Positions 1 to 64,000 of a DNA stretch of 64,000 nucleotides are shown piece after piece; positions within the stretch are counted from its first letter, which is position 1; every line of letters starts with the position of its first letter. The stretch comes from Crambe crambe (lineage: Eukaryota; Porifera; Demospongiae; Poecilosclerida; Crambeidae). Below the pieces are notes generated by a model. That model was not told the origin of the DNA and did not search any database. It was given only the letters and a program-made list of their open reading frames with translations. Where the stretch lies: contig OZ004584.1 in the NCBI GenBank assembly GCA_963924555.1, positions 6,943,001 through 7,007,000 of the forward strand, in the 5' to 3' direction. A program made the position numbers and the translations under genes.

Positions 1-1640
1 TTCTGGAAAAGCTCAGGGGCACTTGATATTCCGAAGGGAAGTTTGTTGAAGCAATATCGACCTGCTGGTGTTATGAATGTGGTGAGTAGTCGCGATTCTT
101 CTGCCAATGGTATTTGCCAGAAGCCACTATTGGCATCCAACTTGCTGAATATTTTGGCCCCGGCTAAAAGAGCTAATGTCTCATCCACCTTAGGAATAGG
201 ATGGACTTCTCTCAGCACACTCTCGTTGAGGGGTTTTAAGTCCACACAGATACGAGCTCCATTGGGTTTGGGGACAACCACCATCCCTGCACACCATGGA
301 GTGGGTTCATCCACCTTTGAGATGACACCCAGTTTCTCCATTTTGTCTAATTCTTCTTGGACTTTCTGACGTAATGGAATAGGAACTCTTCTTGGTGTGT
401 AAAGAGCATGTGGGGTCGCATTATCTTTCAATTTGATTGTGTAATCTTCACCAATTTTTCCAAGACCCTGGAATAGCTTCCCAAATCTTCCTCGTACATC
501 TACTCCATTGCAATAATTGGCCTCCATTATGTTCACAAGTTTTAGGGCAGTGATGGCCGGCAATCCCAGTAAGTTATTCCTTAAACCTCGGACAACAAAG
601 ATTATTTGATGGGAAGAGGAATCTTTGTGAGTGAGTAGGGCTGAGAATTGGCCTATAACTTCCAGTGATTCTCGTGTTGGTCCACTAAGAACTTTGGTTG
701 TTTCTTGCAGGGTTATTTCAGGGAGAGTCTTGTAGGTTTCCTCCATAATTGCTGTAACCTCTGCCCCAGTATCCAGTTTGAAGTCTACAGCTGTATTCTT
801 CATTTGGATCTTGCAGTGCCACGAGAACTTGTTTTCTGTGACAGCATCAACAATGTCAAGGTAAGCAGTGTCCATATTCATATTAGTGGCTGCTGCTTGT
901 GTTTTTGAGAAACATCTGGCTCCAAAGTGACCTTTACGATTGCACTTATAGCAGGTTGCATTCATGGCAGGACATTTGTCTCCAGGCACATGTTTATCAT
1001 GACCACATCTTGTACATTTTGATGTTCTAGCACGGGCTCCACCACCTCGGCCACTTTGACCTTTGTTGACCTCATCAATAGTGATTGGGTCTTTCTTGCT
1101 GCCTTCTTGTAGAAAGGCCTGTTGTTCTGTTACCGCTTCCTTCTGTCTTATGGCTTTCTTGGCTTTTTCTAGAGTTAGAGTGGCATCCATTTGTAGTTTT
1201 TCAGAGAGTGCCACATCTCTAATGCCTACCACTAAGCGGTCTCGCAACATTTCTTGTTTAAGGGTTCCATACTCGCAATTCTCAATTAGTTCATAGAGTG
1301 TTGTAATGTATTGCTCAGAAGATTCACCCTCTCTCTGATCTCTGCAGTTGAATTTTGCCCTCTCATATATAGTATTTTTCCTAACTTGGAAATAATCATC
1401 AAATTTCTCCATGACTGTATCATACATTTTCCGTCCCTCTGCTGTGATGTTTGTAGAGCTGAGGACAGCATCAGCTTCCTCTCCCATACAGTATAGCAAT
1501 GTACTGACTTGTCTGAGGTTGTCTTGGCTGGCTAAATTGGAGGCTTGTCGGTATTGTTCAAATCGCCTCTTCCATTTCGCCCAGTTGTCAGAATTTTTGA
1601 AGTCAAAGGGTTCTGGAGCAGGTAAGCGAAGTTCAGCCAT
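1..1640 (-). CDS. Ty3/gypsy-type gag-pol polyprotein, 3' part outside window
   Basis: One reading frame starts at the ATG at 1640 and appears open by eye to the left edge. The first 200 or so residues resemble a retrotransposon capsid (Gag), with motifs such as WAKWKRRFEQYR. Two zinc knuckles follow: a diverged one at about 969-1018 (CTRCGHD...GDKC) and a canonical CCHC one at about 915-956 (CYKCNRKGHFGARC). Next come an aspartic-protease-like stretch with LDTGAEVTAI near 740-790 and the start of reverse transcriptase near the edge (VVVPKPNG, FSKLDANSGFWQIPL). Gag, protease and RT are therefore fused without a visible frameshift. The start is supported by a primer-binding site three bases upstream. 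RNase H and integrase would lie outside the window. The frame looks young, since I noticed no stops. It is unrelated to the receptor cluster and marks its left edge here. Confidence 0.85.
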   Translation of the reverse strand, partial: MAELRLPAPEPFDFKNSDNWAKWKRRFEQYRQASNLASQDNLRQVSTLLYCMGEEADAVLSSTNITAEGRKMYDTVMEKFDDYFQVRKNTIYERAKFNCRDQREGESSEQYITTLYELIENCEYGTLKQEMLRDRLVVGIRDVALSEKLQMDATLTLEKAKKAIRQKEAVTEQQAFLQEGSKKDPITIDEVNKGQSGRGGGARARTSKCTRCGHDKHVPGDKCPAMNATCYKCNRKGHFGARCFSKTQAAATNMNMDTAYLDIVDAVTENKFSWHCKIQMKNTAVDFKLDTGAEVTAIMEETYKTLPEITLQETTKVLSGPTRESLEVIGQFSALLTHKDSSSHQIIFVVRGLRNNLLGLPAITALKLVNIMEANYCNGVDVRGRFGKLFQGLGKIGEDYTIKLKDNATPHALYTPRRVPIPLRQKVQEELDKMEKLGVISKVDEPTPWCAGMVVVPKPNGARICVDLKPLNESVLREVHPIPKVDETLALLAGAKIFSKLDANSGFWQIPLAEESRLLTTFITPAGRYCFNKLPFGISSAPELFQ

Positions 1641-1642
1641 CT

Positions 1643-1660
1643 ATCCCACTTCTGACACCA
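1643..1660 (-). promoter_or_regulatory. Retrotransposon primer-binding site
   Basis: On the minus strand this reads TGGTGTCAGAAGTGGGAT. It starts with the TGG expected for pairing to a tRNA CCA end and lies directly inside the putative LTR end (TACA at 1664-1661). It resembles primer sites assigned to tRNA-Leu in other gypsy-type elements, but that tRNA assignment is from memory. Confidence 0.7.
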
Positions 1661-1891
1661 TGTAAAAGTATGAAATACTAATGGACAAATCAGTTAACTC
1701 TCATCTATGAGCAGCTGCTCAATCACGAGACTCACATACAAAATGACATAACTATAGGATGATACAATGTCATGTATAATAACTAATGGAAATACACAAC
1801 TAAACATAATACTGTCACAGGAGTGAAGTAGGAATAGTATCTCGTACTTGATGATGGGTAAGGGTCACTTCACTAAGTTTACTCTCTTGCA
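1661..1891 (-). repeat. Probable 5' LTR of the retrotransposon
   Basis: The inner border next to the primer-binding site is clear: plus strand TGTAAAAG from 1661. The outer border was chosen at an imperfect inverted match (CTCTTGCA ending at 1891). The partner LTR is outside the window, so the length is uncertain. Confidence 0.4.
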
Positions 1892-2582
1892 TGCAGTTAT
1901 AATACATATTCCAGCTAGATTTTTGGGCCATACTGCTTCGATGCTGCAGTACTTGGTTTTCATAATGAAGCTGCAGTTATAATAGCTATAATAATTATTA
2001 TGTGCTAAATTTGTGGTCATCCCTACTTCACATTTTTATTTCGAAGAAATTTTTTGCATTCATAAAGAAAAAGAACAAAAGTCAATTTTAGAACTTGTTT
2101 TTTTCTTATGTTAGCGAATGAATTTTTGGCTTTTGAACATTCTCCTCTCTTCTTTGTAGATATAATAATTCATTGTAGCTTCTGAGAACCTGTAGAGTAA
2201 GGGTAGAAGAGAAAGAAGAGTTTTTACTTATACAGTCCTATGACCTTTGACCCGCCATCCCTATTTAGAGAGTGCTAGCGCACTCTCTGATATGTAATGA
2301 TAGCACAGATGATTTTGGGGAAAAAGCTAATTGATAAGCATACACTGATGATGGCTCTGAGTAGCAGCTAATTTCCTGATTTAATAATTATGAGTGTGAG
2401 AGTTATGTATTGATATTGAAATTTAATGACTGATTAGAACTTTTAGTGTGATGATTAACTTTATGATACAATGTGTTATGATGGGAATAAAAAACAAGCA
2501 ATGATTATAGCAACTACAATGTGTATTGGGCTACAGGAGGTTACGAAGCTGAATTGGGAGTGACCATCAGTGTTCGTAGGTG

Positions 2583-2629
<47 letters not shown>

Positions 2630-3033
2630 GGGGGGGGGGGGGGGGAGGGGGGTGGGAAGGAAGAGAGTGTCAATAAAGAAATGTCAATAAGTCAATAAAG
2701 AAACTCTTGAAATGTAAAAACCATTAGCTATAGAGGAACCTCCAAAAATGGACACACTTGGGGACCCAGCCTTTTGTTGATCCTTGTAGAGAGGTTGTGG
2801 TCAGTTCGTACATGTATAACAAGATTGTTTTTGTTGAGAGGTATGTCCTTTTTTGTTCCCAGGCTGATTTTTTTGTGGGGAACAAGGCATATAATTGGGA
2901 GATATTATTGCATTTTTTAAAGAGGACACTGAGGCTCCACTGTAACTTGCCAAAAAGGGTCATAAATTGTCACACTTCTTGTCTCCTTCTTTTATACCAA
3001 CCTGTTTTAAAGATTCTCACCATGGTTGAGCCC
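1892..3033. other. 3' flank of R1, duplicated at 53.6-54.35 kb
   Basis: No gene seen. From about 2296 to 3033 the sequence is closely similar to 53.63-54.35 kb, the 3' flank of R13. The match includes the TG microsatellite, the poly-G tract and the bases leading into the final exon. It is the downstream end of a duplicated R1/R13 segment and probably holds the 3' UTR. Confidence 0.6.
2584..2650. repeat. (TG)n microsatellite followed by poly-G
   Basis: About 22 TG units run directly into about 20 G. A shorter version of the same compound repeat sits at the matching position of the paralogous flank near 53,902-53,932. Confidence 0.95.
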
Positions 3034-5226
3034 TCAATGCTTCCTCCTCTCTTCTCCCAATGGAACCACATTGGAGTAAATTGTTGCATCAGGTCCAACT
3101 ATTTCAAGTCTCGGAGTTAAAGGAGGAATCTCAGCATAAACTGGCTATTGAAACATAAAGAGAATGATAAATTCAATTATCATAGCTGTGTAGGTATTAG
3201 TCTATCATCACCTCTACTTTACCAACATCTTTAGTAATGGCATATGCACTGTTTTCCTGAATGTGTATTTCTGGGTGATTTTGTCTATCTTGAGCGGTGG
3301 CCACCATTTCAGAAGATCTCTATAATGAATCATCAGAAAGTATGACTAACTTTGGCTTAAGATGATGTTATTTTTGTTAAGAAAGTATGCATGCATCCTT
3401 TCATCATGCCAATGGCAGCCATTTTGGTAAGAGCATAATACAAATTGTGCACCAAAATGGCCTCTGTTGGGATGCATAGTAAAAGGATACATTGTAAACA
3501 CTCAGATCAACTGTAACTAGCTCCATTTGGAGCTAAATGGAAAGAAAGTAAAAATTGCTTTGAGTTCATCAGTAATTATAGCTAGCTAGTTCTTCTTGTA
3601 GCTATGGATACCTCTTCTCTTTGAGGATCCTTAAGCTTGATAACTGTGTACGCACTGTTTTCATGAGTTCGTATCTCAAGGTTTATTACTTCACCAGATG
3701 ATTTTTGGCTATGGTTCCTGCCTGTGGGAGTGTTGTAACATAGCATAAGTGAATCATCATGAATTTGAAAGTGCTATGTAGCTGTCATATTGATCAACTG
3801 TCTAAGCTGTAGTGATATAAATGTAGCTACCATTTTTCATGTGATGTAACCAATAGCAACAGCAAAATGTTGATAGCAGTAGAATGAATGCTAATATGGT
3901 CACCACTGCATGGAAATATAACAATAACAGTGACACGATTCTACCATAATATTTACCAATACCCACAGCAATTATCACATTCAAATACTCAAAGGAGGAG
4001 GAATCTATAGAATAGTATATGATATACATTAGTATATGACATACATTAGTCTATGGTAAGTTAATTCTTACTGATTATAGTCGAAATGATCTTTTGTGTT
4101 GTCATATTAGTTGGGTTACTTTCACTTGGGAAGTACATCACAAGGATAACATTAGATAAATTTCCACCTTCAGTTTCCACATAAACAGTATAGTTGTTCA
4201 CAGATGCATTGAAATATCTGCTACAGTTATTCTCACTGTTCAGAATGAAGTACTGCAACTGATTTAAACTAACTGAGCAGTTGCAATGAGTGTTATTGTC
4301 GTAAACAGTTAATTCTTGGAAGCATACAGATGTCACCTGCAAGAGAATGAGTAGCTAGCATTTTAACCCTTTAGATTAAAAACATACCAAAGATATATTC
4401 AGCTCCAATTCCGAATTAAGTCGTTGTTGTATTTGACCTGCACTAAGGAATATCCCTGAATAAAATTATAACAGTTAGTCACCTACATAATTATGTAGTA
4501 CCCATTAGTTTCATTACCATCATAAAATTCTACATTCCTTGGATCACTAGGAGCCCCTCGACCTACTACATTCACTGCTGTGATTATGAACTGATACTCT
4601 AACACTGATCCAAGGACTGAGTTGTTGGTAGGTAACGTGTAGTGAGGAGCTATGATGGAGCATTGTCCAAGATGGTGAAGTGGAATCTTCTCTCCCTCAG
4701 ATACATTGTACACCTCCACACAGAATGTCATGTCTGGGTCAGTGTTAGTGATGTCCAGGGAGAAGGGAGGCTGCCAAGTCAGGGTGATGGAGGAACAGAT
4801 AATGGAAAAATTGACATCTTTGACTTTATCAAGCAGTCCTATAAGTATCAAAAGTTTAATAATGACTAAGTGATGAGATAATAATTGCTACTTTCCTTGT
4901 ATCTGGACAAAGAACACTTCACCATAGAGTATTGTGGGGTCACTAACATTAAAGATATTATGTCTTTCACATTGGACTACAGAGTTCTGAAATGTTTCAG
5001 TACAGTTCAAATGCAGCATTCGGTGTTCAAATGTAGTGGTGATTCGAGATCGTTCTTCAATAATATTGTTTAATGAGATATTATTGACTGTCCACATGAT
5101 TGCATAATCACCTATAGGTTTGAACTGACAATTGAATTCAGCCACTTGATGTAGGCCACAAATCACTTGTGATGACATGGAACTTTCTGTAGCTAACAAT
5201 AATAATATCACTACCTTTATTATCAT
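3034..5226 (-). CDS. R1: Ig-FN3 receptor, short tail with ITIM/ITSM-like motifs
   Basis: Nine exons read in one frame for about 478 residues: Ig 5226-4896, FN3 4838-4518, linker 4455-4388, second FN3-like 4336-4072, stalk 4004-3957, TM 3905-3831, tails 3721-3612, 3319-3212 and 3144-3034. The signal peptide begins MIIKVVILLLLATESS. The Ig exon has four cysteines and the central tryptophan (IMWTVNN). The FN3 exon shows LTWQPPFSLD and AVNVVGRGAPS. The TM exon ends in a palmitoylation-like CCC before WLHH. The tail has SAYTVI (ITIM consensus), SAYAIT, VYAEI and TIYSNV (ITSM-like TxYxxV), and no enzyme domain. Intron 1 needs a GA donor (see its own entry); the others are GT-AG. No lesion was found, so it is probably functional. 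Ligand unknown; a surface recognition receptor signalling through SH2 proteins is inferred. Closest relative in the window is R13. Confidence 0.85.
4839..4895 (-). other. Intron 1 of R1 with GA donor (GA-AG)
   Basis: This 57-base intron lies between CAAG and GACTG on the minus strand and begins GAAAGT. Only removal from GA to the final AG joins Ig to FN3 in phase 1. The GT four bases further in gives a stop within three codons. The same arrangement is seen in 14 Ig-type exons of the window. Rare GA-AG introns are known elsewhere, for example in vertebrate FGFR genes. Confidence 0.7.
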
Positions 5227-5334
5227 AGTGAATTAGCTACTGTAGGCAACTTGCTTTTACCGAAATTAGTTAGTAGAGCAATAGTTCATGCTCGCGCGTG
5301 CGCGTGCAACATTAATTGCTTATACGCGTGACAT

Positions 5335-6775
5335 TCTGGATAGGTCCGTTTAAAGTGAAAACTCAACCGTGACTTCAAGATATGCGACATTGCTTTTTTT
5401 CATTTTCAAGGTCTCTAGCTAATTTGCTTGCAAATTCACTCCGATGGGAACAATCTTACATCTGTATGCAGCAGTGAAAGGCTTTATGTAAAATAATCAA
5501 ACATTTCCCCTTCATTAAGACTTAATAAAACCACTTACCTTCTTCTTCTTTAGTATCCCCTTCTTCTATAGCAATGTACTAGCTATAATTATAGCTTCAA
5601 TTTTTAGATTGCTCTGTGGTGGCATTATAATAAACTTCGAAGGAACTATGTTGTAGCTATAGTACATTTGTGTATCACTTTGAGATGAACATGAGAGGTT
5701 TCTCTATAGATTAATCAATCATCATGAATAATAAGAGCTATACCTCACTACTCAAAAAATATAGCTGGGTGAAGCTTGTGGTTACAGCTGGGTCATCTTG
5801 AGTATTATGCATACATGCATGCTCTGCAAGCTATGTAAGCCATTCCCCAAATAGCTACGTAGCTATGTAAAAAAGCAACCACGAGTGTACATAATAATAG
5901 TATGTTTCAACAAAATATTTCATGAAGCCTATTCAATCTCAAAGTCAAGACTCTTTCTGTATTGTAACAATAACAAAAACATCTTTCACCAATAGCTATA
6001 ATATATATTATTTTGATGAAAATTAGCTAATTTGCTTCAATCTCCAAGCTATCCATCACTGGGTCAGGTGGATCAGTGGGTATCTTGCATGGGTTTTGAC
6101 TCTAATGCAAGGTGTAGAGAAATTGACAATATCTCATGAATCAGCTACAGTGACTAGGACCTATAGATCACCAGTTACCACCAACAACAATAGCACCACA
6201 CAGCAACAACAATAACAAGCAGAAAGATAAAGGCCATCTTTATAATTTTATAGCTACAGTATACAGATTATTATGATACTATAGTTTATTATGCCACTGC
6301 AAAGAAAATATCGTAGTATTATTATAATAAAGTTATGCATGTGACTGATCATTCAGGTTCCCAGAACATAGATAACAGTTGTTGGAGAGCCATGCATGCA
6401 TGACCAACTCAGTTTGTTTTGTATTTCATGATTTAGTTTTCTATAGCAACAGCTAATCGTCCCAAATAGTAGCTATTACTAGATAATAATAGCTACTGCA
6501 AAGATGTAGCTAGATTGTTTGTGTAGCTCTTTCTCCCATCCCTAAAGCAAATCATGGCTACATACATAGGATATTTCAAAGTGCAGTGAAAATATCCACG
6601 TTCAATTTCATCTTTCCACACAATCATTAAATTTTAGCTACACTAATTTGATTACAGGCAATAGTATAACAGTCGGCTTATGTAAACACACTGTCATTGT
6701 TAGTCACATGAAAGATATTTTCTTGATAAATAATTAATAGCTAGCTAGCTTGTTTGTGAGATCACAGTACATATA
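5335..6775 (-). pseudogene. Relic of a death-domain receptor tail
   Basis: Around 5360-5500 is a decayed death-like exon (residual match to the AADV...SEFA...LEDE region of R10). At 5540-5850 are decayed tail exons like those of R10 at 46.0-46.3 kb. The segment matches 14.48-15.9 kb base by base for long stretches. Near 6200-6250 is a signal-peptide-like start. At 6670-6760 the end of an R4-type death exon is joined directly to sequence that in R4 lies about 1 kb further upstream, so an internal deletion is visible. No Ig or FN3 exon remains. It cannot encode a receptor. Confidence 0.6.
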
Positions 6776-7474
6776 TCCATGCATCCATAACTGTTTTCAT
6801 TCATTCAACAATATTGGCGGGAAGTCGATCAGCCAATTCTCTTATATAATTAGCTGAAAAAGGTTTGGTAATACACTGTAGGAGCCACTCCCCCAAACGT
6901 CCTCCATTAGCTACTGCACTATAACCTGAAGCTGTAGGGATTCAATTTATTGGCTGGATATAGAACAATAGATTGATTCCATTTCCATCCTTCATCCCTA
7001 CCCTTGTTTCCTTATTTTTTGAGCAATTAGCTAAAGGTCATCCCTAATTTGGAAACCTTCTTGCATATAAAATCTCTTAGGAAGACAATCATTTATGTGT
7101 GGGTGCAACATTAATGAAAGACAACATCGTGTCACTGATATACATACTAGCTAGCCTTATAGTGTGCAGAACTGTATAATTATTAATTATAAAAAAGGTT
7201 TTAGAGACCGAAAAGAAGTGGATGACATTAAAATAATGTGGGTACCCACGAATTCGAAATGTCCAGTCTTGCAATTAATTTCCTGCAGTAAAAAATCATT
7301 ACCTGATCAATTGAAGTTATAGTGATACTGTTTTCAGGTGCTGGGAAATGGGGGGAGGGGAGTGTCATAGAAAATGCAAAAACTGCTTATTATATCAGGA
7401 CACATTTCAAAGATGCCCATTAGATACGTAACTCCACCCGTTAAAGATTCTCACTGTGTGTTATTGTTGAGCTC
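6776..7474. other. 3' flank of R2, no gene
   Basis: No coding signal beyond shadows. From about 7040 the sequence (for example TTTTCAGGTGCTGGGAA near 7335) is shared with the 3' flanks of R12 (about 51.29 kb), R7 (about 33.77 kb) and R15 (about 58.12 kb), so it belongs to the duplicated unit. The left part to about 7000 is unique in the window. Confidence 0.5.
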
Positions 7475-10026
7475 TCAATGTTTCCTCCTAACCACATTTG
7501 AGTAAAATGTTGCTTCAGGTTCAATTATTTCAACTCTCGGAGTTAAAGGAGGAATCTCAGCATAAACTGGCTATAATAATGTAGATCTATACATGAGAGA
7601 CAAAGTTCTAAGAAAGTTCAATTAGCTAATAGTCACCATCACCTCTACTTTACCAACATCTTTAGTGAGGGCATATGCACTATTTTCTTGAACGTGTATT
7701 TCTGGGTCATTTTGTCTGTCTTTGGCAGTGGTTATCACTTCAGAAGATCTCTTAGGCTATTAGGATAATGAATTCATCATGAAATATGACAACACTTTAT
7801 TAAGATATGCTTAAAATGAACTTTTTTTCCTTTGGATCAAAAAGGAAGACAATAAAACCAGTGATTGTCGCTCTGAGGCTACAATTTCAATGTTCTTCAT
7901 CAATACCTCTTCTCTTTGAGCATCCTTAAGCTTGATAACTGTGTATGCACTGTTTTCATGAGTTTGTATCTCAGGGTTTATTACTTCATCAGATGATTTC
8001 TGGCCGCTATGGTTCCTACCTACATGTTATAGAATTAACGTGAGAGAGAATCCTCATGATAGCTATTGTAAGAGAAACTATCAATTTATGGCAATCACTA
8101 ACTGTCTAAGGAAGTATTATAATAGTCACCACTTTTCACATGATGTAACCAATAGCAACAGCAAAATGTTGATAGCAGTAGAATGAATACAAGCATGCTC
8201 ATCACTGCATGGAAAGATAACAAATTAATAACAGTGAGCGACAAGATTTCACATAGCTACGTAATAATATTTACCAACACCCACAGATACTGCAATTACC
8301 ACATTCGAATGCTCGAAAGAAGAAGAGTCTACACATACGTGGTAAGCAATAACTAACATAGCATCATGGCACAACAGCTGCTTACCAACTGTTGAAAACC
8401 TTTTTTGTGTTATCTTATTATTAGTTGGGTTGTTTTCACTTGGGAAGTACATCACAAGAATAACATTAGATAAACTTCCACCATCAGTTTCCACATAAAC
8501 AGTATAGTTGCTTACAGATGCATTGAAACATCTGCTACAGTTATTCTCATCACTGTTCAAAATGAGGTACTGTAACTGATTCGATGTAACTTGTGCTGGG
8601 CAGCTGCAGTGTGTGTTGTCATCATTATAGTCAAAGTGAATAGTATATTCTTGAAAGCATACAGATGTTACCTGAAATATAATGAATACACCATTTAAAA
8701 TTACCATTAATTATCATGATCACATACCAAAGATATATTCAGCTCCAATTCAGAATCAAACAGTTGTTGTATTTCTCCCTCAGAAATGAATATTCCTGAA
8801 TTAATTTAGTAATCATAATACCAGCTAGCAGTTATTGTAGTACCCATTAGTTTCATTACCATCATAAAATTCTACATTCCTTGGATCACTAGGAACCCCT
8901 CGACCTACTACATTCACTGCTGTGACTATGAACTGATAGTGAAGCATCAGTCCAGAGTTGTTGGTGGGTATTGTGTAGTGAGGAGTCGCAATGGAGCATT
9001 GTCCAAGGTGGTGAAGTGGAATCCTCTCTCCCTTGGATACATTGTACACATCCACACAAAACACCATGTCTGGGTCAGTGTTAGTGATGTCCAAGGAGAA
9101 GGGAGGCTGCCAAGTCACGGTGATGGAGGAACAGTTAATGGAAACATTCACTTCTCTCACTTTAGCAAGTAGTCCTGGAGGAATAAATCTGCTATTAACA
9201 GATAGTGTAAATCATAAGTTAGCTTTCCTTGAATGCGGACTGTAATTAAGTCACCATAAATGATACCAGAGCTTATATTTGCTATATCAAGTACCATACA
9301 CTGAACTGTAACATTTTCATTTTGTTCTGTACAGTTTATCTGAAATTCTTTGAATAATGTTTGCTCTCCAGTTCTTATTTGTAAGGTATTATGGGTGACA
9401 GTCCATAGAATTGCAGGTAGAATTAGAGATGACGTATTCAAGTTGCAATGAAATTCAGCTATTTGATATAAATCACACACCACTTCTACATACATAAGCA
9501 CATTGAAGAGTTTGATTGCTGTGTATAAGCTATTAAAACAATACCTTTTCCTTCCCCTAACTTAATAAATACTAGCATAAGAGCAAAGAAGTATCTTCCT
9601 GCCATAACTATCGAAACTCAAAGATAGATGTAGCTCACTAGTTTAGAAAATAAATGTGAATGATGTAACTAAAATAATTATTATTATAGCTACACCTTGT
9701 ATTTGGATGTGGTATACATCTCCAAGAACATCTGGGTCACTTCGATTGAAGATATTTCGTTTTTTGCATTGAATTGTAGAGCCTTCAAATGTCTGAGTAC
9801 AGTTCAGATTAAGCATCCGATTTCCAATAGTTGTATCAACTCCTTCAATTTGAGATGCTGAGACATTGTTGATCGTCCATTCTATTGCATGTAGACCCAG
9901 TGGGATGAAGTCCAAGGTACAGTTTAATACAACATGTTGATGCAGACCACAAATCACCACCAATGATGCTATCACCATAATAAGACCAATAATTTTAGCT
10001 AATAGCTCTATAGTGGCTAACTTCAT
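7475..10026 (-). CDS. R2: Ig receptor with optional second Ig exon, short tail
   Basis: Exons: Ig1 with signal peptide 10026-9696; an alternative signal exon 9605-9545; Ig2 9485-9228; FN3 9174-8860; linker 8795-8728; second FN3-like 8671-8386; stalk 8328-8275; TM 8204-8130; tails 8019-7907, 7750-7643 and 7570-7475. Every part is open. Ig1 ends with a normal GT donor (CAAG|GTGTAG), whereas Ig2 ends CAAG|GAAAGC. All these junctions are phase 1, so three in-frame products are possible: Ig1-Ig2-FN3 (about 567 residues), signal exon-Ig2-FN3, or Ig1-FN3 with Ig2 skipped. The tail has SAYTVI, SAYALT, VYAEI and TFYSNV, with no death domain. Its start lies 291 bases from the end of R3. The homologous pairs are R7/R8 and R15/R16. 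No lesions seen. Alternative promoters are inferred from the two signal peptides. Confidence 0.82.
9545..9605 (-). CDS. Alternative signal-peptide exon of R2
   Basis: It encodes MAGRYFFALMLVFIKLGEGK, a hydrophobic leader, and ends in phase 1 at a GT donor, the phase needed for the Ig2 exon. R15 has the intact counterpart at 60404-60344. In R7 the ATG at this place is mutated to AAG. Use as a separate first exon is inferred. Confidence 0.6.
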
Positions 10027-10317
10027 TATGTAGCTAGATACTTGAACTATAGGTCATACCTTTACTGACATTAATCAATATTAAAATGATTCCCAATAAT
10101 ATGGTGGCACAGTCATCCATTAATAACCTCAGTAATGATGGCTAGTATAGCTAGCTACATCATGAAACTGTTTATCATAGCAAAACCATAGTGTGCTATA
10201 TTTGGAGTTGCCAAAACTGTTTGTATAAAATACATGACTTATCATCAAAACAAAATTTAATTTTAGACACAACTGACTAATGTCCTAGCTAGCTACACCA
10301 TGTACCAATTCTGATAC

Positions 10318-13300
10318 TTAGGAATATTTTTTTGATAAAGTACACGCCAACTCAAGCTCCTCTATATGACATAAAGCAGCAGTGATTTCTTTGAAGAGAG
10401 CTCTTATCTTGAAGAAGTACTCCAAGGTCTCCTGCAAACATGCCTTATTGCTTTCATTGTTAGTGTAAATCTCATCCTCAAGATCCTCATCAATTCCTAT
10501 CTTCAGTGCAAACTCACTCCACTTCCCGGCAATGGAATATAGATCATGAAACAAATCTTCTGCAGTCACGGGTGGCTTTTCTAAAGGTGTGAAGAAAGTT
10601 AAAGATATTATTGCTAATATTAGTATTCAGCCACTCCAACCTTGGAGCTAAATTTTGGTGCTAAGATAGTTAAATAATTGAATACGTGACCGATATTTTG
10701 GGCAATTTGTTATTCACTGTAAGGTAAGACGGGGCAATTACGAGGGTGGGGTAATTCTATCATTTTATAATTTTTGTTTCTCGACTAGGCCGACTGGAAT
10801 ATCACTATTTTTACAGTGTCGGAATTGCCCCCACCCTCGTAATTGCCCTGCCTAATTACCTTAATGAAAACATGGGATTTCACTGCTCTGCAGTCTTGGT
10901 ATGTAGGGAGTGCGTAGGAAAAGGTACACTGTAAAAACGAAAGTGTGTACTACACACTAAATTGTCACACTAAAAACAAAACAGTGTGTGTATTGGGACA
11001 AAATGGTGTGCAGTAAGCACTTTTGTTTTTACAGTGTACAAGTTGTTAAAATCCTGCTAAAGTTTATAAATAGCTAGCTACTTAATAAAAAAGTTAATCA
11101 TGAAACCTAAAACTTTAAAACAGAGTTCACTTCCATTTGAAGCAAATATTTGGATACCAATTACATCTCTAAAACTTGTTTTTGCTCCAAAATACAATAG
11201 CTACGTAAGGTCCTATAACACACCTGCTGGTTTTGGTTGTGCTTTCATCTCCTCTTTTTCCTTTGGTATTAATTTTCCTGTGAATGGGACTATGTCTGAG
11301 TAAATGACGTTGTTCACTATTATGACACCAGCACTTGAATTAGGATCACTGGTATCTAACTGAGCATATTGACCTGCAAAATTTAAAAGGATAGAGAGGT
11401 AGTTAATTTCAGCTATAAGGACTTAAGGACACTTTATTTGTGGGTACTAAATTTATGTGTCTGTATTTGGTGGGTAGCTCATGATAAAAGATTCGTATGG
11501 CTATATCCAGTTTATGGTTCTTGTTTGTTGTGGTTTTTTGTTTGTTGTTGTTTTTTGTAAATTTTATTATTATTGTGAAATGCTTGACTTGCAGGTACTA
11601 AAGTTGATGCCTCTAGATATTAAGTACCTCTCTTTCATCTGGCATTGGTTTCTTATTTGGTAATAGTGCACTAGAAAATCTGACGTTCGCTACTTCATTA
11701 TCAGCAGTTGAAGTTGATTCAGGATCATCAACTGGAGTGGATAAATCCTGCAAAGAAGAAAATTATCTAATAGCTACTCGAATAATTTTTATGACATCAT
11801 GCCTCATTACTGTGGACTTTGATGATCTGTTCTTCTACAGAAGAATCAGCACTACAGCATGTAGAATTTCTTTTCAAAATGAGCATTGACTCTTCTAGAG
11901 GCTAAATAATGTACGTATGTATACAGTCAAAAACTGAAGAGTTCAGCTAATGTATAGCTACACAATTATTATGGCTAGGGCTAGGGCTAGGGGGCTAGGG
12001 ATAGGGCTAAAGTCTTGTACCTTTCCCTTGCTATCCAGTGGAGGGTGCACTGATTTTAGCAATAAGTATGTACCATCAATTGCTGTGGGGAAATCTTGTG
12101 AGTGGTGCTGAATTTAGACAAAAATTATCATAATTATGAGTATGATTAAATAATTATCATTGAAATACTTAGTTACTTCGATGGCTGAATATGCTATGTT
12201 TGGGGAAGAAGTAGGTCCCACTAATGAGTATTGTGTTGGCTCACTCAGTGTAGGATTACTGCACAAATTCTATAGAAGGAAATATAAACAATGAATCATC
12301 AAACAAAATATAACATGAATTACCGCTTTTTTCATTTCTTTCCTGTGATGTGAGTAGCAGTAAAGTATGAATACCAACATCACTATCACAATACTCATTA
12401 CAACAGCTATAAATAAATGGAAAAAGAACATCTTCGTCTATGCTAGCTAGCTAATGATTGCTACTGTTTAGCTGTAAACCATACTTATTCCAACAGGAAC
12501 TGCAATTGCTACCACATCAAGAGAGTTGGTATACTCAGTACTGCTTGTTCCTACCACTACTGTATAATAGTATAAAAAGAATGTGTTATTAATACCATTA
12601 TAGCTGTAGGAATAAACCTGCACGAAGTTAACATGTACAAAGTACAGTGCAGTAAATTATTTATGTAGCTACAGTTAACCCAATGCTGTACATATAGCTA
12701 CTGGCTGATACGTAGCCATTAGCTAGCTAGCATAGACGAAGATGTTCTTTTTTCCATTTATTTATAGCTGTTGTAATGAGTATATGTAATTGCCCAGATA
12801 AATTTTTGATTTCAAGAAGTTGATTAGATCAATTTTCAGTGTGAAACTATCAATATATGTACGTCATGGGATCATAACATCTGACAACTTGGTATAATAG
12901 CCTGTATAGCAAACTAGACATCATGCAGACATTGCAATGCTTGCCCATCACATCACTAGCTATGAGTTTAAGGTTACACTTTCACCTACTCACTTTCACT
13001 TGTGTATGTTTTCATTGTCATAGTTGGGGTCAGGAGTTTAGTTGGGGTTGGGAGATACACCACTGTAAAATTACTTGAAATGTTTTTGTACTTTGTTTCA
13101 ACATGAAGAACATAGTTTACAAATATGTATGAAATGTTGGGACAATTGCCCGAACCCATGGTAGGATTCTCATCATTGAGAACAAGATATTTAATCCTGT
13201 TCAATGCATCAGTGAGATGTGCAGGAGAACTGCAATGTGTACTACCATCTTTATACTGTATGTAAACAGTCAGGTTTTCAAAGCAGCTTGAAATCTGTGA

Positions 13301-14324
13301 TAGAAATCACACACACATTAATTTTGATCACTTTATATCAAAATTTTTAGCTCCCCATAAAATGAGTGGTCCAAACATTATCATTTTAATTGGAACTCAA
13401 TCTATAATGGTTGCTTTTACACATTAGTTGAACCTTTAGATAACAGTTTGTGAAATGGTAATCAATTTACAATACATAACATACAGCCATCATCAATCCA
13501 GAATCAGATAAGTGTACATCTGGATCATGAAGTCCAATGAAATGATCTACATCATTAAAGATAGTTGTGATTTACTATGAAAATTTATTGCTAACTGCTA
13601 GTTTAATAGTTACAAACTAACCATCATGAAACGTTACATCTATTGGAGCACTGGGAGCTCCTCGACCAACTATATTGACTGCTGTGATTATGAACTGATA
13701 CTCCAACACTGATTCAAGGACTGAGTTGCTGGTCAATAAAGTGTATTGAGAAGCTACAATTGAGCATCGTCCAAGGTGGTGAAGTGGAGTCCTCTCTCCC
13801 TCAGATACATTGTACACCTCCACACAGAATATCATGTCTGGGTCAGTGTTAGTGATGTCCAGGGAGAAGGGAGGTTGCCAAGTCAGGGTGATGGAGGAAC
13901 AGTTAATGGAAACATTCACATCTTTGACTTCATTAAGCAGTCCTATAAGTAGCAAAAGTTTAATAATGACTAAGTAATGAGAAAATAATTGATACTTTCC
14001 TTGTATCTGGACAAAGAACACTTCACCATAGAGTGTGGGATCACTAAAGTTAAAGACATTATATCTTTCACATTGGACTACTGAGTTCTGAAATGTTTCA
14101 GTACAGTTCAAATGCAGCATTCGGTGTTCAAATGTAGTGGTGATTCGAGATCGTTCTTTCATATAGTTTAATGAGATATTATTGACTGTCCACATGATTG
14201 AATAGTCACCTATAGGTTTAAACTGACAATTGAATTCAGCCACTTGATTTAGGCCACAAATCACTTGTGATGACATGGAATTTTCTGTAGCTAACAATAA
14301 TAATATCACTACCTTTATTATCAT
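10318..14324 (-). CDS. R3: Ig-FN3 receptor with ITIM/ITSM tail and death-like domain, one-base deletion
   Basis: Twelve exons: Ig 14324-14000, FN3 13942-13622, linker 13546-13485, second FN3-like 13294-12994, stalk 12556-12485, TM 12406-12324, tails 12269-12177, 12107-12021, 11901-11803, 11747-11628 and 11373-11224, death-like 10580-10318. The tail has TQYSLV (TxYxxV), IAYSAI (ITIM), YLLL and VIYSDIV (ITIM). The death-like exon shows KWSEFALKIGIDEDLEDEIY followed by an ACLQETLEYFF helix. Compared with R8 and R16, the exon at 11373 lacks one base near 11368 (150 instead of 151 bases). This destroys the first ITIM (VKYAQL) and puts the death domain out of frame. Another oddity is a GC donor at 11802-11801 where the paralogs have GT. 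The stop at 10318 is a few codons early relative to R8 and R16. It is either recently inactivated or affected by a sequence error. Two small TIR elements sit in its last intron. Confidence 0.75.
10720..10863. repeat. MITE-like element in R3 intron (family 1)
   Basis: Terminal inverted repeats of about 30 bases (AGGTAA... with GGGGCAATTACGAGGGTGGG) are bounded by TA on each side. A copy is at the same intron position in R8 (37,321-37,458). R16 has an uninterrupted TA at 61,555-61,556, the empty site. Confidence 0.85.
10925..11038. repeat. MITE-like element in R3 intron (family 2)
   Basis: Ends are CACTGTAAAAACGAAAGTG and its inverted counterpart (CACTTTTGTTTTTACAGTG), with flanking TA direct repeats as in Tc1/mariner-type insertions. 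The partner is in R8 at 37,520-37,643. The R16 intron shows the empty TA near 61,624. Confidence 0.85.
11972..12009. repeat. Short (GGGCTA)n repeat in R3 intron
   Basis: A few units of GGGCTA, partly degenerate. The homologous intron of R16 carries a related run near 62,574-62,600. It is too short and internal to be a telomere. Confidence 0.8.
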
Positions 14325-14479
14325 AGTGAATTAGTTACTGTAGGCAATTTACTTTTTACCAAATTAGTGAAGAGCAGTTCATCTATTTTTGTTCACGCCC
14401 GGCACGTGCAACAACATTTATCTAATTCTAATTAGAGAGCATAGCTAGCTGCTCGCGCGCATGCGTAGTTGACATCGAC

Positions 14480-15433
14480 TCTCTCCATGTTTCCAGGACA
14501 TTTGAAATAATGGCTTCAAGATATATAGCATTGGTTTCACTATAAGTTTCATCTTCAAGGTCTCTAGCTAATTTATTTGCAAACTTACTCCATTGGGAAC
14601 GAGATCTTCAGTAACATTTGCAGCAGTGAAAGGCTTTTTGTAAGAATAATAATCACTGGTTTATCCACTATATTCAAATCCCTCCCCCTTCATTAAGAGT
14701 ACCCCTTTTTAACCACAATTAAATCTTACCTTCTTCTTCTTCTTTAGGTTCTATAGCAATGTACTAGCTAGCTACAACTTTTAGATTGCTCTTTGGTGGC
14801 ATATCAAGTTTAAAATTTGAGGGAACTAGCTCAGTAAGTTACATCTGTGTATCACTTTTCAATCCCAAAAATAATTGGAGATGAACACAAGAGGTTTCTC
14901 TATAGCTAGATGAATCAATCATCATGAGTAATAAGAGCTATACCTCACTACTCAAAGAATATAGCTGGGTGAATTAAGCTTGTGGTTGCAGGTACGGGGT
15001 CATCTTGAGTATAAATGCACACTCTGCAAACTAAATAAAAGCATATTATCCATTCTCAAAATGGCTAGCTATGTCAAAAAGCAACCATGAATGTACACAA
15101 TAATAATTATGTTTCAACAAAACATTTCATGAATCTTATTCAATCTTCAAGTCAAAACTCTTTCAGTATTGTAACAATAACAAAAACAACACATTTTGGA
15201 AAAATAGTTAGCTCCAAGTTACTCATCACTAGGTCAGGTGGATCATGGGACTATAATTTTGACTTTAATATGCTCCCTATGCAAGGTGTAGAGAAATTGA
15301 CGATATCTCATGAAGAATATAGCTACGTATGACTCAGATCTTAGAGCTACAGTGACTAGGACCTATAGATCACCAACTACAATAGTAACACACAGCAACA
15401 ACAATAACAAATGAAAGATAATGTCCATCTTTA
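14480..15433 (-). pseudogene. Relic death-domain receptor tail upstream of R3
   Basis: At 14,480-14,640 a decayed death-like exon is recognisable by comparison with R10. At 14,700-15,030 are decayed tail exons homologous to R10 exons at 46,028-46,317 (for example the CAAGATGACCC...GTACC stretch). A leader-like frame of about 20 residues (MDIIFHLLLLLLCV...) starts near 15,433. No ectodomain exons are detectable. The same relic occurs at 5.3-6.3 kb, and part of it in the inverted arm near 25.0-25.4 kb. Confidence 0.55.
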
Positions 15434-15920
15434 TAATTATAATTATAGCTACAGTATACAGATTATCTGATAGCTACTAGTTTATTTTTCAGTATATGCC
15501 ACTGCAAAGAAAGTATTGTAGAGCATATGCATGTTTTATGTGTGCATGGCTATTATTCAGGACTTGATCAAATGATCATTCAGGTTCCCAGAACATACGT
15601 AGATAACAGTCATTGGAAAGCCATGCACGCATGACTAACTCATATATTTCATGATTTTATTTTCTATATCAATAATCGTCCCAATTAATAGTAGCTATTG
15701 CTAGATAATAATAGCTACTGCAAACATTGATTGCTGTTTGTATAGCTCTTTCTCCCATCCCTAAAGCAAATCATGGCATAGTTATCTAAGGATTTTTCAA
15801 AGTGCAGTGAAAGCATCCACATTCAATATCACACAATCATTAAATTTTAGCTACACTAATTTGATTACAGTATAACAGTCAGCTTTTGTATAATTTGTAT
15901 GTATGTAAACAGTGTCATTG

Positions 15921-19149
<3,229 letters not shown>

Positions 19150-20096
19150 TATTAAAAAATGAACCATAGTTCAGCGAGCGAGCAGAGCGCCCTCAGGTCA
19201 TATGACTCATTGAAATTCCCCCCGAGCAAATTTTTTTGTTTTTCTCTTGGACCATTGGCTTTGAACCAAGTCGTGCGCATGCCAGCGATTTTTTAATTTG
19301 GGCCATAGATTGTACAGTGGTTTTACTCAATCTTGCAAAAATTGGTCGTCAGGCGTCATCCGTATACGCATGCGCACTGCTTGAATTTTGAAATTGCGCT
19401 CAGATTTGGAAAAAAACTTTAGAGAAGTAAGCTTTGAAGAGCTATTTAGAAAATAGCTAGGTATGAATTGAGCAATCTGATTGGTCACTTGCAGGGCACT
19501 ATATCCAGTAGTGACTCAGAGGAGGGCACTACATATAGATGCCCTGCCTCTCAGGGCATAGGGCATCTATATATAGTGCCCTGCCTCATGACTGTTCTAG
19601 TATAGTTAACTTAGCCCATCAAAAATGACTGTATTGCTGGGCAGAAGAAGGAATAAGGCCACGGCATAGCTAATTAATAGTTTTCTTGTAGCTAGTACTT
19701 AGTTGGTTGTTGTTTTCGTAGCTAGTACTAGCTAGGTTGTTTCTGCATGTAACGAAGGTAATTAGCCAATTACACGCATGCGCATTAACACGGAGCACTA
19801 GCTATTTCAAACACTTACAGTAGCCCACTATTACAAAACGTAGCCCACTATTACAGATTAGCTATGAATTTCATTAAAATAGCTGTAATCGTCTATGTAG
19901 ATAGTTTACTGTATAAATGAAATACAATAAACTATTAGTCTGGTTATAGATACTGCCATGATTAGATATAGATGAATAGAACTTAATCATTCAAGAATAA
20001 GTACCAAAAAAGTTCGGTTGTGGGCAAAGAAACTCCGGCTCTAGCTACGTAGCTAAACCATACAGATCATCATACTTTTGGCACATGCGCTTAACA
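19150..20096. promoter_or_regulatory. Shared divergent intergenic region between R4 and R5
   Basis: The two genes start at 19149 (minus) and 20097 (plus), leaving 947 bases. The outer parts belong to the inverted arms; the centre (about 19.2-20.05 kb) is unique and holds CG-containing GCGCATGCG-like words and a palindrome at 19,524-19,581. A bidirectional promoter is inferred from position only. I see no clear TATA box. Confidence 0.45.
19524..19581. repeat. Palindrome in divergent promoter region
   Basis: GGGCACTACATATAGATGCCC is answered by GGGCATCTATATATAGTGCCC with a short centre (TGCCTCTCAGGGCATA), giving a near-perfect hairpin of about 20 bases per arm. Confidence 0.8.
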
Positions 20097-21912
20097 ATGT
20101 CAGGAAGTAGTAGCAAGAAGTTTAGCATCATTTTAGCTACAGCGGTGATTCAGCTCGTAGGACCAACTACCTCATTCGCAAGTGATGAGGCTGTCTGCAG
20201 CCTGAATCAAACAATCGAATTCAGATGTCTCTTAGCACCAACACCACCAGAGAATCCTAGAGGCTTATATGCCTTTGGATGGAGAATCAACAATGTCTCT
20301 TCTATCAATGTTCAAGGAGCCAGGACAAATCTATCATCAAGACCTGCTTTACTATTACTATACTGCAGTGCTTCACTGAATAACTCACTAGTTCAGTGTG
20401 TTAGAGCTAATTTTTTCTCCTCAACTGAACCTCTTACTTTTGGTGATTTGCATACTCCTCGCATACAAGGAAAGTAGCTATACAAGTTTTAGTAGCTAAA
20501 TCATGTTGTCATAATCATTGGATTTATATCCCGCACAGGATTACTAAGGAGTGTTGAAGACCTAGAGATCTCCATCAACTGTACCTCCTGGTCCATCATC
20601 CTGACTTGGCAGCCTCCTTTTTCCCTGAATATCGCCAACACTGACCCAGACATTACCTTCTGTGTGGATATATATGAAATCACAGAGGGAGGGACTATTC
20701 AACTTGAGGATTCTGCTGATCACTGCACTGAGTCACATCAGTATACTATGAATATCAGTGACCTGAATCAGTATCAGTTCATTGTTAGAGCCAGAAATGT
20801 AGTTGGTCTAGGAGCTCCTAGTGCACCCATAAATGCAACACTCCTTCCTTGTGAGTTATTTATTAAAGGATAAGGTGCATAGCTACTTCGTTTGCTATAA
20901 TATAATTCAAGGTTTAGATAACAATAAAAGTCTTTGAATTCTCAATGCAACAGTCAAGATTTGCAACTCTCATATTGAAGTAAATCTATCGCTAGTAAGC
21001 CAACGAAAATAAACAACTAGCTATAAAATATATGTATTGAAATTAATGTAACGTAGCTACCAACTAGCTACAGTAGTTCTAGCTAATTGTTATTATAGCT
21101 GGAAGTATTGACGATGCACTATTATGCATAGCTTGAGAGTCCTTGGGGAAATAAATTATGCCTATAAAAGAGAATTTAGAATAACAACTGTTTATAATCC
21201 TATTCTAATGTTGCAAACTGTGACTCAAAAAATAACCTAAACATCTAATTGTAGAGGCCATATGTTATTCTGAATTATAGAGACATCTTTTTTTTTTAAG
21301 TAATGTAGATTGATTTATTTTCTTGGTCTTGTTCAATAATAAAAATTAATCACATGACATTTAAATTTTAATACCTTGTACAAGTATTAGCTACAGGTAA
21401 GCTGTAACAATGAAAATAATTTAACATGTAAACATTTTACGTATATCTAACGAAAACTTCCCAGTTTATGGTATAGTCGTAACTGACAGCAACTCTTAAT
21501 AGTTGCTATAATTATATTCATAGAAGATCCCTTTATGATTAACTGTGGCTATTATTAATAGCTAATCCTATTCTTTCTTTGCACAGGAGACCTCTCCTTA
21601 CCCACTGGTCTCAGGAGTTACTGTACATGTCAGAGCATATCATAATGAAACTAATTGCTGCTGCTCACTAAATGACACAAATGTCAACGAATTTGAGTTT
21701 CACAGTGACAACTGTAGTTGTCTTATTCCATCCACAAATTATACCATATACATTGAATACATGGACTATGGACTCGTGTCCAATCACCTCTTTGTTATCC
21801 CAACTGAAAAATGTGAAAATATGACTCAACTTGAACCAACTAGCATTAGTTCTACAATTGTTACATCAACTTCAACTTCAGGTATATGACATGTAGCTCT
21901 CTCTCCCCCACC

Positions 21913-21943
<31 letters not shown>

Positions 21944-23426
21944 AAAATAAAAAAAATCCCTACATGTAATCAATATTATAGCTTTCTCCTAGTCCTCATT
22001 ATTGTGTGCTATAGCTATAAAAATTTAGGAAATATTATTAACTAGCTAGCTCCCAATTAAGACCATGGATAAAATCAATGTGTCGTAATTGTCAGCATTT
22101 TTTAATGAGCCCCCATCCCCCCAAATTGTGGTGGTGTCTCAGTGATGCATGGCACCTATAGCTATAGGGCTAGGCAGCTGCTCAGTACAAGTAACCCCTG
22201 ATTTGAATCAGCAACATTTTCCTCATTTTAAATGCCACGAGTATCTACTAACTGTAGCAGATGTCTTTATGCATCTGTAAACAATTACACTATTAAATTT
22301 TATATGAAAACTGATGGTGGGACTGTATCTTATTGTGACAGATTTTCCAATTGAAAACAGTTACAAATCTACTCATATGGTGATCTCACAAACAAGCTAG
22401 TCACTCAGCTAGCTATTATTATAGCTACATATAATTTTTTAACATGATTGTTTTGTAATTATTATAGACTCTTCTACTAGTATTCCTTCTAATACAGATG
22501 CTATAATTACAACAATGATAGGTACGTACGTATGATACATAGTTGGAGCTATATACACACTTTAAGTATATCTGAATGTTGCAGTATTGAGCATCACAGT
22601 GGTTATTCTGCTGCTATCAAGTGCATCATTATGTTTCTGCCTTTGGTTTCATTACAAGAGGAAAGGAAAGGTAGCTAATGGGTTGAATCTTTTTTAATTA
22701 TAGTTTTTGCAGTATTTATTGTTGTTGTTGTTGTTGTTGCTGCTGCTGCTGCTGCTGATACGCCTATAACAGAGGTCTACTGAATTTCCAGCCAGTCAGC
22801 ATGATCTACCCGCACCATCAGCTACTGAGATAAATACACATCAGAATAGTGCATATGCTGTGATCAAAGATGATGAGGTAGCTAGCTACAAGCTAGGGAG
22901 CTGCAGCCTACAGCTAGATACAATTATTATTAAGCTAATTTCTGCACTTTTATAGCCTGACCATGCCTATGAAGACATCGGGGAGATCACTCTTTCAACA
23001 ATACCAACTGAAATAACTACACACAATGATGTATCCATGATTCCATTGGAGGAGAACACAACATCAATTATTCAACTGAAACCAGGTTGATAATGGCCAT
23101 GCTGCTTGAAGCTATAGTGTAACTATCTATTAATTTTTACAGAAACTGATAAAAAAAGTGCAAAAATTTCTGTTGTTAACCTGATGAACGATCTTTCACC
23201 AATTGCTCACAAGTGGAGGGAGTTTGCCACTAAATTAGGAATTGTTGCAGATAATATTCCTAAATTCACCAAGGATGACACTAATGAAGCATGCCTGGAA
23301 GCCACAGTAGAATTATTTTTCATCATTAACTCTCATAATTTGGCTGATATCACTGATACCTTGAATAACATGGAAGAATATGAAGTGGCTAATTATTTAA
23401 CCAGAAAATATCTTTCATGTGACTAA
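20097..23426 (+). CDS. R5: inverted copy of R4 (ITAM-like motif, death-like domain), stop in exon 3
   Basis: Exons: Ig 20097-20469, FN3 20539-20850, linker about 20912-20994, second extracellular domain 21587-21881, stalk 22468-22521, TM 22585-22670, tails 22773-22877 and 22956-23085, death-like 23143-23426. The Ig and FN3 exons are almost identical to R4. The linker exon differs by a six-base length change and a TGA in frame (codons AGT CTT TGA near 20,930). Skipping it would break phase, so a full-length protein is unlikely unless another splice is used. All later exons stay open, including SAYAVI...AYEDI and the death-like end (LSPIAHKWREFATKLGI, EEYEVANYLTRKY), so the inactivation looks recent. 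It is the only plus-strand member of the cluster. The Ig-FN3 intron (69 bases) starts GAAAGT. Confidence 0.75.
22190..22365 (+). pseudogene. Relic membrane-proximal exon inside R5 intron
   Basis: Mirror copy of the relic in R4 at 17,000-17,170: residual NCSRC-like, ASVNNYT and TDGG words with stops. Its presence in both arms shows the relic predates the inversion. Confidence 0.6.
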
Positions 23427-23858
23427 CAATGACATTGTTTACATACATACAAGCTGACTGTTATACCGTAAATAATAATTTTGTTTGTAATCAAATCTAA
23501 AATTTAATGGTTGTGTGGAATGTCGATGCTTTCACTGCATTTGAAATAACTATGTACATAGCTGCCATGATTTGCTTTAGGGATGGGAGAAAGAGCTATA
23601 CAAACAGCATTCAGTCAACACCAATGTTTGCGGTAGTTATTATTATCTAGCAATAGCTACTAGCTATTTGGGATGATTATTGCTATAGAAAACTAAATCA
23701 TGAAATACAAAACAAGCCAGAGTTGATTATGCATGCATGGTTTTCCAATAAAATTTATTTTTTGGGAACCTGAATGATCATTTGATCAAGTCCTGAATAA
23801 TAGCCACACATAAACATGTATAATATTATGCTCTATGATACTTTCTTTGCAGTGCCAT

Positions 23859-24908
23859 CATAGATATAAGATGTTTTACGGGATTGGAAACAGATCACGT
23901 GCTCTCGTTAGCACAGCTGAATGACATAGCACTTTTGTCAAAGTTGCTGTTCTGACAAGATCCGTGAGGTAAGACTTATGCCAATGATACTATAATACAC
24001 TAGGGCATAGATTTACTGTATGAAATAAATTTTAGCTCAGATTTTCAAGTTTATTCCTACAAATACTACTGTGGTGGTTAATGGGACTGTAATCCCTCTC
24101 ACGCTTGATGGAATCAATTGCTGTTGCCCATTTTCTGATCAAAAGGCATGTAAACTTTAGCTACATGGAATAGTAATGTTAGTTTTTGTATTAGCTGATG
24201 TATATTGTCTCTAGCATTTGCAAGTGGTGTTAAAACTGTAATCCCTCTCCCAAGAAATAGATTAACAATATTGAAACTGTATTAGTAATTTCAGGGAAAG
24301 GATAGAACAGTAAATGGAATTGGTGCATTTGTTTTCTATACAATAGTCATCCTATGGAGATGGCAAGCTTACTATATTTCCCCCCTAATATCCATAGGGT
24401 CCACAGGACAGCTGACTGAGCCGAATTTTTGAGATGGATGGTGTCAAAATCCAACAGCCAAGTATTGCAATAATGCTGATGAGGGTGAACTGAACAGAAA
24501 CTGGCGGATAACTTTGGGGCAAAATTATCTAGCTATAATAATAATGAATTTATGTCTAATTTTAATACCAAAAGTCATTCTGGCCTTTCTTTCAAATCAA
24601 TCACATAATGAGTAATGATAGGTACTCATAGTTATAGCTAATTACAAGGAAAAAAGTTATGAATAATTAATAACTTCCTTCCTCAGACTCTCCAACTTCA
24701 ACTCTCTGACTCTTCACTTCTTCAATACCTTCCCCTTAGCTTACTTGTACTATTCTGTGAGCTGTAGGGGCAGAACGTCACTTTAACTGCCTTGAAAGGA
24801 GTGAATATTGATCTCCTTTCACGGCCATTAATATAATTAATGCTCAACGCGCCTCGGTTGTGCAGTTCATTGGACGTTTCCAATCCCGTAAAACCTCTTA
24901 TATCTATG
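23859..24908. mobile_element. TIR DNA element, 1,050 bases, no transposase seen
   Basis: Terminal inverted repeats of about 33 bases begin CATAGATATAAGA and contain TTTTACGGGATTGGAAAC. The element is flanked by the 7-base direct repeat GTGCCAT (23,852-23,858 and 24,909-24,915). The left arm of the large inverted duplication has the uninterrupted site GTGGCATATACTG, so this is a proven insertion after the duplication. No long frame inside. Same end family as the elements at 27-31 kb. Confidence 0.9.
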
Positions 24909-27018
24909 GTGCCATATAATTATACTGAAAAATAAACTAGTAGCTATCAGAAAATCTGCATACTGTAGCTATATAATTATAAAGATGAACATTATCTTTC
25001 ATTTGTTATTGTTGTTGCGTGCTGCTATTGTTGTTGGTGGTCAACTGGTGATCTATAGGTCCTAGTCACTGTAGCTCTAAGATCTGAGTCATAGCTATAT
25101 TTCTTCATGAGATATCGTCAATTTCTCTACACCTTGAATAGGGAGTATATTAAAGTCAAAATAGTCCCATGTCCCATGATCCACCTTGAGTAACTTGGAG
25201 CTAACTATTTTTCCAAAATGTGTTGGTGAAAACATGTTTTGTTATTATTGTACAATATTGATTCAGAAAGAGTTTTGACTTGAAGATTGAATAAGCTTCA
25301 TGAAATTTTTTATTGAAACATTATTATTATTGTGTACATTCATGGTTGCTTTTTTATGTAGCTAGCTATTTCGGGAATGGATAATATGCTTTTATTTAGC
25401 TTGCAGAGTGTGCATGCATACTCAAGATGACCCTGTACCTACACTGTAAAAACAAGTGTGTCATAATGACACCCATGTAATGTGTCACACGTGTGTCAAA
25501 TGCTGCAACAAGTGTCAAATCAGCACATTATGTCCTACACATGACACATCTAGATCAATTTGACACATAGGTACATGTTAACAGTCTAATCGCCAGCGTG
25601 CATCCGGTTGTATTTACGCAATACAATTTCATTTACATGCTCATCACGCAGAATATACGGACACTAGGATACTAGGAAATTTTCATGACCTTGTATCTCT
25701 GGATTCTGTCAACATAAATCAACAAGACTTGGGCGACAGTTTTAGGCCGGCACAGATGACCTTTAGTGTGAATTTGGTACACGTAGCTATTACCACTAGA
25801 GAGTTATCAAGCCATGTCTCAATTTCAAGTGTGTTGTTGGATTATAGGGCCATTTCCTGTAAACAAGTTATTTCATTTTGATACCAGGTACGTTCTATAG
25901 AGGAATACTTACTGCATGTATAAATCCAACAATCATTTCTGTTCAAACATAATAACACAGTATAAATAACACCACATCTTTGCCACAAATAAATCACAAT
26001 ACACACTATAATGACTACAGTCTTGACAGCTTTGTTTCTTGAATTTCTACTTCAGTGCCTGCAGTGATCAATGACAAGTAAAGTACATCAGAGTAAACGT
26101 GGCCCCTGCTACATTTGTGTCATAAGGAGAGCGTGCAGTATACACATTCAGAGAATATGGAACAAATGTTAGTTTTGGATCCAATGTCAAGCTTGCTATA
26201 ACCGAGTAGCAGGAAATATAAATTTTCACCCAGGACGAAGGCCTAAACCAGTAACTACTGGTATATTAAACTGCAATGCAAAACAGGGTCTACAGGCATA
26301 CTAACATAGCCACACCTTCTAACAGGGAAATAACTGGCACTGTGAATAACACAGTAAACACACTTTCAAGGAACACTACATTCAGGTTTACAGTACCTTG
26401 CGACTTGCAAGCTCATAGGGAGTGAATGTGTATCAGATCCAACACAGAGAACAGTACTCTAAATATTGCCCATCACCCGACATATCAACCCTTATTTGAG
26501 CCAGATCAGTAATGAACAGTCTACCCTATCAAAGTAGACATGAAAATTATTTGAGACAGATGAAAAATTCTAACTTGAGAATGATTCTAACACTGCTATG
26601 ATTATATTACATACATTTATATATACAAACATGGGCCATTTGCTGTAAAATGTAAGTATCAACCTAAAGTACGGACATACATGTTAGAATACATACTGAC
26701 TATATGTTTGTAGTAAGATAACTTCTGTTCATCTCTCTGAAGGGCCCTTAAAAACCATCTAAACTTCCACGACTCTCAACCACCATGGCTATTCTATGCT
26801 AAAAAGAGTTACTGTTTACTTACATAGCGGATGGTAAGGTAGAATAAGCCTATCACCATCTGTTGAGAACAAACCTACCACCTATAAGGTATCTAGTCTG
26901 ATGAAAAGCCGAGCTCAAGAGATGTACCTCAGCGGCCATTTTCTCAAAAATTATGACGTCATCATGTAATACAAAAAGTATTGTAAATGTATGTACGCTG
27001 GCGTGTAGACTGTTAAAT
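24909..27018. other. End of inverted arm, then gene-free repetitive DNA
   Basis: To 25,441 this is inverted-arm flank, including a leader-like short frame near 24,986 (MNIIFHLLLLL...). From 25,442 a repeat rich in GTGTCA words begins. A stretch around 25,498-25,547 is similar, in the same orientation, to 31,106-31,155. I see no convincing exon in 25.45-27.0 kb. Confidence 0.5.
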
Positions 27019-27333
27019 CATAGACTATAGAGGTTCCAGAATGGACTGGAAATGATTAATTACATCCGCCTTGCGGTGTTCCGTATATTTATGGTAATAC
27101 TTACCGGATATTGTATTCTGGGCCGGCTGTTTCCATCAATTAATTAACTGTCTAGTGAATTTCTACAACCAAATATGTACCCCAAATGGATAAAAACAAT
27201 ACCATGCAACACTGCAAACTTTATATGAACTGCTTATATTACAGTATGAGCTGGATTGGTTAAACTTGGTCCTAGAAAATTACGCAAAGCAGGTATACTA
27301 TTTGACAAAGAAAGGTGTAGTAGTTAGTAACAA

Positions 27334-28459
27334 CATAGATATACTAGACTACGTACACAGGATTGGAAACAGGGCATGCGCGCGTAGAATTTATAGACCA
27401 TCCGTGTAGGTACCTGGCGAACAGAGAAATCTTACACAAAATAAGAAAGAGGGTGAAAGGCAAGGTATTTAGCGCAGCAATAATTATGATTATAAGTGAA
27501 AAGGCTCAATGACCTAGAGCTGTAGTAGTTTATCATGTCAGTTTAGTCTATTTACTGTTGCTATGGAAGAAAAACGTGGAAACAGGTGACTGAAAAGTTT
27601 TGTGGCACTCCTACTACTAAAATAGAAGTCTAGCTGCCTTACTTTTGGTATAAAATGAAAGATACTAGTTGACCATATGTACTCAAGTAGTTTTAATTTT
27701 GTGCAGGGCTGGAGATGGCATGCCATTTGCCATTGATGGTTTAAGAAGCCATTTCACTATGTTGTTGTTCTTATATGAGGAGATGAGATACCTTCTTGTA
27801 TCAGGGGCAGGAAAGGATACACTGGGGCAGCTTTACTCTTCATCTTGATCCCTCAAAACAAGTATATCACAACAAATCTCTCGATGAATTGGATGTTCAG
27901 CAGTGCACTATCAGTACTTGTTATTATCATTTTTTTATTATAACATGAAAGGAAATATGTGTAAAGTGACAGTATTAGTTGCTACATTATAGTATCCTTC
28001 TTTATTATAGCTTTTCTTGACAGCCAGCCATGGGTAATCTGAAGAAACAGTAACATCGACATGATTTTTTTACAGGCACCTTTAAAAAGTACATATGTAC
28101 ATACAAATGATCACTACCTAACAGATTAGTGGGGAAAAAGAGACTATACTTTTAACATCCAAGCTCCAGAGGTCCACAAAGTCGAACTACCATTGTTACT
28201 CGCAATTATACCCTCTAACACTTGAGAAACCAGCCTTTTTAAGAACTATGCTTGTTTAGCACTATACTAGCCCACTCTTTGCATTCTTTGAACTTACCAA
28301 TTGGCTATAGTTTAGCAGAAATTTGGCACACTACTTCTCCTCCCCTGTTTGTTTGGGGCAATTTAGCACGAACAGCTGCCTACACGGATTGTCAGTATTG
28401 TCGTTATGGGCGCACGTGACCTGTTTCCAATCCTGTGTACGTAGTCTAGTATATCTATG
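27334..28459. mobile_element. Nested TIR element 1 (1,126 bases)
   Basis: TIRs CATAGATATACTAGACTACG continuing to GGATTGGAAACAGG, with an exact inverted copy at the right end. Direct repeat GTAACAA is at 27,327-27,333 and 28,460-28,466. No transposase frame recognised. Confidence 0.88.
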
Positions 28460-28467
28460 GTAACAAT

Positions 28468-30695
28468 CATAGATACTATAACCTCCGGACACGGGATTGG
28501 AAACGGGCTCACGTGCGCCTATGACAACCATTGAATTGCTTGCGTGCACTCCGCGTTGTAATTTTTGTTGACCGCACATAAAAAGAGAATAAAGACATCG
28601 CTCTGAAACGGATGAATAGAGCGAGCCAGTAAGAAAACAGTTTTGTCTAATACTTTATACTATTCATTTTGATACTTAAAACAAAATTTTAAACCTTAGT
28701 TCATTGATATGGCTAGTTTTTGCCGTGGTTGGTCAATCCCTGGAGAAGAAAACTGTGTGAAAGGTTTTCTGTGTTGAATTAAGCTATTTTGCATTACATT
28801 TTCCACCAAATGGTACACATAGAGATAAAGTTTGTTATAGAATGCTTTTTTTTTCTAAGACTTAAATATTACTGGAAAAAAATCTGGGTTTTGTAAGTTC
28901 AGGAGGCCATTAATGTGTGTAATTGTGTGCTCAATTTACCAGTCTGGGAGAAGTTTACTATGAAAAATAACTAGTTGATGTTGTAGCAAAATAAAAGTAG
29001 TTTTGCATGTGCATAGTTAGAGTAGTTGACTTTTAGTGTAGGCCTTAAGTTACACATCATAATTATGCTATAACCATAAACTTTAAAAACCCACTCTGAA
29101 CTGAATGCATGGATATTCCTACCTGTGACAATTTTTATCATTACATTTATATATAGTGGCTAAAAGAAGAGTTTCTTGTCTATTCTTGTCTATTTGGATG
29201 GAGCATAAAAGCAAGGAAAGGGTTTTCCAAAGTTGAGAAAAAGAAAATGCTCCTTAGCCCTGAGACCTTGCTGGGTTTGAAAATGACAGGTAGCTAGAGC
29301 TTCTTGTTAGCTTGCTAATATTCCTTGTTATAGTATTATCATTTATGGAATATTCTGTTTTCCATTGATGGAGTGAAAAAAAAATCGAGTGAGCACCTTC
29401 TGAAAAGTTTTTTGGGTGCCAGCGACAAAGAGGTGGAAATCCCAGTGTTGAGGAATTTATCAACAACACTCAAGCACTATGGGTGATTAATACATTTTGC
29501 AGAGGTCCAGTTAGAGGCAATTGCAGGGCTCACAGTTCCAAGCCTGATTTGGAAAAAGAAATGCAAAGCAGAGAATGATTTCCAAACATGAATGAATCAT
29601 TATAACAGAAAAAAAAAGCATGCTGCATGAATTCTTGATTATTGGTGATGAGGACTTTGCGCAGTCCTTTAGAACATTGGAGGGACTTTTTCAACCTCTG
29701 CTTAAAGTTTCAACCATGCAATTCACTCATCTTGATCCACCCTTCAATGATCATTTTCAGAACTCCTTCCCAATTTCGACATTCATATCCAGTGCAACTA
29801 TATATAGCTAGACCAATTCATTCATCTCTCATTACTTCTTCCATGATTTCATCTTTTTTCCACATGATATTTCTCTAGCCTTAATTGCTCGTACAATAGT
29901 CAAATGCATCATCTATATATATATAGATCTAATACAAAATACAAGCCACTTCTGTTCACATTGAGGATCCAGTTGCTGAAGATTGGACTGCTGCTTCTTC
30001 TATAGCTAGCTCTTCATCCAAAAGTTCCTCTAAACTCAATAACCACTCCATACATATTTTTTCACCATGGACTCTGTCCTTCACAGTTCTATAAATGTAT
30101 CAAAATGGACATGCTGCTGTAACAGTAGATCCCCCATCATGTTCACCTAAAAAACCTATCAGATGATATTCTGGAAGATGGGAAATCCACCATATTTTGG
30201 TGATGACACCAAGAATTTCTTCCACATTAAGATGAATTCATCCGATGAATAAATGCTATAATGGTAAACCCCCACCTTTGTTTACAGCTGACTTTAAATA
30301 GTCAGAGCTGTTTCAAGTTTGCTATGGATTAAAGCAAAACTTGAAAGCTAACATTCATTCCTGCAGTCCAGGCACCATGCATATAACTCTCTTGCAGCTT
30401 GCAGAGATGCAGAAGCGTTTGATGAAGGAAGTTTAAACCTTTTACTGCCTGAATGTATCTCAGACTCATTGAGAGGGGCCTAAAAAGTGAATTACATAGC
30501 TATAATAGCTGGATTTAAGGTTACAATCTTTGCTTACTTGTATTTCTCCTATAGCTTCAGCCATTATCGAAATACTTGCCTCAGCTACTGTTTGGCAACG
30601 TCTTTGCTGACTCAGCAAACAACGCGGATTGTATCCTAAAATCTCGCGCGAACCACCCGTTTCCAATCCCGTGTCCGGAGGTTATAGTATCTATG
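28468..30695. mobile_element. Nested TIR element 2 (2,228 bases)
   Basis: TIRs start CATAGATACTATAACCTCCG and continue to GGGATTGGAAACGGG. The 8-base repeat GTAACAAT is on each side (28,460-28,467 and 30,696-30,703). The left repeat is also the right repeat of element 1, so the two are exactly adjacent. Around 29.9-30.1 kb the minus strand has a short leucine- and glutamate-rich open stretch, possibly transposase debris, but I cannot name it. Confidence 0.85.
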
Positions 30696-31101
30696 GTAAC
30701 AATGTAGTAGAAAGTTGATATGTATCTTTTAAAACAATTTACTAACATGTACTTCAAGTCCTCAACCACATTAATTATGGATGATAGAACTACTTCAGGA
30801 GATAAAATTACACAAAGTATTTATATGCAATTTTAACTGCTAGAGCACACTTTAACTCGAGTTTTGCTCTGACAGTAATCCCAGGGTCTTGGCATCTTGT
30901 AGTATAGTCTCCCTGGCAGAGTTCAGCCTCTTCATAGCCACTTACAAGCTTGTACGGTTAACCACTAAAGTGATCTTTCCTGTTCATGGAGATACAGCTG
31001 CAGCGCAATAGGCGCAACACGGATATCACACGACCGGAAGTGCTTGTTAATATTAATTTAATAGGCGTTTCCAGTCCCTGTAGGAACCTATATAGTCTAT
31101 G

Positions 31102-32506
31102 GTTAAATGTTGCTAGCATGTGCTAAATCAGCACACATTATGTATGCTATACATGCGTTACCATGGCACCAATACCGAGCATGCTCAGTATTTGAGACTT
31201 TGCAGCTGCATTGGGATTTAGTGAATGGCCTAGGAAGACTCTGTTAACCAACCTCAGCTGTTTCATTATGTTTCTAGGGTGGAAAAGAAGTCAGAGAGGT
31301 AAGCTTTGGGCATATTTTAGCTGCATGCTGGTGTCTAGCTAGCTAAATTTAGCTATGTGAATTAAAGCTTCCTGTTTCTTCAGGCAGCTGGTCATTATGG
31401 CCAACCACTACATGCAAGGTTTGGTTGGCCATCCTAACAAAGTCGAGTGGTCATTCTAACAAAGTTGTGTGGCCATAAAGCATTGTTCTGTCAAGTTAAA
31501 TATGCCTAGAGTGTCTCTGTGTCAGTAACATGAATGTTCACTATAAATTGGTCCAAAAGGTCAAACACTATACCCCAACTATGTTATAGACTACATTATA
31601 GAACACCAAGTAGTTTGCTACTTAATAGACCTTTAATCAGTAAAGTAATCAGTAAGGCTTGCACTAGCAAGCATTCATTGCCTGTAAACTATTTCCACAT
31701 GCAGGTTTCTACTATGTGGTCAGGCCTTGAAGTAGTGGACATTGACTGGGTGAGTTAAGCATTGAGGTTGCTGAGTTGTGTTCGTAGATGTGAAATGTTA
31801 ACTCACTTGAGTGGGGTTTAGTTTCCGTTGTTTGTTGACTTGATTTATTATATTTGCTGTGTACACTTACTGAGTGGCTACAAGATAGAGCCTTGTCATG
31901 GTGGTTTAGTATTTTACTGTAATGATGTTGTGGCCTAGTATAGCTGACATAAGATCTTATATCTGATTGGCCAGTTAGAGTAAATAACCATCTATACTAG
32001 ACAATTCAATTTTCTGACGCCTATATATATCTTGACAGCAGAAGATGCTCGGGACAAGCCTTTTCAACAAGCAGACTTCAGCTAGTCCTTGTGCTATTAA
32101 AGGCTGTGGAACCAACTGCTTGCCTTTAACAACAATCGTGATGCAACAGCTAGTAAAGACACTGTTTAAGATTTCGGCATTTCTTTCAATTCCAAGACAC
32201 CAATGAGCTTACCTGTGTGCTAGATACTGTCCTCATAGTTCTACAATTCCTCAAACTTTGAGCCAGGTTTAAATTTAGTTTATCTCAACACTTGCTGATT
32301 CAGAAGGGGTGTCCAGAAACTGAAAGAAATTCAGACAGAGTCTTTATCGAGCTGTTGCATTGTTGTTGGCAAGCAGCTCATTCTATAGCCTCTGATAGCA
32401 CAAGGACTGAACTCATAGAAAATGTTTGTCCTGAGCATCGTCATGGGGAAATTAAATTGTCTAGTACATTGTTGGTCACTTACTCACTTTAAATCTGAAT
32501 CTAAAA
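31102..32506. other. No recognised gene
   Basis: Only short frames without family resemblance. The left 50 bases resemble 25.5 kb. The right border at about 32,506 is where homology with the R13 FN3-linker intron (55.74 kb) starts, so a duplication or deletion endpoint lies here. Confidence 0.5.
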
Positions 32507-32570
32507 TCAATCATCACAATAACAGTTAGTCACCTATACATACATATGTAGTGCCCATTAGTTTCATTAC

Positions 32571-33378
32571 CATCATAAAATTCTACATTCCTTGGATCAC
32601 TAGGAGCCCCTCGACTTACTACATTCACTGCTGTGACTATGAACTGATAGTGAAGCATCAGTCCAGAGTTGTTGGTAGGTATTGTGTAGTGAGGAGTCAC
32701 AATGGAGCATCGTCCAAGGTGGTGAAGTGGAGTCTTCTCTCCCTCAGATACATTGTACACCTCCACACAGAATGTCATGTCTGGGTTAGTGTTAGGGATG
32801 TCCAGGGAGAAGGGAGGCTGCCAAGTCAGGGTGATGGAGGAACAGTTAGTGGAGATGTTGACTTCCTTCACTGCATCTAATATCCCTATTAGATCAAAAT
32901 AAAATAATAATAACAACAATGACATTCATCAGCAACACAATAACAATGACGATTACAACAACAGCAACAACAATAACAATAACAACAGCAGCAACAATGT
33001 CGATGACAACAATGATGATAATAGCAACAAGGGTAACAATTTACTTTCCTTGTATCTGAACTTGGAAAACATCACCAACAACATTAGGTACACTTGGATC
33101 AAGAACATTTATTTCTTCACACTGAACTGTGGAGTTATCTAATTCTTCAGTACAGTTCAGAGAGAGAATTCGACCATCTGGTGTTTTATCACTTCCACTG
33201 TATATCTCATTATTGATGGTCCATATTATGTTGGCATCAGTCAGTTGTGTGGAGTCCAAGGAACATCAAATTCAGCTCGTTGATGTAGACCACATGTTAT
33301 CACTGACACACCCTGCACTGCTTCATCACTAAAAATGACCAGAAGATAGATCACTAGTATAGCTCTAGTATATCTCAT
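32571..33378 (-). pseudogene. R6: truncated Ig + FN3 receptor fragment
   Basis: Ig exon 33378-33049 with leader MRYTRAILVIYLLVIFSDEA, and FN3 exon 32885-32571. The Ig exon is one base short (330 instead of 331): at about 33,265 the codons for the B-strand cysteine (GAATGT in R11/R14) read GATGT, so the frame is lost. FN3 is intact and nearly identical to R13. No linker, TM or tail exon follows, since homology stops at about 32,506 inside the next intron. R11 and R14 belong to the same leader subfamily and are also broken. Confidence 0.8.
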
Positions 33379-33952
33379 TCTCCTTGTATGCTAACACTAT
33401 AACTCAACCAACCAGCCACAGCCCAGAGTAGCTATACGATACTGTATTTTAATTTGTTGACCAGATCATGTGTGAGATACATGCATAGCTAATTAGTTTT
33501 GGAATCATGTTGCCATGGGGATCTTGCATAATGAATACAATCATAGTGCACATACATAGCTAGTGTTACATTACAAATAATTATTATGATAGCTATATGA
33601 TACTAAAAATATACATTATTAACCAGCTATAAAACAAAGACCAAGATTATAAAAGAATGACATCAAATGTTGGGATGAAAGCACCCATATTCATGAATTC
33701 GAAATATCTATGCAATCTTGCAATCAATATCCTGCAGTACAAAATCATATTAGAAGTTTATATAGAAATAGTGTTTTCAGGTGCTGGGAATTGGGGGAAG
33801 AGATATTGATCACAGTGTTCCACAAAAAACAGCAAATCAGGACGCAAGTATTATCCTTAAAAGAGGAAAGAGGCCCATTGCATATGCCTCCCGGCCACCT
33901 CTTTCTTCAGTACCTGTGTTAAAGATCCTCACCACATACTTTTCTCAAGCTC

Positions 33953-36480
33953 TCAATGCTCTGGAACCACATTTGAGTAAAATGTTGCATCAGGTCCAAC
34001 TATTTCAACTCTTGGAGTTAAAGGAGGAATCTCGGCATAAACTGGCTATAATGTGGAAAATGAGAGACAATCAACATCAATAATTCATTTAACTAGCTAA
34101 TAGTCACCGTCACCTCTACTTTATCACTATCTTTAGTGATGGCATATGCACTGTTTTCTTGAACTTGTATTTTTGGGTATTTTGTCTCTCTTGGGCAGTA
34201 GTTATCACTTCAGAAGATCTCTGCATGAGGATGATGAATTCATCATGAAGTATGACAACACTTTATTAAGATGGTCACTATAATATTATTATAACTTTTT
34301 TTCTGAATAGACCTTAGGGAAAAGGAAGACAATAAACTCAGTGATTGTTGCTCTGAGGCTCGAATAATAATGCTCTTAATCAGCCATACGTACCTCATCC
34401 TTAAGCTTGATAACTGTGTACGCACTGTTTTCATGAGTTCGTATCTCTGGGCTTATTACTTCATAAGAGGATTCCTGGCCATGGTTCCTGCCTATAATCA
34501 CATAATAATATATTATAGAATTAAAGTAAGAGAATCCTCATGATAGCTATAATTGAGAGAAACTATTATTTATGGTAATCACTAACTATCTAAGCAAGTA
34601 TTATAATAGTTACCACTTTTCACATGATGTAACCAATAGCAACAGCAAAACGTTGATAGCAGTAGAATGAATGCAAGCATGCTCATCACTGCATGGTAAG
34701 GTAACAAATTAATAGCAGTGAGCGACAAGATTTTACAAACAACATAATATTTACCAACACCCACAGATACTGCAATTACCACATTCAAATGCTCGGAAGA
34801 AGTAGAGTCTACACATGAATAGTAAGTGCAATAACTATCATAGCATCATAGCACAACAGCTGCTTACCAACTATTGAAAAGCTTTCTTGTGTTATCTTAT
34901 TAGTTGGGTTGCTTTCACTTGGGAAATACATCACAAGAATAACATTAGATAAACTTCCACCATCAGTTTCCACATAAACAGTATAGTTGCTCACAGATGC
35001 ATTGAAACATCTGCTACAGTTATTCTCACCACTGTTCAGAATGAGGTATTGCAACCGATTCAAGTCAGTGGTGACTTGTGCTGGGCAGCTGCAATGTGTG
35101 TTATCATCATCGTAGTCAAAGTGAATAATATATTCTTGAAAGCATACAGATGTTACCTAAATAGAACAAATATCATTATTAAAGGTATCAATAATCATGA
35201 TCACATACCAAAGATATATTCAGCTCCAATTCTGAATTAAACAGTTGCTGTATTTCTCCCTCAAAAATGAATATTCCTGAATTAATTTAGCAATTACAAT
35301 ACCAGCTAGCAGCTATTGTAGTACCCATTAGTTTCATTACCATCATAAAATGTTACATTCCTTGGATCACTAGGAGCCCCTCGACCTACTATATTCACTG
35401 CTGTGACTATGAACTGAAAGTGAAGCATCAGTTCAGAGTTGTGTCTGAAGTTGTTGGTAAGTATTGTGTAGTGAGGAGTCACAATGGAGCATTGTCCAAG
35501 GTGGTGAAGTGGAGTCCTCTCTCCCTCAGATACATTGTACACCTCCACACAGAATGTCATATCTGGGTCAATATTAGGGATGTCCAGGGAGAAGGGAGGC
35601 TGCCAAATCAGGGTGATGGAGGAGCAGTTAATGGAAACATTCACTTCTCTCACTTTATCAAGTAGTCCTATATGAATTAATCTGCTATTACAGGACTAAC
35701 ATAATTCCTTGAATGTGGAGTGTAATCAAGTCACCATAAATGATACCAGAGCTTAAATTTGCTATATCAAGTACTGTACACTGAACTGTAACATTTTAAT
35801 TCTCTTCTGTACAGTTCATCTGAAATGTATGATTAACTTGATTGACACTGTCTCCTCCAATGAACATTTGTGAGGTATTCATATTGGTGACTGTCCATTT
35901 TATTGCATGTAGAGCTAGAGATGACTTATCCAAGTTGCAATGAAATTCAGCTATTTGATATAAACCACACATCACTTCTAGCATATTCATTCAAAGAGTT
36001 GTATGTAGCTACATTTTTATCGCTATGCCAATACCTTTTCCTTCTCCTAACTCAATAAGTACTAGCATGAAAACAAAATATCTTCCTACCTTTACTATGA
36101 ACTATTATTGAAGCTCAGAGATAGAAACAGTTAGGAAATGAAATATGAATGATGTAACCGCATACTGAGCACAATGATCATTAGCTAGCTAGCTATACAC
36201 CTTGTATTTGGATGTTGTATACATCTCCAAGAACATCTGGTTCACTTGTATTGAAGATATGTTGTTTCTTGCACTGAATAATAGAGTTTTCAAATGTCTG
36301 TGTACAGTTCAGAATAAGCATTTGATTTCCCATTATTGTATAAACTCCTTCATTCATCCTTGAGCTATTGTTGATTGTCCATGCTATTGAATATACATCC
36401 TGTGGGTTGAAGTCCAAGGTACAGTTTAATAAAACTTGTTGATGCAGACCACAAATCACCACCAATGATGCTATCACCAT
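33953..36480 (-). CDS. R7: Ig-FN3 receptor, short tail, damaged
   Basis: Exons: Ig1 36480-36201, Ig2 35977-35708, FN3 35667-35341, linker 35276-35209, second FN3-like 35156-34868, stalk 34808-34755, TM 34688-34614, tails 34491-34394, 34220-34114 and 34045-33953. Ig2 has an in-frame TAA (GAA to TAA near 35,797), a weakened GA donor (GAATTA), and its private signal exon at about 36,105 has lost the ATG. Ig1 to FN3, skipping Ig2, uses a normal GT donor and stays in phase 1, so a receptor could still be made. The first tail exon ends early at KLKDE. The next is one base short (107 instead of 108, near 34,178), which shifts the frame before VYAEI and TFYSNV. SAYTVI survives. Partner of R8 in the duplicated pair, 409 bases apart. 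Confidence 0.7.
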
Positions 36481-37320
36481 AATAAGACCAATATAATTTT
36501 AGCTAATAGCTCCGTAGATGTTAACTAACTTCATTAGGTAGCTACTTGAATTATAGGCCATACCTTTACTGATGCTAACCACATTAATCAACATTGCCAA
36601 TATTAATGTGGTGGCAGTGCAGTCATCCATTAATAATAATGATAGCTCACTGATGAAAACTGTTTAGGTAGAATATCATAGCTAGATTTAGAGTCATCCA
36701 TTATAATGATAGCTAGTATGCATCATGAAACTGTTTAGCAGGTATAGTTAGCTATGTATTTATCATAGCAAAACTTTATTTGGAGTTGCCACAACTGTTT
36801 GTATAAAATACATGACTTGTCATCAAAACAAAATTTAATTTTAGTTAAACTACGTAATAATAGACACAACTGACTAATGTCTTAGCTAGCTACACCAATT
36901 CTGATTCTTGGGAATATTTTTTTAATAAAGTACATGCCAACTCATGCTCCTCTATATGACATAAAGCAGCAGTGATTTCTTTGAAGGGAGCTCTTATCTT
37001 GAAGAAGTACTCTAAGGTCTCCTGCAAACATGTCTCATTGCTTTCATTGTTAGTGTAAATTTCATCCTCAAGATCCTCATCCATTCCTATCTTCAGTGTG
37101 AACTCACTCCACTTCCCGGCAATGGAATATAGATCATGAAACAAATCTTCTGCAGTCATGGGTGGCTTTACTAAAGGTGTGAAGAAAGTTAACAGAGATT
37201 GCTAATAATAGTTTTCAGCCACTCCATAATCCAGCAACCTTGAGCTAAATTTTGGTGCTAAGATAGTTAAATCATTGAATATGTGACCGATAATTATTTT
37301 GGGCAATTTGTTATTCACTG

Positions 37321-37458
37321 TAAGGTAAGGCGGGGCAATTACAAGGGTGGAGCAATTCCGTCATTTTATAATCTTTGTTTCTCGACTAGGCCGACTGGAA
37401 TTTTTTTAGAGTGTCGGAATTGCCCCCACCCTCATAATTGCCCTGCCTAATTACCTTA
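37321..37458. repeat. MITE-like element in R8 intron (family 1)
   Basis: Orthologous in position to 10,720-10,863 of R3, with the same TA borders and ends carrying GGGGCAATTAC. It must have inserted before the R3/R8 duplication. Confidence 0.85.
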
Positions 37459-37519
37459 ATGAAAACATGGGATTTCACTGCTCTGCAGTCTTGGTATGTA
37501 GGGAGTGCTAGGGAAAAGG

Positions 37520-37643
37520 TATCACTGTAAAAATGAAAGTGTGTACTGCACACTAAACTGTCCCAATACACACACAAAAACAAAAACAGTGTGTGTATTG
37601 GGACAAAATGGTGTGCAGTAAACACTTTCATTTTTACAGTGTA
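37520..37643. repeat. MITE-like element in R8 intron (family 2)
   Basis: Same position as 10,925-11,038 of R3. Ends are CACTGTAAAAATGAAAGTG and its inverse. Its interior differs by a small insertion. Confidence 0.85.
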
Positions 37644-40600
37644 CAAGTTGTTAAAATTCTGCTAAAGTTTATAAGCTAGCTACTTAATAAAAAAGTTAAT
37701 CATGAAACCTAAAACTTTGAAACTGGAATTATACAAATATTTGGACATCTCTAAAACTTGTTTTTGCTCCAAATTGTATACAGTAGCTAAGGTCCTATAA
37801 CACACCTGCTGGTTTTGGTTGTGCTTTCATCTCCTCTTTTTCCTTTGGTATTGATATTCCTGTGAATGGGACTATGTCTGAGTAAATGACGTCATTCACT
37901 ATTATGACACCAGCACTTGAATTAGGATCGCTGGTATCTAACTGAGCATACTTGACCTGCAAAATTTAAAAGGATAGAGAGGCAATAAAATCAGCTAGTT
38001 TTCAGCTAATTACCTTGATTATTAAGGACTTAAGGACAATTTATTTGTGGGTACTAAATTTAGATATTAGTGTGTGCCTGTATTTGGTGGGTAGCTCATG
38101 ATAAAGATTCGTATGGCTATAGCTATCCAGTTATGGTTCTTGTTTGTTGTCGTTTTTGTTTGTTGTTGTTTTTTATTATTATTGTGAAATGGACGTTGAT
38201 GCCTCTCAAAATCCCTAGATATTAAGCACCTCTCTTTCATCTGGCATTGGTTTCTTATTTGGTAATAGTGCACTAGAAAATCTGACGTTCGCTACTTCAT
38301 TATCAGCAGTTGAAGTTGATTCAGGATCATCAACTGGAATGGATGAATCCTGCAAAGAAGAAAATTATGTAATAGCTACTCCCATAATCCCATAATTTTT
38401 ATGATTATTACATGTATCATACCTCATTACTATGGAATTTGATGATCTGTTCTTCAACAGAAGAATCAGGACTACAACATGTAGAATTTCTTTTCAAAGT
38501 GAGCATTGACTCTTCTAGAGGCTGGTAATGTGAAAATAATGTGCAATCAAAAATTGAAGAAGTAAGGCTGCATACATGTACGTATTTGTACCTTTCTCTT
38601 GCTATCCGGTGGAGGGTGCACTGGTTTTAGCAATGAATATGTAGCATCAATTCCTGTTGGAAAATCTTGTGAGTGGTGCTGAATTTAGATCAATGAATTG
38701 AGTATGATGATATTAAAATAATTATTATCAAAATACTTAGTTACTTTGATGGTTGAATATGCTATGTCTGGGGAAGAAGTAGGTCCCACTAGAGAGTAAT
38801 GTGTTGGCTCAATCAGTGTAGGATTACTGCACAAATTCTACAAAAGGAAAAAAATAACAAATAAAAAATCAATCATCAAACAAAAAACAACTTTGTAAAT
38901 ACCGCTTTTTTTCATTTCTTTCCTGCGTGAGTAGTAGTAAAGTATGAATGCCAACACCACTATCACAATGCTCTATAAAAATGTGGAAAAATAACATCTA
39001 TGCTAGCTAGCTAATAGCTGTAAACCATACCTATTCCAACGGGTACTGCAATTGCTACCACATCAAGAGAGTTGGTATACTCAGTACTGCTTGTTCCTAC
39101 CACTAAAAGTAAAAAGAATGTGTCATTAATATCATTATTATTACCTGCAGGAATAAACCTGCATGAAGTTAACATGTAAAAAATACAGCGCAGTAATATT
39201 TATGTTCAGTTAACTCAATGGTGTGCTACTGGCTAATTGCCCAGATAAGTTTTTGACTTCGAGAAGTTGATAAGATCAATTTTCAGTGTGAAACGTACAT
39301 AATGGGATCACATGATCATAACATCTGACAGCTTGGTATAATAGTCTGACGTGTATAGCAAACTAGACATCATTCAGCCATTGCAATGCAAATTGTTTAT
39401 TATCACTATCTAATAGTCTTACACTTTCTCTAAAAGCTATAGTTAAGTCCCTACTCACTTTCACTTGTGTATGTGTTCATTGTCATTATAGCTAGTTGGG
39501 GGTGGGAGTGTAGTTGGGAGCGGGGGGCGGGAGTGTAGTTGAGGGCGGGAGTGTAGTTGGGGTTGGGAGATACATCACTGTAAAATTGCTTGAAATGTTT
39601 TCGTATTTCGTTTCAACATAAAGAACATAGTTTACAAATATGTATGAAATGTTGGGACAATTGCCTGACCAATGGTAGGATTCTCATCATCGAGAATGAG
39701 ATGTTCAATCCTGCTCAATGCATCAGTGAGATGTGCAGGAGAGCTGCAATGTATGTCATCTTCATACTCTATGTGAGCTGTCAGCTCTTTGAAGCAGTTT
39801 GTTGATGACTGGATTATCTCAGCTGAAATCTGTGATAGTCAATGTAGCTAGCTAGAAATCTTAGATTGGCTAGATTTTAGCTCCCCATAAGATGAGTGGT
39901 CCAGCCATTATCACATTTTTAAGGTTAGCTATCTGAGTTTATTGAAACTCAAATGGTTGTTTTTACACACATAAAAAGAACACATGATAATTTCAGTTCA
40001 TGAATGGTAACCAATTTATACTAGTTACATAACATACAGCCATCATCAATCCAGAATCAGATAAGTGTACATCTGGATCATGAAGTCCAATGAAATGATC
40101 TACATCATTGTGATTACTATGAGATGAGAATTTATTGGTTTAATGGTTATAAACTAACCATCATGAAACATTACATCTATAGGATCACTGGGAGCTCCTC
40201 GACCAACTACATTCACTGCTGTGATTATGAACTGATACTCCCGCACTGATCCAAGGACTGAGTTGGTAGACAATATGTATTGAGGAGCTACGATGGAACA
40301 TTGACCAAGATGGTGAAGTGGAGTCTTCTCTCCCTCAGATACATTGTACACCTCCACACAGAATGTCATGTCTGGGTCAGTGTTAGTGATGTCCAGGGAG
40401 AAGGGAGGTTGCCAAGTCAGGGTGATGAAGGAACAGATAATGGAAACATTCACTTCTTTCACTTCATCTAGCAGTCCTATAAGTAACAAAAGTTTAATAA
40501 TGACTAAGTGATGAGATAATAGTTGCTACTTTCCTTGTATCTGGACAAAGAACACTTCACCATAGAGTACTGTGGGATCATTAACATTAAAGAGATTATG

Positions 40601-40905
40601 TCTTTCACATTGGACTACAGAGTTCAAAAATGTTTCAGTACAGTTCAAATGCAGCATTCGGTGTTCAAATGTAGTGGTGATTTGAGATCGTTCTTTAATA
40701 ATATTGTTTAATGAGATATTATTGACTGTCCACATGATTGAATAATCACCTATAGGTTTAAACTGACAACTGAATTCAGCTACTTGATGTAGGCCACAAA
40801 TCACTTGTGATGACATGGAACTTTCTGTAGCTAACAATAATAATATCACTACCTTTATTATCATAGTGAATTAGCTACTGTAGGCAACTTGCTTTTATCG
40901 AAATT

Positions 40906-43212
40906 ACCATAGCCACTATCTATGGTTCTTTAGCTATCAGTCGTTACGCCAGCGGTAATTTATGCACACTTTTATTTGCACGGTTACGTCATAATTTATT
41001 TTTAAAAAAAATGGCTATTCGACCGCGTGGAAGGTGTCCGTGTTTGGCTGATGCTGTTGGTGCGATGCTTATTGCTACGATTATTTGGATAGTTTGTAGC
41101 TCCTTTGAAGGAAGCTTTCTATCTTTTATCACCAGTTTTAGATGCCAGGACTAAGCCTTTCCTAAGTACCACTACTAGTTTTTGTGGATGTGCTACAATT
41201 AGAAACAAAGATGATCGAACAGAAGAGGATGCTATGCAGCATTGGCTGGACAGAACAACTCTAAATTGGATATTACAACGGAGGTGTGAGTAAAGACTGT
41301 AACTACAAAGTTTCATAACCTAGGAGAAAACAGAAAATTTGTTTGCACGTGTCCACCATTAGCTAGCTCTGTTTCACACTAATTGAACTCATTTGCATCC
41401 AACTCCAGATTACCTTGATTGTCCTCTTCTCCAAATATCATGTCCATGATTTCTTCTGAGTGGTTACAAGTGCATCACAGGCTGCTCCACCAGACGCTGC
41501 AGCTGCCTCAGGAAACAGACCCAGTGTGGCGAAGAGTGCCAGTGCCAGAATTGTGACAATCTCTATCCCCCCTCTGATGACAACACCCACAAGAGGCTAG
41601 TGAACCCTTACAATGTTAAGCTTTACATCCCACCCATGATTAACTAGTGGTTCCAGAATCATAGAATTTGGTCGGCTTGTTGCCACATGTCAACATGTTC
41701 TTTGCCAATGTCATCTGAGGGTGTAGCCAGGTGTTTTGTTGTATATCCTCCAACCATTCGGAATGTTGTTTGTTTGTTTGATTTTGGCTTTCTAAATTTT
41801 AGAAAATGGGCTGTCGGTGATACATTAGCAAAGCCAGTGGCATATTTCTTGTCATATGCAGCTCCAATTAAATGTATAAATACCAACTGTATATTGGTGT
41901 TAGATAGTTTGACTTGCACATGGGGGTTGGTGAAGGTACATCTATTGCTCTGTATAGCTCTAGCTATGCTTTGTGGATTCATTTTTGTGGCTACAAATGA
42001 AGTGTCTTCACACCCTGGTACTTAGCATTTCTAACCCAATGAGCCCTTCGGGTATGTGTTGGCATATTCATAACTTTATTGATATCCACCCTACAGGGCT
42101 GGCAGCGCAGATGGCTGCATCAAGAGGCAACTCTGGAGAGACAGGGCATACTCCCAAGCTGGCTCACATACCTATTGTCTTGTGTGGCTGTGATAGCTAT
42201 TACATATTTGCCTTGTATCTCTACTCATAATGACTCTTTTAATAATTCATTATCAACAACTGATTACCTTGTGGTCAGGTATGGATGTTCATACAAAAAA
42301 GGTAGAGACGCATGTCTAGTCTACCGCGCGCTACCGGCCGGCTGCCTTGATTGATTGAGAACAGCTGAAATGTAGCGTGTGTGGCACGCTTTCTACCGTT
42401 GGGAACAAAATGTATTTTGCGTGAGTGTAACTTCAGTTCATGGTCTCAAAGATAGTGCAGAATTTAAGTCGTGGCCACTTACAGAAAATCCAGTTGCACC
42501 TCTACCGTCAAGGCACTTGTTTCCAAGTGATCGTGACTTCGTGTATCTGGAAGTAACAACTTTTTCACATAGTTAGATAGGTCTATGTGTGATCTGTTTA
42601 TGTGAAGTGTTTTACTTACTACACGTATAAAGTGTAAGAGTTATAGCAGGAATTATAAGTTAACTAAACAGGAAAATATTCCAAATGAAGAACTTCCGGT
42701 GCAAATAAAATTGTATGGGGCCCTATGACTTCCGGTTCCGCTGGCGTACGTGCGCGTAACGACTGCTATAGCCGGCCCTGTGCGCGCTAATCCCCCGGCC
42801 CCCGGCGCGGGCGAATTTTTTTTTATTTTTTTTTTGGCGAGCGAAGCGAGCCACTCTCTGGTCATGTCAACGGGAGCTCGAGATATATATAATAATTATA
42901 CGTACGTCAATAGCTAGCGGGCATAATTAATAATACGCATGCGCACGTTCGTTTGACCTTTGACCCCACAAATGAAACATGCCCATAGCACTTAGAACCA
43001 ACAGCTTGAGCTTATTGTTTTCTACAGCATTTTGTCATAGAGGTGCTAAGTGGATTGTAGGCGCTTGGCTTTCTAAGTGCTTGTGGTAAGCATTATACAG
43101 CCTCCTATGTATGCAGCTGCAATATCTTAGTAAGTCAAAGTACAAATGACTTTCACCAACTGCTTCGCTCGCCGATTGAATATGTTACACGAACATACCC
43201 TAGTTTAGATAA
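40906..43212. other. Gene-poor region between R8 and the fold-back element
   Basis: Homology to receptor loci ends at about 40,905. Apart from the cysteine-rich fragment at 41,462-41,647, I see short unrelated frames only. The 42.65-42.96 kb part is unusually GC- and CG-rich for this window (CCCCCGGCCCCCGGCGCGGG) and carries GAGCGAAGCGAG words, typical of repeats rather than exons. Confidence 0.45.
41462..41647 (+). pseudogene. Cysteine-rich CXC-like fragment
   Basis: The frame reads GYKCITGCSTRRCSCLRKQT followed by QCGEECQCQNCDN, then a short tail to TAG at 41,645-41,647. The spacing of the nine cysteines resembles the CXC/CRC zinc-binding repeat (tesmin/TSO1 type) and short CXC-like ends of some transposon-borne proteins. 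A TGA lies just upstream in frame, so this is the end of something larger or a decayed copy. Parent gene unknown. Confidence 0.5.
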
Positions 43213-43356
43213 TAGTTAGACAACGAGACCGAGGGATCTACCGTCTGTATAAACCCGAAGGCCCTGGGCTGTAGCGTCCCGAGCGTAGCGAGGGCGCTAC
43301 TAGGGGCCTGAGGGTTTATACAGACGGTAGATCCCGTTGGTCGAGGTGTCTAACTA
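43213..43356. repeat. Fold-back element with about 60-base inverted arms
   Basis: The arms start TAGTTAGACA and run through GATCTACCGTCTGTATAAAC to the centre, with the inverse arm ending TGTCTAACTA. The centre holds the GAGCGTAGCGAGGGCGCTAC palindrome. The whole would form a long hairpin. No coding capacity. Confidence 0.85.
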
Positions 43357-44480
43357 ATTTAGAACATGGCAATAACCTTGACAACCTAGCGCTATAGCTA
43401 GCTAGCTAGTTTCAAATACTCGGCGACTCGCCATGCTTAGACTATATTTGACGTGAACAACCGAGACATAACAGACGAGCTAGACTACTGTAGCAACCCA
43501 AGCTGCCCTCTACCTCACTCGAGCTCCATCCCTGGCCCTGGCCCTGGCCTTACCTTAGAATACGCTGGGGTTGTTCAGTTCATCTGTGATGTCTACGTTG
43601 TTCTTGCCATAAAATCTCAGCGCTACAGCTACTTCCTTGGATACGGTTAGTGCGTTGCTAAGTTCTAATCAGGCACGGGGTGAATATATGTAGACTTACC
43701 TATGCCCTGAGAGGAGGTAAGTATATATGTAGACACCTCCCAGTAAATAAGTGAACTAGTCTACCTCTAACTGACCAATCAGATTGCAGGAATCAATCAA
43801 GCCATGTTCTAAAATATTTTATAGACTCTCCACTGACCTTTGAACCAAATTGTGCGCATGCCCATGGCAATAGTTCGAGTTTGTGAAGCCAGAACCAAGA
43901 CCCCTGAGCAAATATATCATAACAAGAGTGTATGAGAAATAATAAATAAGGTGTAGGAAAAGAATGACTAAACCTAGAGCAATAAAACTGACAGGAGAGA
44001 AACTGAAATTATGTTGGGAGGATCTAGAACTACATGGCTATTCTCCTTGGTACTCGAGACCACTATTTCATGGAAATCTGTTCCTTCTCAATGTTTGTTA
44101 ACATTACAGAAATAACTATCCCATATGCAGCACAGTCCATCAACTCAAATACAAGTAGTTGCTGAGAAGGGTCCCATGAACTTTCTGGCCATGAAAATTG
44201 TTCTTGAAGCCAGCTACATCAAGCAGAGGTCTGAACTTTGCTGAGAAGTGTATGTACTCATCCTCCTTGGTTTCTGTGTAGCTAGAGAAAAAACGTAGGG
44301 ATGCAACTCACACATAACTCAGAGCTAGATTTGCTTACCTGAAACTTGGTCTGTACTTTATAGTATGTAGGCTCTAGTGGGTTGGATAATCATTCACAGT
44401 AGCTTTTGTTAAGTCTAGGTTAAGTCTCATTTCAGTGTTAAGTTTTGTTAAATCTCCACAGTAGTATAACAGCAGCATGC
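43357..44480. other. Mostly non-coding; one unassigned short frame
   Basis: A plus-strand frame at 43,453-43,650 (about 65 residues, proline- and glycine-rich then hydrophobic) ends near a GTTAGT donor-like site. I recognise no family and no neighbouring exon. At 43,688-43,745 is an imperfect palindrome (AATATATGTAGAC / GTATATATGTAGAC with CCTC-rich ends). The rest shows nothing. Confidence 0.3.
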
Positions 44481-44517
44481 AGCAGCAACAACAACAACAG
44501 CAGCAGCAGCAGCAGCG

Positions 44518-44550
<33 letters not shown>

Positions 44551-44568
44551 ACAACAATGACAACAACA
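44481..44568. repeat. (CAG)n/(CAA)n repeat
   Basis: Mixed CAG and CAA units, the same repeat type and location (between TM and tail exons of an R4-like gene) as 16,577-16,691. It belongs to the R9 relic. Confidence 0.9.
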
Positions 44569-44569
44569 A

Positions 44570-45360
44570 AATCCTCTTCTTGTAATGGAACCAAAGGAAA
44601 AACATAATGATGGACTTGATAGTAGCAGAATAAGCATTGTGAGGCTCATTAGCTACTGGAATATTATTACAGTAAGACAATGTATGATTGTAGTACTATC
44701 AGTATTGCATCTGAATTAGAAGGAATGATAGTAGAAGAGTCCAAAACAATCATGTTGTTTGTTTGTTTTTATAGCTAGCTAGTGGCTAACCTGTTTTCAA
44801 TTGGGAAATATGTCACAATAAGACTATTGGATACAGTTCCATCATCAGTTTTCATATAAATAGTGTAATTGTTTACAGATGCATCAAGACATCTGCTACA
44901 GTTATAGATACTCTCTCCATTCAAAATGAGAAAATGTTGCTGATTCAACTCAGGAGTTACTTGTACTGGGCAGCTGCAGTTTGTGCTATCATAATAATCA
45001 GTTAGCTCTTGGAAGCACAGATATCAGCTGCATAATAATTTAAACTAATAGCATTTAAGTATACAAAGTGGGATCACTGAAATTAAAGAGATTATGTCTT
45101 TCACATTGAACTACTGAGTTCTTAAATGTTCAGATGCAGTATTTGATTTTCAAGCGTAGTGGTGATTCCAGATTCACCTTTCTTAATGCCTGATGAGACG
45201 TTGACTGTCCACGTACGTAATGATATAATAACCTATAGGTTTAAACTGACAATTGAATTCAGCCACTTGATGTAGGCCACAAATCACTTGCGATGGCATA
45301 GAATTTTCTGTAACTAATAATAGTAATACCACTATCTTTATCATCATAGTAAACTAGCTA
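44570..45360 (-). pseudogene. R9: decayed receptor with missing FN3 exon
   Basis: An Ig exon at about 45,346-45,060 of the R1/R3 type (leader MIKIVVLLLLVTENSM, then CGLHQVAEFNC) loses frame after about 55 residues. It is followed directly by an R1-type membrane-proximal exon (about 45,030-44,800; NCSRC.DASVNNYTIYMKTDD), a stalk-like stretch near 44,740 and an R4-type TM remnant (about 44,650-44,575). FN3 and linker exons are deleted. The mixture of R1-type and R4-type parts suggests a recombinant that then decayed. Confidence 0.65.
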
Positions 45361-45553
45361 CTATAAGCAACTTGCTTTTAATGATACTGCAGCAAAGGCG
45401 ATAAAAATTATAAGCTACTCGCCTATGTCACGTGGCCGCGTGAGAGCGTGGGGGTGGGGCTGGGCCAGGTACTGTTATATACATAATAATGGCTAGCTAA
45501 CTAACACCATACTGACTGTGTCTGGATGCATTATATTATTATTGGTCAGCTTA

Positions 45554-48500
45554 TTATATTGAGTACTTTGATTTCAAATTATCAGCCACTTTCATTTCAC
45601 TGATGTTCTCTAGAGCTTCGATGATACCCTCCAGTTTGTTTCCAGGACGTTCGAAGTAAAACTCCAATGTGACTTCAAGGCATGTGACATTGCTTTCATT
45701 GTTGGTATAAATTTCATCTTCAAGGTCTTCGTCAATTCCAATCTGTTTTGCAAACTCACTCCATTTGTCAGCAATGGGAACAAGATCTTCGATGACATCT
45801 GCAGCAGTTGAAGGCTTTGGTACAGTTTCTGTAATATTAAATATGAATGAGCATACATAGCTAAGTTTTCATAAACATCTGCAGAGTATTCACCCTTCTT
45901 TGTAGCTCATAAATAAAGAGTACTGTATAGCTATACCATTAATAATCATACAAGACTGCAAAGCTCCTTATCTTCCTTTCTTCATTATGGTAGCAATGTA
46001 TACTTGGCTAGCTACTATATCCATTACTTTTAGCTTGCTTTGTTGGAATCTGTGGTGGCACATCAAGTTTCAACTTTGAGGGAACTACATCCGAGTAGAC
46101 CACTTTTTCTGGTGCTATGATCCCAACAATCGGAGATGAACATGAGAGGTTTAGTTGAGCATATATTACATTCTATATAGTATGAATCATTGAATTATCA
46201 ATAATCAATAAGTCAATATTGCTATACCTCACTGCTCAAAGAATCTTTGGTTGTGTGACAGACTTTTTCATTGCTAGGTGAAGCATGTGGTACAGGGTCC
46301 TCTTGAGTATGCACACTCTGCAAATAAAAATAAAAAGCATAACTAACAATTCAGTCCCAAAGAGCTACAAGCTACATAAAGCCAAATATTATTGATAACC
46401 ATGATTGTAATAACAACAGTTTCAATGATACATTTGGCTAAAAAGCACTTTGCTTCGATCTCCAAGTTATAGGAGCTCTTTTGGTAACATAATCAAGTGG
46501 ATCAGTGGGTAACTAAATGGACTATGTTGACTTCTGCAGTCACCAGCACCTTCTGCTTCATGAACTGGATCATATAGAATTTGCAGCTGTGGAAGGGTGG
46601 GCAATTTGAATTTGCAAGTATATATAGCTAGCTAGTTCATTCAAATCAGCTATCATGAGAATTTGATAGCTGTGTACAGTCAGTAGCTACGTAGCTAGTT
46701 AGGTCAGGCTGGGGCGTCACTTGGTTCAGTTAGCTGAATTTCACACTGTAGCTGATAGCTGTAGAGCTATACCTCATTGCCAGTATTTTCATTGAGTACA
46801 TCTGAGCTTGGAGTATTGGGTCCTCTTGGTAAGGTATCATCATACACTGAACATGAGGTCATACCACTTGATGCCTTCTCTTCAGGTGGATTCTACATAA
46901 AAGTATAGTTAAGTTTATAACTTAGCTAGCTATCATCATCATACGATGAAATCTGAGTATATATTGTCCTGTAATAAGAATAATATTTTTGTGAGTAGCT
47001 ACATGACTGATGATCACTAATACAATGTACCTCATGGTCGTCATGGAATCGTACTTGAAATTCGGCTACAGCATAAAGACTTACATAAGTGCATAATGAT
47101 TAGCTAGTTATATAATAGTTGGCTATGTAATTTTACCATTATGTTCACTTCGTTTCTTTCTGTAGTAGCGGCAGAAACCACAGCAAGATAGGATTGTGAA
47201 GAGCATGCATACTGGTTGGGTGTAGCTATAGTAAAATGAAATAGCTATAGCCATTTTAATTTCTTACCTAAATATACTCCAGCAAATGCTGCAGCAACTG
47301 CTGTAATGTTGAGGTTCAGATGTACTTCATCACGGTCTGTTCACAGACTCAGAATAATGAATGTTCAATTATAGGTGCCATGCATGTAGGTCATTATATA
47401 TTATGGGCTGAGACATGACAGAAATTTGGGGGGACGGAGGCTCATTAATGCTGACAATTAAGAAGTTATATGACACATTGATTTTATCCATGGTCTATAC
47501 TTTTTGCTAGCTAGCTAACTAAATTTAGATCTATACCACACAATATGAGGACTAGCAGAAAGTGACATGGTTAGGGATTTTTACCTGAAGTTGACGTAAT
47601 GATTGCAGAGCTAATGCTAGTTGGTTCAAGTTGAGTCATATTTTCACATTTTTCAGTTGGTTCAAGATGAGTCATATTTTCACATTTTACAGTTGGAATA
47701 ACAAAGAGGTGATTGGACACGAGTCCATAGTCCATGTATTCAATGTATGGTATAATTTGTGGATGGAATAAGACAACCACAGTTGTCACTGTGAAACTCA
47801 AATTCAGTGACATTTGTGTTATTTAGTGACCAGCAGCAATTAGTTTCATCATGATATGTTCTGATATGTACAGTAACTCCTGAGGACAGTGGGTAAGGAG
47901 AGGTCTCCTGTGCAAAGAAAGAATAGGGTTAGCCAATAATAATCACAGTTAATCATGAAGGGATCTTCTGTGCATGCATTAAGAACAATAGCAACTATAA
48001 GAGTTGCTGTCAATTAGCTAGGCTATACTTTAAAAAACAAAGCAGGAGACATCTCTGATTTGGAATAACATGCCATGCAAAAATCGATTTCAGGTTCCAC
48101 GGATGTTTGGGTTATCTGTGAGTCGCAGTTTGCTACATTAGAATAGGATTATGAAATAGTTGTTATTCTAAATTCTCTTTTATAAGCACCCCCCAAGGAA
48201 TCTCTAGCTATAGTTACTGTACTCCATTATCAATACTTGCAGCTAATGCATGGTATCAACAATAACCATTAGAACATACTGTAGCTACATTAATTCAGAC
48301 ACATCATGAGACCTATTATCGTTAATTTTTGTTGGCTTTTAAAGAACTTACTAGTGATAGATTTACTGCAATATGAGAGTTGCAAATCTTGACTGTTGCA
48401 TTGAGAAGATTTTTATTATCATCAAAACCTTGAATTGTTATTATACGTAGTAAACAAAGTATGCACCTCGTTTTTTATAACTCACAAGGAAGGAGTGTTG

Positions 48501-49243
48501 CATTTATGGGTGCACTAGGAACTCCTAGACCAACTACATTTCTGGCTCTAACGATGAACTGATACTGATTCAGGTCACTGATATTTATAGTGTACTGGTG
48601 TGACTCAGTGCAGTGATCAGCAGAGTCATTGAGTTGAATAGTCCCTCTCTTTCTAACTTCATATACATCCACACAGAACGTCATGTCTGGGTCAGTGTTG
48701 GTGATATCTAGGGAAAAGGGAGGCTGCCAAGTCAGGATGATGGACCAGGAGGCACAGTTGATGGAGACTTCTAAGTCTTCAACACTCTCTAATAATCCTG
48801 TGTGAGATAATCCATAATTATGCACATGATTTACTAGCTAAACTTGTATACTTTCCTTGTATGCGAAGAGTATGCAAATTACCAAAAGCAGTCAAGGAGA
48901 GAAGACCAAATCTAACACACTGAACTAGTGAGTTATTCAGTGAAGCACTGCAGTATAGTAATAGTAAAGGAGGTCTTGATGATAAGTTTGGACTGGCTCC
49001 TTCAACTCTGTTAGAGGAGACATTGTTGATTTTCCATTCAAAGCTATAAGAGCCTCTAGGGTTCCCTGGTGGTGGTGGTGCTAAGAAACATCTGAATTCA
49101 ATTGTTTGATTCAGGCCGCAGACAACCTCATCACTCGAGAATGAAGTAGTTCGTCCTACGAGCTGAATCACCGCTGTAGCTAAAATGATGCTAAACTTCT
49201 TGCTACTACTTCCTGATATTGTTAAATGAACCATACTGCACAT
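45554..49243 (-). CDS. R10: Ig-FN3 receptor with ITIM tail and death-like domain, two-base deletion
   Basis: Exons: Ig 49243-48856, FN3 48797-48486, linker 48428-48352, second extracellular domain 47907-47585, TM split as 47336-47268 plus 47211-47137, tails 47065-47031, 46892-46773, 46317-46228 and 46172-46028, death-like 45828-45554. Ig and FN3 resemble R4. TM and tail resemble neither R4 nor R1: CGFCRYYRKKR follows the membrane segment, and the tail has YDDT, VIYAQL and VVYSDV (both ITIM consensus). The death-like end has VIEDLVPIADKWSEFAKQIG. The second extracellular exon lacks two bases found in R4 (ACCATACATT versus ACCATATACATT, near 47,748), shifting the frame, and contains a tandem repeat of KCENMT.LEPT. 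Either newly inactivated or a sequence error. The relics at 5.3 and 14.5 kb are decayed copies of this tail type. Confidence 0.75.
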
Positions 49244-49676
49244 GTGCTAAAAGTAATGATCTTCATACCAGCTGAATAGAGTCTGAGTTTCTTTGCCCAC
49301 AACCTAACTTTTTTGGTACTTGTTCTTGAATGATATAAGTTTTATTCATCTGATTATTAGTACTGTAGCCAGCTACTGTATAGCGTTAGCAGAAGTTGTT
49401 AGCTGTACTTTTTACAGTTTAGCTCAATTTGAGCTTGGTGGATCTGGGAGAAAGTACGTAGATCGGGGTCTGTTAATAATTAGCTAGCTATTACACATCC
49501 GGTGCAGCTTAAAGGGGGTGCTCGAGCCCCCTGAGCCCCTCCCTGGCTACGCGCCTGATAATTTCCCTTTCAGAACAAATATAAACATGTTTATTCTTGT
49601 GATAAAGGTCAAATGGTCAAATAGCTAATTATGGAAATAACTGAGTCAGGACATTGTACACACTGAAATTGAAAGT

Positions 49677-50865
49677 TTAATGGCAGTACTTTCTATGTAA
49701 ATAATTTGCCACCTCAAATTCTTCCATACTTTTCAAAGTCTTGATAATGTCAGCCAAGCTCTGAGAATGAAGTAATTCAAGGACACTCCCCACGTCAATT
49801 CCCATTTTTCCAGCAAACTCCCTCGCAATAGGGGAAAGATCATGGAAGACTGATGAGCTGTTATGACAGTATAGCTAATAAAAATAGCTGGATTATCATT
49901 TTACCTTGCTTCCATTGGGAATCTTTAGGGACGACATTTAAGTAAATTGCTTCATTAGCTGATGGCATCCTAATTTTTGGTGTAATAATTCTTGAAAGCA
50001 TATATGTATCACCTGGATACCCTTTAGCTAATTAATGAATTTGATTCAGCTATCATGTACCAAAGATATATTCAGCTCCAATTTGGAATTAAGTAGTTGT
50101 ATGTGCCCTGCACTAAGAAGAATCCATGAATAATATGATCACAATAACAGCTACATAGTCAGCTATGTAGTTTTATTACCATCATAAAATTCTACATTCC
50201 TTGGATCACTAGGAGCCCCTTGACCTACTACATTCACTGCTGTGACTATGAACTGATAGTGAAGCATCAGTCCAGAGTTGTTGGTAGGTATTGTGTAGTG
50301 AAGAGTCACAATGGAGCATCGTCCAAGGTGGTGAAGTGGAGTCCTCTCTCCCTCAGATACATTGTACACCTCCACACAGGATGTCATGTCTGGGTCAGTG
50401 TCAGTGATGTCCAGGGAGAAGGGAGGCTGCCAAGTCAGAGTGATGGAGGAACAGTTAATGGAAACATTCACTTCCCTCACTTGATCTAATAGCCCTGTTA
50501 GTAGTAATAGGTAGCTAAGACAATAATGACAAATAAACAAGAACAACTAAGAACAATAGCTATATAATACAGCTGCTTTCCTTGTATCTGAACATGGAAA
50601 ACATCACCAGGTGAACTGTGGAGTTATCTAATTCTTCAGTACAGTTCAGAGAGAGAATTCGACCATCTGGTGTTTTATCACTTCCACTATATATCTCATC
50701 ATTGATAGTCCATATTATGTTGGTATCAGTCAGTTGTGTGAAGTCCAAGGAACATTCAAATTCAGCTCGTTGATGTAGACCACAAGTTATCACTGACACA
50801 CCCTGCACTGCTTCATAACTAAAAATGACCAGAAGATAGATCACAACAAATCTAGTATGTCTCAT
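49677..50865 (-). pseudogene. R11: chimeric broken receptor (R6-type ectodomain, death-domain remnant)
   Basis: Ig exon 50865-50581 (leader MRHTRFVVIYLLVIFSYEA) has a deletion removing the F-strand cysteine region and shifting the frame (285 bases). FN3 50494-50180 is intact. The linker exon follows, but its acceptor AG is mutated to AT (about 50,128). Then only a scrap of the membrane-proximal exon remains, fused to a tail exon with AIYLNVV (about 49,990-49,907) and a shortened death-like exon (about 49,862-49,677: LSPIAREFAGKMGI...FEVANYLHRKY) lacking its middle helices. It has no TM exon. It looks like a deletion fusion of an R6-type gene with an R4-type gene. Confidence 0.7.
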
Positions 50866-51405
50866 CTTTCTTGTGATCAGCTCAGAAGAGAATGTAAACT
50901 AACTCAATCAACCAGCTCCATGGCCAAGAGATTAGCTACATCTAGATATTAGCCATACTGTATTGACAGTGAAATTAGTGGTCCCCTGCAGTCATGGACC
51001 CCCAGACTGTGCATGAGAATGCATAGCAGATTAGCACTGGAGTCATGTCATTGTGGGAATCTTCTTGCATATTAAATCTCTTAGGCCTAAGACAATCATT
51101 ATGACTATAGCTAGCTACCTATAGTGTGAAGAGCAATAATTATAAAAAGGTTTTAGAGACTGAAAAAAGTGATTATGAAAGGATGACATTAATGTGGACA
51201 CGTGCACCTACAATTCATGAATTTGAAATGTCCAGTCTTGCAATCTATTTCCTGCAGTAAAAAATGATCAATTGAAGTTATAGTGATACTGTTTTCAGGT
51301 GCTGGGAATTGGGGAAGAGGAAAAGCAAAAACTTACATATCAGGACACATTCTGTATCCTACCCATTAGCTAACTCCCACCGATTAAAGATTCTCACCAT
51401 GTGTG

Positions 51406-53504
51406 TTATTGTTGAACTCTCAATGCTCCCTCAAATGGAACCACATTTGAGTAAAATGTTGCAGGTCCAACTATTTCAACTCTCGGAGATAAAGGAGGAA
51501 TCTCAGCATAAACTGGCTATAATAATTATGTGGAAACATGAGAGACAAAGTTCTAAGAAGTTCAATTAGCTAATAGTCACCATCACCTCTACTTTACCAA
51601 CATCTTTAGTGACGGCATATGCACTGTTTTCTTGAATGTGTATTTCTGGGTCATTTTGTCTGTCTTTGGCAGTGGTTATCACTTCAGAAGATCTCTTAGG
51701 CTATTAAGGATAATGAATTCATCATGAAGTATGACGACACTTTATTAAGATATGCGCTTTTTTTCTGAAATAGACCTTATCAAAAAGGAAGATCAGTGAT
51801 TGTCACTCTGAGGTTACAATTTCAACGTTCTTCATCAATAGTATAGCCATACCTCTTCTCTTTGAGCATCCTTAAGCTTGATAACTGTGTATGCACTGTT
51901 TTCATGAGTTCGTATCTCAAGGTTTATTACTTCATCAGATGATTTCTGGCCATGATTTCTGCCTACATGTTATAGAATTAACGTGAGAGTGTTATAACAG
52001 AATCCTCATGATAGCTATTATGATAGCAACTATCAATTTATGGCAATCACTAACTGTCTAAGGAAGTATTATAATAGTTACCATTTTTCACATGATGTAA
52101 CCAATAGCAACAGCAAAATGTTGAGAGCAGTAGAATGATGCTCATCACTGCATGGAAAGGTAACAAATTAATAACAGTGAGCAACAAGATTATGTAATAA
52201 TATTTACCAACACCCACAGATACTGCAAGTACCACATTCAAATGCTCGAAAGAAGAAGAGTCTACACATGAGTGGTAAGTAAGTTGCAATAACTATCATA
52301 GCATCATAGCATAACAGCTGCTTACCAACTGTTGAAAAGATTTTTTGTGTTGTCATATTAGTTGGGTTACTTTCTCTTGGGAAGTACATTACAAAGATAA
52401 CATTAGATAAACTTCCATCATTAGTTTCCACATAAACAGTATAGTTGTTCACAGATGTATTGAAACATCTGCTACAGTTATTCTCATCACTGTTCAAAAT
52501 GAGGTACTGTAACTGATTCGATATAACTTGTGCTGGGCAGGTGCAGTGTATGATGTCATCATTGTAGTCAAAGTGAATAGTAAATTCTTGAAAGCATAAA
52601 GATGTTACCTGAATAATAACCATTATTAAAGACATCAATTATCACGATCACATACCAAAGATATATTCAGCTCCAATTCAGAATTAAACAGTTGTTGTAT
52701 TTCTCCCTCAAAAATGAATATTCCTATATTAATTTAGCAATCATAATACCAGCTAGAAGCTATTGTACGTAGGTACCCATTAGTTTCATTACCATCATAA
52801 AATTCTACATTCCTTGGATCACTAGGAGCCCCTCGACCTACTATATTCACTGCTGTGACTATGAACTGATAGTGAAGCATCAGTCCAGAGTTGTTGGTAG
52901 GTATTGTGTAGTGAGGAGTCACAATGGAGCATCGTCCAAGGTGGTGAAGTGGAGTCCTCTCTCCCTCAGATACATTGTACACCTCCACACAGAATGTCAT
53001 GTCTGGGTTAGTGTTAGGGATGTCCAGGGAGAAGGGAGGCTGCCAAGTTAGGGTGATGGAGGAACAGTTGCTGGAGACTCTCAGATCACTAACTCTTTCT
53101 AGGAATCCTGTATTGCACAATTAGCTATGTCGCATAAACTATATTAACTATAGCTACTTTCCTTGTATGCGAAGATTAAAGGGATTTCCATATAAATCAG
53201 TTGAGGTCATTCTACCAAATCTAACACACTGGACTAATGAATTATTACGTCCAGCACTGCAGTATAGATGAAGTACACTGTCTTCAGATCTGTCTATCAT
53301 ATCTCCATTCACTCCATCTTCTAAGGTGGCATTGTTGAGATGCCAATCAGTGAATATATGTATAGCAGAGTATGGTGATATACATTCGAACTCAGCTGTT
53401 TCATTTAGACCACATACCACCTTTGAGGTAACTTGTCCTGAAATGAATAATCCAAACTGCAACAGAGAAATAGAGGCAATGAAAACCACTCTACTTCTTG
53501 ACAT
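51406..53504 (-). CDS. R12: chimeric Ig-FN3 receptor, short tail
   Basis: Nine exons in one frame, about 485 residues: Ig 53504-53162, FN3 53107-52793, linker 52723-52656, second FN3-like 52608-52326, stalk 52261-52208, TM 52147-52082, tails 51962-51853, 51694-51587 and 51516-51406. The Ig exon (leader MSRSRVVFIASISLLQFGLF, NNSLVQCVRFG) is of the R4/R10 type. FN3 and everything downstream are of the R1/R13/R15 type, so an ectodomain swap has happened at the Ig-FN3 intron. The TM exon is nine bases shorter than in relatives (MSIILLLSTFCCCYWLHH) but in frame. The tail has SAYTVI, VYAEI and TFYSNV, with a different C-terminal end (EGALRVQQ). No lesions; probably active. Intron 1 begins GAAAGT. 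Confidence 0.83.
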
Positions 53505-53539
53505 AGCTAGCTATTTCTATAGATGCTGCAAATAGTGAT

Positions 53540-54353
53540 TATCTAGCTAAGCTATAGTTTGGACAACATTATGTGCATTGTTTACATCGTGAAATGAGCC
53601 CACCACACTATGAATTACATAGTTATGTAATGATAGCAGAGATGATTTTGGGAAATAGCTAATTGATAAGCATACACTGACGATGCCTCTGAGTAGCAGC
53701 TAATTGTCTGAATGATAATTATGAGTGTGAGAATTATTGATATTGAAATTTAATGACTTTAGTGTGACTGATTAACTTTATGATTACAGTGTGTTATGAT
53801 GAGAATATAAAATAAAAAAAGAAAGTAGAAACTACAATGTGTATTGGGCTGCAGGAGGTTACGAAGCTGAATTGGGAGTGACCACCAGTGTTTTTAGATG
53901 CTGTGTGTGTGTGTGTGTGTGTGGGGGGGGGGAGGGTGGGAAGGAAGAGAGTGTCAATAAAGAGAATGTCAATAAGTCAATAAAGAAACTCCTAAAATGT
54001 AAAAAACCATTAGCTATAGAGGAACCTCCAAAAAATGGACGGACTTGGGACCCAGCCTTTTGTTGATCCTTTGTAGAGAGGTTATCCTCTTTAGAGGTTA
54101 GTTCGTATAACAAGATTGTTTTTTATTGAGAAGTATATCCTTTTTTGGAGATTCCAATGTTCCCAGGCCTATTTTTTTGTGGGGAACAAGGCATATAATT
54201 GGGAGATATTGTTGTATTCTTGAAAGAGGACACTTCAGGAGATCTCAAAAGTGTTCAGCTATGGTGAGAGGCTACACTATCAAGGGTCATCACACTCCTT
54301 GTCCCCTTCTTTTACACCAACTTGTGTTAAAGATTCTCACCATGGTTGAGCCC
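53540..54353. other. 3' flank of R13, duplicate of R1 flank
   Basis: From about 53,626 this closely matches 2,296-3,033. It contains the short TG/poly-G compound repeat (53,902-53,932). No gene. Confidence 0.6.
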
Positions 54354-56552
54354 TCAATGCTTCCTCCTCTCTTCTCCCAGTGGAACCACATTGGAGTAAA
54401 ATGTTGCATCAGATGCAACTATTTCAACTCTTGGAGTTAAAGGAGGAATCTCAGCATAAACTGGCTATTGAAACATGAAAGAGAACAATAGATTCAATTA
54501 TTGTAGCTATGTAGCATTAATCTATCATCACCTCTACTTTACCAACATCTTTAGTAATGGCATATGCACTATTTTCCTGAGCGTGTATTTCTGGGTGATT
54601 TTGTCTATCTTGAGCAGTGGACACCATGTCAGATGATCTCTATGATGAATGATCAATCATCAGAAAGCATGACTACACTTGTATAATTCTAGCATTTGCA
54701 TACATCCTTTCACCATACCAATTGTGCACCAAAATGGCTGCCGTTGGGATGCATAGTAAACACTCAGATTAACTGTAGCTAACTATGATAGCCATTGGGG
54801 GCTAAATGGAAAGAAATTAAAATTTGCTCTCTGAGTTCATCGATTATAGCTAGCCAGCTCAGATACCTCTTCTCTTTGAGCATCCTTAAGCTTGATAACT
54901 GTGTATGCACTGTTTTCATGAGTTCGTATCTCAGGGTTTATTTCTTCATCAGATGATTTTTGGCCATGATTCCTGCCTGTGGGAGTGTTGTAACATAGCA
55001 TAAGTGGATTTGAAAATGCTAGCTGTCATATTGATCAAATATCTAAGCTGCAGTGATGTATGGACAAGTTATAAATACCTTTTTTCTTATGATGTAACCA
55101 ATAGCAACAGCAAAATGTTGATAGCAGTAGAATGAATGCTAATATGGACACCACTGAGTGGAATATATGATATATTAATGGTAACAATATCAGTGATACG
55201 ATTCTACATTTACCAATACCGACAGCAATTATTAAATTCAAATGTTCAAAAGAGGAGGAGTCTACAATAGAATATATATAAGTCCATGGTAGTTACGGTG
55301 AGTAGTTATCAGAGCTGCAGTTGCTTACTAATTATAGTTGAACTGTTTCTTTGTGTTGTCATATTAGTTGGGTTACTTTCACTTGGGAAGTACATCACAA
55401 GGATAACATTAGATAAACTTCCACCATCAGTTTCCACATAAACAGTATAGTTGTTCACAGATGCATTGAGACATCTGCTACAGTTATTCTCACTATTCAG
55501 AATGAAGTACTGCAACTGATTCAAACCAACTGAGCAGTTGCAATGAGTGCTATTGTCATGGTTAATGTGAACAGTTAATTCTTGGAAGCATACAGATGTC
55601 ACCTACAAGAGAATGAGTAGCTAGCATTAACCCTTTTGACTAAGTTTTTTAAATTTTAAACATACCAAAGATATATTCAGCTCCACTTCCAAATTAAATT
55701 GTATTTGACCCACACTAAGGAATACCCCTGAATAAAATTAATCATCACAGTAACAGTTAGTCACCTATACATACATATGTAGTGCCCATTAGTTTCATTA
55801 CCATCATAAAATTCTACATTCCTTGGATCACTAGGAGCCCCTCGACCTACTACATTCACTGCTGTGACAATGAACTGATAGTGAAGCATCAGTCCAGAGT
55901 TGTTGGTAGGTATTGTGTAGTGAGGAGTCACAATGGAGCATCGTCCAAGGTGGTGAAGTGGAGTCCTCTCTCCCTCCGATACATTGTACACTTCTACACA
56001 GAATGTCATGTCTGTGTCAGTGTTAGGGATGTCCAGGGAAAAGGGAGGCTGCCAAGTCAGAGTGATGGAGGAACAGTTGATGGAAGTATCCACTTCTCTC
56101 ACTTCAACAAGCAATCCTAAGATATTATTATAAAAATAAACATCAGTTACTAGCTATAATTATAACTTTCCTTGTATCTGAAGGTTATATACATCACCAA
56201 GAAGATGTTGACTGAAGTCAAAAAAGTTCACTCTTTCACACTGAATTCTGGAGTCATTATACATTTCTGAACAGTTTATATAAAGTACTCTATTTTCTGT
56301 CACAACTCCTTCCAAGGTATCTGAGGATGAATTGTTGATTTTCCATCGAATGACTAACCCACTTACTGGATCTGGATCTAAACTACAGTTGAGTACAATC
56401 ATTTCATATAGGCCACAAATAACTTGTGATCCTGCGATGATAATAAAAATAATTATGCTTGATGATTTCAGCTCACAGAAAATACCTTCAATTGCACCTA
56501 AATCGACTAGAAGAAGTAGCATAAAGGCATATCCACTCATTTTAAGTAGCAA
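54354..56552 (-). CDS. R13: Ig-FN3 receptor, short tail with ITIM/ITSM-like motifs
   Basis: Ten exons, about 476 residues: signal 56552-56486, Ig 56431-56171, FN3 56116-55802, linker 55727-55666, second FN3-like 55602-55329, stalk 55261-55214, TM 55153-55079, tails 54976-54867, 54639-54532 and 54464-54354. The leader (MSGYAFMLLLLVDLGAIEG) sits in its own exon ending GAAG|GTATTT, unlike R1, where leader and Ig share an exon. The start may be 56552 or the ATG four codons on. The Ig exon is distinct from all others (CGLYEMIVLNC, IRWKINN). FN3, TM (STFCCCYWLHH) and tail (SAYTVI, VYAEI, TFYSNV) are close to R1. No lesions. The Ig-FN3 intron begins GAAAGT (donor at 56,170). Confidence 0.84.
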
Positions 56553-56820
56553 TAAAAGTCATGCATCCACTCTATACCAGATATTTACCACATTATGGCT
56601 CTATTATATAAGCTAAGTACCTAGCTAGCTATAGTCGAGAGTTGAGATTATAATGTTTATATTCCTTTTATCATAGCTATGTATGATTACCAAATTGTTT
56701 TTTTTTTGGTTTGTTGTGTAACATACGTAATGTATGAAAGTATAACTATAGGTCATGAAATGGATGATTCTTTGACAATTAAGGTTTTGGCCCAATTCAG
56801 TAACTGTATAACTAATTAAG

Positions 56821-56988
56821 TATATGTGACAGTCGAGGGTAGAAATCAAACTTTATTCACGTTTTAGTCAAAGTTTACTTTTGTCATGACTGATGCTCTA
56901 CAATAAAAATTTCTGCTTTTCGAACTTTTTTTTTCAAAAGTAGAAAGCGTGAATAAAGTTTGATTTCTACCCTCGACTGTCACATATA
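56821..56988. repeat. MITE-like element with 41-base TIRs
   Basis: Ends TATATGTGACAGTCGAGGGT continuing through AATCAAACTTTATTCACG, with a perfect inverted copy at 56,948-56,988. No coding capacity. It lies between R13 and R14. Confidence 0.92.
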
Positions 56989-57020
56989 GTACTGTATTAT
57001 TGCTGGTGGTCAAATTGGTA

Positions 57021-57770
57021 AGTTCCCTGCCCCCCCCCCCCCCCCCCCCCCAACTTCAGATCATACATGCACTCTATACTGCCCCTTGACCTACTACATT
57101 CACTGCTATGAACTGATAGTGAAGCATCAGTCCAGAGTTGTTGGTACGTAGGTATTGTGTAGTGAGGAGTCACAATGGAGCATCGTCCAAGGTGGTGAAG
57201 TGGAGTCCTCTCTCCCTCAGATACGTTGTACACCTCCACACAGAATGTCATGTCTGGGTCATTGTTAGGAATGTCCAGGGAGAAGGGAGGCTGCCAAGTC
57301 AGAGTGATGGAAGAACAGTTGATGGATACACTCACTTCCCTCACTTGATCTAATAGCCCTGTTAGCAGCCAAGACAACAATAACAAATAAACAAGAACTA
57401 TACAACCACAACAACGGACAATAGCTATATAATACAGCTGCTTTCCTTGTATCTGAACATAGAAAGCATCACCAGGAACATTTGGTACACTTGGATCAGT
57501 AACATGAACTTCTTCACACTGAACTGTGGAGTTATCTAATTCTTCAGTACAGTTCAGAGAGAGAATTCGGGTGTCTCACATTCCAACAATTCCTTCATAA
57601 ATCTCATTATTGATTGTCCATGTTATGATGGTTCCTGTGAGTGGCATGAAGTCCAAGGTACATTCAAATTCAGCTCGTTGATGTAGGCCACAAATTATCA
57701 CTGATACACCCTGCACTGTTTCATCACTAAAAAGGACCAGAAGTATATATATAGCTCTAGTATATCTCAT
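57021..57770 (-). pseudogene. R14: truncated Ig + FN3 fragment
   Basis: Ig exon about 57,770-57,446 (leader MRYTRAIYILLVLFSDETVQ) carries an in-frame TGA after GIVGM near 57,576; the frame beyond it is otherwise open to IQG. FN3 starts at 57,358 and matches R15 until about 57,130, then breaks (TIPTYQQLWT) and ends in a poly-C tract at about 57,030-57,051. No further exons follow. Same leader subfamily as R6 and R11. Confidence 0.78.
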
Positions 57771-58283
57771 CCTCCTTGTGATCAGCACAGAAGAGCCCAG
57801 TATAACTCAATCAACCAACAATTAATTTGTGAAATTGGTGGATCACCTGACCAGATCATGCACATGTATAGCTGAGTCATGTTCCTATAGAAATCTTCTT
57901 GCATGAATACTAGCTAAATCTCTTTAGGAAGATAATCATCATGCATAATACATGCTATAAAATGATAGCTATGAGAAAGCTATAAAAACAAAGAATGAAA
58001 AGAAGAAAATCTGGGAATGAAAGTACCCACATTCATGAATTTGAAATATCAATGCAATCTTGCAATCAATTTCCTGCAGTATAAAGTCGTATTACGTAGA
58101 TCATGAAATAATTATATAGTGTTTTCAGGTGCTAAATATTTGGGGAGGAGAGATTGATCACAGTGTTACACATAATGCAAAAAAGAGAAAGAGAAAAAGA
58201 GGCCCATTAATAGCATGCCTCCCGGCCACCCCCTTCTTCAGCACCTATGTTAAAGATTCTCACCATGTGCTTTTGTTGAGCCC

Positions 58284-60759
58284 TCAATGCTCTTCTCCCA
58301 ATGGAACTACGTTTGAGTAAAATGTTGCATCAGGTCCAACTATTTCAACTCTCGGAGTTAAAGGAGGAATCTCAGCATAAAATGGCTATGTGGAAACATG
58401 AACATTCAAGGAAATTCATTTAGTTAATAGTCACCATCACCTCTACTTTATCATCTTTAGTGACAGCATATGCACTGTTTTCTTGAATATGTATTTCTGG
58501 GTCATTTTGTCCATCTCGGGTAGTGGTTATCACTTCAGAAGATGTCTGCATGAGGATAATGAATTCATCATGAAGTATGAATTAAGATATGGTGGTCACT
58601 ATTAGCTATAACTTTATTTCCTGAAATAGACCTTTGGATCAAAAATAAAGTAAGAAATTATAGTGATTGTCGCTTTGAGGCTCCAATTTCAATGTTCTTC
58701 ATCAATAGTTATAAACATGTACATGTACCTCTTCTCTTTGAGCATCCTTAAGCTTGTTAACTGCATACGCACTGTTTTCAAGAGTTTGTATCTCAGGGTT
58801 TATTACTTCATCAGATGATTTCTGGCCATGGTTCCTGCCTATATATATGTGATATATAGAATCATGAGAATGTTATACGTAGATACATATGAGAGAAACT
58901 ATAAATTTATGGCAATCACTAACCGTTACCACTTTTCACATGATGTAACCAATAGCAACAGCAAAATATTGATAACAGTAGAATGAATACAAGCATGCTC
59001 ATCACTGCATGGAAAGGTAGCAAATTAATAACAGTGAGCGACAAGATTTCACATAGTAATAATATTTACCAACACCCACAGATACTGCAATTACCACATT
59101 CAAATGCTCGAAAGAAGAAGAGTCTACACATGATTGGTAAGTATAAGTTGCTTTAACTGTCATAACATCATAGCACAACAGCTGCTTACCAACTGTTGAA
59201 AAGCTTTTTTGTGTTATCTTATTAGTTGGGTTGTTTTCACTTGGGAAGTACATCACAAGGATAACATTAGATAAAATTCCACCATCAGTTTCCACATAAA
59301 TAGTATAGTTGTTCACAGATGCATTGAAACATCTACTGCAGTTATCCTCATCACTATTCAGAATGAGGTACTGCAACTGATTCAAGTCAGTGGTTACTTG
59401 TGCTGGGCAGCTGCAATGTGTGTTATCATCATTGTCGTCAAAGTGAATAGTAAATTCTTGAAAGCATAAAGATGTTACCTGAAATATAATGAATACCATT
59501 TAAAATTACCATTAATTTTATCACGATCACATACCAAAGATATATTCAGCTCCAATTCAGAATTAAACAGTTGTTGTATTTCTCCCTCAAAAATGAATAT
59601 TCCTGAATTAATTCAGCAATCATAATACGTACCGGTTAGCAGCTATTGTAGGTACCCATTAGTTTCATTACCATCATAAAATGTTATATTCCTTGGATCA
59701 CTAGGAGCTCCTCGACCTACTACATTCACTGCTGTGACTATGAACTGATAGTGAAGCATCAGTCCAGAGTTGTTGGCAGGTATTGTGTAGTGAGGAGTCA
59801 CAATGGAGCATTGTCCAAGGTGGTGAAGTGGAGTCCTCTCTCCCTCAGATACATTGTACACCTCCACACAGAATGTCATGTCTGGGTCAGTGTTAGGGAG
59901 GTCCAGGGAGAAGGGAGGCTGCCAAGTCAGGGTGATGGAGGAACAGTTGATGGAAATATTCACTTCTCTCACTTTATCAAGTAGCCCTGCAGTATAATTT
60001 GGATCAGCTAACACATGCATCTCTGAGAGCTATATAGCTACGTAGTTAGCTTTCCTTGAATACGGACTGTAATTAGGTCACCATAAATGATTAAATTTGC
60101 TGTATCAAGTACCATACACTGAACTGTAACATTTTCATACTCTTCTGTACAGTTTATCTGAAATTCTTTTTTAAATGATATTTGCTCTCCAGTTATTCTT
60201 TGTGACAGTCCATAGAATTGAAGGTTGAATTAGAGATGACAAGTTCAAGTTGCAATGAAATTCAGCTATTCGATATAAACCACACACCACTTCTACATAA
60301 GCATAGCATATTTCATTCAGAGCTACTGTATCATCGCCAATACCTTTTCCTTCCCCTAGCTTAATAAGTACTAGCATAAAAGCAAAGAAGTATCTTCCTG
60401 CCATAACTATCGAAGCTCAAAGATAGATGTAGTTTAGAAAATAAAATGTGAATGATGTAACCAAAAATTAGCTATACACCTTGTATTTGGATGTGGTATA
60501 CATCTCCAAGAACATCTGGGTCACTTCGATTGAAGATATTTCGTTTCTTGCACAGAATTGTAGAGCCTTCAAATGTCTGAGTACAGTTCAGATTAAGCAT
60601 TTGATTTCCAATAGTTGTATCAACTCCTTCAATTTCAGATGCTGAGACATTGTTGATTGTCCATTCTATTGCATGTGGACCCAGTGGGATGAAGTCCAAG
60701 GTACAGTTTAATACAACTCGTTGATGCAGACCACAAATCACCAATGATGCTATCACCAT
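58284..60759 (-). CDS. R15: Ig-FN3 receptor, short tail, with decayed second Ig exon
   Basis: Exons: Ig1 60759-60480, signal exon 60404-60344, Ig2 60292-60055, FN3 59986-59672, linker 59602-59535, second FN3-like 59478-59190, stalk 59123-59070, TM 59004-58930, tails 58838-58729, 58545-58441 and 58385-58284. Ig2 has a deletion that shifts the frame (238 bases, stop soon after ILWTVTKNN), so the signal-exon route cannot give a receptor. Ig1 joined directly to FN3 is in phase 1, uses the GT donor at 60,479 and gives about 465 residues with no lesion. The tail has SAYTVI, FYAEI and TFYSNV. It starts 374 bases from the end of R16. The first ATG of the R2-type leader is ATT here, so the leader is short (MVIASLVICGL) and its secretion signal is doubtful. 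Confidence 0.76.
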
Positions 60760-61133
60760 AATAAGACCAGTAATTTTAGCTACATAGTAGCTAACTTCAA
60801 TAGGTAGCTACTTGAACTATAGCATACCTTTACTGATGTCAACCACATTATTAATCAACATTAAAATGATTGCCAATATGGTGCCAGTGCAGTCATCCAT
60901 TGATAATATTATCAGTAGCTAATGTATATACATCATGAAACTGTTTATACAGGTATATTATGGCTAGTTATGTATTTATCATGGTGAACTATAGTGTGCT
61001 ATATTTGGAGTTGCCACAACTGTTTGTATAAATACACAACTTGTCATCAAAACAAAATTTATTTTTATGTTAAAACTATTAATAATGTTCTAATAATTGA
61101 CACAACTGATAAGTGTCTTGGCTACGTAGCTAG

Positions 61134-64000
61134 CTACACCGATTCTGATACTTGGGAATATTTTTTTGATAAAGTGCATGCCAACTCATGCTCCTCTATA
61201 TGACATAAAGCAGCAGTGATTTCTTTGAAAGGAGCTCTTCTCTTGAAGAAGTACTCCAAGGTCTCCTGCAAACATGCCTCATTGCTTTCATTGTTAGTGT
61301 AAATCTCATCCTCAAGATCCTCATCGATTCCTATTTTCAGTGCGAATTTACTCCACTTTCCAGCAATGGAATATAGATCATGAAATAAATCTTCTGCAGT
61401 CACAGGTGGCTTTACTAAAGGTGTGAAGAAAGTTAACAGATATAATTTTCAGCCACTCCATACTGAATCCAGTAACCTCATAGCTAAATTTGGGTGCTAC
61501 GTAAGACAGTTAAATCATTGAACATGCATGTGACTGATATTCTTTGTTGTTCACTAATGAAAACATGGGATTCTACTGCTTTGCAATCTTGGTAGCTATA
61601 TATAAGGAGTGCTTGGGAAAAGGTACGCACAAGTTGTAAAAATCCTGCTAAAGTTTATAAATAGCTAGCTACTTAATAATCATGAAACCTAAAACTTTGA
61701 AGCTGAAATTATTGATTTTAGTTCCATTTGAAGCAAAAATAATAGCTAATTGGATACCAATTACATCTCTAAAACTTGTTTTTGCTCCCAATTGTATACA
61801 GTAGCTAAGGTCCTATAATGCACCTGCTGGTTTTGGTTGTGCTTTCATCTCCTCTTTTTCCTTTGGTATTAATTTTCCTGTGAATGGGACTATATCTGAG
61901 TAAATGACATCGTTCACTACTATGACACCAGCACTTGAATTAGGATCCCTGGTATCTAACTGAGCATACTTGACCTGCAAAATTTAAAATTTTCAGCTAA
62001 TTACCTTAATTAAGGACTTAAGGACACTTTATTGTGGGTACTAAATTTAGGTATCCTGTGGGTAGCTCATGATAAAAGGCTATATCCAGCTTATGGTATG
62101 TTTTTATTGTTATTGTTTGTCGTCTTTTTTGTTGTTGTTATTTGTCTTCTAATTTCACCATAAATATTGTGAAATTTTTGACTTGCAGGTAGCTACTAAA
62201 GTTGATGCCTCTCAATATTCCCTAATATTAAGTACCTCTCTTTCATCTGGCATTGGTTTCTTATTTGGTAATAGTGCACTAGAAAATCTGACGTTCCCTA
62301 CTTCATTATCAGCAGTTGAAGTTGATTCAGGATCATCAACTGGAGTGGATGAATCCTGTAAAGAAGAAAATTATCTAATACTCCCATGATTATTACATGA
62401 CTCATACCTCATTACTGTGGACTTTGATGAATTGTTCTTCAACAGAAGAATCTGCACTACAACATGTAGAATTTCTTTTCAAAGTGAGCATCAACTCTTC
62501 TAGAGGCTGGTAAAGTGAAAATAATGTGCAATCAAAAACTGAAGAGTTCAGCTAATATATATCTACATAATTACTAGGGCTAGGGCTAGGGATAAGGCTA
62601 AAATCTATTGTATAAGACGAGTCTTGTACCTTTCCCTTGCTATCCAGTGGAGGGTGCACTGGTTTTAGCAATGAGTATGTACCATCAATTGCTGTGGGAA
62701 AATCTTGTGAGTGGTGCTGAAAATTACCATAATTATGAATAATATTATGATGATATCATTGAAATACTTAGTTACTTCGATAGTTGAATATGCTATGTTT
62801 GGGGAAGAAGTAGGTCCCACTAAAGAGTATTGTGTTGGCTCACTCAGTGTAGGATTACTGCACAAATTCTACAAAAGGAATAAACAAATAAAAAAATTAA
62901 CAATCATCAAACAAAAAACAACTTTGTAAAGTATAACATGAATTACCACTTTTTTCATTTCTTTCCTGTGATGTGAGTAGTAGTAAAGTATGAATGCCAA
63001 CATCACTATCACTATGCTCATCACAACAGCTATAAAAAAGTGGAAAAAGAACATCTTTGTCTATGCTAGCTAGCTCTAATGATATAGCTACTGTTTAGCT
63101 GTAAATCATATGTACCTATTCCAACAGGAACTGCAATTGCTACCACATCAAGAGACTCAGTACTGCTTGTTCCTAATAATAGTATAAAAAGAATGTGTTA
63201 TTAATACCATTATAGCTGTAGGAATAAACCTGCATGAATTAACATGTACAAAGTACAGCGCAGTAAAACAATAATATTTATGTAGCTACAGTTAACCCAA
63301 TGCTGTATATAGCTATTGGCTGATAGTAGCTAATTGCCCATATAAATTTTTGATTTTGAGAAGTTGATAAGATCAACTTTCAGTGTGAAACTATCAATAG
63401 CTATATGTATGTAATTGGATCATAACATCTGATAGCTTGGTATAGTAGCCTGTATAGCAAGCTAGACATCATGCAGACATTGCAATGCTCGCCCCATCAA
63501 TCACTAGCTATGAGTTGAAGTCTTACACTTTCACTTTCACTAAAATCTATAATAAGTCCCTACTCACTTTCACTTGTGTATGTTTTCATTATCATAGTTG
63601 GGGGTGGGTGTGTAGTTGGGGTTGGGAGATACACCACTGTAAAATTACTTGAAATGTTTTCGTACTTCGTTTCAACATGAAGAACATAGTTTACAAGTAA
63701 GTATGAAATATTGGGACAGTTATCCGAACTCATGGTAGGATTCTCATCATTGAGAATGAGATGTTCAATCCTGTTCAATGCATCAGTGAGATGTGCAGGA
63801 GAGCTGCAATGTGTACTACCATCTTCATACTGTATGTGAACAGTCTGATTTTCAAAGCAGCTTGAAATCTGTGCAGAAATCACACACACATTCATTTTGG
63901 CCACTTCATATCAAAATTTAATTTTAGTTCCCTGGTCCAAACATTATGGAACTTAATTGATCTATAATGGTTGCTTTCACACATTAGTTGAACACATAAG
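61134..64000 (-). CDS. R16: death-domain receptor, 5' part outside window
   Basis: Visible exons: second FN3-like 63868-63568, stalk 63172-63116, TM 63029-62947, tails 62868-62776, 62716-62630, 62506-62408, 62355-62236 and 61974-61824, death-like 61414-61134. All are in frame (424 codons with stop). Ig, FN3 and linker exons must lie beyond 64,000. The tail is the best-preserved long tail in the window: TQYSLV (TxYxxV), IAYSTI (ITIM), TYSLL, VKYAQL (ITIM) and VIYSDI (ITIM), then a death-like domain (KWSKFALKIGIDEDLEDEIY, ACLQETLEYFF, EEHELACTLSKKY). Neither MITE of R3/R8 is present, and the introns show the uninterrupted TA sites. It is the reference for lesions in R3 and R8. Confidence 0.8.
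62574..62600. repeat. Short GGGCTA repeat in R16 intron
   Basis: About three degenerate units at the same intron position as the longer run in R3 (11,972-12,009). Confidence 0.7.

Follow-up and report, generated by a model that had tools for sequence, protein, structure and literature searches.

The window analyzed here, a 64,000-nucleotide stretch of chromosome 4 of the encrusting demosponge Crambe crambe (6.943-7.007 Mb), contains 16 receptor loci as found by chaining exon matches, in agreement with the approximately 16 paralogous loci in 61 kb put forward in a preliminary description of this DNA. Six loci belong to class A, three to class D, and two to class C; five are without class (Table 1). 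Full-length, stop-free exons for Ig, FN3, third domain, TM, and first tail are kept in 9 of the 16 loci and the family has many broken copies, in line with the many pseudogenes that this description gives for Alr-type genes. Two of the nine carry a second, broken Ig, and locus 3, also among the nine, is apparently out of frame further along its tail; the frame of its tD5 exon, judged by eye, is unlike that of a sibling exon (61825-61971). The window sits inside a cluster of approximately 100 FN3 exon matches across 0.75 Mb, and all 99 third-domain exon matches lie on its contig, C6. This sponge chromosome carries roughly 100 clustered receptor-gene copies, part of them broken. An FN3 match (C6:7007201-7007524) is located directly beyond the window edge, next to locus 16.

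Conceptual genes without an internal stop were obtained for class A in the window (locus 1, 9 exons, an open chain of 476 aa) and for class D in a gene near the window (12 exons, 656 aa). The locus 1 chain, whose stop codon has position 3034 as its last base, is ordered leader-Ig-FN3-third domain-TM-tail; the common plan proposed earlier is present, except that the label "FN3-like" given there to the third domain finds no support. A linker exon, missing from the preliminary description, separates FN3 from the third domain. All locus 1 introns are modelled as GT-AG with the exception of the Ig-FN3 intron, which is GA-AG. Joining Ig to FN3 requires a 5′ splice site other than GT after 44 of 52 Ig exons, and splicing itself is therefore predicted rather than proven; the occurrence of such a site after most Ig exons is likewise new with respect to that description.

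Table 1. Receptor loci and their exons in window coordinates
Locus	Class	Feature	Position	Strand	Remark
1	A	Intact 9-exon model	3034..5226	-	476-aa open chain
1	A	Ectodomain exons	Ig 5226-4896, FN3 4838-4518, linker 4455-4388, third domain 4336-4072	-	
1	A	Stalk, TM	stalk 4004-3957, TM 3905-3831	-	
1	A	Tails	3721-3612, 3319-3218, 3144-3034	-	SAYTVI; SAYAIT; VYAEI, TIYSNV, stop
2	A	Locus, two Ig exons	7481..9984	-	tblastn exon matches
2	A	Ectodomain	Ig 9694-9984, Ig 9226-9495, FN3 8858-9175, third domain 8420-8671	-	
2	A	Stalk, TM, tails	stalk 8276-8329, TM 8101-8208, tails 7907-8023, 7649-7750, 7481-7570	-	
3	D	Locus	10321..14324	-	Exon matches
3	D	Ectodomain, TM	Ig 13998-14324, FN3 13620-13934, third domain 13019-13294, stalk 12480-12560, TM 12324-12407	-	
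3	D	Tails tD1-tD5	12171-12269, 12021-12107, 11800-11901, 11628-11747, 11225-11374	-	
3	D	Death-type exon	10321-10581	-	Pfam Death 0.12, under cut-off
4	C	Locus	14506..19125	-	Exon matches
4	C	Ectodomain	Ig 18778-19125, FN3 18411-18722, third domain 17557-17772	-	
4	C	TM, tail	TM 16750-16845, tail 16460-16564	-	SAYAVI
4	C	Death exon	15924-16193	-	Pfam Death 6.4e-6, over cut-off
4	C	Weak Death fragments	14506-14636	-	
5	C	Locus	20121..23423	+	Exon matches; strand opposite to other loci listed
5	C	Ectodomain	Ig 20121-20471, FN3 20538-20849, third domain 21587-21805	+	
5	C	TM, tail	TM 22575-22670, tail 22770-22877	+	
5	C	Death exon	23154-23423	+	Pfam Death 4.1e-5, over cut-off
6		Ig-FN3 only	32569..33360	-	
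7	A	Locus, two Ig exons	33965..36486	-	Stop inside second Ig
8	D	Locus	36911..40864	-	Third-domain exon spread over two frames
8	D	Death-type exon	36911-37168	-	No Pfam match E<=1; 91% identity to that of locus 3
9		Remnant	44796..45347	-	Broken Ig + third domain
10		Locus	45560..49195	-	Ig 48854-49195, FN3 48487-48798
10		Third domain, tail	third domain 47691-47907, tail 46065-46163	-	Third domain in two pieces; partial tD5-like tail
10		Death exon	45560-45826	-	Pfam Death 4.8e-6, over cut-off
11		Locus	49686..50754	-	Incomplete Ig, FN3 50178-50486, incomplete Death match 49686-49862
12	A	Locus	51439..53480	-	
13	A	Locus	54384..56423	-	
14		Remnant Ig-FN3	57080..57662	-	Stop and split FN3
15	A	Locus	58305..60765	-	Distal Ig 60478-60765; second Ig split in two
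16	D	Locus	61155..63868	-	Extends past window end
16	D	Death-type exon	61155-61412	-	Pfam Death 0.014, under cut-off

The extracellular exons differ in how readily they are classified. FN3 exons match Pfam at 8.6e-5 (under the curated cut-off) and 3.7e-7 (over it), and the Ig exon is weak in Pfam, with I-set at 0.2 in one of two exons tried and no match in the other. A structure model of the Ig exon (pLDDT 76.8) nevertheless yielded 65 PDB fold matches at E<=1e-3, of which the 50 listed are Ig-containing entries judging by their titles; the best is MuSK Ig1-2 (3e-5), CD244/2B4 is matched at 6.6e-5, and an Ig profile searched against PDB sequences found CEACAM1 as its best match (7.4e-4). The third-domain model, built without the linker exon, is poor (pLDDT 54.2) and has no PDB fold match at E<=1e-3, three third-domain exons tried gave no beta-sandwich family in Pfam at E<=1, and profiles revealed no similarity between third-domain and FN3 exons. 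With E<=1, Pfam reports fn3 and three weak matches under cut-off in the two full models (class A and class D).

The tyrosine-motif tails of the preliminary description are borne out by tyrosine columns that are invariant in all intact copies examined, in class A (16 copies of tA1, 14 of tA2, and 15 of tA3, the last with two columns) and likewise in class D (nine copies each of tD1 with two columns, tD2, and tD5 with two columns). Defined as cytoplasmic [SIVL]xYxx[ILV] following a single TM, an ITIM occupies the conserved column in 15 of the 16 intact tA1 exons, the exception being SAYAVN in the first tail exon of locus 15, and is found in 9 of 9 tC1 exons; more ITIM/ITSM sites occur in tA3, tD1, and tD5. 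The class A tail bears an ITIM (SxYxxI), an ITSM-like motif (TxYxxV), and other conserved tyrosines; its second tyrosine (SAYxxT or SAYxxH) matches no scanned motif in any of 14 exons. Enrichment was tested in one tail of each of these classes. It is modest for class A (ITIM alone P 0.21, ITSM 0.049, YxxPhi 0.025), and in the class D tail all five tyrosines fit YxxPhi, compared with a mean of 1.01 after shuffling (P 0.0005), the first two being spaced about as in an ITAM. A gene with SH2, SH2, and phosphatase domains in the order of SHP-2 is present elsewhere in the genome (C18:6539084-6540942); its C-SH2 stretch matches PTPN11 at 1.3e-57.

Six intact Death-type exons, absent from the preliminary description, lie in the window. 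Pfam places three of them over cut-off, namely those of loci 4 and 5, both class C, and that of locus 10, so that class C is clearly predicted to end in a Death domain; loci 4 and 5 also possess a TM exon. Class D may end in a Death-type domain, as suggested by weak Pfam matches or similarity alone: two of its three exons in the window score under cut-off (0.12 and 0.014) and one has no match at E<=1, and the exons of loci 3 and 10 share 56% identity. In the 656-aa class D chain Pfam reports no Death domain at E<=1, and a PDB search with a profile of the Death alignment was likewise negative for this domain.

Diversity had been described as concentrated in the Ig exon, and this proved correct for 32 genes of the window and of 200 kb upstream of it: in 163 pairs with dS(FN3)<0.25, median amino acid identity is 0.44 for Ig versus 0.89 for FN3, and dS(Ig) exceeds dS(FN3) in 142 of the 163. 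The Ig tree and the FN3 tree are each rejected by the data of the other exon (p-SH 0), seven Ig lineages being distributed over two FN3 lineages. These conflicting histories do not figure in the preliminary description. Pooled over close pairs, pN/pS is below 1 for every exon type (for example, 0.20 for Death, 0.35 for the first class A tail, and 0.56 for Ig). Among the five Ig lineages large enough, three have values of 0.41-0.53 and the others 0.93 and 1.11; with pooled pN/pS below 1 in four of the five, no general positive selection or nonsynonymous excess on Ig is seen.

A conserved inner tail combined with a diverse outer Ig is a known receptor logic, here found with an FN3 stalk and, in some classes, a Death-type domain. 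The suggested similarity in logic to Hydractinia Alr is supported: as far as described in the literature covered, Alr genes lie in a cluster, encode single-pass IgSF receptors whose ectodomains are diverse, and include many apparent pseudogenes (PMC11067881), and Alr-family candidates carry ITIM/ITAM-type motifs (PMC12065747). The Crambe cluster shares the single-pass IgSF receptors, diverse ectodomains, tyrosine-motif tails, and broken copies, but differs from Alr, by that description, in its FN3 stalk, unclassified third domain, and Death-type domain in classes C and D. Botryllus FcoR is described as a large clustered type I family in which a variable Ig comes first and the tails bear ITIM, hemITAM, or core YxxI/L/V motifs (PMC12065747). 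Whereas the Crambe family is likewise large and clustered, with variable Ig and tyrosine-motif tails, FcoR proteins contain sushi and a pair of C2 Ig domains; the two full Crambe models have fn3 and no sushi domain in Pfam at E<=1, and classes C and D add the Death-type domain. Vertebrate receptors of the ITIM/ITSM type (KIR, SLAM, CEACAM, Siglec) also unite Ig ectodomains with tails of this kind, the likeness being at fold level only, and we know of no FN3-Death combination among them. Death receptors such as TNFR, p75NTR, and UNC5 are transmembrane proteins with a C-terminal cytoplasmic Death domain, an arrangement predicted for the Crambe class C chains and possible for those of class D. 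In contrast to TNFR and UNC5, however, the class D full model has no TNFR repeats, TSP1, or ZU5 in Pfam, and, unlike in all three, tyrosine motifs come ahead of the Death domain. Pfam lists neither a kinase or phosphatase domain nor Calx-beta or VWD, which are aggregation-factor domains, in the two full models. In this the two models differ from the sponge aggregation factors and the Ig-bearing receptor tyrosine kinase of Geodia, which have been discussed earlier as self/non-self molecules (PMC5450542, PMC12018476).

The genes probably constitute a large tandem family whose members, diversified in the germline, are single-pass receptors that recognize ligands upon contact and have outputs of an inhibitory type or linked to cell death. 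This proposal starts from observed features, namely domain anatomy, motif conservation, exon-specific histories, and the presence of the SHP-2-like gene. The membrane-distal Ig exon or exons would act as a variable ligand-binding module on a conserved stalk of FN3 and third domain. Tandem duplication, together with recombination or gene conversion close to where the Ig and FN3 exons meet, would have distributed a small number of long-separated Ig lineages among two homogenized stalks. Upon ligand contact, Src-type kinases would phosphorylate the tails, and reading of the ITIM/ITSM sites by the SHP-2-like phosphatase would yield a restraining signal from class A. The Death-domain chains (classes C and D) would emit a signal for cell death or of NF-kB type, with the tyrosines of the same chain acting as the gate. 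The mechanism is thus predicted to differ with the presence of a Death-type exon, classes C and D being death-linked and class A tyrosine-only. Splicing, phosphorylation, the direction of the signal, and the ligand are parts of this proposal that we infer.

An allorecognition role for the cluster is possible on this anatomy: Ig alleles or gene content would mark individuals, match or mismatch at contact would decide between fusion and rejection, and Death-domain chains would execute rejection by apoptosis. This tentative reading draws on clustered, diverse Ig receptors with ITIM-type tails being candidates in Hydractinia and Botryllus (PMC11067881, PMC12065747), on the replicable specificity with which sponges tell graft partners apart, ascribed to a polymorphic genetic system (PMC5450542), and on the mosaic Ig/FN3 histories, whereas the pN/pS values of most Ig lineages speak against it. 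The reference list of PMC5450542 names studies on apoptosis in Microciona prolifera allografts and one on the proapoptotic molecule DD2 in sponge allograft rejection. The same anatomy is equally explained by innate receptors for microbes or symbionts, diversified against bacterial or other non-self ligands and not conspecifics. This reading, just as tentative, is placed on a par with allorecognition because an FN3 relative exists in a sponge-derived bacterium (Hp36). With 114 of 163 candidates scored, the Hp36 relative has 92 matches in the Crambe genome, 86 of them on C6 and 74 within 6.58-7.34 Mb, and its 20 best matches all fall inside the cluster. Capture of a host receptor module by a symbiont would fit a microbe-facing use, and Death-domain outputs are common in innate sensing. 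Yet the case rests on one gene in one bacterium, and the likeness is significant for the FN3 part only, the Ig-like and third parts of the bacterial protein scoring no better than shuffled sequence.

It seems unlikely that these are ordinary adhesion or developmental receptors, tandemly expanded, in which Ig divergence reflects old paralogy without a recognition role. The low pN/pS in all exon types over close pairs and in four of five Ig lineages would suit such receptors, as would the recent duplication evident from long blocks of 90-98% identity; however, stalk and tails are alike whereas the Ig exons are long separated, and receptors of the immune type are where signalling features such as ITIM/ITSM-type motifs and Death domains are typically found. 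Inflation of the copy number by uncollapsed haplotypes, such that some duplicated blocks would not be separate genes, is still less probable. A 3324-bp block at C6:6845133-6848456 is 100.000% identical to window positions 3016-6339, approximately 100 kb away, and the assembly paper reports incomplete phasing and the removal of 18 haplotypic duplications, but the remaining long blocks listed, whether they link the window to the 200 kb upstream of it or lie inside those 200 kb, are the ones with 90-98% identity, consensus quality is reported as QV 58.1, and inflation would alter counts only and leave the architecture unaffected. More speculative than contact-dependent recognition as such, and doubtful, is a single complex of approximately 100 loci for histocompatibility and immunity on one chromosome, in which classes A and C/D with swappable Ig exons would spare upon self or symbiont contact and kill upon non-self contact, the captured FN3 module of bacterium Hp36 interfering.

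The receptor cluster is a strong and testable candidate for a gene complex that serves recognition or immunity in a sponge. No settled receptor for graft discrimination in sponges is named in the literature covered, and the mapped chromosome-scale cluster with its open gene models provides a direct target for the study of this process. Immunoreceptor-type tyrosine signalling and Death-domain signalling usually sit on separate receptors; tyrosine motifs and a Death domain on one chain, if true, would link two signalling routes in an early-branching animal.

The receptor genes follow a common exon order of leader, Ig, FN3, linker exon, third domain, stalk, TM and tail, to which classes C and D add a Death-type domain behind their tyrosine motifs, class A having the tyrosine-motif tail alone. 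Chaining of exon matches yields 16 loci in the window (6 of class A, 3 of class D, 2 of class C and 5 without class), in line with the roughly 16 paralogous loci of the preliminary description, and 41 loci in an upstream stretch of 200 kb (13 A, 6 D, 7 C and 15 without class). The Ig, FN3, third-domain, TM and first tail exons are all full-length and stop-free in 9 of the 16 window loci and in 13 of the 41 upstream ones. A class A gene model comprises 9 exons encoding 476 amino acids with no internal stop, and a class D model 12 exons encoding 656 amino acids. Spliced class D models, with splice sites picked by the program to preserve the frame, form one open chain in three of four copies tried, the end of the first tail exon being doubtful in two of these three. 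No spliced model was obtained in a single attempt on locus 2 (class A), nor at a position on chromosome 4 listed in the table. The third domain had previously been described as FN3-like; this assignment is not supported, profile comparison with FN3, a fold model and a fold search having given nothing in its favor.

The genome searched amounts to 143,139,886 bases in 119 contigs, the Crambe crambe assembly odCraCram1.1 being reported as 143.20 Mb in 124 scaffolds in its publication (PMC12166358), which also names an alternate haplotype, GCA_963924525.1. The window corresponds to C6:6943001-7007000, taken to be part of chromosome 4 of this poecilosclerid demosponge. With a single FN3 exon as query, 87 matches of at least 75% identity were obtained among the 150 candidates scored of 195, all of them on chromosome 4 (contig C6) and 82 within one stretch of it, which holds 20 further FN3 matches of class C type at 50-58% identity. 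The third-domain query gave 99 matches, likewise all on chromosome 4; both counts refer to exons, fragments included. A block of 3324 bp in the window recurs about 100 kb away at 100.000% identity, so that some copies may be very recent or uncollapsed, and the pair may represent a very recent duplication or an assembly artefact. More distant FN3 relatives (~34-56% identity) are grouped at three places on chromosome 4, chromosome 10 and contig C10, and a retroelement ORF with a reverse transcriptase (Pfam RVT_1 3.8e-10) lies at the window edge.

Coordinates of the features discussed
Feature	Location	Strand
Class A gene model	window 5226-3034	
Class D gene model	C6:6656202-6652785	
Position without a spliced model	C6:6614507	
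Upstream stretch with 41 loci	C6:6570001-6770000	
Stretch rich in FN3 matches	C6 6.586-7.340 Mb	
Identical 3324-bp block	window 3016-6339 and C6:6845133-6848456	
Distant FN3 relatives	C6:7.72-7.90 Mb; C13:1.63-1.90 Mb; C10:3.71-3.74 Mb	
Retroelement ORF	window 6-1640	-
GA boundary, example	window 4890-4900	
SH2-SH2-PTP gene	C18:6539084-6540942	
Group of SH2 matches	C5:1417826-1656255	
Neighboring Death and SH2 matches	C9:1486691-1487997; C9:1555325-1557672	
Stretches shared by FN3 and tyrosine-phosphatase matches	C9 ~2.3-3.5 Mb; C12 ~0.07-0.39 Mb	
Hp36 protein gene	L049:4575-5648	+
ORF adjoining the Hp36 protein gene	L049:7199-9523	
Frame resembling the Hp36 protein	C14:122697-123206	-

Diversity had been proposed to concentrate in the Ig exon, and comparison of Ig and FN3 bears this out. 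The comparison covers 32 genes in which the membrane-proximal Ig exon and the FN3 exon are both intact (496 pairs, distal Ig left out). dS(FN3) is below 0.25 in 163 pairs; dS(Ig) is the larger value in 142 of the 163 and exceeds 0.7 in 87, and the medians over the 163 pairs are 0.83 for Ig versus 0.15 for FN3. At 70% identity, 41 intact Ig exons fall into seven lineages and 41 FN3 exons into two. The FN3 tree is rejected by the Ig data and vice versa (p-SH 0; p-AU 2.3e-5 and 2.4e-4, from 5000 resamplings, which are few for the AU test according to the program's own warning), and this mutual rejection favors exchange or conversion exon by exon, close to where Ig and FN3 adjoin, as the probable source of their differing histories. 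Pooled pN/pS amounts to 0.53, 0.93, 0.46, 0.41 and 1.11 in the five Ig lineages with at least four members and to 0.45 and 0.38 in the FN3 lineages, the pairs not being independent and no significance being claimed. General positive selection on Ig is not claimed either, since lineage values are mostly below 1 and the 15-codon windows above 1 are scattered and carry no significance test.

The boundary itself is unusual. The 264 kb contain 52 Ig exons complete at the 3′ end; the phase-1 boundary reads CAAG/GA in 44 and CAAG/GT in 8 (the slash marking the junction), and all eight of the latter are best matched by the distal-Ig type. The conserved CAAG/GA (mostly GAAAG) replaces a GT donor, and the join found to keep FN3 in frame in the gene models lies at this GA. 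In-frame joining of Ig to FN3 seems to need a predicted intron of GA-AG type, the exact cut being ambiguous owing to the AGGA repeated at both ends. The remaining introns were set at GT-AG sites, as the procedure required in class D.

The tyrosine-motif tails noted in the preliminary description are confirmed by tyrosine columns that are invariant across intact copies. ITIM-type sequences occur in the first tail exon of class A (tA1; SAYxxI in 15 of 16 intact exons, SAYAVN in the other) and of class C (tC1; SAYAVI in 9/9). The second class A exon, tA2, reads SAYxxT in 13 of 14 exons and SAYxxH in one, fitting no scanned motif, and the third, tA3, carries YAEI and T[FI]YxNV in 15/15 each. In class D, all nine exons of each kind show T[QH]YSLV plus a second YSxI (tD1), YxxL (tD2) and two YxxPhi per exon (tD5). 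The tyrosine pair in tD1 of locus 3, YSLV-x9-YSAI, has by eye a spacing that we take to be ITAM-like. When one representative tail per class was shuffled 20,000 times, YxxPhi at 5/5 tyrosines of the class D tail (locus 3) exceeded the shuffled mean of 1.01 (P 0.0005; ITIM alone P 0.037), and the class A tail (locus 2) had YxxPhi at 3/4 tyrosines (P 0.025; ITIM alone P 0.21). As to candidate readers, SH2 and phosphatase family matches coincide on chromosome 15 (C18) in the order SH2-SH2-PTP, and the C-SH2 stretch matches PTPN11 (1.3e-57) and PTPN6 (2e-48); judged by this sequence evidence, the genome encodes an SHP-type reader. Contig C5 holds 32 SH2 matches in 240 kb, many paired 400-750 bp apart; these may belong to a tandem-SH2 family and could act as readers of tails of this kind. 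At two places on chromosome 6 (C9), Death and SH2 matches lie within 1-2 kb on one strand and are possible SH2-Death adaptors, and stretches shared by FN3 and tyrosine-phosphatase matches there and on chromosome 9 (C12) are possibly large expansions of receptor-type phosphatases.

The Death-type exon scores above the curated Pfam cut-off for Death at loci 4 (6.4e-6), 10 (4.8e-6) and 5 (4.1e-5). Among class D exons, locus 3 (0.12) and locus 16 (0.014) stay below it, locus 8 has no match, and the 656-residue class D chain gave no Death match in Pfam at E<=1. Class D is counted as Death-type on sequence similarity: identity of the locus 3 exon is 91-94% with its two class D counterparts and 56% with the exon of locus 10. 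A PDB profile search with the Death alignment found no Death domain. Pooled pN/pS is lowest in the Death-type exons (0.20) among the exon types compared.

Scanning prokaryote genomes with the FN3 alignment gave three hits, of which one is credible, in strain Hp36, isolated from Halichondria panicea according to PMC6955870. The other two were set aside as relatives, one (L050) with a match of 31 residues, the other (L051) a weak match on a bacterial-looking contig; the same scan of viral contigs found no relatives. The Hp36 protein matches the FN3 profile at 4.7e-11, and its FN3 part reaches a best local score of 127 versus a shuffle maximum of 48 (300 shuffles, every third target). Its Ig-like part (49 versus 57) and third part (32 versus 45) are not significant, so the idea that the whole protein mirrors the receptor was dropped. 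Against the Crambe genome it gave 92 matches among 114 scored of 163 candidates, the best 20 all in the receptor cluster, and it has one match within its own genome. We infer a host-to-bacterium transfer of the FN3 module. By eye the protein start is leader-like; an adjoining ORF has an F-box match (8.3e-8), and a single open frame of 252 amino acids on contig C14 aligns with Hp36 protein residues 23-207 (29%, E 2.7e-4).

In its proposed mode of working the family resembles ITIM receptors and the Hydractinia Alr complex, the latter in organization as well. The Botryllus FcoR complex would also work alike, but the Crambe genes do not qualify as FcoR members; a cytoplasmic Death domain as in death receptors is supported by Pfam in class C and is a candidate feature in class D, where Pfam scores stay below the cut-off. 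No description of this family was found in the literature searched, which covers subscription journals poorly, so that this silence is weak evidence of novelty; the publications consulted are PMC12166358, PMC12065747, PMC12723187, PMC4772301, PMC12018476, PMC6955870, PMC5450542 and PMC11067881. The receptors could serve self/non-self recognition, a tentative reading, or, just as tentatively, microbe recognition. More broadly, they are probably contact receptors in which a diversified Ig module feeds two predicted outputs, one through tyrosine motifs only and one through tyrosine motifs plus a Death-type domain.
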